Assembly: GCA_025449115.1 (NCBI GenBank)
Contig: JAHLKC010000106.1
Coordinates: 62,001-126,000, forward strand
Reading direction: 5' to 3'
Source of the DNA: Chytridium lagenaria
Taxonomy: Eukaryota > Chytridiomycota > Chytridiomycetes > Chytridiales > Chytridiaceae
DNA: 64,000 nucleotides
Shown: positions 1 through 64,000 of the stretch, piece after piece
Numbering within the stretch: position 1 is the first letter of the stretch
Layout: each line of letters opens with the position of its first letter
Position numbers and translations under genes: made by a program
The notes under the pieces: generated by a model
Told to the model about the DNA's origin: nothing
Databases searched by the model: none
Seen by the model: only the letters and a program-made list of their open reading frames with translations

Positions 1-1
1 T

Positions 2-968
2 GGTGGGGTGGAGACGTCGGTTGTGGAGAGGGTAGACACGCCTGTGGCTGTTGTGGCTGCGGAGAAGAAGAGTATCTTTGGAAGGTGGGGCAAGAGGAAT
101 GTGGAGATTGTGAAAAGGGATGATGATAGTGATGATGAAAGGACGCTTGCAGAGACTGAAAAGAAGGTTGTTGGGTTGGGTGCCATGATTGTCATTCCAT
201 TCATCACTGTCTTGAGAGAAGGTCTTGAAGGCATTGTCTTTCTTGCTGGTGTGAGTATTCTATCTTTCTCCTTTTTTTTTTTTTGGTTGTTTGTGTGATT
301 TGTTTTTTGTCTTTTTTGATGTTGTGTTTTTGGTTTATTGGTCATGGTATATTATGCTCACCTTTCTTTTCTCTCCCCCTCTTTTGTATATATATATCAT
401 GTATTAGATTGCCGTCACGGAAGACCCCGGCACCATCCCCATCCCCGCCATCGTCGGTCTCGCCTGTGGCATGATCATTGGTTTCATCCTCTACCGCTCC
501 GGCAACACCCTCAAGCTCCACATCTTCTTCATCTCCGCCTCCGTCCTCCTCCTCATCCTCGCCTCTGGTCTCCTCTCGAAAGCAGTCATGGCTCTCGAAA
601 CCTACAGCTGGGCGATCAAAGTCAATGCACTCGAAGACCCTGACGCCTTGGACTCTTACGATCTCACGCGAGCGTTGTGGAAGTTGGAGTGTTGTAAGGC
701 TTCCACACCGGGTGGATGGAGTTTGTTGAATGCTGTCACTGGGTGGGATGCTCATGCTACCGTGGCGAGTGTTGCGGCTTATATTGGGTATTGGGTGGTG
801 CTTGCTGTGGGGCTTGTGGTGTATAAGGTGTTTGTGTTGAGGCCGAGGATGAGGAAGATGAAGATGGAGAGGGAGGCTTTGAGGGTTGAGGAGAAGATGA
901 GGGAGGATGCGAGGGAGGTCGGTGTGGTGGAAGATAAGAGCAAGAAAGAGGTGGTGGTTGTTGGTTAA
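2..968 (+). CDS. FTR1: High-affinity iron permease Ftr1, 5' end outside window
   Basis: Plasma-membrane permease that imports iron oxidised by a multicopper ferroxidase partner (family knowledge). The first visible exon (to 250) is open to the window edge and ends with the iron-binding signature REGLEG followed by VFLAG. An intron at 251-407 (gtgagt...attag) joins in frame to an exon with the conserved EDPGTIPIPAIVGL segment, further membrane helices, the extracellular loop with paired Cys (ECCKAS) and a charged cytosolic tail ending at TAA 966-968. About 267 residues are visible of the usual 350-400; the N-terminal helix with the first RExxE motif lies upstream. No disabling change is seen. 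A damaged second copy follows 1.6 kb downstream on the same strand. Confidence 0.9.
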
Positions 969-2588
969 AATTGGGTGTGGTGCCTTTGTTGTTTTTGTGT
1001 GTGTTTAATTTCAACACTATTGGTGTTTGTTGTGGACTCTTTTTTTTTTTCCTATATGCCTCTTTTGCTCTTTTTACGCTCTGATTCTCTCGTTTGTTCC
1101 TTTTTTTTCACCCTCCTTCCCGTCCTAGTTTGATGGACCATTTATCATTTATACGTTTTTGTATTCTATGAATGATGACTGAACAAGAAAAAACAAGGAG
1201 ATTTTTACATTAGTGTCATTCGCACATTGTTCTTAAAAAAAATGAGAAGAAAATAAGAAGGGTATAGTTAGTATTTACAAGCCTTTTATTCAGTTACTAT
1301 TTGTTAAATACTTGTTATCGTTCACTCAGACAAGTATTTTGTTTTTGTTTTTTTCCAAAAGTAAATAAATAAATGAGAAAAATCTGACAATTTTATTGTT
1401 CACGGGTTGAATTAACCAATCAGCAATGACATGTGAGGTGTTCTGACTTGTTGCGAGATGCGTCATCTTTATCATTGTGAGAAATACACATTCCGCAAGG
1501 GGTGAGAACCACCAAACAGCATAGGGAATCACTGCCTTACGCACACACAGCACGTCTCCACCATCTGCGTAAACAACACCGCATCCCATCCATCCATCCA
1601 TCCCATCCTTTTGCTTTTCCGTACACTTGCTTTGAGCTCTTTAGGATCGGGACGAAGAGGTGAATTGAAAAATTTACATTTTTAGTCTAGATCCAATCTC
1701 ACTCTTTAACAAAAAAACGCATCACCCACCACCCCCCCTTCCCACTCTTTGTTTTGTCTACTTTTACACTCCTCATTTTTTGGGAACGACATCAAGTTTG
1801 GGGGTGTTGAAGACGGTTGTGCGCTTTTTTTTGGGGTGAGGCCTTTTTTGTGTTGGTTTTTTTTTGGGGGGTTTGGGTTGGGTGGTTGGGATCGGTGGGG
1901 TGTTGGGTTATGGTTCTGGTGGTGGGAGTGGAGAAGGGTGGTGGGGTTGAGGAGATGTGTGAGGAGGTGGGATGCTTGTGAGGAAGGGGCGGGAAGGATG
2001 GGAACGCCATGCAAAGGGAATGGAATGAATATGGAAGGTGAGGGAGGGATGTCACTCGTTTTATTTGGAATGGAGACTACCTTTATTAGAAGCTTGCCTT
2101 GTGGATTGAAGGGGAGCGTTTGATGTTATTGGGATTCGTTGGAGGATGGGGGGAACGTTGGTGTGAGGGGAGGGGTTCACCCTTTTTTTTTGGATGGGAA
2201 ATGGTGGAAGGTGATTCTTGTTTGACGGGAGTTACTTTAACCGTTGGAAGGTGCCTTCTTATTTGATGGGAGCTTTGGTGGTTTTTGGAATATGGTGGGG
2301 GAACATTGTGTGAGGCTTGAAGGTGCCAAAGGAAAGCGCTGGTTTTTGGGGACACTATAGGGGGGAAGGCTGTGTGAGGGATGTCTCTTCCCACTGTTGA
2401 AGGTACTAAAGGAAACTTTGTTTTGGCGGGAGGGGAATTCTTGTGAAGCGGGATATGCTTCTTTTTTTAGTTTCTTGTATATGAAACGAGATTCGGAGAG
2501 AGATTCTAACCCTTTTCTTTTTCAACGTAGCTATTAAATAACCTCATCCACACATCCCACCCTGACACACACACACACACACACACCC
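969..2588. other. Intergenic, G- and T-rich
   Basis: No gene is supported here. Between about 1780 and 2450 the plus strand is strikingly G/T-rich. It carries loosely repeated words such as gaaggtgcc and aaaggaaa, which create open frames of low-complexity protein that I do not regard as coding. The end of this stretch is the promoter region of the second iron permease copy. Confidence 0.5.
2565..2586. repeat. (AC)n microsatellite next to the start codon
   Basis: An uninterrupted AC dinucleotide run lies two bases before the inferred ATG of the second FTR1 copy, in what should be its 5' leader. Confidence 0.9.
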
Positions 2589-4690
2589 ATGTTCGGATTC
2601 TCCTTCCCGTCTTCTTTGTCCTATTCCGGGAGGTAAAAAAATTAGCTCCCCCCCCGTCCCTCCCCCGTTTTCTCACAAACAAAATAGGCAACCGAAGCCG
2701 CACTCGTAGTCTCTGTTCTCCTCTCGTTTGTCGACAATGCTATCCCGAAACCCACATCAGCGACGGTGGGTGACCCGAATCGTGCGTTGAGGTCTGCGTT
2801 GACGAGACGGGATTTGGGCGGGGACGGTGTTGGGGCTTTTGGTGAGTCTTGCGATTGGGGCGGGTTGTGGTGGCTTGGGTGAGGTATTCGGAGAATTTGT
2901 GGTGAGTGTGTTTTGTGTGTTTGTTTGCTTTTCTTTGGAGAGGGGTTTGGAGTGATTGTTTTTTTTTTTTGGAGTGAGAGTTTTTGTTTTTGAGTGCGTA
3001 GATAATTGGGATTGGAGAATGTGAAGGGGGCTATTCGTTTTTTGGTGTTTTTTTTGGATGGTTGTTGATGGTTTATTCTGTCCGGCTTGTTCTTTTTTTT
3101 TTGAATTGTTGTTTTTTCTTTTGTTTTGATAATTCCCTTTCCGCTTTCCCTCTTTCTCCCCTTTTCCCATATCGACGACTTCCCTTTAACTTTCTGTTCT
3201 TTCGCGTCCCGTTGTTTCTTTCACAATCTAAAACCACACTTCTCTTGCCACAACAGGCCCAACGCTGAAAAACTCTGGGAAGCCACCTTTTCCCTCATCG
3301 CCGCCTTCTTCCTCACGGCCATGGCCATCGCCTTTCTCCGGTATGACTCGATGGCCCGTAAATGGCAGCACAAACTCTCCCACGCTGTCCATGGTCATTT
3401 GATTCCACGCTCCAGCGTGCGACCTTACCGGATGACGATGATGTTGGACGGAGTTCGATTCATAGTGATGCGCCGTTGTTGAGGGGGGGAGGGAGCAGGG
3501 GGTTTATGGGGGGTAGGGTCTGCGAGTTCTTTTGAGGGGGCGCCGTTGATGAATGGGGGTGGGGAGGATGCGGGGAGTGGTGGGAGGGAGTTGTTGGGGA
3601 AGAGGGGACGAGGAAATCGCTTTATGGAATGTTTTTGATACCGTTTGTGACGGTGTTGAGGGAGGGGCTTGAGGGGTTGTGTTTTTGGCGGGGGTGAGTT
3701 GTTTTTCCATATTCCCCCCATAGCCCACCCCCCCCCCCACTTCCTTTTTATTTTTGAATCTCTGTCTACTCCGCGGCCTTTTTCACGGCCTTTTTCGTTT
3801 TCGGTTTTTTTATGAGTTGTTGAAAGATTGTTCCTTTTTTTTATTGTATAACTTTGTTTTGTCGTTATGGTTCCTTTTTCGCGTTATTGGCGTTTGCCTT
3901 TTTTCATTTTTGTTCGTGTTTCATTGACGCCCTCTCCCCCGTTTCCCTTAGATTGCCATCTCGGAACCCCCCGCGACGATCCCCATCTCTGGTCTCGCAG
4001 GTCTCCTCCTCGGTCTCCTCGTTGGACTTGCGATTTACCAAACGGGCTCGTACCTCTCCTCGCAGGACGGTGCAAGAAAAACGACACCCCGCTTCACGTT
4101 TTCTTTGTGAGCAGTAGTGTGATGTTGTGATGCTTGCGAGTGGGCTTGTGGTGAGAGCTGTGAGAGGGTTTGAGGTGGATTGGTGGGTGAGGAAGATTGG
4201 AGGAGCGGATGATCCGGATGCGTTGGATACTTATTATGTGCCGAGTGCGTTGTGGTGAGTGACTTTTTTTTTTTTTTATGGCATTTTTTTTCTGTGTTTC
4301 TTTTTACGGTGATGCTGGTTTTGTTGTATTTGCGTGTTGGTGGGGGAGGTACACCTTTACCTTTCTACGCCACTTTTTCTATTATTTTTTTGAGTTTGTT
4401 GCTCTTTTTCATTGCAATCGCTTACCCACCCCTTCCCTTTTCTTTTGAATTTGTTTTCGTTTAGGCATTTCAACTGCTGCAACCCCAATATTCCTGGTCC
4501 TTGGGCGCTTTTAAAGTCGTTGATTGGGTGGGATAATACTGGAACCATTGCGTCTGTTGGCGCGTATTGCGCGTTTTGGATTGGGTTGAGTGTTTTTCTT
4601 GTTGTTAAGAAGGAGAGGATGAGGAGGTTGAGGAAGGTGGGGAGGAGTGGTGAAGTGGTGGGTTTCTGTTTTTTTTTTTTTTTTTTTTAA
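2589..4690 (+). pseudogene. Second FTR1 iron permease copy, multiple frameshifts
   Basis: Tandem paralogue of the upstream iron permease. Exon 1 (2589-2632) encodes a short start ending in VLFRE at a gtaaaa donor. Exon 2 (from 2687) continues with ATEAALVVSVLLSF, completing the first RExxE-type helix. An exon from about 3256 has EKLWEATFSLIAA, one around 3630-3690 has LREGLEG, the next (from 3951) has SEPPATIPISGLAGLL, and the last (from about 4465) carries HFNCC and GWDNTGTIAS. The reading frame breaks in exon 1 (near 2610), exon 2 (near 2808), the REGLEG exon (near 3675) and the 3950-4256 exon (near 4060-4120). Several breaks sit in or beside short homopolymers. All exons are recognisable and in order, so this is either a young pseudogene or a gene damaged by assembly indels. 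The 3' end runs into a T17 tract and the stop is uncertain. Confidence 0.75.
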
Positions 4691-5446
4691 GAATGGATGT
4701 ATGGTTTTTGATGGGTTGGTTGGTTACGGTTTTTTATATATTATTTGGGGGAGAGGGTGGTGTTTTTTTTCTGTAAGGGTGTGTGTGAGTGTGTCCGTAT
4801 TGGAAGATGTCTTGTTTGGTGTTGAATATATTGATGGGGGGAATTATGATGGTTGAATTTTATGTGGGTTCGTGGATGAAGGTGTTTTTTCATGTTTTTC
4901 ATGTGTGCATAGTCGTGTGCGTTTTTGGATGGTGGATACGTGCAAAAAAAAAAAGGTGTTAGTTTTCGTATCTGCTCTTGGCAGCACCACATTGAATGTT
5001 TCTACATATTAAGAAAAAATAGGTGCATTCTTTGAGTCGACTTGGAGGCTGCAATGTACGTGTCCTTTCAAGCCTTTCTCTTTTTTTTTTACCCATGATA
5101 AATTGTAATGTGACCAGAGTCCACTGAAACTGCACCCGCACCGTACCGCGCTGAACTCGCGCATGTTTTCGAAACTTTTACCGTTGCATGATTTTAATAT
5201 AATTGAAAAAACTTTAATAAAAGGTGCGAGTTTTCAGGATCGATGTTGAGGCCCACCCAAACTCTGACGGAAACTTAATTAAAATTAGTCAAGACTCGCC
5301 CTGACTTTCTTCCCTATTGGACTCCACCTGTTTGCCTTACAACATGGAACTATTACTATACTCCCGTCCTGTCTTTCCGCTTGCATTCGTGGAAGGGATG
5401 GTGACAATTCGTCAAGACTTGGCCCGTTTCACTCACCACCTAAGGG
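4691..5446. other. Intergenic spacer
   Basis: No gene is recognised. It becomes AT-rich near 5180-5290 and leads into the promoter of the S41 peptidase gene. Confidence 0.5.
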
Positions 5447-5454
5447 TATAAAAA
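5447..5454 (+). promoter_or_regulatory. TATA-like element of S41B peptidase copy 1
   Basis: TATAAAAA followed by GGGA lies about 85 bases before the start codon. The same TATAAAAAGGGA string is found about 45 bases before the start of the paralogue on the minus strand near 31480. This shared position upstream of both paralogues supports a real core promoter. Confidence 0.6.
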
Positions 5455-5538
5455 GGGATGGAACGATCACACCTCTCACAACCACAAAAAGCTTCACACC
5501 ATCCTCTTCATTCAACAGTCTACGACGCATAAAAAATC

Positions 5539-7063
5539 ATGTCTGCCACTGAAAATGCTACTGTCACCAGCCCCATCACCCTCACACCTGCGGACCTCGA
5601 ATCCATCGTGGACGCCTTGTCCATCAAATTAAGAAAGTGAGTTACATTGCCTCTTAAAAAAACCTCCAAACCTAACCATATCCATCAGGTTCTACATCCT
5701 TGGAGAGGATCTCGCAAATCAAATCATCAACGTCCTCACCACCCACCTTAAAGACGGTACCTACACCCCGCTCCTCTCCACCCCGACCCTCCTCGCCGAA
5801 TCCCTCACCAACGACCTCCGTTCCATCAACAACGACAAGCACCTCAGCGTGTCGTTCTCCGAGAATGTGTTGAGGAGGAAAGAAGACCCGGCGTTGCAGA
5901 ACATGATGAGGAGGATGAGAAGGAACAGGATACGCCCATGTACCGCATGTATAAGGAGTTTTTTGCGTTGAATGGGAATGGGTTAAGGAGGTGAAGAGTT
6001 GCCTGGAATGTGGTATATGAAGGTCCATGGGTTTCCGAGTAAGATTGTGGCGGAACCGGTGCTTGCCGGCGGCGTTTAAGTTGATTGAGAACACTCAAGT
6101 TCTTATCATTGATGTTAGGTGAGTTTTGGTGTGTTTTTTTTTTAGGCGTTCATCTTTATGTGTTTTTTTGTTCTTACCCTCTTTTTCTCGGTGGAATAGG
6201 GACGCTATTGGTGGTGATGGTATGACTTCTGATCTTCTCATCTCGCACTTGGTCGACGAGAGATTGATCTTTGCAGCATCTACTGGAGGCCTCAAGACCA
6301 AACGATGACCACTAAAACCATGCCTGAAAAGATCAAGGATCAAAATACGTCAACAAGCCTGTTTACGGTAAGCCGTCATTTTCTAATTTTTTACCCTCCC
6401 TTGACTTTTACAACTTTCTAACGATATAATTTTATCATTACAGTCCTTACCAACGATCAAACCTTCTCTGCTTGCGAGAAATTCGCAGTCTGCATTCAAG
6501 CCATCAACCGCGCCAAGATTGTCGGCACCACCACAGCGGGGGAGGTCACCCTTGCACATTCGTCCGCGCCGGCCATGACCACTTCCGCGCATCCATCTCA
6601 ATTGGAAAGACACATGCCTTGCAACCGGGAAAGGATGGGAGGGTGTTGCTGTATCCCCGATATCGCTGTTTCCGGTGACATTGACCCACTCCACGTCGCG
6701 CACCTTGATGCGGCTCGAATGGTGATGAGCCGCTGTGGAGGAGGAGGCCAAGGAGGTGCCGTTGTCGATGGGAAGAAGAGGTTGTTGGATGAGATAAGAA
6801 GACGGTGGAGGAGTTGGAGGGAAGGTGATGGAGAAGGAGAAGGAGGTTGTGGTGCCTGCGGTGGTGGATGATAAACAGTATGGCCTGGTGTGCATTATTA
6901 TATGGAGGGTGGGAAGCATATGAAGAGGTTGTGAAGGAGTATAATATTTTTGGGTTTAAGCCAAAGTTTCATTTTGTGACAGAGGCAGAGTCTGAAAGTT
7001 GCAGAGAATATCTTTGGGTCCGGAGACTACGAGGAGGAGAAGAAAAAGGTCACTGAGGAGTAA
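5539..7063 (+). CDS. S41B (IRBP-like) serine peptidase, copy 1, frameshifted
   Basis: Member of the S41B family of IRBP-like or tail-specific peptidases. The N-terminal half has the helical S41 N domain (residues about 10-100: ADLESIVDALSIKL, then LTNDLRSIN with HLSVSF). Intron 1 is 5637-5688. The central part encodes LIIDVR, then GGDGMTSDLL and the SHLVDE segment. The exon from about 6446 carries TFSACEKFA, where the Ser aligns with the catalytic Ser of S41 enzymes, followed by IVGTTTAGGGHPCTF and the PDIAVSGDIDPL segment. The stop at 7061-7063 was chosen because it ends a Lys/Glu-rich tail matching the paralogue. The frame breaks repeatedly (near 5935-6075, 6265, 6340, 6550, 6650, 6810-6870, 6985-7030), so as given it cannot make one protein. 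A paralogue lies inverted at 29928-31433. No signal peptide is seen. Confidence 0.7.
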
Positions 7064-8260
7064 TCAGAATCTCCTCTATGCTTCTACTTTACTGTATTTC
7101 TCTATTATCTTCCTTACCTATGTTCCTCCTTTATTAACCCCTCGCTTATGTGATTAATATGTTTATGTTCCCTTAACCCCCTCTTGATCGCTCTATTTTC
7201 CCCAGTTTCTACTACTCTAATGTTCTGGTCATTCCTCATTCAAATAAATCTATGAACACCATCTTAGTTCCCCATCCCTTATTGTCATTAGTGACTCAAC
7301 AAAAATGACTACTCAAATAACTACAGAAACGACTGCTACATTCATAAACACAAAGTAGGAATAAATCTTATTACCTTATACAAACACCTCGCGCATGTCT
7401 CTCAACCCCTCTTTGTCCCCCTTGATTTCCCCCCCTCTCATATCAGCGTCATTCCTCATTCAAATGCATCCATGAATATTCCCCATCCCTTATCATCACC
7501 GATAAATTCAACAAAAACGACTTCCCCAAATAACTATAGAAACGACCGCTACATTCATAAACACAAAGTAGGAATAAATCTTATTACCTTATATAATCAC
7601 CTCGCGCATGTATCTAAATATTCAAGTCTCTCAACCCCTCTCTGTCCGCTCTTAATTTCCCCCCCTCTCATATTCAGCGTCATTCCTCATTCAAATGCAT
7701 CCATGAATATTCCCCATCCCTTATCATCACCGATAAATTCAACAAAAACGACTTCCCCAAATAACTATAGAAACGACCGCTACATTCATAAACACAAAGT
7801 AGGAATAAATCTTATTACCTTATATAATCACCTCGCGCATGTATCTAAATATTCAAGTCTCTCAACCCCTCTCTGTCCGCTCTTGATTTCCCCCCACTCT
7901 CATATTCAGCGTCATTCCTGATTCAGATGCATCCATGAATATTCCCCCATCCCTTATCATCATCAATAAAATCAACAAAAACGACTCCCCCAAATAACTA
8001 TAGAAACCGACCACTGCATTCATAAACACAACGTAGGAATAAATCTATTATTTCCTTATATAATCACCTCGCTCATGTATCTAAATGTTCAAGTCTCTCA
8101 ACCCCTCTCTGTCCCCCTTGATTTCCCCCCTCTCATATTCAGCGTCATTCCTCATTAAAATAAATCCATAAAGATTCCTCATCCCATTATCATCACCAAT
8201 AAATTCAACAAAGACGACTCCCCTAAATAACTACAGAAACGACCATTCATAAACACAAAG

Positions 8261-8499
8261 TAAAAAAAATACCGTAACTGTGTTTCCACATCTCACGCGC
8301 TAACCAGGAACACCTACATGGAAACCCTTTTCTTTTTCTCTTCGTCCACAACACCACCCCGTGACGCTAAACGCTAACATGGCTGACGCGGTATTTTTTT
8401 CGCCAGCCCTCATTTCAAACTACCTTGTTTTTTCTGACCCCCAAAAAAATAAATAAATCATCGCGTCATCGCTTACCGAAACCACACATCCCTCTTGTT
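8261..8499. repeat. 239-bp interstitial block, copy 1
   Basis: This block replaces the middle of one satellite unit. It starts with A8-TACCGT after CACAAAGT and runs through GTGTTTCCACATCTCACGCG, a stretch with CGTGACGCTAAACGCTAACA, and CATCGCGTCATCGCTTACCG, to CCCTCTTGTT, after which the satellite resumes at TATAAACACC. An almost identical copy sits at 9610-9848. Confidence 0.85.
8263..8400. mobile_element. Possible MITE-like unit with 12-bp terminal inverted repeats
   Basis: AAAAAAATACCG at 8263-8274 and its exact reverse complement CGGTATTTTTTT at 8389-8400 bracket 138 bases. The second block has the same pair at 9612-9623 and 9737-9748. Seven of the twelve bases are a homopolymer, and no target-site duplication is evident, so this is only a candidate. 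Confidence 0.3.
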
Positions 8500-9609
8500 A
8501 TATAAACACCCTCGCGCATGTATGTTCAAGTCTCTCAACCCCTCTCTGTCCGCTCTTGAGTTCCCCCCCTCTCATATTCAGCGTCATTCCTCATTCAAAT
8601 GCATCCATGAATATTCCCCATCCGTTATCATCACCAAATAATTCAACAAAAAAGACTCCCCCAAATAACTACAGAAACGACTGCTACATTCATAAACACA
8701 AAGTAGGAATAAATCTTTTCACCTCGCGCATGTATCTAAATGTTCAAGTCTCTCAACCCTCTCTGTCCGCTCTTGAATTCCCCTACTCTCATATTCAGCG
8801 TCATTCCTCATTCAGATGCATCCATGAATATTCCCCATCCCTTATCATCACCAATTAACTCAACAAAAACGACTCCCCCAAATAACTATAGAAACGACCG
8901 CAACATTCATAAACACAACGTAGGAATAAATCTTATTTCCTTTTTATAAACACCTCGCGCATGTATCTAAATATTCAAGTCTCTCAACCCCTCTCTGTCC
9001 GCTCTTGATTTCCCCCCACTCTCATATTCAGCGTCATTCCTCATTAAAATGCATCCATGAATATTCCCCATCCATTATCATCACCAATAAATTCAACAAA
9101 AACGACTCCCCAAATAACTACAGAAACGACCACTGCATTCATAAACACAACGTAGGAATAAATCTTATTACCTTATATAAACACCCTCGCGCATGTATCT
9201 AAATGTTCAAGTCTCTCAACCCCTCTCTGTCCGCTCTTGATTTCCCCCACTCTCATATTTAGCGTCATTCCTCATTCAAATAAATCCATAAAGATTCCTC
9301 ATCCTTATCATCACCAATTAAAATCAACAAAAACGACTCCCCCAAAAAACTACAGAACCGACCACTGCATTCATAAACACAACGTAGGAATAAATCTTAT
9401 TACCTTATATAAAACACCCTCGCGTACGTATCTAAATGTTCAAGTCTCTCAACCCCTCTCTGTCCGCTCTTGATTTCCCCCCACTCTCATATTCCGTGTC
9501 ATTCCTCATTAAAATAAATCATTAATATTCCCCATCCCATTATCATCACAATAAATCAACAAGAATGACTCCCCAAATAAGTACAGAAACTACATTCGTA
9601 AACACAAAG

Positions 9610-9848
9610 TAAAAAAAATACCGTGACTGTGTTTCCACATCTCACGCGCTAACCGGGACCACCTACATGGAAACCCTTTTCTTTTCTCTTCGTCCACAAC
9701 ACCACCCCGTGACGCTAAACGCTAACATGGCTGACGCGGTATTTTTTTCGCCAACCCTCATTTCAAACTACCTTGTTTTTCTGACACCCCCAAAAAAATA
9801 AATAAATCATCGCGTCATCGCTTACCGAAATCACACATCCCTCTTGTT
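9610..9848. repeat. 239-bp interstitial block, copy 2
   Basis: Near-identical direct repeat of the block at 8261-8499, 1349 bases further on. Here it ends the satellite array; past 9848 the sequence is unrelated. Confidence 0.85.
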
Positions 9849-10655
9849 TTTCACAACCCTATATCTAAAGGCAACGAAAATACAATTCATCTCAAACACA
9901 GTCAAAATACGGGGGGGATATGTATCCACTAAAACACCTTTCTTCAAAACCACACAACAAAGTGTCATAAAAACCCAGTTTTTACATAAAAAAAACAAAC
10001 TCGCAAACCCAACCACCCAATTACATTTTTGACATAAAAAAAACAACCACGAAAGAAAAAATAAAGCAGACGCAAAAAAAAAAAAAAAAACAAAAAGAAA
10101 AAAACACCATCAACGAAAAAAAAAAAAAAAAAAAGGAAAGGCGGGATGGGGATCCTCCTTCCATCATATTCCAACATATAAAGTCAGGTATATAAAGAAA
10201 CATGCAAAAAAGTCGGTCAAAAAAAAAGTTCACGAAAACAAAGAAAATCAAATAACACAAGAGAGACAAAAGATCATCAACACAGGAAAAAGAGAGAGAT
10301 AAACAGAAAACACGAAAACAAAAAAAAACAAACACACAAAAATACATTCTTGCCCCCACACCCGCTTAAGGATAAAAAAAAAAACAGCAAAAAAATGAGA
10401 GAAAAAAACCAAATCCCACAAATAAACCCTCAAAAAATATTCCCATTACATTATCAATAACCCACATCCACTCATTCACATCCACATATTCGCAATCCCC
10501 AAGTCCACATGAAAAAACCCCCAGGGTAATTGACAAAAAAACCCTCCCATCATCAAACCCCTCCCACCCCCCCCCAAAAAAAAAAAAAAAAAACACACTC
10601 CTCCTCACCCCCCCCAAACCCCACATACACCCCCCAAACCCCATATCACCCCTCC
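9849..10655. other. Low-complexity A- and C-rich spacer
   Basis: Dominated by poly-A tracts (for example near 10075-10090 and 10115-10134) and, from about 10530, by C-rich runs. Open frames on either strand are Phe/Val- or Pro/Ser-rich translations of these tracts and show no domain. It leads into the 3' end of the minus-strand RRM gene, which may extend slightly into this stretch. Confidence 0.6.
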
Positions 10656-13600
10656 TCAACCCTCACCCCAGAATGTCTCAAAACAACCCCCTCCCCCTCC
10701 AAGAAAATCACCACTCCCCCCCACCCCCCACATACCCCCCTCCCTCCCCACCCCCCTAACCCCAGGATGTCTCAAAACAACACTCCCCCTCCCAATCCTC
10801 ACCCCCCTCCCCCTCCACCCATCCGCAACTCCCTCCCCAGAAAACCTAATCACAGCAACCCTCCCCGTCCCAGACATCCCCTTTTCTCCACCTTCAACCC
10901 ACACTGACGTCACAGCGTCAAAGGGGAACAGCTTCGGGAGAATTCGGAGAAGCGTGGAATCCGTCACATGCGAAAGATCACTGGGTATCTCGGCTACAAG
11001 CTCGTTCTGTGTCATGGGAAAAAAAAATGCGTCAACTTCTACTCATTTTTGTTTTTAAGAGGGGGAAGGGGGGCGGAAGCAAATACAACCTCCGTTGTTT
11101 GTTTGTTTTTGTTTTTTTTTTGAGAGAGGGGGTGGGGGAAAGGGGGGAGCAAATATACCCTCTTTTTTTTTGGGAGGGGGGATGAAACAGCAAATACACC
11201 CTTCTGCTTCTTCTCAAACAGCAAAACAAAACAAAAAAAAAACAATCAAAACCCTCACCATAATCGCAGACCCCAGCGTGACAGTAAACCCCCTCATCGT
11301 AATCGCAACCCCCTGCAAAGCAGCAGCAGCTTCAGCATCCTCAAACGTCACCAACACAACAGGCGGTACACCCAAAGTCGTCGGTCCACTCCCCAAAAAC
11401 GTTCGATCAGACCGAATCAGGACAGACGTCACAACATGGCCAAGTGGCTCCAAAAGGTCAATCACATCAGAGGCAAGAACGTCAGAATCAAAATCGGGCG
11501 GAAGAAGCAGTCGAAGGCTGTTATGGTAATGGTCGGCTTCATCGTCCTACAAAAAAAAAAAAAAACAGCACAGGGGGTTACAACCAAAAGAGAAAAAACT
11601 GACAATGAAAAAAAAAAGTGGAATACGACTTTAAAATAAACAAAAAAGAAAAAAAACAAACAAACAAACAAAAACAAACCGACACTGAAATGAAAAAAAA
11701 AGTGGAATACGACTTTAAAAAAAAAGAACAAAAAACCAAAAAAAAAAAAAAAAAAGACAATGAAAAGAACAAGAAAAAGTGGAATCCGACTCACCGGCTC
11801 AACCGCCGTAAACGCCATCATATGCCCCCTAATAATCATCCCACCCCCACAAGCCCTCATAGCCTCCACCCCCGGAAACTTCAACCTCACAATCGTCTCA
11901 TACCTCTTCCCCACTCTCTGCTGCAACCCCATCTGCCGAACCAGCGCCACACCCCGTCCATCAAACCCACACGGCATCTCCGCAACATGCTGACCATACC
12001 CCTCCTCCCCCTCACCCCCTTTCCCCATCATCTCAGGAGACGCCGTCCCAGATTCCCCACTGGTCGCCTCAACCCCATGTCCACTCAACACCGTCATCAC
12101 ACCAACCCAAACAGCCGTCGGATACATCTCCAAAAAATCGTTCCCGCTCACAGGTTCAATCAACTCGGCTGGAATTCGGAGCTCAAGAGTCGTCGGGAGG
12201 TGATAGGGTGTGCGACAAGCCCGGGGGCAAGGTTGGGAAGGGGGGATTGGGAATCGTCGTGGAGGTCGGAGGTTGAGTCGTTGCGTTTGTGGATGAAAAG
12301 ACGTTATGGACGGGTGGTGAGGATGCGAGGGAGTGGGGTTGAGGGAGGTGAGGTAAAGCATGGGGTGAGGAGCCATGTCATGAAGCTGGTGAGTTAGAAT
12401 GGGACCCATGGGATGTTGACCCATCGGCTGGTGCTTAAGACCATGCGGAATCCATCCATTAGTCTTGTTGTAAAGAGTTAAGAATTTGTGTTTAACAGAT
12501 AACAGATTAAAAAAAAAAAAGGTCGTGTAAACTCACCTTCTGAGAAGGCACAAATTCTGCAGCGCTAGGCCTCAAGGATGGCGCACCAGCCGCCCCGTTC
12601 ACGTCCGCTAGACCCGGAGGAAGCTCGTTTGAGGATTCCATAGCGGCTACCTCGCGTTCGGTGAAACCACCACCAGGTTGAGGTCCCAACGGCCTAGGAA
12701 ACGACCCACGGCCGTGACTCTTCGTACCAACGTGAGAGAGCTGTAAAGTAGAACCAGTGTTGAGATAGATATTCTCAGAATACTGATATTCAACCTGTTG
12801 AGCGTCTTCCAAGTCAAATTGAGCCTCTCCATCTGCCATTTCCTGATGAGCAGCCTCATCCACATTGTCCAATGTTTCCACAAACGTATCAAGCACGTCC
12901 CCAACTTCACCAGCATCAGCAGAAATGTCTTTGGTGATATCCTCAGTCACCTCCTCCACCTCCTCTTCCACCTTCTCATCCACATGCACATGCGCATCCC
13001 CACCGTTCACAGCAACGCTATCAGCCTCTGCAGCTGACGCAACATGGGGTGGTTCAACATCCTCAACGCTAACAGGAGTAGCAGTCTGCTCCCTCCCCGC
13101 CTGTTTCAGCCTCATCACCGCTGATCCCATGAGCGGGGTAGTCGTACCCGAAGACCTCCGCGACGACTGTTCAACCCTTGTCCACGACCCCGCTTTCCCC
13201 AAACCCCATTCGCAGCTCCATGACTCGCTCCATTCACAAGCCCATGAGCACTTGCAGCCCAAAAAATCCACCCGTCGCATTGCCGCCCGTGTGCCAGTGG
13301 TTGTTGAGCTTGGGTAAAGCGCGAACCTTGTATTGACCTTGAAGATGATACGGGGAGTCGACAAACACGTCACCCCTGGCTCTTGCTGCGTCAGCGTCAG
13401 CGGGGGAGCGAAAGTTGACAAAAACGTGGGTGGTGCCGTCGTTGAGCTGATGACGAACAGCAGCATCCACCGCCATAGGGTAGGCATTTAAAAGAACCTG
13501 GCGAAGATCCGTGTCCTTTAGGGTGAAGAGAGACTCGTTGATTTGCATCTTGACACCCATCTGAAATACATGATAAAAGAGAATGTGTTAGTGTGTTTGT

Positions 13601-14252
13601 TGTAAATCAAAAAAGGGCGAAAAGGATAACCAAAGCAGCAAAAAGCAACAACAACGGCATACCGTTCTCTCATCGAAAATATAGACCTCGTGCCTCTGGT
13701 TTTTGTACATGATGCCAATAGCCTTGCCCCGAAGCTTGGCCTCCAAGCCCTGTGGTGAGTCTGCCTTAAAGTTGACGTACACGAATGGCTCCTTCTTGAT
13801 GGTGTGGCAATGACGAATATCACGGATGCATGACGCATCACTGTTAAAAGCTGCCTTGATGGCTTCCGCAGGGATATCCTTCAACGCCTTGGGAAGGTCG
13901 ATGCGAACACCGTTGCGATGGAAACCGCCCCACCATTGACGTCACCTCCACCCATTCCAGCTGCCGTATCCTTGGGTGCGGCCCCACCCCCTCCTCCTCC
14001 TCCTCCTGCTCCGGCAGAACCATTGCGGGAAGAGGCCGCCCCGGAAGCCATGCTGGCCAGACCCTTTGTTTTCTTGTCAGAGACGTTCAAGTCTGGAGAG
14101 GAGGAAGCGGGGGAGGTGGAAGGGGAGCGTTTGGAGTTGCTGCTGCTGTTGTTGTGGTTGCTGGTATGTTGCTTGTTGTTCTTGCTCTGCTGCTGGGTTG
14201 TAGAGGTAGACCTTTCGCGATCCAAGGCAGCAGCACTGGCAGGGGCAGGCAT
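10656..14252 (-). CDS. Multi-RRM-like RNA-binding protein with PAM2 motif
   Basis: Start chosen at 14252, giving a Ser/Gln/Asn- and Gly-rich N-terminus (about 110 residues). Next come RRM-like folds: FVYVNFKADSP (13588-13884), HVFVNFRSPADADAAR (13318-13560, RNP1-like), a Gly/Arg stretch GKRGRGQG, an acidic region and the PABP-binding PAM2 motif LRPSAAEFVP near 12545-12575. Further RRM-like units are ETIVRLKFPG with MIIRGHMMAF (exon about 12440-11795), VVLVTFEDAEAAAALQG (exon about 11546-11263) and VAVIRFSGEG (exon from 11007). The family suggests a cytoplasmic mRNP protein contacting the MLLE domain of poly(A)-binding protein. Single-base frame breaks appear near 13915, 13290 and 13150. The exact 3' end is uncertain because the last exon enters C-rich DNA. 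I do not recognise a named orthologue. Confidence 0.65.
11057..11210. repeat. Intronic triplication with AGCAAATA words
   Basis: Three degenerate copies of a G-rich block followed by AGCAAATAcA(a)CC(c)T lie within the last intron of the RRM/PAM2 gene. On the coding strand this becomes a long pyrimidine-rich stretch before the acceptor at about 11008. Confidence 0.6.
11603..11795. repeat. Intronic triplication that includes the 5' splice site
   Basis: Three copies of A-tract plus AGTGGAAT(A/C)CGACT occur near 11617, 11700 and 11777, spaced about 80 bases. The last one ends in the true splice donor (TCAC on the plus strand at 11791-11794). The other two have decayed donor positions (TTTA), so a donor-proximal piece of this intron was tandemly duplicated. 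Confidence 0.65.
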
Positions 14253-15594
14253 GCGCAGAGAAAGAAAGAAGAAGAAGAAGAAAGGAGAAGGGAAGTAAAA
14301 GTAAAGAATGCGGGTAGGTAAAGACGACGTGGATGTGTTTGAAGAAAGTCGAGTTTGAAAAAGACTTGAAAGCAAGGTAAGGGCCGCGTAGGTGTGTTTA
14401 TTGTAATTGGGAAAACGAACGAGGGGTGGGGATGCGAGTAGGATGAGTGTGTGAGTGGGATGTGGTGAGTATGTGTTTTTGTGAAATCGACGCAAGAAGA
14501 GCCAGTTGTATTTTGGATGAAGATAATGAAGATGGGTTTTGACGTTGTATGTATGTGTAGTATGTGTGTATGCAGGTAAAAGCAAGCAAAGTCCGTCCCC
14601 TTTTTCTCTTTTGCTTTTTGAAGAAGCTGTTTTCGGACAGAGAAATTATTTATTAAATATTTAATTATTAATTATTAATTTTTATTCCGCAGTCAGCCAG
14701 CACATAGATTACAAGTAATAAATATTATACAATGTATTTATTATTATAAATAGTAAGTAGAGGGATGGAATCATCTTTGAATAATGAATGCATGAGTGAG
14801 TATTGTTAATGTATTTGTATTGAGTGTGTGGGTATTTATCAGATGGTATTTATCATCATGTTCACATATTCATGTTCATATTCACATCAACTGTTGACTC
14901 ACTCCCTAATAACGAATAACTCACTAATAACTCACTAACTCACTGACTATCCCACTCATAGCCATTAATCATTAAACAATATTTGCTTCTTCTTCTTCTT
15001 CTCTATATGTATTTACATCTTATGCTCTCTTGATGTGTTGTGTATTATTTTTTCTTAATATTTATTAATTATTAGAGGGTCCAAAAGTGTTCTGTTCGGA
15101 CAATCAGACATGCAGCCTTGTCTTTTCACCATTAATAATAATTTAATTAAAAAAGAGTATTAATACATTTATACCCCTTTATTTGAATATGTCTGTTATT
15201 CATATTCATAGGATTTAGGGGCTTTGGAGTATTATTTAATAAAATACAATAAAAAGTCCGCTCTTCACCCATATTATTAAGTAGTAAATATCATCATCTT
15301 TATTATTATTTATTAGACAACTGCCAGAAACAAAAACCCTTTCCCACATCCCACATCCCCTCTCCTTCTATATCCAATATCCATTCCATTCTCATTCCAT
15401 ATTCTCAGTTGGTTCTCAACACAACACAAACACATTACACTGATCCTCCCTCCTCCCTCCCTCTCATCCCCCACGGCGACTTTCAAATCAAAACACTGTC
15501 AACACGCAAGAGTCAACCTTTTTGCAATCACCAAGCCAGACGATCAATCACAGACATTTTTTTTTAATCAGACTGAACCCCTTTTTTACCAAAC
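14253..15594. other. AT-rich divergent intergenic region
   Basis: Shared upstream region of the minus-strand RRM gene and the plus-strand GH26-like gene. It contains ATTA/TAAT-rich runs (14643-14690, 15125-15170) and, near 15430-15475, a CT-rich stretch typical of a fungal 5' leader. No gene is seen. Confidence 0.5.
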
Positions 15595-18186
15595 ATGAAG
15601 AGCTTGTTCAATGCAGCCCTCCTGGCCTGCACGGCCGCCGTCCTCACCAGTGCAGGTAAGCTCACTTCATCACTCATTCTTTGGTAAACTGCATCGTGCA
15701 ATCACCCGCTCCTTGGTATACTGCGGTACATTGTCCAAAGACCATCTCATGCCAAACGGACCTTGACATACATGCATGTGATCCAATGTTTACTCTTTTA
15801 CTTTATTAGCTATTCTGGAACCCGCCGATGGTGAATTCTATCTTGGCGCATGGATTGACATGGAGAACAGCGAGTATGGTGAGAGGGCAAATGTCCTTTT
15901 TATTTTATTGTCCTTGTCGCTCACCCCACTCTATTGTTATACTAGGCAGGGACACTCCCTCTCTTTTGAATCAACGTATGGGCATGAACTTTAGCACTTT
16001 CCAGGTTACTATCATGCATCCTTTTTTTTGTTTCTATTCTGTTTTTTTATCACCCTGCGGTTACATGCTTTGGTCTGACATTTCCTTTCCAACCTTTAAT
16101 GGCAACTTTTTTGATTGCAAACTTACGATACGACAGATTGGGACAGTAAATAAGGATTTTTCAAACTCGCATGAATGGTAGTTGTTAACTTGTTGTCGTT
16201 TACAGGAACTTCCTAACGGAATCAATTTTTGGGATGGTGCAAAAGCCGTCGCCAACATCACCAACGTTGAAATCACCAACACCAACGCATCCATATTTTT
16301 GGTATGGACTATCTAGTTCAATCCCTTAGTTTTACAAAAACTACCTCAGTTTTTTCTTTACTTACATGCTATCATACTAGACGGTTTACAACAATAGGGG
16401 ATTGACCGCGTTCACTGATCAAGATCTGAATGATCTCGCTGACCAGCTTTACAATGTCACCAACCTAAGCGGTCGCAACGTCTTTTTAAGGCTCAACCCT
16501 GAAATGAACGGTAAGATCATGGCTTTTGATGATGTCCGAATGGCATGCTCACACTCTGTGTTATAGCAACTGGTTTGCTTTTGGATACCAGCCTACGCAG
16601 TTCATTGCTAGCTACTTGGAGACGCGTTGTCACGGCTGTTCGCCGCAGAGCTCCTGGAGTTGCGATGGTGTGGGCGCCTAATCTGTCTGGAGGGTACCCT
16701 TACGGAGGCCCTGCTGAGGGCCAGCCTCTCTCCCCAGAAGACTTTAGGATATTGGACACCAACCAGAATGGAAGAATTGATGAAGAGGATGATCCTTACA
16801 CACCTTACTGGTAAGCCCATCTCGTCTTTAAATCCGAGTAACTCACCTTGTTCTTGTTGTTTATAGGCCCGGAGATGAATTTGTTGACGTGAGTTTACTT
16901 TTTGAGCTATAGTTCCCCCGAGGGTTTCAGCGAATCTTACCGTGTCCTTTTTTTAGTGGGTTGCGCTTAGCTTGTACTTTAAGGGGACCAAGGCTACATG
17001 GCCGTGGCGTGAGAATGCTGCTGTTGCTGCCCCAAACCATGTCACTCAATTGATTACGGGTGGAGGCGAGGGCGGTAGCGACAAGTACAACTTTTGTAAG
17101 TGGTCATCTTTAAGCCTGTCATTTATTTATTTTTCACACAAATGTTCTTAACCCGGTTTTGCCCTTTTTTTTGAAATCAGACCAAATGTTTTGCATTGGA
17201 CACAACAAGCCTATGGCGGTGAGTGCATATTTATTATTATCATCTATTGAAGAAATCCCATTTTCTCATGACTTTTTGGTGTGTAGATTGCAGAGTCCAA
17301 CGCGGCTTTCCAGGTATTCTCAAACGCGACGATGACGGCCATCGCCCCTGGACCTGGTCATCTTGCTATCGCAAGGTCTTACTGGAGCAGGTTTGCATAT
17401 CCTTGTTTTTGGTCAATGTAAAAAGAAGAGACTATTGACATTCGGTGTTCAATTTAGTTATCTTACGAGCCCTGCGTTCTTTGACATGTTTCCAAAGATT
17501 AAACTGATCAGTGAGTTTTTGTCAATGTTTGCTCTTTTAGCTCCATCTGCCTAAAACTTTTCATATCCTCAACCTCCTTTTTCGAGTTTATGTGAATTTT
17601 ACTCTTTTGGCTCCCTCTGTCCCAAAAATGATCATCTTCTCAACCTCCTTCTTCGCGTTATTTGAATTTGCTCCTTCATCTCCCTCTGCCCAACTTCATA
17701 TCCTGAACCTCTTTCTCCAGATTTATTCGAATTTATGAAATACGAGAACGAGAGTGGAGCCGCCATTCTCCGTGACTTTCGTATCCTCGCGATCCCGTTG
17801 TCTCTCAGAGTTTCCTTGATGACCTTCGGACTTCGGGTATGGCATCCAGGATCGTTCAAGCGCCTTACCGTCCATGGGGATCCGCTGCAAACCCCCCGAA
17901 TGCTTCGGCTTCTGTCACGGCTTCTACGGCAAGCTCGACCACTACCGGTGCTAGCACGGTGACGTCTGCGCCTGCTTCGACCGTGGCTGGAAGCGGGAAT
18001 AAGAGTGATGTAAGCCCCCTTTTTGTTTCCTCTTTTTGTTTGGTGAATTTTTATATTGACCGCTTGCGTCTCCTTTTTTTCTTTAATTAGTCGGAACGTG
18101 TTGTCGTTTCTGTGGTTGTAGCGCTCGGTGCCGCGGCGATGTTTTTTTGCGACAATGCTCTCGTCTTGAATTTCTGTATGGGTTGA
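15595..18186 (+). CDS. Secreted, membrane- or GPI-anchored GH26-like glycosidase, copy 1
   Basis: Likely endo-acting beta-mannanase-type glycosidase (GH26-like, clan GH-A) at the cell surface. Exon 1 (15595-15655) encodes a signal peptide, MKSLFNAALLACTAAVLTSA. Then come ILEPADGEFYLGAWIDM, RDTPSLLNQRMGMNFS, NVFLRLNPEMNG (the Glu is the expected acid/base, followed by NWFAFG), VAMVWAPNLSG, the Asp-rich loop LDTNQNGRIDEEDDPYTPYW, VDWVALSLYF and KPMAIAESN (the Glu aligns with the nucleophile). A Ser/Thr/Ala-rich stalk follows (17870-18000), then a hydrophobic C-terminus after an intron ending at 18090. About ten short introns. One frame break at about 16615 (one extra base in TACTTGG) splits the helix before WRRVV. 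This is the only copy here with both catalytic Glu residues. Exact substrate is not deducible. Confidence 0.75.
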
Positions 18187-18755
18187 TGTTTTCTTTCTTT
18201 CTTTTTCATTCTTTTTACCTTTTTTTTTTGGCTATTTCGCGTGCTTTTACTGTTTTTGTGTTTTGGCGTTTGGGAGTGGGTGAGTTAGGGTAAAAAGTAG
18301 ACCACATTTAAAGTCCCCACCTTCTACCGCGTAGTCCAACCCCACACACCATTGTCTGCCCCCTTTCCGTATCCTGTCTACTATTTCGTTTTCTTTGTTG
18401 ATGATCTATTCTTCCCCGTGCAGCCCGTTGTGGCATTTTTCGCTGTTTGTTTACTGCTTGTCGTCCACCCTTTTATCTTTCATCCTTTCATACTCTCTGT
18501 CCCTACCTTTTTTCTTCATTTCCCTCCCTGCATCGTTTCTTTCTTCCTTCTTTCGTGTCTTTCCCAAGACCATGCCAGCACCACGGACCCCCGATGAACA
18601 GAGCTTGTTTTCAAATCGTAGACGCGTCTTGAAAGGTGTGTTGTTCTTTTTGTCCCACATTTAAATTCCGATAACGAAAAAAAGCAAAGAAAAAAAAAAG
18701 GGAGAAAAAAGTAGCTTTTGGAACCCTCTCACCTTAACAAAACACTACTCAAAAC
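18187..18755. other. Intergenic, promoter side of NDPK
   Basis: T- and C-rich DNA without a supported gene. Open frames here are pyrimidine-tract translations. Confidence 0.45.
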
Positions 18756-20261
18756 ATGGAGCGTAAGTTTGCCCCCCCCTCCCATCCCTTCCTCGTATCG
18801 TTGCTGATCATCATGTCTTGATGATGCCTCCCTCGTTGTCTTGCGGAAACCAATTTTGGATGCATCTAACGTTTACTTTTTCAATGATCATTGTCTAGGC
18901 ACTTACATTATGGTAATGAAAACCACCTTCATCTCTTTCCCTCCTGCAACCTCTCCAACCTCTCTTTATTACGCCTTCCGTTCATCTTCCTAACGCGCCG
19001 GCCTTCCCCTCATTCCGTCACCTCATTCCCTACCCCCCGCTCTCTTTTTCATTTTCCTCAGTGCCTCCATCCTGTTTCTAACGCGCCGGGTCTCCCCTCG
19101 TTCTCTCGCCTTCCCGCTTTCCCTTTCTCACCTCTTCACCTTCCGCGCCGCCCGCACCCCATTCCCACGCCCTGCCTCTTCCCTCCCACCCTCGTCCACT
19201 CTTCCTCACCCTTCCATCCATCCATTCTAACACGCCGCCATCCCTCATTCCCTACCCCACCCCCCTCACTCTTCCTCACCCTTCCATCATTCTAACGCGC
19301 CGCGCTTCCCTCATTCCCTCGCCCTCCCTCTTTCCTTTCCTCACCTCTTCCATCCATCCATTCTAACACACCCCACCAGGTCAAGCCCGACGGCGTCCAA
19401 CGCGGTCTCGTCGGCGAAATCATCAAACGTTTCGAAAACAAGGGTTTCCAACTCCTCGCCCTCAAACTCACCGCTCCCGGTCGTTCCCATCTTGAAGAGC
19501 ACTACAAGGATCTTCGTGACAAAAGTTTTTCCCTGGTGTAAGAACCACATTTCTCCGCACCGCCTTTTCTGATTGTTTTTTTAGCTCGTGGATTATATGA
19601 CCTCTGGACCTGTTGTGGCGATGGTGTGGGCTGGAAAGGGGGTTGTGAAGGCTGGAAGGGTGTTGCTTGGGGAGACGAACCCGTTGGCGTCGCTTCCCGG
19701 AACTATTCGGGGGGATTTTGCTATTGATATTGGACGGTAAGAGCTTCTTTTTTTGTTGTTGTGGAGCGCTTGGGGGATCACTCAACTGGTGTTGATTATT
19801 TCTTTTGCTCATCTCGTGTTGTTTTTCCGTGCTTTTTTCCATTTGTCTCCCTGTTACGCTCATTCCGTTGTTTTTTTTTAATGCTCATCCCCTGTCTCCC
19901 TGTTATGCTCATCTCGTTTTTTTTTTCATAATCATCCCCTGTCTCCCTGTTATGTTTCCGTGTTATGCTCATTCCCGGTTTTTTCCTGTCGCCCCCCCCA
20001 CCCCCCCCCTCTCTTTCTTGTCTCTGTGTCATGCTCATCTCGTTTTTTTTTTTTAGCAACATCTGCCATGGATCGGATGCCGTTGACTCTGCTGAACGCG
20101 AGATTGCCCTTTGGTTCCCTGAGGGTGTGAACGCTTATGCTAAGGGTGACAATGCTTGGATTGTGAGTTGACCTTTTTTTTTTTTTTTGTTTTTTGTTGT
20201 TGTTGTTGTTGTTGTTGGGGGTGTTAATGCCTTTGTTTTTTTCTTTTTTTAGTACGAGTAG
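18756..20261 (+). CDS. YNK1: Nucleoside diphosphate kinase
   Basis: Transfers the gamma phosphate from ATP to NDPs through a phosphohistidine; a cytosolic hexamer or tetramer in eukaryotes. Exons: 18756-18762 (7 nt), 18899-18912 (14 nt), 19380-19537, 19585-19736, 20057-20162, 20253-20261. Together they encode about 148 residues, the usual length. Landmarks are [19 protein letters not shown], the Kpn-type [19 protein letters not shown], the ATP-site [15 protein letters not shown], and the active-site box NICHGSD with its His, ending in a Trp-Ile-Tyr-Glu C-terminus. The frame is broken once: the run at 19526-19530 has five T where six are needed for the second Phe of FFPG. In such a conserved housekeeping enzyme this is more likely an assembly indel than decay. 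The first seven codons are spread over two tiny exons. Confidence 0.92.
18991..19370. repeat. Minisatellite in NDPK intron 2
   Basis: The word TAACGCGCCG, or a close variant, recurs near 18991, 19079, 19228, 19293 and 19362. Copies are embedded in C/T-rich DNA with CCCTCATTCCCT and TTCCTCACC between them. It lengthens this intron to 467 bases, far above its neighbours. Confidence 0.7.
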
Positions 20262-20337
20262 ATTTGACTTTTGTGTTTTTGGAGCGGAGGCATCGCTCAA
20301 CTTGATTTGAATAAATGGACGTCATGATTTTAGTTTT

Positions 20338-20342
20338 TGTGT

Positions 20343-20374
<32 letters not shown>
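20338..20374. repeat. (GT)n microsatellite
   Basis: GT dinucleotide run 3' of the nucleoside diphosphate kinase gene, in the spacer to the acetyltransferase gene. Confidence 0.85.
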
Positions 20375-20679
20375 CGTGTGGGTTTTTAGTTTTCTCGGTT
20401 ATTGTTGGAGTGTGAGTGTTGTGTGTTGGGTGGGTGTTGTGGGTGTACATGGGTGAGTGTTGAGTATATACATGTATACACTGGTTACGTGTGTTAAGGG
20501 ATGAGTTCGTTTTGTCTAATAATTCACAAGAAATCATTTTCCAAATATCATAAGAAACACATTGTCAGTCGTCTTTCCATGAATAAACAATCCATGCGAT
20601 CTCAACAAATTCACTCATAATAAATAAACTAAAAACCACACTGTTTGTTTTTGTTTCCCATTCCCCGCATATAGCCATC

Positions 20680-21597
20680 ATGTCATCTCCAGAGATATTC
20701 ATCCAGGAAGAACCCCTCGAATCCGAAGTCTGCCAGACTCTCATCAAAGCCCTTAATGCTTCGCTGATGGAATCTAACCCGAACCCGGCTGCTCATAGTA
20801 TGGTGAGCATTATTGCGTGGAATGGATGTCATGGAGGATGTGATGGATGTCATCAGTTCTGCTGTCGTTTCTGATGCGATGGATGACATTTCTGCGCCCG
20901 GCTATCCTGACTCTTGTTTTTTATGCGGTGGATGTCATTGCCATCGTTTTCACGTTCAATTTTCTTGCTCTCATTTCTAATGCGATAGTGCCCATGCTGA
21001 CTCTTATTTCTAATTTTCTCTCATTTCTTCTGCGATAGAGCAGATCATTCCCATTTGTTCCTCATCCTGACTGTCATTTCGAATGCGACAGAGGAGATCA
21101 TTTCCATCTTTCCTCCCTCCATCCATGACTCTCATATTTTACTGACATTATTTTAAATGGTTTAGTCCCTGTCTCCCTCCGAAACAGCACCTGGACTCGG
21201 AATCTTCCTCGTCGTCTACGCTCAACACCCCAACGAACCCAAAACCCCCATTGGCTGTGGAGCTCTCCGCAAAATCATCCTCCCCCCCTCCGATCTCACC
21301 CTCCTCGACACAACCCTCTCCAACCCCTCATCCACGACCCACAGCATTGCAGAACTCAAACGAATGTATGTGGATCCGACGTATCGGGGACTTGGGATTG
21401 GGAGGATGATGGTGAAACGGTTGGAGGAGGAGGCGAGGAGGTTGAATGTGGGACGGTTGTTGTTGGAGACTGGACCTGAGTTGGTTGCGGCTGTTAAGGT
21501 TTATGAGGGGTGTGGGTTTGTGAGAGTGCATAATTATGGGGAGTATGCGGTGAAAGATCCTGAGGATAGTATTTGCTATGGAAAGGACCTTTTGTGA
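20680..21597 (+). CDS. GNAT-family N-acetyltransferase
   Basis: Two exons, 20680-20802 and 21166-21597, give an intact 184-residue protein. It has the GNAT fold order: a short N-terminal strand and helix, LGIFLVVYA, IGCGALR, the acetyl-CoA-binding motif A (ELKRMYVDPTYRGLGIGRMM, with R-G-L-G-I-G), then LLLETG and the C-terminal VYEGCGFVRVHNYGEY. It resembles the small PanZ/YtmI-like GNATs that act on unknown amines. Substrate and partner cannot be read from sequence. No frameshift. The 363-base intron is repetitive. Confidence 0.88.
20848..21140. repeat. Degenerate minisatellite inside the GNAT intron
   Basis: About five imperfect units of TCATTTCT(A/G)ATGCGATAG or GCGATGGATG linked by CCTGACTCTTATTT-like spacers, about 55-65 bases apart. 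It fills most of the intron. Confidence 0.55.
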
Positions 21598-21624
21598 TGA
21601 ACTAGTTTTAAAATAAAGGTTGAA

Positions 21625-21710
21625 GTTTTATTTAATGATATTTAACATGTCGATGGCAATCTTTGAGGTTTTATTTAATGATAGCGTGTCGACGGCAATT
21701 CTTTAACGTT
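21625..21710. repeat. 44-bp tandem duplication
   Basis: TTTTATTTAATGATA plus GTGTCGA(T/C)GGCAAT(T)CTTT occurs twice in succession downstream of the GNAT gene. Confidence 0.6.
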
Positions 21711-21755
21711 CTTCTGATGTATCCACACTGGAATGACAAAAAAAATGAGGGATAT

Positions 21756-22155
21756 GAGAACAAGACTGTAAAAGGTGTTCAGGGCCGTTTGTACACCAAA
21801 ACCTGTCTTTTTGAGCCTTTTACAGTAAAAAAGAAAAAAGCGGCTGATAAAAAAAAAAAATACCCCTGTTTTTGCTCTGCTGCGCGCATATATATACCAC
21901 TTATTTATAAGTTATAACAAACAAAAAAAAGACAAATAATACCGAAATGAGGGATAATTAGATATTTATTATGAGAACAAGACCTTCAACCACGACCTGT
22001 AAAGAGGAATATGCGAACAAGACCTTCAACCACAACCTGTAATAAAGGCGTTCAGGGACGTTTGTGCACCAAAACCTGTCTTTCTGAGCCTGTTACGGAA
22101 ACAAGCGGCTGATAAAAAAAATTATAAATATGTTTTTACGTCTGCTGCGCGCATA
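21756..22155. repeat. Direct repeat pair upstream of LRR gene A
   Basis: A block running from GAACAAGAC through GTTCAGGG(C/A)CGTTTGT, CACCAAAACCTGTCTTT, GCGGCTGATAAAAAAA to CTGCTGCGCGCATA occurs at about 21756-21892 and again at about 22013-22155. A 40-base tandem unit (GAACAAGACCTTCAACCAC) lies between them at 21973-22050. No coding signal; it forms the promoter-side DNA of gene A. Confidence 0.65.
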
Positions 22156-22205
22156 CGACATAGACAAGAAAAACCCTCTTTTGTTAGAGTTCCTTGCTTA
22201 CCACC

Positions 22206-24383
22206 ATGTCGTCAAGAGAATGCCAGATCATCTCGCAAGGATTCCCGACCCTCAACATCCCATCATCGCAATGCTGTAATATCACACGTCCAAATTCAAA
22301 GGAGTCGGATCCACCCATGATCGAATGCGATACTGCGGGGTCGGTGACGGGGTTAAGGCTGAATACGTTGGGACTCTCGGGGACACTTCCGAGGACGATT
22401 GGAGGATTGGTGAATTTGAGGCTTTTGTAAGATGTTGAATGGGTATATCAATATTAAACTTGTGTTAGGTTTCTTTTGCAAAATCAGTTTCAGGGATCAC
22501 TTCCTGTGGAGATTACGTATTTGAAGCAATTGACGGTTTTGTATGCTTTTTTTCTTTTTCGTTTCATTAGTTTGATCTTTTTGTTGGTTTGGTAACATCA
22601 TTGCTTTTTTCAAAGATGGATTCAGAGTAATGGATTTAGCGGGAGAATACCGTCAGGGTTTGAAGAAATGGACAATCTCCAGTGGATGTAAGATTGAGGA
22701 TGTGGGGGAGAAATCTCTAACATTAGGATTATAGCCAATTAGGATATAATTACTTTTCGGGGAGGCTGCCAGCGCGTATCTCGAGACTGGGCTTTAAAGA
22801 GTAAGTTTCCTAATATTGTCGCACTCTTTTTATAACTGTTTGCTTAAAACGTTATTAACTGTCTTTTTTACATAGTATTAATAACAACTGTTTTGCTCCA
22901 AACGATATCACAAACAGTTCCGCGTTCTTCAAGTAAAGTCTTTTTATCTTTTTTGGTTTCAATTGAGGTTTTTTCAAGTATACTAAAGTTGATCCTTACT
23001 TAGTATTCAAATGCGACCTGCGTCTGATTGCGCCCCGTATCTCAACGACGCCTCACTCCCCGACACAGTTGCCTTACCTCCATTCTCACCCGCCCAAGAC
23101 GACAGCCCAGAAACTCCTTTGTCACCATCAAACACGGCAACCACATCCGACTCCTCAGTCACTACTCTGGGAACCACCGACGCATCAGCAACGTCAGACA
23201 TCAACTCTGAGTCGTTGAGCGTTACATCCGGATCCAGTTTTTTTGTGACTATCGCTACGGCTCGAACTGGAGGAACTGGTGGAAGCCAAGTGGGTGGTTT
23301 GTTTACAACGACGGGGAGCGTTGGCGTTGGTGGAAATGATACAACCGGGAACGCTTCTTCGACATCTTTTAACCTCCCTCTTGCTATTGCTGTTCCTTTT
23401 GTCGCTGTGGCAGTGATTCTGGCTATCGTTGGTGCGTTGCTGGTGAGACGTAGAAAGTTTGGGAAAATCAGCGAAACTAGAAATATAGAGAGGAATAGAG
23501 GAAATGAAGATTATGAGGGAGGTCCAATGACGTCACCTAGGTTTCCTGGATCGTCGGATTTGGTTGCATCAGCAGCAGCACCGCCGTCTGTACACAATGA
23601 TGTGACGGAAATCAAGGCCTTACCCGCAGTTGTCCCAATATCGGGACATTTGGAAAGGGAAAGCGGAAATCGTCGACGAGAACGCAGCTCTTTCAAACCG
23701 TCTGGGCTTCTTTCCAATCTTGATATCGAAAAACATTCACCAGGCATTACCCAAGTTCAAATCGTTCCCTCTGTTGAGAAACCAATGATTGGAATCGCTG
23801 AGACGCGTCACGCGGATGTGTTGTGAAATTACCGTTACCTGCTGTATCGTCGACTTCGCCTTTATTGAAACAGCGGCCTTTGGTTGCACCTCGGCGGACT
23901 GTTGGGATGTCTGCAAAGAATACTCCGCCTGAAAGAGGGGCGAGCTTTAGAGTGGTGCAGGCGACTTTGAATAGTGGAAGTGATGGGGGTAATGGGACGG
24001 GGGATTTTGTGAGATGGAGTTGTGAGGACGTGGCGGGTTGGCTTCTGGCTACAGGGTTAAGTCCTCAAATTGTTGAAACTTTTAGAGGTATGTATTCTTA
24101 TCCCGATCCCGTACCTACCCCCATTATTTATCATCCGTTTTCCACATTTTTTTTTTAATAATTGCGTGGTTTCTTATTGCTATTTTAAAAGATTACGGCA
24201 TCGAAGGCTATAAACTTCTCCTACTGTCCGACCAAACCCTTGTGGATATGGGTATCGACAACTTGAATGTTAGAGCTTTGATACTGTTTGCCCTCGAACG
24301 ATTACGGAATCCTGACGTAGCTTCCGCGTCGTCATCAAACGCTGTGAATGCGACCGTGGATGCCCCCCCCACGGTATTCATGA
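22206..24383 (+). CDS. LRR-TM-SAM receptor-like protein A
   Basis: Exon 1 encodes the Cys cap (ECQIISQGFPTLNI, then CC and a later Cys) and the first repeat. Further one-repeat exons give QGSLPVEITYLKQL, SGRIPSGFEEM and SGRLPARISRL. From 23011 comes a Ser/Thr/Pro-rich stalk, then a transmembrane helix (LPLAIAVPFVAVAVILAIVG) followed by LLVRRRKFG, which puts the C-terminus in the cytosol. After about 200 residues of linker comes a SAM domain (WSCEDVAGWLLATGLSPQIV, an intron at about 24089-24191, then YGIEGYKLLLLSDQTLVDMG and ALERLR). Frame breaks occur at about 23820 and within the C8 run at 24363-24370. Restoring the latter frame makes the protein end PPPRYS at 24381-24383, like its paralogues; read literally it stops at 24388. 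First of the eleven-member cluster. Confidence 0.8.
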
Positions 24384-24633
24384 TTTGATAGGTTCCTTTC
24401 CGTTTATTACGTGACGTTCCGTTCGATTCCTCTATATTTTTTAGGCAATTTTTTAGAAACATAGATTATAAGTTAGCCGTGCATTTACAAGTCATCCACC
24501 GAGAATAAAATAAAATAAAATATCAAACCGGCTTTTTGCTACCCTTGCTGTTTATGTCCAAGTCCGAGAGCCCCTACTGGCTGAATGGTCACAAAGTGAG
24601 CAAAAATCAACTTGATTACTGAATTTCTCAAAA

Positions 24634-25962
24634 ATGTCCCTCACCACCTTTGCCGACAGCGTTGACTGCACCGTCGCTTCGACCATCTTTCCTTACGCTG
24701 GCATCGTCAAGTCTGGATGCTGCACGACTGATAAAAGGATTACCTGTGATTTGAGCGAGCGTCGCATCACTCGATTGTAAGTGCTTGGATACTTTGATGT
24801 CGTCGTTTTCATCGTGTTTAAAGCTTCCATGCGTTGATGTTCGTTTGTGATGTACCTTGTTGATTAACTTCAAATAGGTATCTGGCGTCCCAGAAGTTAA
24901 ATGGAACTATTTCAAAGGAACTTGTAAAACTTACAGAGCTTGAGTACTTGTAAGTATCAATGCAGCCACGGCATCGTGTACTGGGGTTCTCTCCCTGCGG
25001 TTCTTGTTCACCCTCTTCTGGAGCTGTTTCTTCTTTCTTTGTAGCAAACTCCTTCAAATCCTCTTGCTTTGTCCTGACGCTGTCTTATGTAGGTCTCTCT
25101 GGGGAAACCAGCTTGTGGGACGAATTCCTTCCGAACTAGCATCACTTAGGAATTTGCAGTCGCTGTAAGTTATTTACGTACTATTAAAATATGATAATTT
25201 GATTACTGTTTTTATGGTTGCCTTGTTTTAATCAACATCTCCAAATTATTATTTTTGTTTAGCTGGGTGGATCAAAACTATCTTCAAGGCGATATTCCTG
25301 AATTCGTAGCAAGGCTGCAGTATAAAGGGTAATAGCTTTATTATCCTCTACCATGGTTTCTCTGACATGCGTTCTTCGTTTACCTTAGGCTTGCCGAAAA
25401 CTGCTTTGTCCAAGAAAACTTTATGGATACTCCAATTCTCGGCGGCGAGTGAGTTACTGAAGCTTTTGCAGTGTTTTCTGGACCACTTTGTTTACTCCAT
25501 CAATCTCTTTCTAGTAAGATCCAAAGGTCTCCCAAAGAGTGCTCAGATTTCTTCTTGTACGGTGATCGAGCCCCTTTCCCCGTAATAACGGCGACATTGG
25601 AGCCGGACCTTCTCATCCCCCAGCAACCACCCCAAGAGCCCAGACTTCCCTCCCCTCAGACTATCGCCGCCATCGTCATTCCAAGCATCCTTGCATTGTT
25701 TGCGCTCTTTGCTATAGCTCTTGTTTTCTTTGTCAGGAGGAGGAATATGGCTATGAGGGTGGCTGCTGTGTCTGCGGCAGGCCCTGAGATGGCTGATAAA
25801 ATGGAGACGGCTGCATCTGTGAGCCGTAATGTGTTGAAGGAGAAGAGTAAGCCGAGAAAGCAAAAGAGTGTGAGGTTTGAGGAGACGGCTGTTCAAGATT
25901 CTTCAGAACCTATCGTTGAAGAAATACGCGATGATCAGTGGTTGCTGGCCCGTACAGTTTGA
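24634..25962 (+). CDS. LRR transmembrane protein B without SAM
   Basis: Cap exon with DCTVASTIFPYAGI, CC and a third Cys, then one-repeat exons LNGTISKELVKLTEL, LVGRIPSELASLRNL and LQGDIPEFVARL. A Pro-rich stalk precedes a transmembrane helix (IPSILALFALFAIALVFFV) with RRRN after it and a cytosolic tail of about 75 residues rich in Lys/Glu. No SAM domain and no PPxY tail is found before the stop or in the 800 bases after it. A frame problem near 25500-25540 separates the RSPKECSDFF segment from the upstream exon. It may be a truncated receptor or a co-receptor form. Same strand as A, 250 bases downstream. Confidence 0.75.
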
Positions 25963-26786
25963 GAGATGTATTCTTGAGATGATCTCTGATACCGACTACT
26001 GCAGGTGTTGTTGAGTGGATATTTGATGCTTAATTTTTTGGTGGGCCGCTTACGAGATTGTCTCTATTATCGTATTTTTTGGGGCGGGGGGCCGTTACTG
26101 TATATGACCGAAAGCATTCATTTATTTTTGTTTATCCATTTCTTACTTTTTATATCACCATTCACAGTCTGATTTTCGTTTGTGTTTTTCTTTTTTTGTA
26201 TACATTATCTTTCCTGTGCTGTTCTTTCTCTTTCATGTATTATCCTTCTTCTTCTTTCTTTGCGTTGTCTCGAAGATACTATTGTTGCCTTGAAGATACT
26301 GTGCGGTGTGCGAGGTTGGACCAGCTTGCCTCTCGTATATGAGTTTTGATGTATCTATCCTCCGAAATCACGGTCAATAACATGCGATAAGTCCAACGCC
26401 ACTGAAAGTTGAACGTTTTTTGAATCTTCTAAAGATTCTGATCGAATCGTCATGGCTGAATGACCGAAGTATTGGAGTAAGAGGAAGTGATGTTTGGTGG
26501 TAGTTGCCCTCGTTTCGCATTCCCAGCAATCAGTTTCTCCCACCCATTCTTTGCCAAAAACATCATCAAGAACATTCTGCCATGGATGGACATGTCCTCG
26601 TTTCGTATGGAACAAACACGAAAGGCGTAACGGATCGTCTCTACCGCCTTTGACTTGGTCAGCGTGGCGGTGAGATTTTGCTGCAGATGTTGTGACTTTC
26701 CGCTCCACTGTCTATTACATGTTTTTCAACACCGCAAATCTTGTACTACAAAACGGTGCAGTAGACATAGACAGACAGAGGGCATC
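25963..26786. other. Intergenic spacer
   Basis: T-rich from 26060 to 26280. Apart from a weak retroelement-like fragment at 26355-26708 nothing is recognised. Confidence 0.4.
26355..26708 (-). pseudogene. Possible fragment of a non-LTR retroelement C-terminus
   Basis: Open frame with HTKRGHVHPWQNVL, then DCWECETR and TTKHHFLLLQYFGHSA. This spacing resembles the Cys/His tail that follows reverse transcriptase in some non-LTR elements (tRxGH ... CxxC ... TxxHllL). No reverse transcriptase is found beside it, and the resemblance is weak. Confidence 0.22.
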
Positions 26787-29148
26787 ATGACATCGCCTTC
26801 GCAGTTTGACTGTAACGTGGTTGCATCCGCCTTCCCATCACTCGGTATCCCTGTCAGCAACAACAGGACATTATGCTGCAGAGAGAACTATATTCAATGC
26901 AATTTTCAAGCAAAAATCACTGAGTTGTAAGTATTGCAGAGATTGAATGGCTGTTCCATCCTCTTGAACTTGCTAATTGCCGTATTTCTTGTTGCTGTCC
27001 ACTTTCTACCCCCAAACTTTATACCTTCCTTCCGCATATTCATCTTTTTCTTTGACTCTTGCAGATACTTTTCTTCAAGTAATCTTACAGGACAACTTCC
27101 CATTGCACTTCGAAGCCTTGGTGAACTTAGGAGATTGTGAGTATCTGCCCTTTGTCCATTATCTGGTCGTTTTAGCTTTACTGACCAGATTTTCTCTTAG
27201 GTTCCTTTCTAAAAATGGTGCGAGTTAAATTCTGGATATGATATTCTTTGGCATCGGTTTCTAATTGCCTTTCCAATCACAGCCTTTGAAGGAACGATTC
27301 CAACAGAATGGAGCGAATTAAAGAGCCTACAATACCTGTTAGTGTCTAACGACTTCCATCACATCTCTTTCACCTCTTATGGTTCATTTCTTCATTGAAA
27401 ATCATTCTGTCTCCATTTTATATAATTTCCTCAAGGTACTGATTATTGTTATGTAGATACCTGGATCAGAACAATTTGACAGGAAATGTGCCATCTTCAT
27501 TCTCGAATTTGGCTAATCTGGAGTGGCTGTGAGTGTACTTGACGGATTTCCTTTTTTTAACCAAACCCTCTAATGTTTCTCACGTACCTTCTATTGTTTT
27601 TCTTTTTATTTTTTGATTATTTAGATATCTTTTTTCAAACAACCTATCTGGAGTATTTCCTGATGAAATATTTTCTCTTCCAAGAATATCTGAAATGTTG
27701 GTATCGTTTTCACCCCTTTTAAGGCTGGTTTATTATGCTGAATTATTCAATTTTCATTGTATCAATACAGCCGGCTACAAAACAACTACTTTTATGGCAA
27801 GGTGCCTTCCGTCAGTGCTAGAGTAGCAGACTTGAGGTTCTCTTTCTTCAACCCTTCTTTTATTCAATATCAGTGCTTCAACCATGACCATTTAATGCTT
27901 CACATTGCTAAACCTCCTTTTCCTTTTTCAAGGCTGGACGGGAATTGTTTTACGGCATTTGAACTACCTAGCAAAAACAAGTACGTACTCTAGCTCGTCA
28001 ACCTTTTGCCTATATTCCATTATCTGACATAGTTCCATTTCTTTATAGCGCAACCCAAAGGCGATTCGATCAGTGCACAAACTTTCGATCCTTCAGCACT
28101 GAAATCCTACAAACGACAACTACTTCGCCCCCCACTTTACCTGTACAGCTTCTCCCTATCCCTGCCATCGCTGCCATCGTTACAATCGCTTCTTTAATTT
28201 TTGTTGTGATTGTGGTCGGGACCTCTTTTGTCATATTCCGGAGACAAAGGCTCAAAAGATGTCTCGTGAAGTTACGTCCAAAAAAAAGGAAGGTTAGCCC
28301 TTGTTTTGTCAATCTTAACGCTGATATTTTCTTTGAAACAAAGAATATAGGATTTAGAGTCAACAGCCTCCACCAGACCCTCAAGTAGCTTTCCTGCCGA
28401 CACTCTTTTGTCGCCAAACTTTCCGCTTCAGAGAAAAATGAACATCAAAGCGGAATGCTTTTTGTTGGAACTGAAGCGCCTGTTTTGAAGCTGATAACAA
28501 GGTGTCCATCGAAGGGGGTGGTCTGTTTGCTGGAGTTAGCACTGATAACAAGGCAGCGCAGGGAGATGGACGTCGACTCTTTTTCGTCAATAGCGATGAA
28601 TGTCCGACTTGGAATCAGAGGGATCTTTGTCGAAACGGTCGGATAAGGAGAAGGAGGCAGGGTTTTCGCTGCAAAGCCATGGTGCGATACAAAATACTTG
28701 GTCCGGAGGTGTCGATGTCATAGACTCCGACATTTCCGAAGGGAGTAGGGCTCAGGAAGATCGTCGGGGACAAGCACTGCGAATACTATTAGTGATATCG
28801 CGCTATGGAAAATTAAGGATGTATCGCAGTGGTTGCTGATGCGTGGTTTGGGCAGCAGATGGTGGATTTATTTAAAGGTCAGTTTCATATTAAATCCGAT
28901 GAAATAATCAACACATCTCTATCCCTTTCTTTAAATAGCTAACGATATCAATGGATATAAGCTTCTGCTTCTCTCTGAACGCACCTTGCATGCCATGGGT
29001 ATTGACGATGAGATACACTGAGTTGATTCTCTTCGCTATTGATGCCTTCGCGTCAAGATGGGCCGAACTTTGGACAACGTGAGGGCCATTCATCAACATC
29101 ATCAGCGGGAGCTTCGGAAATCGTGATCTTCCACCTGAATATTCTTAA
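26787..29148 (+). CDS. LRR-TM-SAM receptor-like protein C
   Basis: Cap exon DCNVVASAFPSLGI with CC and a third Cys. At least five repeats follow, mostly one per exon: LTGQLPIALRSLGEL, EGTIPTEWSELKSL, LTGNVPSSFSNLANL, LSGVFPDEIFSLPRI and YGKVPSVSARV. Then come LDGNCFTAFELP, a short stalk, a transmembrane helix (VTIASLIFVVIVVGTSFVIF) and RRQRLKR. After about 28390 the frame is broken several times, but a SAM domain is clear: IKDVSQWLLMRGLG and MVDLF, the family's intron at about 28879-28940, then INGYKLLLLSERTLHAMGID. The reading frame recovered at the end terminates in DLPPEYS (TAA 29146-29148). Breaks at about 28385, 28790, 28850 and 29018 mean the tail is not translatable as assembled. Confidence 0.72.
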
Positions 29149-29927
29149 ACACATTTATCTTTCTCAGTCTTAATTCGATACTTTAGAGGATCTATCAGTT
29201 CTTTTTTTCTTTTTATCACTCTATCACTCTGATACTCCGAGATAAGCTCAAGTTTAAATTTTCACTTTTCAATTTTTTCTTCTCTTTTTTACTTTATTTA
29301 TGGATGCCCAGATAGGGTTTCGCCAAGTCTGTCCTTGCTAATTATTGTCACCACTGTAAAATAAACGTATACAGCAGGCAAAAAGCCTTTTTTAAGACAT
29401 GCGAAAATAAGATTAAAACGCCAAATTATTGAATACATAGAAAGGAAAGGAAGAAAAAGGAGAAGGAAGACCATGCTTACCGCAACAGAATGCGTATTTG
29501 TAACCTGGGCTTCTTCGCAACACCGCGGGTAGGAAGAGAGAGAATAAAGAAAACCAATTTGTTTGACTCGGCAGCAATATACAGGCCTCCAAGCCTTTTG
29601 GGGATAGAAATAGTGTTAGCTGCTGAACTTATATGCACGATAAGGGCAGCATTTCGTGTTGAACAACGACTGTAAGACCAGGAGTGCCTCTCATGGGACA
29701 AGAGCTGCAGTCCGTATTTTAAGCACGGCTTTTTGGAAAGAATCTCTAAAACGTATAAAAACAAGACAAGGTGTGTAGTGTTTTATTCAGAAATGAGTAA
29801 AGATATAGACACGGATAATAAAAAACGAATAGAACAAGAGAAAGCATATTTCCAAAGAGAATAAAGTATGAAGAGGGCATTATATAAAGGCTTGTGAGAA
29901 ACGTGATCAAACATCCATGAGGTTTGC
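29149..29927. other. Intergenic spacer
   Basis: Convergent 3' region between gene C and the minus-strand S41B gene. No repeat or gene is recognised. Confidence 0.4.
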
Positions 29928-31433
29928 TTATTCCTCCGCAGCCTTCTTATTTTCCCCTCTGCGGTCTCCGGACCCAGAGTAATTCTTTGCAGCTTCCCAG
30001 AGGTCACCTCCGTCACAAAGTGAAACTTTGGCTTGAACCCAAAGACATTGTACTCCTTTACAACCCTCTTCATATGCTTCCCACCCTCCATGTAATAATG
30101 CACGCCAGGCCCATACTGTTTATCATCCCCGCCGCAGGCACAATAACCTCATTCTCCTTGTCCTTCACCTTCCCCTCCAACTCCTCCACCGTCTTTTTAA
30201 TCTCATCCAACAACCTCTTCTTCCCCATCGATAGCGGACCCTCTTTGGCCTCCTCCTCAACAGCGCTCAACACCATCCGCACCGCATCAAGGTGCGCAAC
30301 ATCAAGAGGGTCAATGTCACCGGAAACAGCAATGTCGGGAATACAGCCAATCCCCTCCCATCCATTCCCTGTTGCGAGACACGTGGTTTTGCCGATGGAG
30401 ATGGACGCGCTAAAATGATCGTGACCGGCGCGGACAAATGTGCAAGGGTGACCGCCACCCGCAGTAGTAGCGCCGACAATCTTTGCACGGTTGATGGCCT
30501 GAATGCATATAGCGAATTTCTCGCAAGCAGAGAACGTCTTATTGTTGGTGAGTACTATAAAGTGAGTTAGAAAACCTTGTGTGAAAGGCTTTAACGAAGA
30601 TGAAAAGCTTACCGTAGATAGGCTTGTTGAGGTATTTCGGGACTTTGACCTCGTCCGGGATGGTTTTGGTGGTCATTGTCTGGTTTTGGGGCCTCCAGTA
30701 GATGCTGCAAAGATCCATCTGCTCATCAACCAAGTGCGAGAGGAAAAAGTCACAGGTCATGCCGTCACCGCCAAATAGCGTCCCTATTTCAAATGAAGAA
30801 GTGTTAGACAATGAACGTGAAACTTGAACCAGACTCACCGAACATCAATGATAAGAACTTCAGTGTTTTCAATCAACTTGAAAGCCGCCGCATCACCGGT
30901 TCGGCCACAATCTTGCTAGGAAATTCCGTGTACCTTCATATACCCCAACATTCCCAGGCAACCTCTTCACCTCCTTGAACCCGTTACCGTTCAACTCAAA
31001 GAACTCTTTGTAAACTCGATCCATCGGGCTTTCCTTTCCTCCTCATCGTCCGCATCGTGTTTCTGCAATGAAGGATCTTCTTCCTCCTCTACGACCTTCT
31101 CGGAGAAGGAGACACGGAGATGTGTCGTTGTTGATGGAACGGAGGTCGTTGGTGAGGGTTTCGGCGAGGAGAAGGGGGGTGGAGAGGAGGGCGGTGTAGG
31201 TACCATCTTTGAGGTGCGTGTGAGGACGTTGATAATTTGATTCGCAAGATCCTCTCCAAGGATATAAAATCTGATCGTTCATAATGAGTTAAGGATTCCT
31301 TACAAAGAAGGCAGCTGGACGGCAGAGCTTACTTTCTCAGCTTGATGGATAAGGCATCTATGATAGATTCGAGGTCCGCCAATGTGAGTGGGCCTACAAC
31401 AGAGCTAGCGACCGTGCTCTTAACAGTAGACAT
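29928..31433 (-). CDS. S41B (IRBP-like) serine peptidase, copy 2, frameshifted
   Basis: Paralogue of the gene at 5539-7063, in the opposite orientation. Start at 31433 begins MSTVKST and continues into DLESIIDALSIKL, with intron 1 at the same place as copy 1. Later segments are EFFELNGNGFKEVKRLPGN, LIIDVR, GGDGMTCDFFLSHLVDE, IYWRPQNQTMTTK, TFSACEKFA (Ser aligned with the S41 catalytic Ser), TTAGGGHPCTFVRAGHDHF, CIPDIAVSGDIDPLDVAHLD and the C-terminal EYNVFGFKPKFHFVTE. The stop at 29928-29930 ends a Lys/Ala/Glu tail like copy 1. It has fewer frame breaks than copy 1; the main ones are near 31020-31080, 30870-30930, 30400-30440, 30100 and 29950. Whether either copy is active cannot be decided from this assembly. 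Confidence 0.7.
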
Positions 31434-31477
31434 AAGCTGTTTGAAGACGTGGCAGATAACTTTAGTGCCATTGTCCC

Positions 31478-31485
31478 TTTTTATA
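31478..31485 (-). promoter_or_regulatory. TATA-like element of S41B peptidase copy 2
   Basis: TATAAAAA followed by GGGA on the minus strand, about 45 bases before the start codon. It matches the element upstream of copy 1. Confidence 0.55.
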
Positions 31486-32257
31486 GTTCGGTAACTGGTT
31501 TCTGTACATAGAAGGCTTGGATTTTGCTGTCAATTAAAAACACTTCCATGAAATGAAGGCGAAAAAGGGTCCACGACGTTGATACTTAAGAAAAAGGTGG
31601 AGAGCCAGTGATGAGTCCTCCAGCGGTGAGTTGTAATGAATTTTGTAACGCTCTGTGCACGATAGTACGGTTAGTCGTTCGTGGAGATCACCTCAAGTAA
31701 TCTTTAAGATATGACATGAAACAGCTGTAAACAGGCAAGATTACTGCCACCCTCTGCGAACTCAGTGACTTTCAGGATCATTAGTAGATAATTAGGGGAG
31801 CATTGTTTAATGACCTGCATTACAGACGAGAGCGTGAGTTTTCATTAGCGCCGTCATCCAGTGCCCGATTTTGATGAAACCTGTTGTAAGTGTTTACACT
31901 TGAAAAGAAAACTCCTGCAATTTTCACATCGCCGCCTAATCCAGTCTTTCATGAACGCAGGAAAGGTTTTAAGTTCTTCTTTCAAGCTCAAGCATTTATA
32001 TTACAATATTTTAGTTTCTTTTCATCCGCACTTATATTTCCTTAGTTATACTTTGCCATCATCTTCACATACTATTTGTTCCTCACTCTCTTTCCACTGC
32101 TTATTTCCGTTAACAATAACGTGCATACGGGAGAAAGTAAGGGTCTACAATAAATTATGTTTGCGTATTAAGAAATGTTCTGACTGAGAAGAGAAACGGA
32201 ATGGTGGGTAATGAAAAAAGGAAACCTCCGCGAGAGACCAATGAATTCACACGCGCA
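31486..32257. other. Intergenic spacer
   Basis: Between the S41B promoter and the 3' end of the minus-strand GH26-like gene. No gene or repeat is recognised. Confidence 0.4.
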
Positions 32258-34134
32258 TCAAAAGCCCTGAACTATAGCTGCCACCAGAGCTACAAATAGC
32301 CCGAATCCAGCAGCAGCTATCCTTTTTGATGCACTTATAGAAGTTTGCGATCGTTGATCCAAACGAGGGGCTAGACGTGTTCGCCATATATATTGACTGG
32401 CGACATCGTTGAGGTCTGTACGAAAAGCCTGCAGGACAGCGTCATCGCCGTACATGGAGGTGTTGGCAGTAACGCGCGAATCTAAAAATGCAATGGCATT
32501 TCCGGTGTTATACAAAAAGGTGTTTTCTAATTGCAAACCATGACTTAGATTTAAAGAGAACAGTAAATAAATAGTATTTACCGGAGATTGTGATTAACTT
32601 CATCAATGGATAACTGTCCAAAACGCTTCTACTTGTGACAAGTTGATTCCAGTATGACCTCAGGACCTCCAATCTTGAAGAGCAACATGCCGGAGTAAAG
32701 TCATCTACCGTAAACGTGAAAAGAGTCCGTGAGGCAGCAACCTGATTGACGCACTTTAAGTAAGATGGTGGCGCCACATTGTACACTTAGAGTAATTAAA
32801 AAGCACTCACCATAAATGGTTTTCCTTTCCTAGCGGCGTATATATCATAAAAATTCCTACCTGAATTGGCAACCTCTGTCGAAAAACGATCATGAGAGAA
32901 ACTTACGACAGGTAGAAAAAAAAAATAAGAAGTCACCGGCACCTACCACTCTGGAAAAAAAAAATCTCGAATTGGGTCGTTACGAAGAGTTGCGCTAGGC
33001 AAAACGAAGCAAAAGCAGCGTTAACCATCGAGGACTCATATCGATGTGAAAAGCAAAAAAGTACGCACGTAATCGGGAAAACGACAATCCCACCCAGTCC
33101 ACATATGTATCCCCTGGGTACCATGGCGAATATGAGTCGTCCAGCGACGATATGATGCCGTCTCCATTTGTATCGATCACCGAAAACTCCGTTTGGTTTA
33201 CTCCGACGTCAGATGCTGTGAAATTGCCAGTCGGATAGAGCCTGGTGCCAGCGGGTGACCTAGAAGCTGCTAATTAGAAGAAGAACATAATAATTGCTGA
33301 CATACGCGAGAAATAGAAATGATGACAAAAGTGTGCAATTTATAGATCAGAATGCTGCTAAAGCCCTTACCAAACAAAAGCAACCAATTCTTTGATTCCT
33401 CTAAGTTGGACAGCTTGATGTATTCTTCTCCACTGCTCTATAAAAAAGAGCGGACGCAGAAAGTCTGGCTCAAATGGACGAAGATCTATCATCAATAATA
33501 GTAAGTCCAAAGTAGCGAAAATGGAGAGAATTGAGAAACCCACCGTTCATTTCAGGAAAGAGGCGAAGAAATACTCTCCGACTTTTTGGTCCCGTTGTAA
33601 TCTGAACATTATGAGTAACTTCCCATTTATCGCTTTTGAAATCACCCACATTTGCTAACTGTTCGACCAACAGCTCTACATCTACATCCCTGATGGCACT
33701 CAGTCCGAATTGACCAGTAGCCGATATGGGACCTTGATAATTGGGCCACAACGATATCATTGCATGCGCATCAGTTCCAGTTTGCTCTATAGCTGCTATA
33801 TTTGCTCTCTTTGATCCAGCATCGGTGACTTCGAGAGGAATTCGTTGGGAAGCTTGAAACACAGCGATCTTCCTCCCGAGTCGATAATTTATCTCTTGGG
33901 GTGTATCTCTATATATCCTTGAACCTGCTGTGAGATCATCTTCTTGATGAGCGATGGAGAGGTATAGGCGGCCATTGGGAGGTTCCAGAGTGGCTAATAA
34001 TCATAAAAGCGGTTGAATTGATTTCAATGAATATGCAGGTAACGACATGGAATGCGAGGACGACAGTGAAGCTGCTTACCTGCGCAAGTGCTCACAATCA
34101 GAGTGGTCAGAAAACTGACGGGCAGCAGCAACAT
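32258..34134 (-). CDS. Secreted anchored GH26-like protein, copy 2, nucleophile lost
   Basis: Start at 34134 gives a signal peptide (MLLLPVSFLTTLIVSTCAG) split by an intron exactly as in copy 1. Then come TLEPPNGRLYLSI, YRDTPQEINYRLG, RVFLRLFPEMNG (acid/base Glu kept), EQWRRIHQAVQLRG, ELVAFVWFAS, VIDTNGDGIISSLDDSYSPW and YVDWVGLSF. The nucleophile exon reads KPFMVAASRTLF where copy 1 has KPMAIAESNAAF, so the catalytic Glu is Ala. It continues with SYWNQLVTS and DSYPLMKLITIS. The C-terminus has a Ser/Gln-rich spacer and a hydrophobic end (AAAGFGLFVALVAAIVQGF), suggesting a GPI or tail anchor. I see no frame break, so this is the best preserved copy, yet by its residues probably catalytically inactive or altered. 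A related damaged gene lies head-to-head with it. Confidence 0.78.
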
Positions 34135-34345
34135 CTCTGTTGTCTAACTTGTGTCTGTTGCACAGTCAAATCTGTTGAACATGCCAATATCACTCTCATT
34201 GCAACGAGTGCATGTGAGGGAGGTCGCTAATGGCGTGGCCTTTGTAGGATGATTTTCTGATGCCTATTCCTTGGAGCAGCACCTTGCTGTCACTCATTAG
34301 TCCATCTCGTTACCCTACATAAGTAATCAGAGTATTAGGCGGAAC

Positions 34346-35706
34346 ATGGCGGCCTTTCATCTTTCACTTGAGTTGCCCTCGATAGAAGGGGAAGTGACGT
34401 CAAGGGAGGTCGTTGAAGTGATATTAAATACTCAGCTAGATGCCTTTGTGATGATGTCTCTTTATGGAATCGGTGCTTTTAGCGACAATATTAAAGATTC
34501 GAATACCGAAGTGCTTGTTTGTGTATGTTTAGAGAGTGGTTTATAATTGTATCCCGTCAACTAGATTATCTTATCAAATCGCTTGAATCGAAGGAGGTTT
34601 CTCTCCATATTTTTTACGATGAACGGTGAGCATTATCAAATCTCTTATATTTTAGTACTCCTTGCAGCGCGGTGGGTGGATGGCCTTTTCGGCCAAGTTT
34701 GTACAAGGAACAATGGAGGAGAAGCTGCTGTGAGGCGAGGTGTTAAAGATAAAGTGGTATTTGTTTGGTATATATTTTTAAGTTGTTTTTTCTATTGAAA
34801 ATAATTACTTTACTCATTGTTTACGATTTTTTCTTAAAAAAACTCTCTTGTCGACTCTATACATTTTTAAACAGGTCGCATTTTAGCGGCGATCATTATC
34901 AGTTGACATCTGGGATATCCGTAAATGTCAACATTAATAACCTGATCGTGGCCCGACAGATATGCTGGCCTTTGATTCAAATAAAGACAGCTCAAAAATA
35001 GTAAAGTTGATGCTTACTCGCCATGGTACTCAAGAGACGAGCTTGCCGACTGGGTTGGTCTGTTTAAAAGTTTTCAAGGTAAATTGCTTAGGTAGAATAT
35101 TTTTTAATGACAGATCTCTCGGAAAATGTCGCTCCCCGATGGGCATATTGTTCTTTCAGAATCTGTCTCTTCTATGTGTAAACTCTTGTGTATTTTTTTT
35201 CTCCCTAACACCATCGTAATAGTCAGCGACACGACTGGCCAGCAGAATTCTTTCGATGTTTACGCGGCACAGAAAAATGAGCCTTTCATGTTACCATCTA
35301 TGTAAAAAACCTTTTTTTTTTCGTGTTTTCGCGCAGGTACCCGCCTTTGTATTGGCTTGAAGTTCACCGACCTATTGGGGACAATTTCTCAGAGACGTAT
35401 CACTGCTAGATAATTGTCCTCTTATCAAATTGTTCCAAATATTGGGTATGATGTCCATCGTCTCTCTTGACTCGTAAACTTTCTTATCACTCGAATGAAG
35501 AAAATGGAAATTCCGGGTCTGATGGGTTCAACACGGACCACCGTATCACTGCAAACCTAACAATGGGTGGTGATGATATGGTTCTCGAGGTGTTGCGCGC
35601 TGATCTTAATGCTGTAGTAAGTCGCTATATCAGGGCAAATGAGACGCATGTGAAGGGGTCAGCTAACGGCTACAGTCTCTACCGACTTCCTTATAAACAT
35701 ATTTAG
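34346..35706 (+). pseudogene. GH26-like pseudogene, copy 3
   Basis: Lacks a signal peptide. Alignable pieces in order are TQLDAFVMMSLYG (34427-34465, matching TGTDAHAMISLWP of copy 2), IFFTMNG (34608-34626, where the acid/base Glu of EMNG is Thr), RRGVKDKVVFVW (about 34735-34765), FDSNKDSS (about 34970), and HRITANLTMGGDDMVLEVLR with NAVVSRYI (35540-35630). Frames change between most pieces, and the nucleophile exon is missing. It is head-to-head with copy 2, 211 bases apart. Confidence 0.7.
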
Positions 35707-36133
35707 AAGAATGTGGACTGATATCCGCAACAGCTGCTGTGACCCTTTTGATATAGGTATGTGGTTACACCCGTAACTATTGATTTGTCGACTCCTCTTT
35801 TCGTTTAAACAATATTATTATATAATAACAAATATTATGTCATGTCTTATCTAATTTATATACACGACTAACACCAGGACAACCATTGTATAAGCCATTG
35901 ATGGCTTGTCAACAGTGGGAGGGAGTGATATTGCTAAAACGCGGATAAAATATTTTGCAAAATTCAAGTGGAAAATGTCAGCCAATCACTGCTTCAGAAA
36001 TTTAGGAATGAGATAAGAAAAATTTATATGGTGCCACAGAAAATGTTTGAATTTTCGATATACTCTTACCTTTGACAATTATATACGGACTGTTGAGTCA
36101 ATTCTTCATCGTTCGATATATTGGTTAACAAAC

Positions 36134-38386
36134 ATGGCAAATGCATCCACAGACTGCCCCATCTTGGCGGATGCTCTGCCGACGCTCAACATCAGCAGGA
36201 CACAATGCTGCTCAACCGATTTCAACGATCCTGTCAGCTGCCGGAACGGGCGGCTTGTTAAAGTGTGAGTAGAGCTGAGTGAGCGACATGATAGTGTGAT
36301 CGTTGTCGGTGTCAAGATGGAATGCAGGCGGAATTCGTTGTTGGTGTTAACATGGAATGAATGATGAATTCTTTTTGTTTGATTTTCATGAGTTTCTTTT
36401 AATGCTCATTGGTTTTATCTAGTAATTTTGAAAACTGCGCTGTCAACGGCCCTCTCTCTCCTCTCCTCGCCAACCTTACTGCCCTAAGACACTTGTGAGT
36501 ATCTGTTGTTTACGCAAAGCTATCTATCTAACATGGTCCAAAACAAAAGTAGGCTCGACAATTGCAAAGTAACGGGTTCCATACCTTCATGGATATCAGC
36601 GTGGCAAAACCTGACTCACTTGTAAGTGGGAATAATCTGCTTGTTCTGGGGAAATCAAAGCTAACACCTTTAGATTTTTGGCTGAAAACGAACTTTCAGG
36701 ACCTTTGCCTTCTAGTTGGACGAATTTCAGTTTACGGCAGGTCGACCTACGAATGAATAGCATATCAGGGGAGATTCCTTTTATACAAAACTCTTCTTTG
36801 TTAAGCATTGTAAGTACTTGTCATTGTCCACTTGAATGTTTCAATTAACAAAACTTTGATATAAGAGATCTGTCGGATAACCTTTTTACTGGTCTATTCC
36901 GCAAAGTCTTACGACTATACAGAGAATTTATACTTTGTACGTACACATAAACCTCTTTGTTTAATATTTACCAAATTCCCTAAACGTTTCTCGGTTTCAA
37001 GGCGTCTCAACGGAAATAGACTCTACGGACCTATACCAGCCGAGTTTGAGCGGTCTTTGGTGGTTTCGCGTTGTATGACATTTTTGGTTTTTTCTGTATT
37101 TTGCCATAATTGTCTATTACTATTCATCATCATATTCTTTCTCATTTCGTGTATGTAGAGAGCTTCATCAAAACTATTTGACTGGCCCTGTCCCAATCCT
37201 TCGACAACCTAGACTTATACGTGAGGTTTAAAATATTTGTCCCGTTTTTTTAACATTTCACTTTTCTTATAGATTCGCTGGCAATTGTATTGACGAAAAG
37301 ATCTAATGAATGTCAACACATCAACTAGGTATATTTCTTATCTTTCTGAACACCATAAATCTAACAGGCCGTTTAGTGTTGTCCAAAAATCAAAGCCGAA
37401 TGCCAAGTGTTTTACAGAGCGCTCACGCAAACCTCAAGCCTTCCCAAACCACAACGCCAACACTTTTTACATCCACATCTATACCCGCTTCATCTTTTCC
37501 ATCTCCTTCACCATCATCCATATCTACGATAACAGCTATCACTATCTCTTCCTCGGTCTTGCTCTTTATCATTGCTCTCGCTGCAGGCTTAATTGTCTAT
37601 CGTCGTCGCCGAAACTCTTCACTTGTAGATGCACAAGCAAAGTCACCGTCTTCGATCCCCGCTCGGTCATCTCCTCCCCGAATATCCAACCTCTGCCCAC
37701 CACTGACGTACCTTCCCGCCAGGCTCGACCTCAAACTTAAAACAAGTGAATGGCTCATTTTTTTCATTCGATCCGAATCTTGCAGAGGAATCGCGAGCTG
37801 AATTCACCCCATCCGCCCATTTACATGGTGACGACCCAAGCTCTATATAAACATAACGGATTCGAAAGACCTCGGGACTTCGACGATAGACGACAACGAT
37901 GCAGCAGACGACAAGCAGGAAAATTTATTCGCATCGACGAGTTTTACACCGATATCGAATAAGGCTGTTGAGGCGGGGATGATTTTAAGTGCTGTGGAAC
38001 CAGCGATCCAACAGTCGAGCACGGATCTTGTGATGACGAATGCGGCATCTTGGTCATGTGAAGAGGTTTCCACGTTTTTAGTGAACTGTGGGTTTGATGA
38101 ATCTGTCGTGGATACATTTGAAGGTAAAGTATATCTTTTGCTCCTAGTTTTTTTGTTTTTTTTGTTTTGTGTTTGTCTTTAACGATATTCTTGCAGACGC
38201 AAACGTGGACGGGCAGAAAATTCTTATCCTTACTGACATGGAGCTTGCTGAAATGAATTTCGCCGAGGAGAATACGAGGGTAATGGTGCGGTTTGCTATT
38301 GAGCGGTTGAAGTTTATTCAGGGAAGAGGGGATTCGAGCGATGCTCCTGTGACTTGGGTGCTGATATGCCACCAGAGTATTCGTAA
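36134..38386 (+). CDS. LRR-TM-SAM receptor-like protein D
   Basis: Cap exon MANASTDCPILADALPTLNI with CC and a later Cys. Repeats follow, mostly one per exon: VNGPLSPLLANLTAL, VTGSIPSWISAWQNL, LSGPLPSSW, ISGEIPF, NLFTG, LYGPIPAEFERS and LTGPVP, closing with FAGNCIDEK. A Ser/Pro/Thr stalk leads to a transmembrane helix (ITISSSVLLFIIALAAGLIV) and YRRRRN. The cytosolic part has an acidic linker and a SAM domain (SWSCEEVSTFLVNCGFDESV, an intron at about 38124-38196, then VDGQKILILTDMELAEMNF and FAIERLKFIQG). Frame breaks near 37310, 37665, 37800-37850 and 38345. After the last one the frame ends DMPPEYS at 38384-38386. Convergent with gene E, 336 bases between stops. Confidence 0.77.
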
Positions 38387-38722
38387 AAGTGCTTTTTCAA
38401 AAGAATACGAGTTGTTCTCTACTATTTATAAGTTATAAAGTTCTGTTTTATCGTGTTTAAAAATTAAATTAGAGCGATAAAAACCTTTGCAAAGAGCGTA
38501 GGTTGACGAAGGGAATAAATATTGAGTGAAAAGCAAAAAATAATAAAATTCGCTGTTTCCGCATAAAGTTGAAAATATAACCAAACAATAAAGTACGATC
38601 GCAATAATCAACGTTCGATTGCATAGAGCGAAATAATGTATAATTTATAAAAAGGAAAAATCGGGAATTGTTTAAAAATGAAGGGTATGCATATAGACCA
38701 GCACAAAAAAGAAAGAACCGCC

Positions 38723-40873
38723 CTAAGAATACTCTGGTAGTACTTCTTGATTGACCGCAACAGGGAACTCGGAAGTCATGTTTGCAAACCTGCCATTCCC
38801 TTTTGAATATCGTAACCGTTGTAACGCAAACTCAATAAGAGCTCGACTGTTATAGTCAATGATACCCATATCTATCAGTCTATCTTCCGTCAATTCCATT
38901 AATAAAGCACCCGTGATTTCATGAGCTACAAGAAACACAGGTCAATCATTAACAGACAACAGACTTCAAGGAAAATCGAGTAATGTAGACCCACCTTCGA
39001 AAACCTCAATAACTGCAGGCCGGAACCCACATTTCGCAAGCCATGATATCACTTCTTTCCTCGACCAATCTTCAGGGTCCCTCGCCATCGAATCGTGTTC
39101 AATCCTCATCGTTACAGTCCCCTTCCACCGTAGCACTATCCCAAGCTGACGATGTCGCAACAGTGCCACTCCGACCAACCGACGCCACGGATCCATTCGA
39201 CTTTCCCATCAAAGTTGAACTCCTTCCAACCGTTGGAGCCGATCCATCTCCGACTTGCTCATTGCCCTCATTTCGTAAAACACCATATATCAGGTGGAGC
39301 ACGACTCTCCACCACCTCTAAATTCGCAAACAACGTGCTTGAACCTTTTTCGCTGACCGGCTGCACGATGATGGGTGTGATGTGAATCGCGGTTCCGAAT
39401 CCATTGAAGAGGATTTGGAAAAAATTGAGAAAAAAGCTTTACCGTCGATTTGTCGACGTCGGCGGACTGCATAGAGCGCCACCGCGGAAAGTGCAAACAC
39501 GAGGAGAAGAGATGTTGCAATGGATGCAGCGAGGACTGTTGTGTTGACCAGTGGTAGATGGGTCTGGGTTATTAGAGGGTAAGGATGCCGCGCTTGTAGG
39601 AGGCTGGGAGGTAGCGGGGAGTTGTGAACGGTTTCGTAAAAGGCTAAGCATTCGGCTGGCAGTCGCTGTCTTTGGAAGATACTAGACGATGATTTAGCTT
39701 TTTCTTCTGTGCACCAAAAGATATGACGGACGAAATATATACCTTCTCAAGTTGGATTCGGTAACATCGGATTCCTCTATGCAATTGCCGTCAAGGCTTT
39801 AAACAAACAAAAAACAAAATTAGGTGTGAAATAAATACAACTTTTTAAAGCTCACCTAGACCCCAGCGCCAAGAGCTTGGAACAGGACCGATTAAATAGT
39901 TACCTGCAATCTTCTGCTCAAAATAAGTTTATTAACATACAACTGATTTAACAACGAAAACTTACAGGTCTGTAAGACTTCCGAGGCCTATCAAAAATCA
40001 GGAACCTTCCCACTCAATCTATTTCTATCAAATCCCCTATTCGCGATTGCCGAAAGAGCGTTAAAAGTAAGAAAAGTCGAAGGATCCACTTACAATGTTG
40101 AAATGTTTCGTAAATTAGCAAAGGAAACTGGAATATCTCCAGTGAGTAAGTTATTCGATACTCTCTAAATATCAAAAGTCAATAAGATAAGACAACTCGA
40201 AGTCATAGACAAAAAAAACGAAAAACAGGGTAACTCACAAGTGTTGAAATGTTCACCAGTTCCCCAAGTTCCGATGGAATAGGTCCTTCAAATGCATTTT
40301 GCTCCAAGAACCTATTTCCATTTGAAAAAAATGAGTGTTTATTGTACATGACAAAGCCTTGAACTTACAATGTGTCCAAAGTCTGCAACGTTCCTATGGA
40401 TTTAGGAATTCTCCCCGAGAGTTGATTTAAACTCAAATCTCTGTAACAAAAAGAATAACATAAAGAATAAACCAACTGACGCTGTCTTAATGCCAATAGA
40501 CTCACAAGTTTACAAGTTTTGTGAAATTGGAGAATGAGTCTGGAAGCTCTCCGTAAAGCCCGGATATCGATGCTGCTGCATTTTGATAAAATGTTAGACT
40601 TTTGAGTCTAACAGGAACCACCTACAGATCTTCATCTGACAGCTGCATCAAGGTCAGGGAACGTTATGTTGATTTCATACCGCTCGTAGATCTAAAAACA
40701 TTCAGTGATTATTGTAAGGTATTCTTACAAATAGCGGATCCGGCCAGCATCATTACAAAGAAGGCTTGGACTACCATATTGAATCGTTCCCTTATGCAGC
40801 AATCAGGTCTCCTGACGTTGAGCATGGGGAAGGCGTCAGCAACGATGTCGCAATCCGACAGCGGAGATGCCAT
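38723..40873 (-). CDS. LRR-TM-SAM receptor-like protein E
   Basis: Start at 40873 gives MASPLSDCDIVADAFPMLNV and CC (a break near 40795 follows). Repeats run toward lower coordinates: YGELPDSFSNFTKL, LSGRIPKSIGTLQTL, EGPIPSELGELVNV, ITPVSFANL-like (about 40140), GKVPDF-like (about 40010) and NYLIGPVPSSW, then the LDGNCIEES exon. The exon at about 39650-39430 gives CLAF, a Ser/Pro stalk, a transmembrane helix ending LLLVFALSAVALYAV and RRRRQID. SAM is split by the family's intron: EDWSRKEVISWLAKCGFRPA, then HEITGALLMELTEDRLIDMG and FALQRLRYSKG, ending EVLPEYS at the TAG 38723-38725. Several frame breaks in the linker (about 39400-39300). Head-to-head with a GH26-like gene, 77 bases between start codons. 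Confidence 0.74.
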
Positions 40874-40950
40874 GAGTGTGTATCAATGTCTTTTCTTTCT
40901 TCGGAGCCCTGAAACCTGAGGAGGTTGCACAGAAGGCTCAGGTAGACAAC
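40874..40950. promoter_or_regulatory. Compact divergent promoter, cassette 1
   Basis: Only 77 bases separate the start codon of LRR-SAM gene E (minus) from that of GH26-like copy 4 (plus). The same arrangement, with similar sequence (AAACC(T/G)AGGAGGTTGCACAG), recurs at 53052-53135 and, inverted, at 56866-56948. Any transcription signals for both genes must lie here or inside the flanking coding sequence. Confidence 0.55.
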
Positions 40951-42848
40951 ATGCATGCCGTCATTGGTGTCATCGTCGCCCTTATCACAGCGAGTGCATG
41001 CAGGTAAGGCAGGTCGTGATTCCACTGTCAACAGACATCATGATAATGTGACCAGGCGTTAAGAGGGATAATGACTTTCTGACACAAAACTCTTCAGCCC
41101 GCTTAATTGAGCCTCCGGCAGGCCGTCTTTATTTATCCATCCTTCATGAGTCCATCGGCTCCACTTCAACCATCTCAGTCAAAGACACTCCCCGGGACTA
41201 TATCAGCACGTTGAAGGAATGTTGCGGCCTTCCACTTTGCTCAGGACTTTCCGGTGCAAGCGGGTCTTGAAACTAGGGGTAGGCTTAGCACGGCAGTGCG
41301 GAAGCCGTACTTGAGACAAAGACGGATGCATTCGCAATGATGGCACTTTATTCGAACGATCCGCCTGAAGAAATTGCAGATGCAGATGTTGAGCTTTTGA
41401 TGGATTAGCTGTTGAACGTTCGTGCCGGATTTTACGGATGCAAGAATTGTGGCAGCTTATATTTATTCCTTATCCAATTATCTATTATCTAGATCACCTC
41501 ATCGGAACACATGAACTGTAGAGTAACTCTGTTCTGTCTCGGATATGAATGATAAAGGTTGCCTGATGTCTTTTTAAAATTTCTTGGGCTCCCTCTCTGC
41601 AAGACTTCTTATTCACTTTGCAGCTCCGTGGACTCCAACGTATACCGCCCACTCCGTTACCTACAGCAATGGAGGAGATTTATAGAGCTGCTGTGAGCCG
41701 AGGTGTTAAAGATAAAGTCGCTTTTGTTTTGGTGAGCAGATTGCTTCGAGTTCTTTTGTTACCCTTCTTTTTCTTGGGTGTCAATCTCTTGAAGCGTTGT
41801 CCTATTCTCAGTTCCATATTTCAATACTTTAAAGCTCTTATTACTTGGTCTTCTTGTTTCTCAAGCTTTTTTTATTTTGTTCACAAGGTCGCCAACGAGC
41901 GGTGCAAGCTATTCCTTTGGCCTGGATTTTACTCTATTATGTACAAAACAGAGTTTGTGGCATTGGACACGGAAAAAGACAGACAAATTACGACCCAGGA
42001 TGATGCCTATTCACCATGGTACCCAGGGAATTAATTTTTGGATTGGTTGGCTTATCGTTTGCATTGCTCACTTTTGGTAAAAACCTCTTCCTTCCTTTTA
42101 TGAAAATTATAGTGAATGGCTTTTTAAATCTGTACACTATGTTTTGGTTGGGGTCCAACGAAAACATCGTTACAACAACTGTCTTATTTTCAAGCGGTAA
42201 CGTTTTTCTCCAATCTCTCTACATTTTTTCTTTTGGGTCGTTTTTTTTGTATGAAACAAATCTTATAAGCAGCGAGCAATACAGTTGGTCTCCGGAACTT
42301 TTACGATATTTATGCCGCCCAAAAGAATATCCCATTCATGGTAGGCCATTCATTCTTATCGGATTGACTTAAATATCAATAGATCAGTGGTTTTGGAACG
42401 CCATTCAAGTCCAAATACAATCTAAACAATAACACTCTAATCCCACTCTCGTGCTGCGCCACAAGATTCGAGGTTCAAAGACACAGTTAGAGGCAGATCT
42501 GACAAACGTTTTAGTAAGGGACAGTTATCCTCTCATCAAACTATTAACGATAACAGGTAAAAAGAAGCCCCATCTTTCATTTCAAAACCACCCTCTCATC
42601 CGTTACATACAAGCGCGAAATTTAGATTCCGATAACACCTTTGTCAATGACCTTCGCATCACTGCCAATTCATCTAGGGTGGCGATGATGTTGTTTGGAA
42701 GCATTTTGAACGGATTTGAATGGTGTTGCGGGATGGTACAATGGCCAACGGCACGAGTGGACGAGGATTAGCGTCCGCCTCCACCTTGACTCGTTCTTCT
42801 AACGGCAGCGTTTATGGAAAAATTAGTACCTTGGTATATATTTATTAA
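40951..42848 (+). pseudogene. GH26-like gene copy 4, damaged and cut by an insertion
   Basis: Start at 40951 encodes a signal peptide (MHAVIGVIVALITASAC) with an intron at the same place as the other copies. Then LIEPPAGRLYLSILHES, KDTPRDYI, KTDAFAMMALYSN (about 41315-41350), DADVELLMD followed by a stop, QWRR and RGVKDKVAFVL (about 41670-41735), LDTEKDRQITTQDDAYSPW (41965-42022), FYDIYAAQKNIPFM and the next exon ISGFGT. That places Gly where the nucleophile Glu belongs. Later pieces are RDSYPLIKLLTI, LRITANSS and a Ser/Thr stalk (GRGLASASTLTRSSNGS). The stalk is interrupted at about 42848 by a 294-bp repeat of a mobile element, so the anchor is lost. No EMNG motif was found. Confidence 0.72.
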
Positions 42849-43142
42849 TGTTTAGAGAGAATGCGCCGCAATAGATATTGCAGAGATACAGGAATGAACT
42901 GATACTTCCACTTGGAGGGGGAGAGTGATCAGTTATTATAGTTATTTTCATTACAAGTCCTCTGGGAACTTGAAGCGCACTTCTCGCTGCTGAGAATTGA
43001 TGGGACATTTCCATAAAACGTCTTTTGGTGGCGCTTCTCAGCTTCTGTCGCTTCTCACCGGTGGCTGTGACATATGCTGACATATGTCCTTACACATGAT
43101 AAACATGTGTAAGAGCCCTGGGGTCTGCCACAGGGTCTATCC
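42849..43142. repeat. Inverted repeat, left arm (LTR-like)
   Basis: Reverse complement of 47343-47635 with scattered differences; TTAA lies just outside at 42845-42848. Landmarks are TGTTTAGAGAGAATG at the outer end, GAACTGATACTTCCACTT, GATGGGACATTTCCATA, and near the inner end a palindrome at 43089-43113. Confidence 0.85.
43089..43113. other. Perfect hairpin inside the LTR-like repeat
   Basis: CTTACACATG, a five-base loop ATAAA, then CATGTGTAAG. The right arm keeps an imperfect version at about 47370-47394. It could act in transcript termination or be part of the terminus structure. Confidence 0.6.
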
Positions 43143-43292
43143 CAGGGTTCGGTAGACACCGGAGAGACACCCCAGGGTTCGGGATCCTGAGGAGGTGATT
43201 CAGGGTGCTTGGAGCAACATCTCTAGGGTGCAGGACCCTGGGGAGCGGGACCCTGACGCGCTGACCCTCGGGTGCGGGACCCTGGGGTGTTA
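43115..43292. repeat. GC-rich degenerate repeats (CCCTGGGG / CCCAGGG)
   Basis: About ten overlapping imperfect copies of a palindromic word, GGGTGCGGGACCCTGGGG and variants, directly inside the left LTR-like arm. Conspicuously GC-rich in an AT-rich setting. Confidence 0.65.
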
Positions 43293-44700
43293 TTACGATA
43301 AAATGATAAAGTGTAAAGAACTTATATGCGGAGCATAATCACGCGTGCTCGGAGCTGAGATCTATGGTAAACATTCTCGTTCTTTTAATTAAATTGATCT
43401 ATTGGCATTCCGCAACGTAGCAAAACTGCAACTCTTAGTCATTTGGCCTACCGCAATAACAACAAGTCTTTGAGTTTGCTACAGCATTAAAGCTGATATG
43501 TGAGCATGTTAAATAGAAATCAAACGTGAATATAGATCTGTAATGTGAGACGTAAATGTTATCTTTCTGGTTCAGTTGGATGAACATGTTCGACGGATGA
43601 ACATCATGAATCTCAAAGTAAGAGTTTATTGAATTGTTATAACGATACAAAAGAGTTTCAACACACCCTGTGATCTTCTCTTGACCCATCCCTCCCTACC
43701 TAGCTTCCACTAGGGGGTAGGGGAGAAGAGTAAAGGAGTTGCTCCAGCAGAGCAAGTCCACAGAGCACCTTGGGACAGGATGTACTCCTGAATCTAAGTG
43801 ATGTTGTTGTTGTTTGGCGATGGTGTGGTGAGTGATTGCGAGATTCTGCTTAACAAAGGGAGAAGGAACGTGTTTAGTATCTTCTATGTCGACTTACCTT
43901 GCTAATAAACCAATATGAGCACCAGATCGTCTCCTGGCGATTGGGGAGGGTTGAAAGCCACCTTGCCTTCGTGCTATGGCACCTTTTGGAACGTGATGAT
44001 CTCGTTGCCTCACAAGCTGGCACAGGGTAACCTCACTCATCACCTGCCTGCAGCGTCGATCACCGGCTCGGGGATCATCTCCAACCAAGCCTAAGCTAAA
44101 GGACACTGACAATGAGGAGGACCCTTGGGCTTCCATCGCAGCCTTCTGCTTCAAACAGCTGGATTGCGGCTTCACCAGGTGGCAGGGGTAGAGCGGTGGG
44201 CTGCCATCCACAAAGGAGTGAAGGGAGATCACGCGAGGCCACGCGTGAGATAGAGGATGGGGAATCACTCAATATCAACTACTGGATTCAACAGGTACAA
44301 ATTAAATCAAGAAATCTCTCATATTAAAGTAATACACAAAATACAAATAAATAATAGACACAACATATGCACACACACATAAACGGCACATATGCGCCAC
44401 CCTTCAATAAAAACCTATAAACGTGGGAAAAAGTATATATAAAAAACCCAAAGGGAAAAGAAGGATTCAATATGACGTGTAAAAATACACGTCAACACGG
44501 GATATAACGGAACTCAACGGATGTAGATAAAATGTCCTTATGAGCCATAGGCCATGTGAATAATGTAATTCTTCACAACCCCGCAATTCAAGGAACTATT
44601 GCTTTTCTGATGGCAGATGGTCATATCTCTGAACTGTCGCATACCAAGGCTGCGGACATGCCATTGATGTACTTCAGTAGGCAAAGACTTGGTGAAGACG
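43293..44700. other. No gene recognised, internal part of retroelement unit
   Basis: Contains a short stem (CTACCTAGC...ACTAGGGGGTAG, about 43696-43722) and an open minus-strand frame of 124 residues at 43894-44268 without a recognisable domain. A 3' untranslated part of the copia element would be expected here. Confidence 0.35.
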
Positions 44701-46804
44701 TCAGCGACCATGTCTTCTGACCAGCAATAGCGAGCTCAACGCGGCGTTCATCAATCTTGTCTTGACAAATCTGTGTTTCACGTTAATGTGTTTGACACGT
44801 TGATGATGCATCGGATTTTTCGCGTTAGCAATGGTTGAGTTGTTATCTTGATATATACGGGATACACCAGGATGTTGGATTAAGGCTTCATCCATCAGAC
44901 TTTGATAGCATATCATCTCGGTAGCTTTGCTGAGTGTAATGAGCTCCGCTTCAGAAGATGATCGGCCACAACTGTTTGCTTCTTGGACTGCCATGATATG
45001 GCGCTGCCACCAAATAGCACCACGTAACTGATACGTGACTTAAAGTCATCTTCGCATGCGGGACTAGCGTCTGCGTAACAAAGAGGTGCTTATTCAATTT
45101 CCAAGATAGCGGTTTTACCTTCAGTGGGTTGTGTCATAGAAGACAACGACGATTTTGAGTATAGGATACCCTAATCATGCGTGTCAAGTAAATAACGTAA
45201 AACTCGAACTAGTGCAACTAAGTCTCCAGCGTTTGGGTAGCTTGATATTACCCTAGTTTACTGACGGTAAATGCCAGATCAGGTCTGTTCTTCTGCGCAA
45301 GATAGGAAATCTTTTGCAGGATTGAAAGGAACTGATCGCGTTTGTTTGCAATAACTCAGCTGCTGAATCATCATGACATCAGTTGATGGTCATAGGAGTG
45401 GGTTTGAGGTAATATCCGTGTCCCATGACCCACAGGACTCTAATAAATGCTTGATATAGAATCGCTGGCAAATTAACGTTCCTTCAACGGTGTGAATAAC
45501 TTGGATTTTGGTCATCCATTCAATAGGCCCTTTGGTTCCACATTTGAATTGCTTGTCCACTCAATTGATGAATGCATGAATAGGAAGTGATAATGATATC
45601 ATCCACATAAATGATTACGTGGATAAGAGTATTAGACTCTTTGTCATAATTGACAAAATGACAGACATCAGCTCTTTTTCGCGTTAAACCTTCATCTTTC
45701 ACAATCCAAAGACACAGGGTTATGTACCATCCTTGTCTGGATTGATGTAAACCATAGATGGCCTGATTCAATTGACAGACAATCCTAGCACCGTCAGCTG
45801 CAAACTTTTCAAAACCATGTGGCATCACCTAGTAATTCAGATCGTGGAGAGTTCCAAAGAGGTATGCGCCAGTGATATCTATCTGATAGATAAGAAGGCA
45901 TAGAATCGCACTCCATCAAGTGAAAAACCGAATAGTATTAGCGTTTGCTACTGGAGAAAACACTTCGGTATATTCTTTTCCTGGAATTTTACTGAAATTT
46001 CTAGCAACCCGACGGGCCTTATAGCGGACAAGGTTACTGTCTTGATCAAACTTGTGATCAAAAACCTATCTCCCATCAATTAGATGAGCACCTTTCGGAA
46101 ACGGTACTTCATCCCACGTCCCACCTCGCTTAAGTTTGTTGTATTCCTTCAGCATTGCCGCTTACCAAAATGGTGCTTCATCTGGCCGTGACATAGCTTC
46201 TTTAACAGATGAAGGTAAGGGAACTTGTGACATGGGATTTTCTAAGGAGGAGTCGGACTCGGAGCCAGTTCAGGGAAACAATCTTTGGTTTGATGACTTT
46301 ACCGCGTGCAGCTCGGTTGCCTGGATCACCTCGGACGGTAATGCCAGGAGTGCGTGACCATTTGGGAGCAGGTGCACGTGATCAGGTTCGTCTTGATAGT
46401 GGTGCATCCTCAGGAAGTGCAAGAAGTACAACAGGAGGTACTACAAGCGTGATTTCATCGTCAAAGTTTATAAAGCAAGTGACAAAAGGAGTCGGGTCCT
46501 CTTCTTCAGAGTCACTATCATCATTTAGGATCATTACTTTGGGAAGTACTGTCCTCAGGAATGGCCTCTTTTTCGGTTTCAATTGGGATTTCGTAAAGGA
46601 AAATGTCGAAACAGGATAAGTTGATAGTAGATCTTCAAGGACTGATTTTGATGAGCTATTTCCGGGGAAAATGCCATCGTGAAAGTATACATGATAGTAG
46701 GGACATATCATACCTGTTTGGTAATGTAAGCTTTCACTACTTTTAGCGACTGTCCTTCCCCAAAAACAACCCCAGTTCGGATTTGTCGCGGGCATGTAGC
46801 GCAC
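44701..46804 (-). pseudogene. Ty1/copia pol remnant (post-integrase, reverse transcriptase, RNase H)
   Basis: Read on the minus strand from 46804: the post-integrase segment (NPNWGCFWGRT, YFHDGIFPG) and an acidic linker. From about 46050 comes the start of reverse transcriptase (a WVFDHKFD-like stretch with YKARR and ARN after one frame). At 45828-45520 MPHGFEKF, LNQAIYGLHQSRQGWY and the catalytic box IYVDDIII are seen. At 44994-44701 the RNase H part has SSSEAELITLSKATE, QDNNSTIANAKNP and RVKHINVKHRFVKTRL. Integrase core and gag are not seen. Stops and frameshifts separate the blocks, so it is inactive. Confidence 0.82.
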
Positions 46805-47342
46805 GCCGCTGATCTGGATGCAAGTGTCAGCTGATCAGGTAAACAAACGATCTGATAGGTTTCAAATGGGGTTTCTTGTCAATAAACGACTGATATGGTT
46901 GACTGGTGGCGTTTGTGGCAACAGGTTTCCAGTTGAATCCGAAATTATTGGGCTTAAGACGTCACATTGTTGCAGGCGAGAAATGCTGGCAACTTTCGCA
47001 GCTTTTGTCACGCAATGTTTTGTGCCGTTGCCCCCAGCTGGGCGACCTTTCTTGCGAGGGGAGGGCAGGCGGGGTGTTCTCTTGCTATATCAAATGGAGA
47101 AAATGCCAAAGGCAAATGAATGAAACATCGGAGGAAAACAGCACTTTATTCATTATTCCTCTTTTCCGTGCGCGTATACATTCAATAAAAACATGCTATC
47201 GTCAGCATGCTAAATTGCAGGGGCAAAGACACCAGTACTCTCACGTTTAGTAACAATCTCACGTCTTCCACTAAAATTGCATTGAGCATTAAACCTGTGT
47301 TGTACATTAACAATCATATTGGATACTGTGTTGCTTACATCA
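46805..47342. other. Internal retroelement DNA, no domain seen
   Basis: Lies between the pol remnant and the right LTR-like arm, where gag and integrase would be expected. Only short open frames without recognisable motifs. Confidence 0.35.
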
Positions 47343-47635
47343 TAGACCCTGCAGCAGACCCTAAGGCTCTTACACTTGTTTACCATGTGTAAGGACCTAT
47401 GTCAGCATATCTCACAGCCACCGTGAGAAACGACAGAAGCTGAGAAGTGCCACCAAAAGGCGTTATATGGAAATGTCCCATCAATTTTCAGCATCTGAGT
47501 GAGAAGTGCGATTCAAGTTCCCATAGGACTTTTATTGAAAGTGACTATAAAAAAGGATCACTTTCCCCCTCAAAGTGGAAGTATCAGTTCAATTCTGCAC
47601 TCTCCGCAATATCTATTGCTCATTCTCTCTAAACA
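47343..47635. repeat. Inverted repeat, right arm (LTR-like)
   Basis: Reverse complement of 42849-43142, followed by TTAA at 47636-47639. On the minus strand it starts TGTTTAGAGAG and would be the 5' LTR of the copia pol remnant. Confidence 0.85.
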
Positions 47636-47740
47636 TTAAAAGTCTCAGATTCTGATCCCTCTATCGTTGCAACCTAGTTCTCTCGCCTCGCAAAGCTGCT
47701 GGAGTGCGTTGAATGGGCCCATCCAGCAATCAACTTCTGC

Positions 47741-47977
47741 CTACAGGGCTCTAGGAGAGGAAGGAGCACTGTAATCCGCCCTCCGCCCACCTACTCTCAT
47801 TGTAAACCATCCTGAACGGTAGCCTCTCCCTCTAGAAAGTCGTTCCATATTCTTTGTGAGGCGCTGATACCAATCAGCAGACTCTGATAACTCGTCTATA
47901 CCATTGTTGCTGTTGCTGCTGTCGTCCATGAGAAATTGATAGAATAAAAGTAACCTATCCCTCATATCGTTCCTCAT
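47741..47977 (-). CDS. Unassigned small open frame
   Basis: 78 codons, beginning MRNDMRDRLLLFYQFLMDD, with an Asn/Ser run and an Arg/Gly-rich end (RLSRGRGYRSGW). It lies just outside the right arm of the retroelement unit, and the charge pattern could fit a gag fragment, but no family is recognised. Confidence 0.2.
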   Translation of the reverse strand: MRNDMRDRLLLFYQFLMDDSSNSNNGIDELSESADWYQRLTKNMERLSRGRGYRSGWFTMRVGGRRADYSAPSSPRAL

Positions 47978-48379
47978 GCTGACAGACCTTCTGAGGGGAT
48001 TGAACTCTCACAGGTCAACTGGTACGCAGTGGCGACACTTGGGTAATAATGGTCCCATCGATGGCGTGTGCCGAGACATGTTTGTTTAAAAGTAAAGAAT
48101 GATAAAATGTAATAAATATTTATTGAAATGGATGTTTTTGGCTAATGTTTGGGCTTGTCGTGCGCTCGGGTAGTTCTAGACTAGGTGAAAAGAATTACAA
48201 GGTTTACCATCTCTCGGTCTACCGTCTCTCGGACGCCCATAAAGTAAATAAACATGGGTTGAATTTCGAACAACTTACCCCGTCCAGCATGGGTAGTACA
48301 GTGACAACTTGGTGAAAATTATCATCAGATTAAAGCTCTCTGTGCTACTACGGGTTGCAGCGATACTGGGTGAAGAAAC
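47978..48379. other. Spacer upstream of gene D'
   Basis: Unrelated to the sequence upstream of gene D although the two genes are near-identical from the start codon on. No promoter motif is certain. Confidence 0.4.
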
Positions 48380-50599
48380 ATGGCAAATGCATCCACAGAA
48401 TGCCCCATCTTGGCGGATGCTCTGCCGATGCTCAACATCAGCAGGACAGAATGCTGCTCATCCGATTTCGACGATCCTATCAGCTGCTGGAATGGAGGAT
48501 TATTAAAGTGTGAGTAGAGCTGAGTGAGTGACATTCTAAGGTGATCGTTGTCGCCGTTAACATGGAATGAATGATGGATTCTTCTTTGTTTGATTCTAAT
48601 AAATGCCCTACAATGCTCATTGTTTTATATCAGTGGTTTCCGAAACTGCGCTGTCAACGGCCCTCTCTCTCCTCTCCTCGCCAATCTTACGGACCTACTT
48701 TACTTGTGAGTATCTGTTGTTCACTCAAAGCTATCTAACATGGTCGAAAACAAAAGTAGGCTCGACAATTGCAAAGTAACGGGTTCCATACCTTCATGGA
48801 TATCAGCGTGGCAAAGCCTGAATCTCTTGTAAGTGGGAATAATTTGCTTGTTTTGGGGAAATCATAGCTAACACCTGTAGATCTTTGGCTGAAAACGAAC
48901 TTTCAGGACCTTTGCCTTCCAGTCTGGAACGGCTTCCCAGTTTACTGCAGCTCAACCTACGAAGGAACAGCTTTTCGGGGGAGATTCGTTCTGTACAGAA
49001 TGTTGCTGCATTACGCGTTTTGTAAGAGCAATTCATTGTTCCCTTGAATCAGTTCATTGAAACAACTTTGAAATAAGAGATCTATCGGATAACCTTTTGA
49101 CCGGTCCTATTCCGCAAAGTCTTGCGGCTCTGGATCAGTTGGGCTATTTGTACGTAAACGTAAACCTCTTTGTTTAATTTACCCAAATTCCCTAAAGTCT
49201 TCTCGAATTCAAGGCATCTCAATGGAAATAGACTCTACGGACCTATACCAGCCGAGTTTGAGCGGTCTTTGGTGGTTGTGGTGTTGTATGTATTATTGGT
49301 TTTTTTTTATTTTTCCATAATTGTCTATTACCTATTCATCATCATATTCTTTATCATTTCGCCTATGTAGAGAGCTTCATCAAAACTTTTTGACTGGGCC
49401 TGTCCCGATCCTTTGGTCACCATTTCTAGGTTTTACGTAAGGCTTTAAAATATTATTCCCCATTTTTTAACATTTTACTTTTCTCCAAGATTCTGGCAAT
49501 TGTATTGACGAAAAAGATTTAATGAATGCCAGTACATCAACTAGGTACCTTTCTTATCTCTTCTGAACACCATGATATCTAACAGGCCGTTTAGTATTGT
49601 CCAGAAATCTAAAGCCGAATGCCAAGTGTTTTACAGAGCGCTCACGCAAACCTCAAGCCTTCCCCAAACCACAATCCGGCCAACACTTTTTACATCCACC
49701 TCTATCCCTGCTTCATCGATTCCATCTTCTTCACCATCACCCATATCTACGATAACGGCTATCACTATCTCTTTTCGGTCTTGCTCGTTATCATTGCTAT
49801 CGCTGCAGGCTTAATTGTCTATCGTCGTCGCCGAAACTCTTCACTTGTAGATGCACAAGCAAAGTCACCGTCTTCGATCCCCGCTCGGTCCATCTCCTCC
49901 CCGAATATCCAACCTCTGCCCACCACTAGACGTACCTTCCCGCCAGGCTCGACCTCAAACTTAAAACAAGTGAATGGCTCATTTTTTTCATTCGATCCGA
50001 ATCTTGCAGAGGAATCGAGAGCTGAATTACCCCATCGCCCATTTACATGGTGACGACCCAAGCTCTATTATAAACATAACGGATTCGAAAGACCTCGGGA
50101 CTTCGACGATAGACGACAACGATGCAGCAGACGACAAGCAGGAAAATTTATTCGCATCGACGAGTTTTACACCGATATCGAATAAGGCTGTTGAGGCGGG
50201 GATGATTTTAAGTGCTGTGGAACCAGCGATCCAACAGTCGAGCACGGATCTTGTGAACGAATGCGGCATCTTGGTCATGTGAAGAGGTTTCCACGTTTTT
50301 AGTGAACTGTGGGTTTGATGAATCTGTCGTGGATACATTTGAAGGTAAAGTATATCTTTTGCTCCTAGTTTTTTTGTTTTTTTTGTTTTGTGTTTGTCTT
50401 TAACGATATTTGCAGACGCAAACGTGGATGGGCAGAAAATTCTTTTCTTACTGACATGGAGCTTGCGAAATGAATTTCGCCGAGGAGAATACGAGGGTAA
50501 TGGTGCGGTTTGCTATTGAGCGGTTGAAGTTTATTCAGGGAAGAGGGGATTCGAGCGATGCTGGTGGCTTGGGTGCTGATGCCACCAGAGTATTCGTAA
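48380..50599 (+). CDS. LRR-TM-SAM receptor-like protein D'
   Basis: Near-identical duplicate of gene D. Cap MANASTECPILADALPMLNI with CC. Repeat exons VNGPLSPLLANLTDL, VTGSIPSWISAWQSL, LSGPLPSSLERLPSL, FSGEIRSVQNVAAL, LTGPIPQSLAALDQL, LYGPIPAEFERS and LTGPVPIL are better preserved than in D, so D' probably shows the ancestral repeat number. Stalk, transmembrane helix, YRRRRN, acidic linker and SAM (CEEVSTFLVNCGFDESV, then ENTRVMVRFAIERLKFIQG) follow as in D. Breaks near 49530-49680, 49745-49800, 50050, 50255 and 50455-50465 interrupt the frame. The recovered end is MPPEYS at 50597-50599. Convergent with E', 330 bases between stops. Confidence 0.75.
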
Positions 50600-50929
50600 A
50601 AGTGCTTTTTCAAAAAGATACGAGTTGTTCTCTACTATTTATAAGTTATAAAGTTCTGTTTTATCGTGTTTAAAAATTAAATTCAGAGCGATAAAAACCT
50701 TTGCAAAGAGCGTAGGTTGACGAAGGGAATAAATATTGAGTGAAAGCAAAAATAATAAAATTGGCTGTTTCCGCATAAAGTTGAAAATTAACCAAACAAT
50801 AAAGTACGATCGCAATAATCAACGTTCGATTGCATAGAGCGAAATAATGTATAATTATAAAAAGGAAAAATCGGGAATTGTTTAAAAATGAAGGTATGCA
50901 TATAGACCAGCACAAAAAAGAAAAACACC

Positions 50930-53051
50930 CTAAGAATATTCTGGTAGTACGTCTTGATTGACCGCAACGGGGAACTTGGAAGTCATGTCTGCAGCTGCCA
51001 TTCGCTGTTGAATATCGTAACCGTTGTATCGCAAACTCAATAAGCGCTCGACTGTTATAGTCTATGATACCCATATCATCAGTCTCTCTTCCGTCACCTC
51101 CATTAACAAAGCACCGTGATGTCATGAGCTACAAGCAACACGGATCAGCCATTAGCAGACAACAGTCTAAAAAAGGAAAACAAGTAATGTAGACCCACCT
51201 TCGAAAACCTCAATAACTGCAGCCGGAACCACATTTCGCAAGCCATGATATCACTTCTTCCTCGACCATCTTCAGGTCCCGCCATCGAATGTGTTCAATC
51301 ACTCATCATATAGTCCCCTTCCACCGTAGTACTATCCAAGCTGACGATGTCGCAACAGTGCCACTCCGACCAACCGACGCCACGGATCCATTCGACTTTC
51401 CCATCAAAGTTGCACGCCTTCCAACCGTCGGAGCCGGATCCGTCTCCGACTTGCTCATGACCCTCATTTCGTAAAACACCATATCATCAGGTGGAGCACG
51501 ACTCTCCACCACCTCTAAATTCGCAAACAACGTGCTTGAACCTTTTTCGCGGACCGGCTGCAAGATGATGGGATATGATGTGAATCGCGGTTCCAAATCG
51601 ATGGAAGAGGATTCGATTTGTCGACGTCGCGGAAAGCATAGAGCGCCACCGCGGAAAGTGCAAACACGAGGAGAAGAGATGTTGCAATGGATGCAGCGAG
51701 GACTGTTGTGTTGACAGTGGTAGACGGGGCTGGGGTATTAGAGGGTAAGGATGCCGCCGTGCTTGTAGGAGGCTGGGAGGTAGCGGGAGTTTTGAAGCGG
51801 TTTCGTAAAGGCTAAGCATTCGGCTGGCAGTCGCTGTCTTTGGAAGATACTAGACGATGATTTTAGCTTTTTCTGCTCTGTGCACCAAAGATATGACGGA
51901 CAAAATATATACCTTGTCAAGTTGGATTCGGTAACATCGGATTCCTCTATGCAATTGCCGTCAAGGCTTTAAACAAACAAACAAACAGAATTAGGTGTGA
52001 AATAAATAGAACTTTTTAGAGCTCACCTAGTCCCCCAGCGCCATGAACTTGGAATAGGACCGGTTAAATAGTTACCTTGCAATCTTCTGCTCAAAATAAT
52101 TACTATTAACATACCACTGATTTAACTGCTAAAACATACAGGTCTGTAAGACTTCCGAGGCCTATCACAAAATCAGGTATCTTCCCACTCAATCTATTTC
52201 TATCTAATCCCCTATTCGCGATTGCCGAAAGAGCGTTAAAAGTAAGAAAAGTCGAAGGATCCACTTACAGTGTTGAAATGTTTCGTAAATTAGCAAAGGA
52301 AACTGGAATATCTTCAGTGAGAAAATTATTCGATACACTCTAAATATCAACAGTCAATACGAAAATCCAACTTTAAGTCATAGACAAAACAACGGAAAAG
52401 TTACAGGGTACACTCACAAGTGTTGAAATGTTCACCAGTTCCCCAAGTTCCGATGGAATAGGTCCTTCAAATGCATTTTGCTCCAAGAACCTATTTCCAT
52501 TTGAAAAAAATGAGTGTTTATTGTACATGACAAAAGCCTTGAACTTACAATGTGTCCAAAGTCTGCAACGTTCCTATGGATTTAGGAATTCTCCCCGAGA
52601 GTTGATTTACACTCAAGTCTCTGTAACAAAAAAGAATAAACCAACTGACGCTGTCTTAATGCCGGTAGACTCACAAGTTTACAAGTTTTGTGAAATTGGA
52701 GAATGAGTCTGGAAGCTCTCCGTAAAGCCCGGATTTGTATATTGTGCTGCATTTTGATAAAATGTTAGACTTTTGAGTATAAACAGGAATCACCCACAGA
52801 TTTTCCAGCTCTGACAGCTGCATCAAAACTGTCGGGAACGTTATGTTGATGTTCACAAGGGTCGTAGCTCTAAAAACATCTCAGTGATTGACTGTAAGGT
52901 ATTCTTACAAATAGCGGATCCGGCCATCACCATTACAACGAAGGATGGGACGATCATGGCTTGCGCCCTCTATGCAGCAATCAGGTCTCCTGACGTTGAG
53001 CATGGGGAAGGCATCCGCAACAATGTCGCAATCCGACAGCGGAGATGCCAT
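50930..53051 (-). CDS. LRR-TM-SAM receptor-like protein E'
   Basis: Duplicate of gene E. It starts at 53051 with the MASPLSDCDIVADAFPMLNV cap and contains the same repeat exons (YGELPDSFSNFTKL, LSGRIPKSIGTLQTL, EGPIPSELGELVNV, then KIPDF-like and YLTGPIPSSW), the NCIEES exon, stalk, transmembrane helix and SAM (SWLAKCGF-like, FAIQRLRYS). It ends DVLPEYS at the TAG 50930-50932. It has more small deletions than E in the SAM and linker exons (for example near 51010, 51090, 51240, 51610), so E' is probably further along in decay. Head-to-head with a GH26-like fragment, 84 bases between start codons. Confidence 0.7.
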
Positions 53052-53135
53052 GAGTGTGTATCAATGTCTCTTCTGTCTTCAGCGTCAACTTTGCTGAAAC
53101 CGAGGAGGTTGCACAGAAGGCTCAGGGAAAACAAC
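53052..53135. promoter_or_regulatory. Compact divergent promoter, cassette 2
   Basis: 84 bases between the start codons of E' and GH26-like copy 5, homologous to 40874-40950. Confidence 0.5.
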
Positions 53136-53580
53136 ATGCATGCCGTCATTGGTGTCATCGTCGCCCTTCTCACAGCGAGTGCATGCAGGTAAGGCAGGTC
53201 GTGATTCCACTGTCAACAGACATCATGATAATGTGACCAGGCGTTAAGAGGGATAATGGTTTTCTGACACATAAACTCTTCAGCCCTCTTAATTGAACCT
53301 CCGGCAGGCCGTCTTTATTTTATATCCATCCTTCATGAGTCCATCGGCTCCACTTCAACATCTCAGTCAAAGACACTCCCCGGACTAATGTCAGCGTGTT
53401 GGAAGGAATGTTGTGGCCTTCCAGTTTGCTCAGGACTTTCCGGTGCAAGCGGGTCTTGAAACTAGGGGTAGGCTTAGCACGGCAGTGCGGAAGCCGTACT
53501 TGAGACAAAGACGGATACATTCGTGATGATGGCACTTTATTTGAACGATCCGCCTGAAGAAATTGAAGATTCCGATGTTG
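53136..53580 (+). pseudogene. GH26-like 5' fragment, copy 5
   Basis: Signal peptide exon (MHAVIGVIVALLTASAC), then LIEPPAGRLYF with HPSFMSPSAPL-type frames and TDTFVMMALYLN. It stops abruptly at 53580, the end of the segmental duplication, next to a T12 tract. Catalytic regions are absent. Confidence 0.75.
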
Positions 53581-54309
53581 TTTTTTTTTTTTCATCAACA
53601 CCCTCGTGTTTGAAAAAAAAAGTCGCATATGTTGCAGCAGATTTATCTGTCCTCGCACTGCACCAGGTTTAGAGGTGGATCCACCCGCAACTAATTCGAG
53701 CAAGTATGACGTTCTGAGTTCGAGTTTCGCGCTGTGAGCAAGAATGCACGTATATGCGGTATCAGGCGTCTACATCGCGTAAGAAACAGCTGTTAAGTTA
53801 CTCAATACAAAAGCTTACCTTAAATATTCCTCTACGATTCATTTGCACATCCCACCAGCCCCGATGTCACTTACCTGTATGAGGCGCATTGCTTTTAACA
53901 CTCTTTCTGTATGCATCTAACACATCCGATCAATAAGAGACCGTCATTCTCTTTAAATAACGACAAAGTGTCGGACCAGACTCGATGTATTTGTCGGCAT
54001 TAAACGGCTATGCCATATGTATAATGAAGGAAATTTTGAACCTCTCTTACAGCCTGCACTAAAAAGTAATTGTAGACTGGCGGTATCAAATCCGTTTGAC
54101 GATGATTCCAGGTCCTTGGTTCTAACAACCATATCCACCCAGTCTAATACATGAACCTTATTTTTGTCTGTGTAAAATTTGTACGTGTTACTGCTAGTAA
54201 CACCGAACTGGGTGGCTTAGACATGAAACCTCTTTCCTTTTCTGAGCAAAAAAACTTTTAATCTTGGGGTGAATCCTTGCCTTTTTTTTTTTTTTTTTAG
54301 AAGAAGAAA
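53581..54309. other. Spacer starting with a T12 tract
   Basis: Follows the duplication breakpoint. The T12 tract could be the reverse-strand poly-A of a retroposed piece; the next 150 bases contain GAGTTCGAGTTTC, weakly like a Pol III B box. A second T-rich tract lies at 54279-54299 just before gene I. No gene is established. Confidence 0.35.
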
Positions 54310-55998
54310 ATGTCACTCTTAACAGACTGCCCCATCATCGCCAGTGCCTTCCCATCGCTCAACATCCCATCAGGAAACTGCCTGTGCTTTCGACGGCATC
54401 AAATGCATCGAAGATGGAGCCATTTCCATTATGTTCGTTTGCTCGCTCCATTCATTTTGATCATGAACATTGTACTAAGGTGGGAAAACTAGTTATTTTC
54501 AGAACAGAAGTCTCAGCGGAACTATATCACCAAGGATCGCCGGATTGGCAAAGTTGATGAGGATGTGAGTTTAAAGATGGTGTAATGCTTTTGTTACTAA
54601 TGTATGAATTAGCGATTTGAGTGGGAACAGGCTGGAAGGGAGCATCCCGTCTGAGATCGGAAGCATCACTGGACTATTTGAATTGCAAGTATTCTCTATT
54701 CATTCTCTTGTTTCATCTTCTTTTCTTGCCGTATACGGATACTAATGTTTTTGTTAGAGGGTTGGCAGATAACAACCTTACCGGATCCATTCCATCATCG
54801 TTAGGGCAATTGGAGCGTTTGGAAAGACTGTAAGCAGAAAAATCTCTTTTTCGTTTCTCTTTTGCTTCCTTTCTTTCTCTTCCTTATGTCACCATTCAAC
54901 CGCATACATAGCGATCTCAGCAAAAAATCGTCTGACCGGAACGGTCCCAAGTGACCTCGGAAAACTTCAAAACCTGTACAACTTGTAAGTTAACGTTTGC
55001 GGGTTTTGGACGTTTCAATCATGAATAGAATTCTGACGTTTATTTGGGGGAATTTTTTAAAAAGGAACCTTGCATCCAACGAATTGACCGGAACGATTCC
55101 GGCATTCATCCCGAGTTTGAAGAGGCTTGAGGACTTGTATGCCCTATCTGCTACCCTATGCGTTTATCCTAAGTATTCTTCTAGGGCTCTCGGATCCAAT
55201 CGTTTTACCGGAGAGGTCCCTTCGAATATTTCGGCACTTGAAAAGCTCATTTTTTTGTGGAGTGCTAAGAGGAAATTTCAATTTACCTTGGCCTCTCTGT
55301 TTCCTGACATTTGGTGGTTGAAGACGACTCGAGTCCAATGAACTCACCGGCACGATCCCAACGTCATTAAGCGGCCTTAAGAACCTTATCTCTGTGTAAG
55401 TCTTTCCCTTCCCGCTTAGTTCAAGTCATTTGTAACTCTCATTTCATTAGTTCTCTTTTCAACAACAAGATGCGAGGTGAAATTCCCATCTTCTTTCAAG
55501 CCTCGGTCCGAATTCGACCATGTAAGAACAGAAACCCTATCCTTATTGCATTCTTCAACACCTGTTCTTCATCTCATTTCCGTGAACAGAAGCCTGCAAT
55601 CCAACTATTTCTCCGGCTACATCCCCAAATGAATGTTGCAACGTAAGTCCCTTCCGAAAACTTTATCGCGTTCCTCACCTCTTTTCCCCCAGGCTTCAAA
55701 TGAACTGTTTCCGGCCTGAAGATATAGTCAACCAAGTTTTCGGAACGTGAGTCACTTTCTTTTTACTCAGCTATTGTTGACGTCAAAAAAATGTAGCCCT
55801 CAACGTTCCGACGCTGAGTGCATCGAGTTTCTTGGAAGCCTTCCGAGTCCTGGTGTTGCGCCTGGAGCTAAAGCGACTGTTGGGACAACCAGTCCTACTG
55901 GTACCGCAGGTTCGAGTGGGAGCGGGGGACTGAGAGGATGGGCTGTGGCGATGGGTGTGTCGGTTGTGACGGCGGCTGTTATGGGAGCGTTGGTGTAG
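54310..55998 (+). CDS. LRR protein I, probably GPI-anchored, without SAM
   Basis: Cap MSLLTDCPIIASAFPSLNIP with a Cys pair (a frame break near 54383 splits it). Eight or nine repeats, mostly one per 72-base exon: SLSGTISPRIAGLAKL, LEGSIPSEIGSITGL, LTGSIPSSLGQLERL, LTGTVPSDLGKLQNL, LTGTIPAFIPSLKRL, FTGEVPSNISALEKL, LTGTIPTSLSGLKNL, MRGEIPIFF and FSGYIPK, then MNCFRPEDI. The last exon has a Cys, a Thr/Gly/Ser-rich stalk and a C-terminal hydrophobic stretch (WAVAMGVSVVTAAVMGALV) at the very end, which fits a GPI signal better than a receptor helix. No SAM, no PPxY. One intron (from 54687) seems to use a GC donor (TT/GCAAGT). Confidence 0.78.
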
Positions 55999-56669
55999 GC
56001 TGTAACGGCCTTACCACTTTTCCTCTTTTTTTATTCTCTAGATTGGTCAAACCTCATGTTGCAAGGAATATAGATGAAGTTTTCTAATGTTATCAATGTG
56101 CGTGTCAACTTTTTGGACAAAGACTTTTGCTTTCCATCGTACTTATTGTCGATAAATATTGCCAGCCAAAATTAAACCCATTATGAGAGGAAAAGTTGTG
56201 TTATTCCATCAGCACTTGTAACGTAAAATAACACGATTCTTAATCTATATGTATTCAAATATGCCACCTCTCAAGGACGAGCGATACTTTTTGCGACAAA
56301 CATCGTCAACACCCACATGGAATTAACCCTATCGTTTGAGGTATGAGACAAACAAAATACTGCGGCGCTCTGGACGTACATCCGCCCTTGACTCCTCACC
56401 CCGGCCAGAGGTCGAAATGTTTTGAATAACTGCTTCTTCCAACTAAAATACACGATTATTGCGTGTTGATATTCGTAAACACCAACAAAAGGAAAAAAAT
56501 TAGATCAAATTGATTGAGAGATATAGTGCCATGTCTAATGAGAATATAAAACTATGAAAAAAGTTGGAAGAAAAGATGCCTAAAAACGGACGAAAAGAAC
56601 GAGAAGAAAACGAATCGATTCAAGAAAACGAGAGAAGTTTCGAAAGATAAGGAAAATGTTGTGCTATAA
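55999..56669. other. Intergenic spacer
   Basis: 3' region between gene I and the GH26-like fragment. No gene is recognised. Confidence 0.4.
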
Positions 56670-56865
56670 TCAGATAACGTCTATAAAAAAGATACTATAT
56701 ACAGCTATGTTACTAACCACCATCCATGCCAACACCAACATACTTGATTTTCCAGAAACGCTGCCGTTAGAAGACCGAGTCGAGGTGGAGGCGGACGCTA
56801 ATCCTCTTCCACTCGTGCCGTTGGCCCAGCTGTGAGAAGGGTGACGATGACACCAATGACGGCAT
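56670..56865 (-). pseudogene. GH26-like gene copy 6, internally deleted
   Basis: The signal-peptide exon (start codon at 56865, five bases of the paralogous start missing) runs straight into the Ser/Thr stalk (ANGTSGRGLASASTSTRSSN) and the hydrophobic C-terminus (LVLAWMVVSNIAVYSIFF). The whole catalytic domain present in copies 1 and 2 is gone. It retains the tail that copy 4 lost to the retroelement. Divergent from gene F. Confidence 0.7.
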
Positions 56866-56948
56866 AGTTGTCTCTCTGAGCCTTCTGTGCAACTCCTCGG
56901 TTTCAGCAAAGTTGACGCCAAAGAAAGAAGAGACATTGATACACACTC
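56866..56948. promoter_or_regulatory. Compact divergent promoter, cassette 3 (inverted)
   Basis: 83 bases between the start codons of GH26-like copy 6 and LRR-SAM gene F, homologous to the promoters at 40874 and 53052 in reverse orientation. Confidence 0.5.
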
Positions 56949-59105
56949 ATGGCATCTCCGCTGTCGGATTGCGACATCGTTGCTGACGCCTTCCCCATGC
57001 TCAACGTCAGGAGACCTGATTGCTGCATAGGGGGCTCAAGCAGTGATCGTCCTAGCCTTCTTTGTAATGATGCTGGCCGGATCCGCTATTTGTAAGAATA
57101 CCTTACAATCAATCACTGAGATGTTTTAAGATCTACGACCCTTGTGAACATCAACATAACGTTCCCGACGGCTTTGATGCAGCTGTCAGAGCTGGAAGAT
57201 CTGTAGGTAATTTCTGTTTATACTCAAAGTCTAACATTTTATCAAAATGCAGCAGAATCGATAGATCCGGGCTTTACGGAGAGCTTCCAGACTCATTCTC
57301 GAATTTCACCAAACTTGTAAACTTGTAAGTCTATCGCATTAAGACAGCGTCAGTTGGTTTATTCTTTTTTGTTACAGAGATTTGAGTTTAAATCAACTCT
57401 CGGGGAGAATTCCTAAATCCATAGGAACGTTGCAGACTTTGGACACATTGTAAGTTCAAGGCTTTTGTCATGTACAAGAAACACTTATGTTTATTTTAAA
57501 ATTGACATAGGGTTTTGGAGCAGAATGAATTTGAAGGACCTATTCCATCGGAACTTGGGGAACTGGTGAACGTTTCAACAATTGTGAGTGTACCCTGTAG
57601 TTTTTCGTTTGTTTTGGTGTATATGTTCGAGTGGGCTTTTGTTATTTACTTTTTATATTTAGAGCTTACGAATAACTTGCTCACTGGAGATATTCCAGTT
57701 TCCTTTGCTAATTTACGAAACATTTCAATATTGTAAGTGGATCCTTCGACTTTTCTTACTTTTAACGCTCTTTTGGCAATCGCGAATAGGGGATTTGATA
57801 GAAATAGATTGAGTGGGAAGGTTCCTGATTTTGTGATAGGCCTCGAAAGTCTTAGAGATCTGTAAGTTTTAGTTAAATCGGTTGGTATGTTAATAATCAT
57901 TGTTTTGAGCAGAAGATTGCAGGGTAACTATTTAACCGGTCCTATTCCAAGTTCTTGGCGCTGGAGGACTAGGTGAGCTTTAAAAAGTTGTATTTATTTC
58001 ACACCTAATTTTGTTTGTTTGTTTATTTAAAGCCTTGACAGCAATTGCATAGAGGAATCCGATGATACCGAATCCAACTTGGAAGGTATATATTTCGTCC
58101 GTCATATCTTTGGTGCACAGAGCAGAAAATGCTAAATCATCGTCTAGTATCTTCAAAGACAGCGACTGCCAGCCGAATGCTTAGCCTTTTACGGAACCAC
58201 TTCACAACTTCCCGCCACCTCCCAGCCTCCTACAAGCACAGCGGCATCCTTACCTCTAGTACCCAACCCACCTACCACGGTCAACACAACAGTCCTCGCT
58301 GCATCCATTGCAACATCTCTCTCCTCGTCTTTGCACTAACCGTGTGGCGCTCTATGCAGTCCGCCGACGTCGACAAATCGACGGTAGGCCTTTTTTCTCA
58401 TTTTCTCCAAATCCTCTTCATTGATTCGGAACCGCGATTCACATCACACCCCATCATCGTGCAGCCGGTCAACGAAAAAGGTTCAAGCACGTTGTTTGCG
58501 AATTTAGAGGTGGTGGAGAGTCGTACTCCACCTGATGATATGGTGTTTTACGAAATGAGGGATGAGCAAGTCGGAGATGGATCGGCTCCAACGGTTGGAA
58601 GGAGTTCAACGTTTGATGGGAAAGTCGAATGGATCCGTGGCGTCGGTTGGTCGGAGTGGCACTGTTGCCACATCGTCAGCTTGGGATAGTGCTACGGTGG
58701 AAGGGGACTATAATGATGAAATATTGAACACGATTCGATGGCGAGGGACCCTGAAGATTGGTCGAGGAAAGAAGTGATATCATGGCTTGCGAAATGTGGG
58801 TTCCGGCCTGCAGTTATTGAGGTTTTCGAAGGTGGGTCAATTACTCGATCTTTGGCCTTTTAGTCTTTTTGTATGTTAATGATTGATCCGTGTTGCTTTG
58901 TAGCTCATGAAATCACGGGTGCTTTGTTAATGGAAGGTGACGGAAGATAGACTGATAGATATGGGTATCTGAGCATAACAGTCGAGCTCTTATTGATTTG
59001 CGATTACAACGGTTACGATATTCAAAAGCGAATGGCAGGTCTGCAAACATGACTTCCGAGTTCCCTGTTGCGGTCAATCAAGACGTACTACCAGAGTATT
59101 CTTAG
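56949..59105 (+). CDS. LRR-TM-SAM receptor-like protein F
   Basis: E-type gene on the plus strand. Cap MASPLSDCDIVADAFPMLNV, CC and a third Cys. One-repeat exons: NINITFPTALMQLSELEDL, YGELPDSFSNFTKL, LSGRIPKSIGTLQTL, EGPIPSELGELVNV, LTGDIPVSFANLRNI, LSGKVPDFVIGLESL and LTGPIPSSW, then LDSNCIEESD. Repeat exons have no frame break, which makes F the best template for the E type. Stalk and transmembrane exon (about 58150-58370) is frame-broken near 58180-58370 and reads YAVRRRRQID in one frame. SAM: EDWSRKEVISWLAKCGFRPA, the family's intron at about 58830-58903, then HEITGALLM and LQRLRYSKA with small indels near 58935-59000. Ends DVLPEYS at the TAG 59103-59105. Confidence 0.76.
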
Positions 59106-59515
59106 GGCGTCTTTTTCTTTTTGTGCTGGTCTATATGCATACCCTTCATTTTTAAACAATTCCCGATTTTTCCTTTTTTATAAATTATATATCATTTCGC
59201 TCTATGCAATCGAACGTTGATTATTGCGATCGTACTTTATTGTTTGGTTATATTTTCAACTTTATGCGGAAACAGCCAATTTTTTATTTTTTTTTTCACT
59301 CAATATTTATTCCCTTCGTCAACCTACGCTCTTTGCAAAGGTTTTTATCGCTCTGATTTAATTTATTAAATATGTGATGATGATGGCTTTCACACCGCCT
59401 TTTTACTCTGGCAAGATCCTCACTTTACGTTTAGACTCTAATGACTACTTCACTTTTGTTAATAACAACGTGTGTCTCTTTAACGAGAATCTTTTAAGAA
59501 TACTGTGGGGGTATC
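59106..59515. other. Convergent 3' spacer of F and H
   Basis: Homologous in part to the spacers between D and E (38387-38722) and between D' and E', in reverse orientation. It carries the shared motifs TTGATTATTGCGATCGTACT and AACCTACGCTCTTTGCAAAG. Confidence 0.6.
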
Positions 59516-61799
59516 TCAAACCCCTGCTTCATCAACCCCGTCATCGTTTAAGTCCATACTCTGCTGCATTAACTTTAACCTCTCGATCGCAATCAGCACC
59601 AATACCCTCGTATCCTCCTCAATAACGCCCATCTCCACAAGCTCCGAGTGAGAAAGAACAAGAAGTTTAGGCCATCCATTTCAGCAACTGTAAGGATAAA
59701 GTCAGAAACCGGAAATAGTAAAAAGAAAGGAAAAAAAAAAAAGAAAGAAAAGGTAGAAAGAACGAAAAAGATAAAAAAGATAAGAGGGTATATCCTACAC
59801 TGAAATTTCTCTACTAAGGGTTGATCAAAGCCGCAGTTCACCAAATACGAAGAGACTTGTTGACAGGACCAAGATAACGCATTCGTCATCACAAGATCGG
59901 TACTCGACTGTTGGATCGCTGGTTCCTCAATCCTCAATATAATCCCAGACTCTGCACCCGTATCCGACAAGGCCATAGATTCCGTTATTGTCATCGACGG
60001 GAACAAGTTTCCCTGTTTCTCATCTCCCGCATAGCTATCGTCCTTTTCAGCAGGGATTTTCGCCGTCGCAAGCAATTTTGGGTCTGTCGCAATAACCATA
60101 GGAGCTTGGTTCGTCACCGTGTAATAGGTTTAATGGAGTGAATAAAAACTCTGTTCTTGTTCACACTTTGAATAAAATGAAAATAATGTGCCCTCTGGTT
60201 TGACGGATGCCGAGATGGAATCGGGTAGGAGATTATGTGTTGAGGTGGGATGAGGTAGATTAATCGAGGATAGTGGCTCCGCTTTGTGCATTAACGAGTG
60301 AAGCTTTTCGGCGACGGCGATACATTATTAGACAAGCAATTATGGCGATGATAACGACCAAGGCCGAGGCTGATATGGCGATGGCGATTGTCGCGGATGC
60401 GGGTGATTGTAAATTGGGTGAAGGAGTTGAAGGAGATGAAGAAGGGATGGACGTGGATGTAAAGAATACTGGCTGAGCCGAGGTTTCGGGGAAGTTTCCT
60501 GTTTGAGGGATCGCGCTGTAGAAGCTTCACATTCCGCTCTGGCCTCTGCAGAACACTGCAAGGGATGTTAGAATAAATACTTTTATAAAGAAAATTACCT
60601 AGTAGACGTTATGGCATTCAATACATCTTTTCGTCGAAACAATTGCCATCGATTCTATGGAACATGACAGAATATGGGAACAATTTTTTAAAAAGGGAAC
60701 TAGTCAGCGAAGCTTATACCGAAGATTTGGAGAAGCTATCTTTGGGAGGGACTAATGAAATAGTTGCGTCGAAGGTCTCTGCAAGAATCAAGAATGAAAA
60801 CAATTGATTATAAGTATGTAGTAAACAATTTAGCACAAGAAGTGTAGATACAGATACACCGTACATTTATAAAAACCTGTTCGAGCGACCCAATTCGGCT
60901 GGTATAGGTCCATAGAGATTATTATCGTTAAAGTTTCTAGAATAAAATAATATGTGGTTTAGGAGAATTGCGGGAAATGAACGAAGTTACGTACAAAGAA
61001 AACATTTCAGGTAGAATTGCAATACTTTGCGGAAAAAAAACCGGTAAAAAGGTTATCTGATAGATCCCTAATATAAGCTTTTATCAAACCAGGGATTAAA
61101 AGTAGATTTACCTACAGTGCGTACAAATCAGTAGTGTTCTGCAACACCGGTATCTCGCCCGAGAGTCTATTAGATTGTAAAAGTAGCTGCCTTAACATAG
61201 AAAGACGGTCTAAACTTGAAGGCAGCGGGCCAGAAAGTTCTTTTTGGGCAAAGCTCTACAACCGGTGTAAGCTTACATCCCCTTCAACAAGAGAAAAACA
61301 AATTCACCTACAAAAATACCAGGTTTTGCCAAGCTGATATCCAGGAAGGTAAGGCGCCTGTGACTCTGCAGTTTGAAATTTGACTTTGATTTGGGCCATG
61401 TTAAATGATTCTGGAGTAAATGACGTTTCGGGCACCCACAATTCTTTGAGGCCAGTGAGGTTGGCGAGGAGAGGAGAAAGTGGGCCGTTGATAGAGCAAT
61501 CTTTAAACACACTAGATGAGAATGATTAGCACTGTTCGGTCCCACGATACGAGTTATAGAAAAGTGGATGTTTTCAGCGATTCTTCTCGTACGTTCATAT
61601 GCCTCTCAAACGCACCGCAGCAAAGGATCACCCTCTGTCTCAGCTCACTAACTAATAATACTTACACTTTGACAACCCTCCCATTATCGCAGTAGATGGG
61701 AGCGTTGGGATTCAATGAGCAGCACAGTGTCCTGTTGATGTTTAGCGTCGGAAGAGCATCCGCCAAAATGGGGCAGTCGACAGACGCTGCGAACGCCAT
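59516..61799 (-). CDS. LRR-TM-SAM receptor-like protein H
   Basis: D-type gene on the minus strand. Start placed at 61799 by alignment with D: MAFAASVDCPILADALPTLN, CC and a later Cys; the frame is open upstream but unrelated. Repeats: INGPLSPLLANLTGL, an irregular one around PETSFTPESF, LSGEIPVLQNTT-like (about 61150), LTGFFSA-like, LYGPIPAELGRS-like (about 60900). The transmembrane exon (about 60440-60270) is frame-shifted but encodes IAISASALVVIIAIIA-like residues and RRRRKA. SAM: SWSCQQVSSYLVNCGFDQPL, the intron at about 59690-59797, then DGL and RVLVLIAIERLKLMQQ. Literal stop at 59516-59518; one base shift gives IPPQYS ending at about 59502. Divergent from G by 191 bases. Confidence 0.7.
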
Positions 61800-61990
61800 T
61801 ACTCCGTCGCTTGCAAGTGGGTCTTGGGTTGAAGGATAGAAACGGTGATGTAAAAGTATTGAAATACCCAACCTCGATATGAGTGAGTTGTCATGGAACA
61901 CTAAGTATTTATTTATTAGGTGGGTGACTGGGTCACTATCACCTGTGTCTCACTCTGTTACCCCTAATCCATCGTTTGAAAGCCGTCCTC
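61800..61990. promoter_or_regulatory. Divergent promoter region of H and G
   Basis: 191 bases between two LRR-SAM start codons, with a TATTTATTTATTA stretch near 61907-61919 that could serve as a TATA element. Not similar to the 80-base divergent promoters. Confidence 0.4.
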
Positions 61991-64000
61991 ATGGGCGTCT
62001 CCGCTGTCGGACTGCGACGTTGTAGCTGACACCTTTCCCATGCTCATCGTGAGCAGAACCGGTTGCTGTATCACGACCTCTATTTCCAAAAGTCCCAACA
62101 CTCCCGACATCTATTGTAATGATGATGGTCGGATCCGCTATTTGTAAGATCATCTTGCCATCGATCCTTTAATGTCTTTAGATCTACGTCCCTTGTGAAC
62201 TTGGACCAAATGTTCCCGACGACTCTGATGCAGCTGTCAGATTTGGAAGAGCTGTTTGTATTTTACGTTATTGCCGTATTCTAACTTTATTATTATTATT
62301 TTTTTTTTTTTTGGATATGTGCAGTAAATTTGATAGATCCGGGCTCTATGGACAGCTCCCGGACTCTATTTCCAACTTTACAAAGCTGAGAGTTTTGTAA
62401 GTCTGTTAGCCGAAAGATGGCACGGGTTTGCTTACCCTTTAACCATAGATATTTAGGTGCAAATAAACTCTCGGGTAGAATACCTTTATCCATTGCAACA
62501 ATGCAGAATTTAGAGCAGTTGTTAGTTTTTTATTAGGCTTTTATCAATGTTTCAAGCTTTTTTAACCTTCTGTTTATAGGACACTAGCGGAAAATTCATT
62601 TGACGGGCCTATTCCGGCGGGACTTGGGAGATTGGCGAAAATCTCAGTGATTGTACTTTACTCATCTACTGCAGTTTCTTCTCTGATACCCTTTTTAACT
62701 TTAGAGCTTGACAAATAATTTGCTCACTGGAGAGATTCCGTCTTCATTTGTTAATCTGTTTAGTATTTCTACGATGTAAGTTGATAACCCTCAAGTTTCC
62801 TTGCTTTTGACGCTATATTGGGATCGGATAAGGGAACTGGACAGAAATCGATTAAGTGGGAACATTCCGGCGTTTTTGACGGGGTTAAGGAATCTTACAA
62901 ACCTGTAAGTTTAAGTAGTCAGTTTAAATATTTTTTAAACGACTCTTATTTGAGGCAGGCAATTACAGGGTAACTATTTTACCGGTCCTGTACCAAACCT
63001 TTGGCGCTGGGGGAATACGTGAGTTTACTGCAATAGTGTTTTTTTTTTTTTTTTTTTTTAATACTGATTTTTACTCAATATTGTTTTTTTCGCATGTTAA
63101 AGACTTGACAGAAATTGCATAAACGAATCTGACATCATCAATTTCAATAACTCTATAAGGTATGTGTATCTTCCTCCATTTTTATTAAAAGAACAATGCT
63201 AAAACCACGTCTAGCATCGTCCAAAAACAGCGGCCGTCAGCCGAATGCCTAGCCTTTTACGGATCCGCTATACAAGTCCCCGCTACCTCCGGGCTTCCGT
63301 CAACCACGGCAACTTCCTTCGTACCTTCTAACACGCCAACCTCACCTACTACTGATAAAACAACTATCCTCGTCGTATCTATCACAACGTCACTCCTCCT
63401 CGTCTTTGCTCTTACCGCGATTACGCTCTATGTAGTCCGTCGACGCCGACATAGCGGCATTAAGCCCCTCTTCCGATTTTCCTCCGCAACCTCTTCCGTT
63501 GAACTCGAACCACGATTCTCATCACATCCTATAGTTGTGCAGCCATTAAACGAAAAAGACGAAATGGCAAGAAGCACCTTGTTCGCGAATCTAGACGTGG
63601 TTGAGAATCGTGGTCCACTGGATGATATTGCATCCTACGCAAAGAGTGGACTAAACGGGTCGGGAACAGGGCCAGCTTCGACGATTGGATGGAGTTCGAC
63701 GTTGGTGAAAGAGGCGGGTAGATCTATGGGGTCGGTTGGGTGGAGCAGCTCTGTTGCAACAAGTTCAGCTGGTGATAGTGTTACGGTGGGAGGGGAGGTT
63801 GACGAAAAAGTGGTTGACCGTGATTTTATGGCGATTGACCCTGAAGAATGGACGAGGAGGGAAGTGGTGCTGTGGCTTACGAGATGTGGTTTCCGGCCTG
63901 AAGTTATAGAGACTTTTGAAGGTGAGTTTACCCATGCCTTACCTTCTTTTCTTTTCTTTTCTTTTCTTTTTTTTTTGTTAGGGGCTGATGCATTTTATCT
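61991..64000 (+). CDS. LRR-TM-SAM receptor-like protein G, 3' end outside window
   Basis: E-type gene. The start ATG 61991 needs one base fewer at 61994-61996 to read on as a MASPLSDCDVVADTFPMLIV cap with CC. Repeat exons: YGQLPDSISNFTKL, LSGRIPLSIATMQNL, DGPIPAGLGRLAKI, LTGEIPSSFVNLFSI, LSGNIPAFLTGLRNL and FTGPVP, then LDRNCINESD. The long exon from about 63215 is intact: CLAFYGSAIQ, Thr/Ser/Pro stalk, transmembrane helix (ILVVSITTSLLLVFALTAIT) and YVVRRRRHS. A linker of about 130 residues leads to the first half of SAM (EEWTRREVVLWLTRCGFRPE, VIETFE) ending at the family's intron at 63922. The second half and tail lie beyond the window. Diverged from E/E'/F, with the cleanest cytosolic part in the cluster. 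Confidence 0.8.

What the first reader, a model, noticed from the sequence alone, without database searches (positions are those of the whole stretch)
22206..64000. Eleven-member cluster of LRR-transmembrane proteins, nine carrying a cytosolic SAM domain
Seen: eleven genes share a Cys cap (C-x-I/V-x3-A/G-F/L-P-x-L-x-I ... CC ... C), plant-type repeats with LxGxIP, one transmembrane helix with a following Arg cluster, and in nine of them a SAM domain after a 100-200 residue linker. Known: LRR receptor kinases and receptor-like proteins use this outer architecture, and SAM domains self-associate or recruit SAM-containing kinases and adaptors. Inference: a fungal receptor-like family in which SAM oligomerisation replaces a kinase, with expansion and repeat variation suggesting recognition of diverse or changing ligands. 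I am not aware of a described system of this form.
Basis: partly seen in the sequence, partly recalled or inferred. Interest (0 to 1): 0.9.

Follow-up and report, generated by a model that had tools for sequence, protein, structure and literature searches.

The report
Chytrid LRR surface receptors with SAM tails
A chytrid fungus carries a cluster of genes for single-pass membrane proteins that join a plant-like leucine-rich-repeat part to a SAM domain and a short tail resembling the docking site of a ubiquitin ligase, a receptor layout we did not find described for fungi.

Summary
The window is from the chytrid Chytridium lagenaria. All eleven genes begin with a Cys cap and plant-type LRRs, mostly one 72-nt exon per repeat; nine carry a SAM domain split by an intron. 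G2 lacks SAM; G8 ends in a GPI-like hydrophobic tail. A twelfth gene lies just outside.

The LRR-TM-SAM join is supported by one open TM-linker-SAM frame (G11), public models with LRR and SAM above Pfam cut-offs, an AlphaFold model, nine further loci of this genome (one without any frame break), and a Dinochytrium kinnereticum protein matching G1's TM-SAM half.

New: [L/P]PxYS-stop, a PY (WW-binding) motif, lies just after SAM in eight of nine window SAM genes (0.25 expected in any frame), though in frame in only two; it is in frame in most copies elsewhere. The genome has a WW-HECT (Rsp5/Nedd4-like) locus. Two subfamilies form convergent pairs, 7 of 7.

Nearly all window copies have frame breaks, but conserved HSP70 loci here do too.

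Best reading: kinase-less LRR receptors acting through SAM association with PY-controlled turnover. Architecture firm; function inferred.

The parts
22206..24383 (+). G1: cap-LRR-TM-linker-SAM gene; TM about 23390-23450; SAM halves 24000-24086 and 24197-24334; PPRYS-stop at 24366 (out of frame with SAM)
   Evidence: TM-SAM half matches Dinochytrium kinnereticum P0126
24634..25959 (+). G2: cap-LRR-TM-Arg gene without SAM
26787..29148 (+). G3: cap-LRR-TM-SAM gene; SAM halves 28794-28847 (weak) and 28947-29012; PPEYS-stop at 29131 (out of frame)
36134..38386 (+). G4 (B type): cap-LRR-TM-SAM; SAM 38036-38122 and 38202-38342; PPEYS-stop at 38369 (out of frame); frame break in one LRR exon
38723..40873 (-). 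G5 (T type): public model P0002 (456 aa, LRR+SAM); SAM 39082-38996 and 38920-38780; LPEYS-stop at 38740 in frame; cap exon disrupted
48380..50599 (+). G6 (B type): cap-LRR-TM-SAM; SAM 50257-50343 and 50467-50559; PPEYS-stop at 50582 (out of frame)
50930..53051 (-). G7 (T type): cap-LRR model P0127 (266 aa), TM and first SAM half broken, second SAM half 51077-50991; LPEYS-stop at 50947 (out of frame)
54310..55998 (+). G8: cap-LRR gene ending in Ser/Gly/Thr-rich stretch plus hydrophobic tail and stop, GPI-anchor-like by eye, no SAM
56949..59105 (+). G9 (T type): public model P0003; SAM 58744-58830 and 58965-59048 (partial); LPEYS-stop at 59088 in frame; TM region frame-broken
59494..61799 (-). 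G10 (B type): cap-LRR-TM-SAM; SAM 59886-59800 and 59668-59552; PPQYS-stop at 59511 (out of frame)
61992..64000 (+). G11 (T type): cap-LRR-TM-SAM, cut by the window end; stalk, TM, linker and first SAM half in one open frame 63189-63998; SAM 63837-63920, second half 64043-64147 in L015; start ATG out of frame; no [L/P]PxYS-stop found
   Evidence: partial public model P0001

Best explanation
A lineage-expanded family of kinase-less cell-surface LRR receptors. Outside: a Cys-capped plant-type LRR solenoid on a Ser/Thr/Pro-rich stalk that binds a ligand or a surface. Membrane: one helix with Arg residues on the inner side. Inside: a long disordered linker, a SAM domain that self-associates or recruits SAM-bearing partners when receptors cluster, and a C-terminal PY motif ([L/P]PxY) that lets a Rsp5/Nedd4-type WW-HECT ligase ubiquitinate and remove the receptor. 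SAM-less G2 and GPI-like G8 would be co-receptors or decoys. Shown by sequence: the order of domains, SAM, the PY motif, a WW-HECT locus, and a locus with SAM and kinase matches in line. Inferred: surface location, ligand binding, SAM association, ligase binding and any signalling outcome.
For: Domain order in the window and in nine of nine further loci examined in full. LRR and SAM above Pfam cut-offs in one public model: P0002, P0125, and P0122 for SAM_2. TM-linker-SAM1 in one frame in G11 and L052. D. kinnereticum P0126 continuous from C-cap through TM and SAM to PPEYS. AlphaFold2: LRR solenoid, helix, disordered linker, five-helix SAM; Foldseek's first 23 rows are plant LRR receptor ectodomains. 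PY motif enriched at gene ends; WW x3 plus HECT on C29. SAM, weak Ras-binding (below cut-off) and kinase matches in this order on one strand of C32. Purifying selection.
Against: No signal peptide recognisable, so delivery of the LRR to the outside is unexplained. Sequons are not enriched on the LRR side in 4 of 5 models. At least ten of eleven window copies have a frame break, and the PY tail is in frame with SAM in only 2 of 9 tails of window plus L015. No expression, ligand or binding data. Homologs found only in two genera of one family.
Confidence: 0.5

Rival explanations
1. Adhesion or self/non-self contact proteins: the LRR sticks zoospores or rhizoids to algal or sister cells, and SAM only clusters the adhesins, without a signal of its own.
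For: Same anatomy. No catalytic domain in the tails. Conserved rather than fast-evolving LRR. A GPI-like member, G8.
Against: The long linker, SAM and PY tail are kept in divergent members (C194, C89) and in D. kinnereticum, more than simple anchoring needs.
Confidence: 0.25
2. Mostly a decaying array: tandem copies made by segmental duplication of convergent pairs, few of them functional.
For: Frame breaks in at least ten of eleven window copies and near-identical pairs such as G6 and C143B.
Against: HSP70 loci of the same assembly show frame changes too. Pooled dN/dS is 0.36-0.45 in the folded parts, although some short comparisons exceed 1. L052 and the C8 B-type gene align end to end without a stop or frame break.
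Confidence: 0.15
3. Gene-model error: the LRR-TM part and the SAM part are separate neighbouring genes.
For: P0126 of D. kinnereticum starts at the C-terminal cap and has no LRR. G1 changes frame between the TM ORF and the SAM ORF.
Against: TM and first SAM half share one open frame in G11 and L052. P0126 is continuous from C-cap to tail. The same order recurs in 9 of 9 loci examined in full outside the window.
Confidence: 0.04
4. Intracellular LRR adaptors: because there is no signal peptide, the LRR could face the cytosol and the protein could sit in an inner membrane with SAM in the lumen.
For: Start ATG 5-11 residues before the first cap Cys in 10 of 11 window genes; no hydrophobic N-terminus in the models.
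Against: Arg residues follow the TM on the SAM side and Cys residues concentrate on the LRR side in four of five models; SAM and PY motifs act in the cytosol (general knowledge).
Confidence: 0.06

Closest known systems
Plant LRR receptor-like proteins and LRR receptor kinases (MIK2, ERL1/2, BRI1, FLS2 ectodomains)
   Same: Plant-type LRR solenoid outside one TM; these are the best fold matches
   Different: No kinase; SAM and PY tail instead; Pfam's plant N-cap LRRNT_2 (PF08263) not matched; no signal peptide seen
Rare fungal LRR plus single-TM proteins (PMC2939053, abstract and section 5 read)
   Same: Fungal LRR with one TM; one of the four species kept was a chytrid
   Different: That survey kept five genes in four species, none with another functional domain; here a family with SAM and PY tail
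Eph receptors (recalled)
   Same: Single TM and a cytosolic SAM near the C-terminus followed by a short docking motif
   Different: No ephrin-binding domain and no kinase; the docking motif is PY-like rather than PDZ-binding
Toll-like receptors (recalled)
   Same: LRR outside, one TM, an associating domain inside
   Different: SAM instead of TIR; plant-type LRR
LRSAM1 (recalled)
   Same: LRR and SAM in one protein
   Different: LRSAM1 is cytosolic and has RING; here TM and no RING

Membership tests
LRR receptor in the sense of PMC2939053 | At least one Pfam LRR and a single TM helix | tested here: met
   LRR_1 above cut-off in P0002, P0122, P0123, P0125; one TM-like segment read from sequence and one long helix in the AlphaFold model; no TM predictor was run
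LRR receptor in the sense of PMC2939053 | LRR faces the outside | not testable with these tools
   Only indirect charge and Cys evidence
Plant LRR-RLK/RLP | Plant N-terminal cap LRRNT_2 (PF08263) | tested here: not met
   Not among matches at E up to 0.01, though a Cys cap is present
Plant LRR-RLK | Cytosolic kinase domain | tested here: not met
   No kinase match in the ten public models
Toll-like receptors | TIR domain | tested here: not met
   No TIR match
Eph receptors | Ephrin-binding domain and tyrosine kinase | tested here: not met
   Neither matched
LRSAM1 | RING domain | tested here: not met
   No RING match
SAM domain proteins | Pfam SAM above curated cut-off | tested here: met
   P0002, P0125, P0126 for SAM_1 and SAM_2; P0122 for SAM_2 only; P0121, P0123, P0124 not matched
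SAM domain proteins | Self- or hetero-association | not tested
   Needs purified domains
PY-motif clients of Nedd4/Rsp5 | PPxY or LPxY motif | tested here: met
   in frame in 2 of 9 tails of window plus L015 and in most copies elsewhere
PY-motif clients of Nedd4/Rsp5 | Binding to WW domains | not testable with these tools
   Only the presence of a WW-HECT locus was shown
GPI-anchored proteins (G8) | Signal peptide plus C-terminal hydrophobic signal | tested here: inconclusive
   Hydrophobic end read by eye, no signal peptide found next to the cap

The most novel reading that the evidence does not exclude
Chytrids of the Chytridiaceae have their own large LRR receptor system, separate from plant and animal ones, in which SAM assemblies replace kinase or TIR signalling, receptor life is set by a C-terminal PY/Rsp5 switch, and two receptor types (B and T) work as heteromeric pairs encoded by convergent gene pairs duplicated as units; the ectodomain reaches the surface without a cleaved signal peptide.
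Probability: 0.3. Interest if true: 0.9.

Novelty: new variant of a known kind. Interest (0 to 1): 0.77.

Why it matters
A survey that included 49 fungi concluded that LRR receptors are almost entirely absent from the kingdom (PMC2939053). This chytrid has a family confirmed on nine contigs, with an inner layout not met in the papers searched. It makes testable how a fungus could sense algae, bacteria or its own kind with LRR receptors, how a receptor can signal through SAM alone, and whether LRR receptor systems arose separately in plants, animals, oomycetes and fungi.

Tried and rejected
Separate genes for LRR and SAM: thought unlikely, see rivals. Contamination or plant origin: rejected, since the genes are intron-rich, lie on many contigs of the assembly and have a match in D. 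kinnereticum. Diversifying selection: pooled values are below 1; single short comparisons above 1 occur (T: G5-G9 in C-cap/stalk 1.57 and in SAM+tail 2.56 with one synonymous change, G5-G7 and G9-C8T in the linker 1.03 and 1.14; B: G4-C72B in C-cap/stalk 1.07, linker 2.30, SAM+tail 1.14, and G4-C143B in C-cap/stalk 1.39). Sequons as proof of an outside LRR: above shuffles in 1 of 5 models only. Signal-peptide exon: hydrophobic stretches upstream in some copies differ by indels that are not multiples of three, so taken as non-coding, not fully excluded; AG sites before the cap Cys fall in different phases and are absent in T genes. Pfam SAM searches of the genome gave no match in the window because SAM is split by an intron. 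Distribution: SAM+tail of P0126 found only itself among 80 candidates; the masked cap+SAM profile found eight C. lagenaria proteins and P0126; both depend on shared 5-residue words. Of 20 regions fetched and scanned, four (L023, L024, L028, L030) hold LRR-TM-SAM genes, two (L025, L026) probably do, seven (L027, L029, L038-L042) show LRRs without the SAM patterns used, and seven (L031-L037), fetched for Pfam SAM or similar matches, show no LRR pattern. A second structure job and a SAM-only fold search were not run.
Full report
Where it is. The window is positions 62001-126000 of a 137,497-base contig (C106) of a 41.9 Mb assembly. Public proteins from a contig of the same length are named Chytridium lagenaria (P0001-P0003; P0127), a chytrid of the family Chytridiaceae.

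Anatomy. I wrote a spliced protein-to-DNA aligner and modelled or read the eleven genes. The common plan is: short N-terminus; Cys cap (C-x2-[I/V]-x3-[A/G]-[F/L]-P ... CC ... C); LRRs with LxGxIP, mostly one 72-nt exon per repeat, mostly with phase-2 introns; a C-terminal Cys pair; a Ser/Thr/Pro-rich stalk; one TM helix followed by Arg residues; a linker; SAM split by one intron; a PY motif. G2 ends after the TM without SAM. G8 ends with a hydrophobic segment and no cytosolic tail.

SAM count. A profile of seven SAM sequences of this genome (four from window genes G1, G4, G5, G10), split near the intron, was run on six frames. Nine window genes have at least one half at E 8e-7 or better. G3 is weak in the first half (E 0.03). 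G7 keeps only part of the first half. G11's second half is outside the window.

Are LRR and SAM one protein? Public model P0002 (G5) exceeds Pfam cut-offs for LRR_1, LRR_8, SAM_1 and SAM_2, and so does P0125 of contig C8. P0122 exceeds that of SAM_2; P0121, P0123 and P0124 show LRR but no SAM at E up to 0.01. In P0123 and P0124 the public model lost or scrambled part of SAM. G11 has stalk, TM, linker and first SAM half in one open frame, 63189-63998. L052 (contig C206) reads from cap through four LRR exons, C-cap, a 794-nt exon with stalk-TM-linker-SAM1 and a last exon ending PPQYS, with no stop or frame break in the alignment. In Dinochytrium kinnereticum (same family), P0126 is a continuous 447-residue model that corresponds to G1 from the C-terminal cap to the tail. 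Its LRR part is not in the model.

Genome-wide. A T-type protein and the SAM+tail of P0126 find more members. In one search, 25 matches have E<=0.001; 18 of them run to within two residues of the query end, 16 of these 18 on 11 contigs other than C106. Not each of these was looked at, and some contigs look like redundant copies. Nine loci outside the window were examined in full (C8 two genes, C72, C143, C194, C15, C39, C206, C89). All nine have LRR, TM and SAM in this order. C72 and C143 also hold a second, partial T gene. C194 and C89 are divergent, so the architecture is old within this genome. Other regions fetched had LRR without the SAM patterns (seven) or SAM without LRR (seven); see Tried and rejected.

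PY tail. [LP]PxYS-stop occurs nine times in any frame of window plus L015. 20 mononucleotide shuffles gave 0.25 on average. Each lies 23-119 bases after a SAM second half on the same strand: in 8 of the 9 SAM genes of the window (not G11) and in the twelfth gene. Only two, in G5 and G9, are in frame with that half; in the other seven a frame break intervenes. Elsewhere the tail is in frame: public models P0121, P0122, P0123, P0125 and P0126 end with it, as do the last ORFs of L050, L051 and L052. Variants keep [L/P]PxY without the terminal Ser-stop: PPQYT (L050) and PPEYSVGTA (L053), and an internal LPPPYLGD (L008). This argues for a WW ligand rather than a free C-terminus. The start of the abstract of PMC8509885 (listing) says that Nedd4-family WW domains recognise PPxY and LPxY. 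The genome has three WW matches within about 725 bases, lying upstream of a HECT match on the same strand of C29, the layout of Rsp5/Nedd4 (recalled).

Pairs. B-type and T-type genes lie tail to tail in 7 of 7 cases seen: G4/G5, G6/G7, G9/G10, G11/twelfth gene, C8, C72, C143. In C72 and C143 the T gene is partial. The pair seems to be the unit of duplication. Whether the products act together is unknown.

Structure. AlphaFold2 of P0125 with ten aligned sequences has mean pLDDT 60.4, pTM 0.44. Blocks of residues 31-150 (LRR) average 81-96, those of 401-470 (SAM, helices 409-473) 80-89, the linker below 50. Foldseek against PDB gives 333 matches at E<=0.001; the first 23 rows are titled plant LRR receptor ectodomains, probability 1.00, only the LRR part aligned. 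The SAM profile finds 67 distinct PDB sequences at E<=0.1, best neurabin-1 at 1.6e-9.

Selection. On aligned codons with at least 50% local identity (a filter that lowers dN), pooled dN/dS for five T genes and six B genes is 0.36 and 0.39 in cap+LRR, 0.75 and 0.69 in C-cap+stalk, 0.33 and 0.51 in TM, 0.60 and 0.39 in the linker, 0.45 and 0.39 in SAM+tail. Some short pairwise values exceed 1 and are listed in Tried and rejected. By repeat position (G12 in place of C143B; only four T and three B repeats could be labelled): concave face 0.37 and 0.54, with flanks 0.43 and 0.84, scaffold 0.16 and 0.25, other positions 0.77 and 0.39. The proteins look constrained, with no sign of an arms race at this resolution. 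Repeat number changes: a 165-bp exon+intron unit is present in 7.4 tandem copies in L050 and about 4.1 in L052; no such array was found among the family genes of the window.

Frame breaks. At least ten of eleven window copies have one. As a control, of six HSP70-family loci of the same assembly, two (L044, L047) show frame changes with overlap or too little room for an intron, a third (L045) may, L043 has none, and two (L046, L048) are unclear. So breaks alone are not evidence of pseudogenes, but errors and decay cannot be told apart here.

Topology. In four of five models the LRR side has 3-7 Cys and the other side 0-2 (P0126, without LRR, has 1 and 2), and net positive charge follows the TM in all five. 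This fits LRR outside. But in 10 of 11 window genes an ATG lies 5-11 residues before the first cap Cys (in G11 the ATG is out of frame). The seven public models that include the first cap Cys all start there. B-type upstream sequences of G6/C143B and G4/C8B/C72B stop resembling each other just upstream of that ATG. How the ectodomain enters the ER is open: a reverse signal-anchor, or an unseen upstream exon.

Literature. PMC2939053 (abstract and section 5 read): LRR plus single-TM genes absent in 43 of 49 fungi; five genes in four species kept, none with another domain. Searches for LRR with SAM, chytrid or Chytridiomycota (no paper; 20 of 2,395 listed; 20 of 30; 20 of 105; 18 of 18; 20 of 20) and for the two species listed no paper that by title or start of abstract describes this architecture. 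Most subscription journals are not held.

Verdict. The architecture is real, repeated across this genome, seen in part in a second genus and under constraint. Receptor function, SAM association and PY-controlled turnover are the likeliest reading and are inferences.

Noticed in passing
54310-55998 (G8): A cluster member with about eight LRRs that ends in a GPI-like hydrophobic tail; an intron-acceptor-like T-rich stretch plus AG lies just before its start ATG.
   Followed up: partly
L050 437-1662 and L052 1113-1790: LRR exon plus intron repeated in tandem with a 165-166 bp period: recent intragenic growth of the repeat domain.
   Followed up: partly
L025 (C18), SAM at about 4274-4393, - strand: Probably another LRR-TM-SAM gene, whose tail has an internal LPPPYL motif; not fully modelled.
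   Followed up: partly
L035 361-3210, - strand (C32): SAM, weak Byr2-type Ras-binding and kinase matches in line: probably a Byr2/Ste11-type MAPKKK, a candidate SAM partner.
   Followed up: partly
C29:158441-160395, - strand: Three WW matches upstream of a HECT match: Rsp5/Nedd4-like ligase locus.
   Followed up: partly
L044, L047 (HSP70 loci on C12): Frame changes inside conserved HSP70-family genes, suggesting indel errors in this assembly.
   Followed up: partly
L027, L029, L038-L042: Further plant-type LRR genes of this genome, several with a TM-like segment and no SAM pattern found.
   Followed up: no
21166-21594 + and 30070-30672 -: A GNAT acetyltransferase ORF next to G1 and a partial S41 peptidase ORF after G3 (Pfam).
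   Followed up: no
11462-12532 - and 12507-13487 -: Two long overlapping ORFs in different frames without Pfam match.
   Followed up: no
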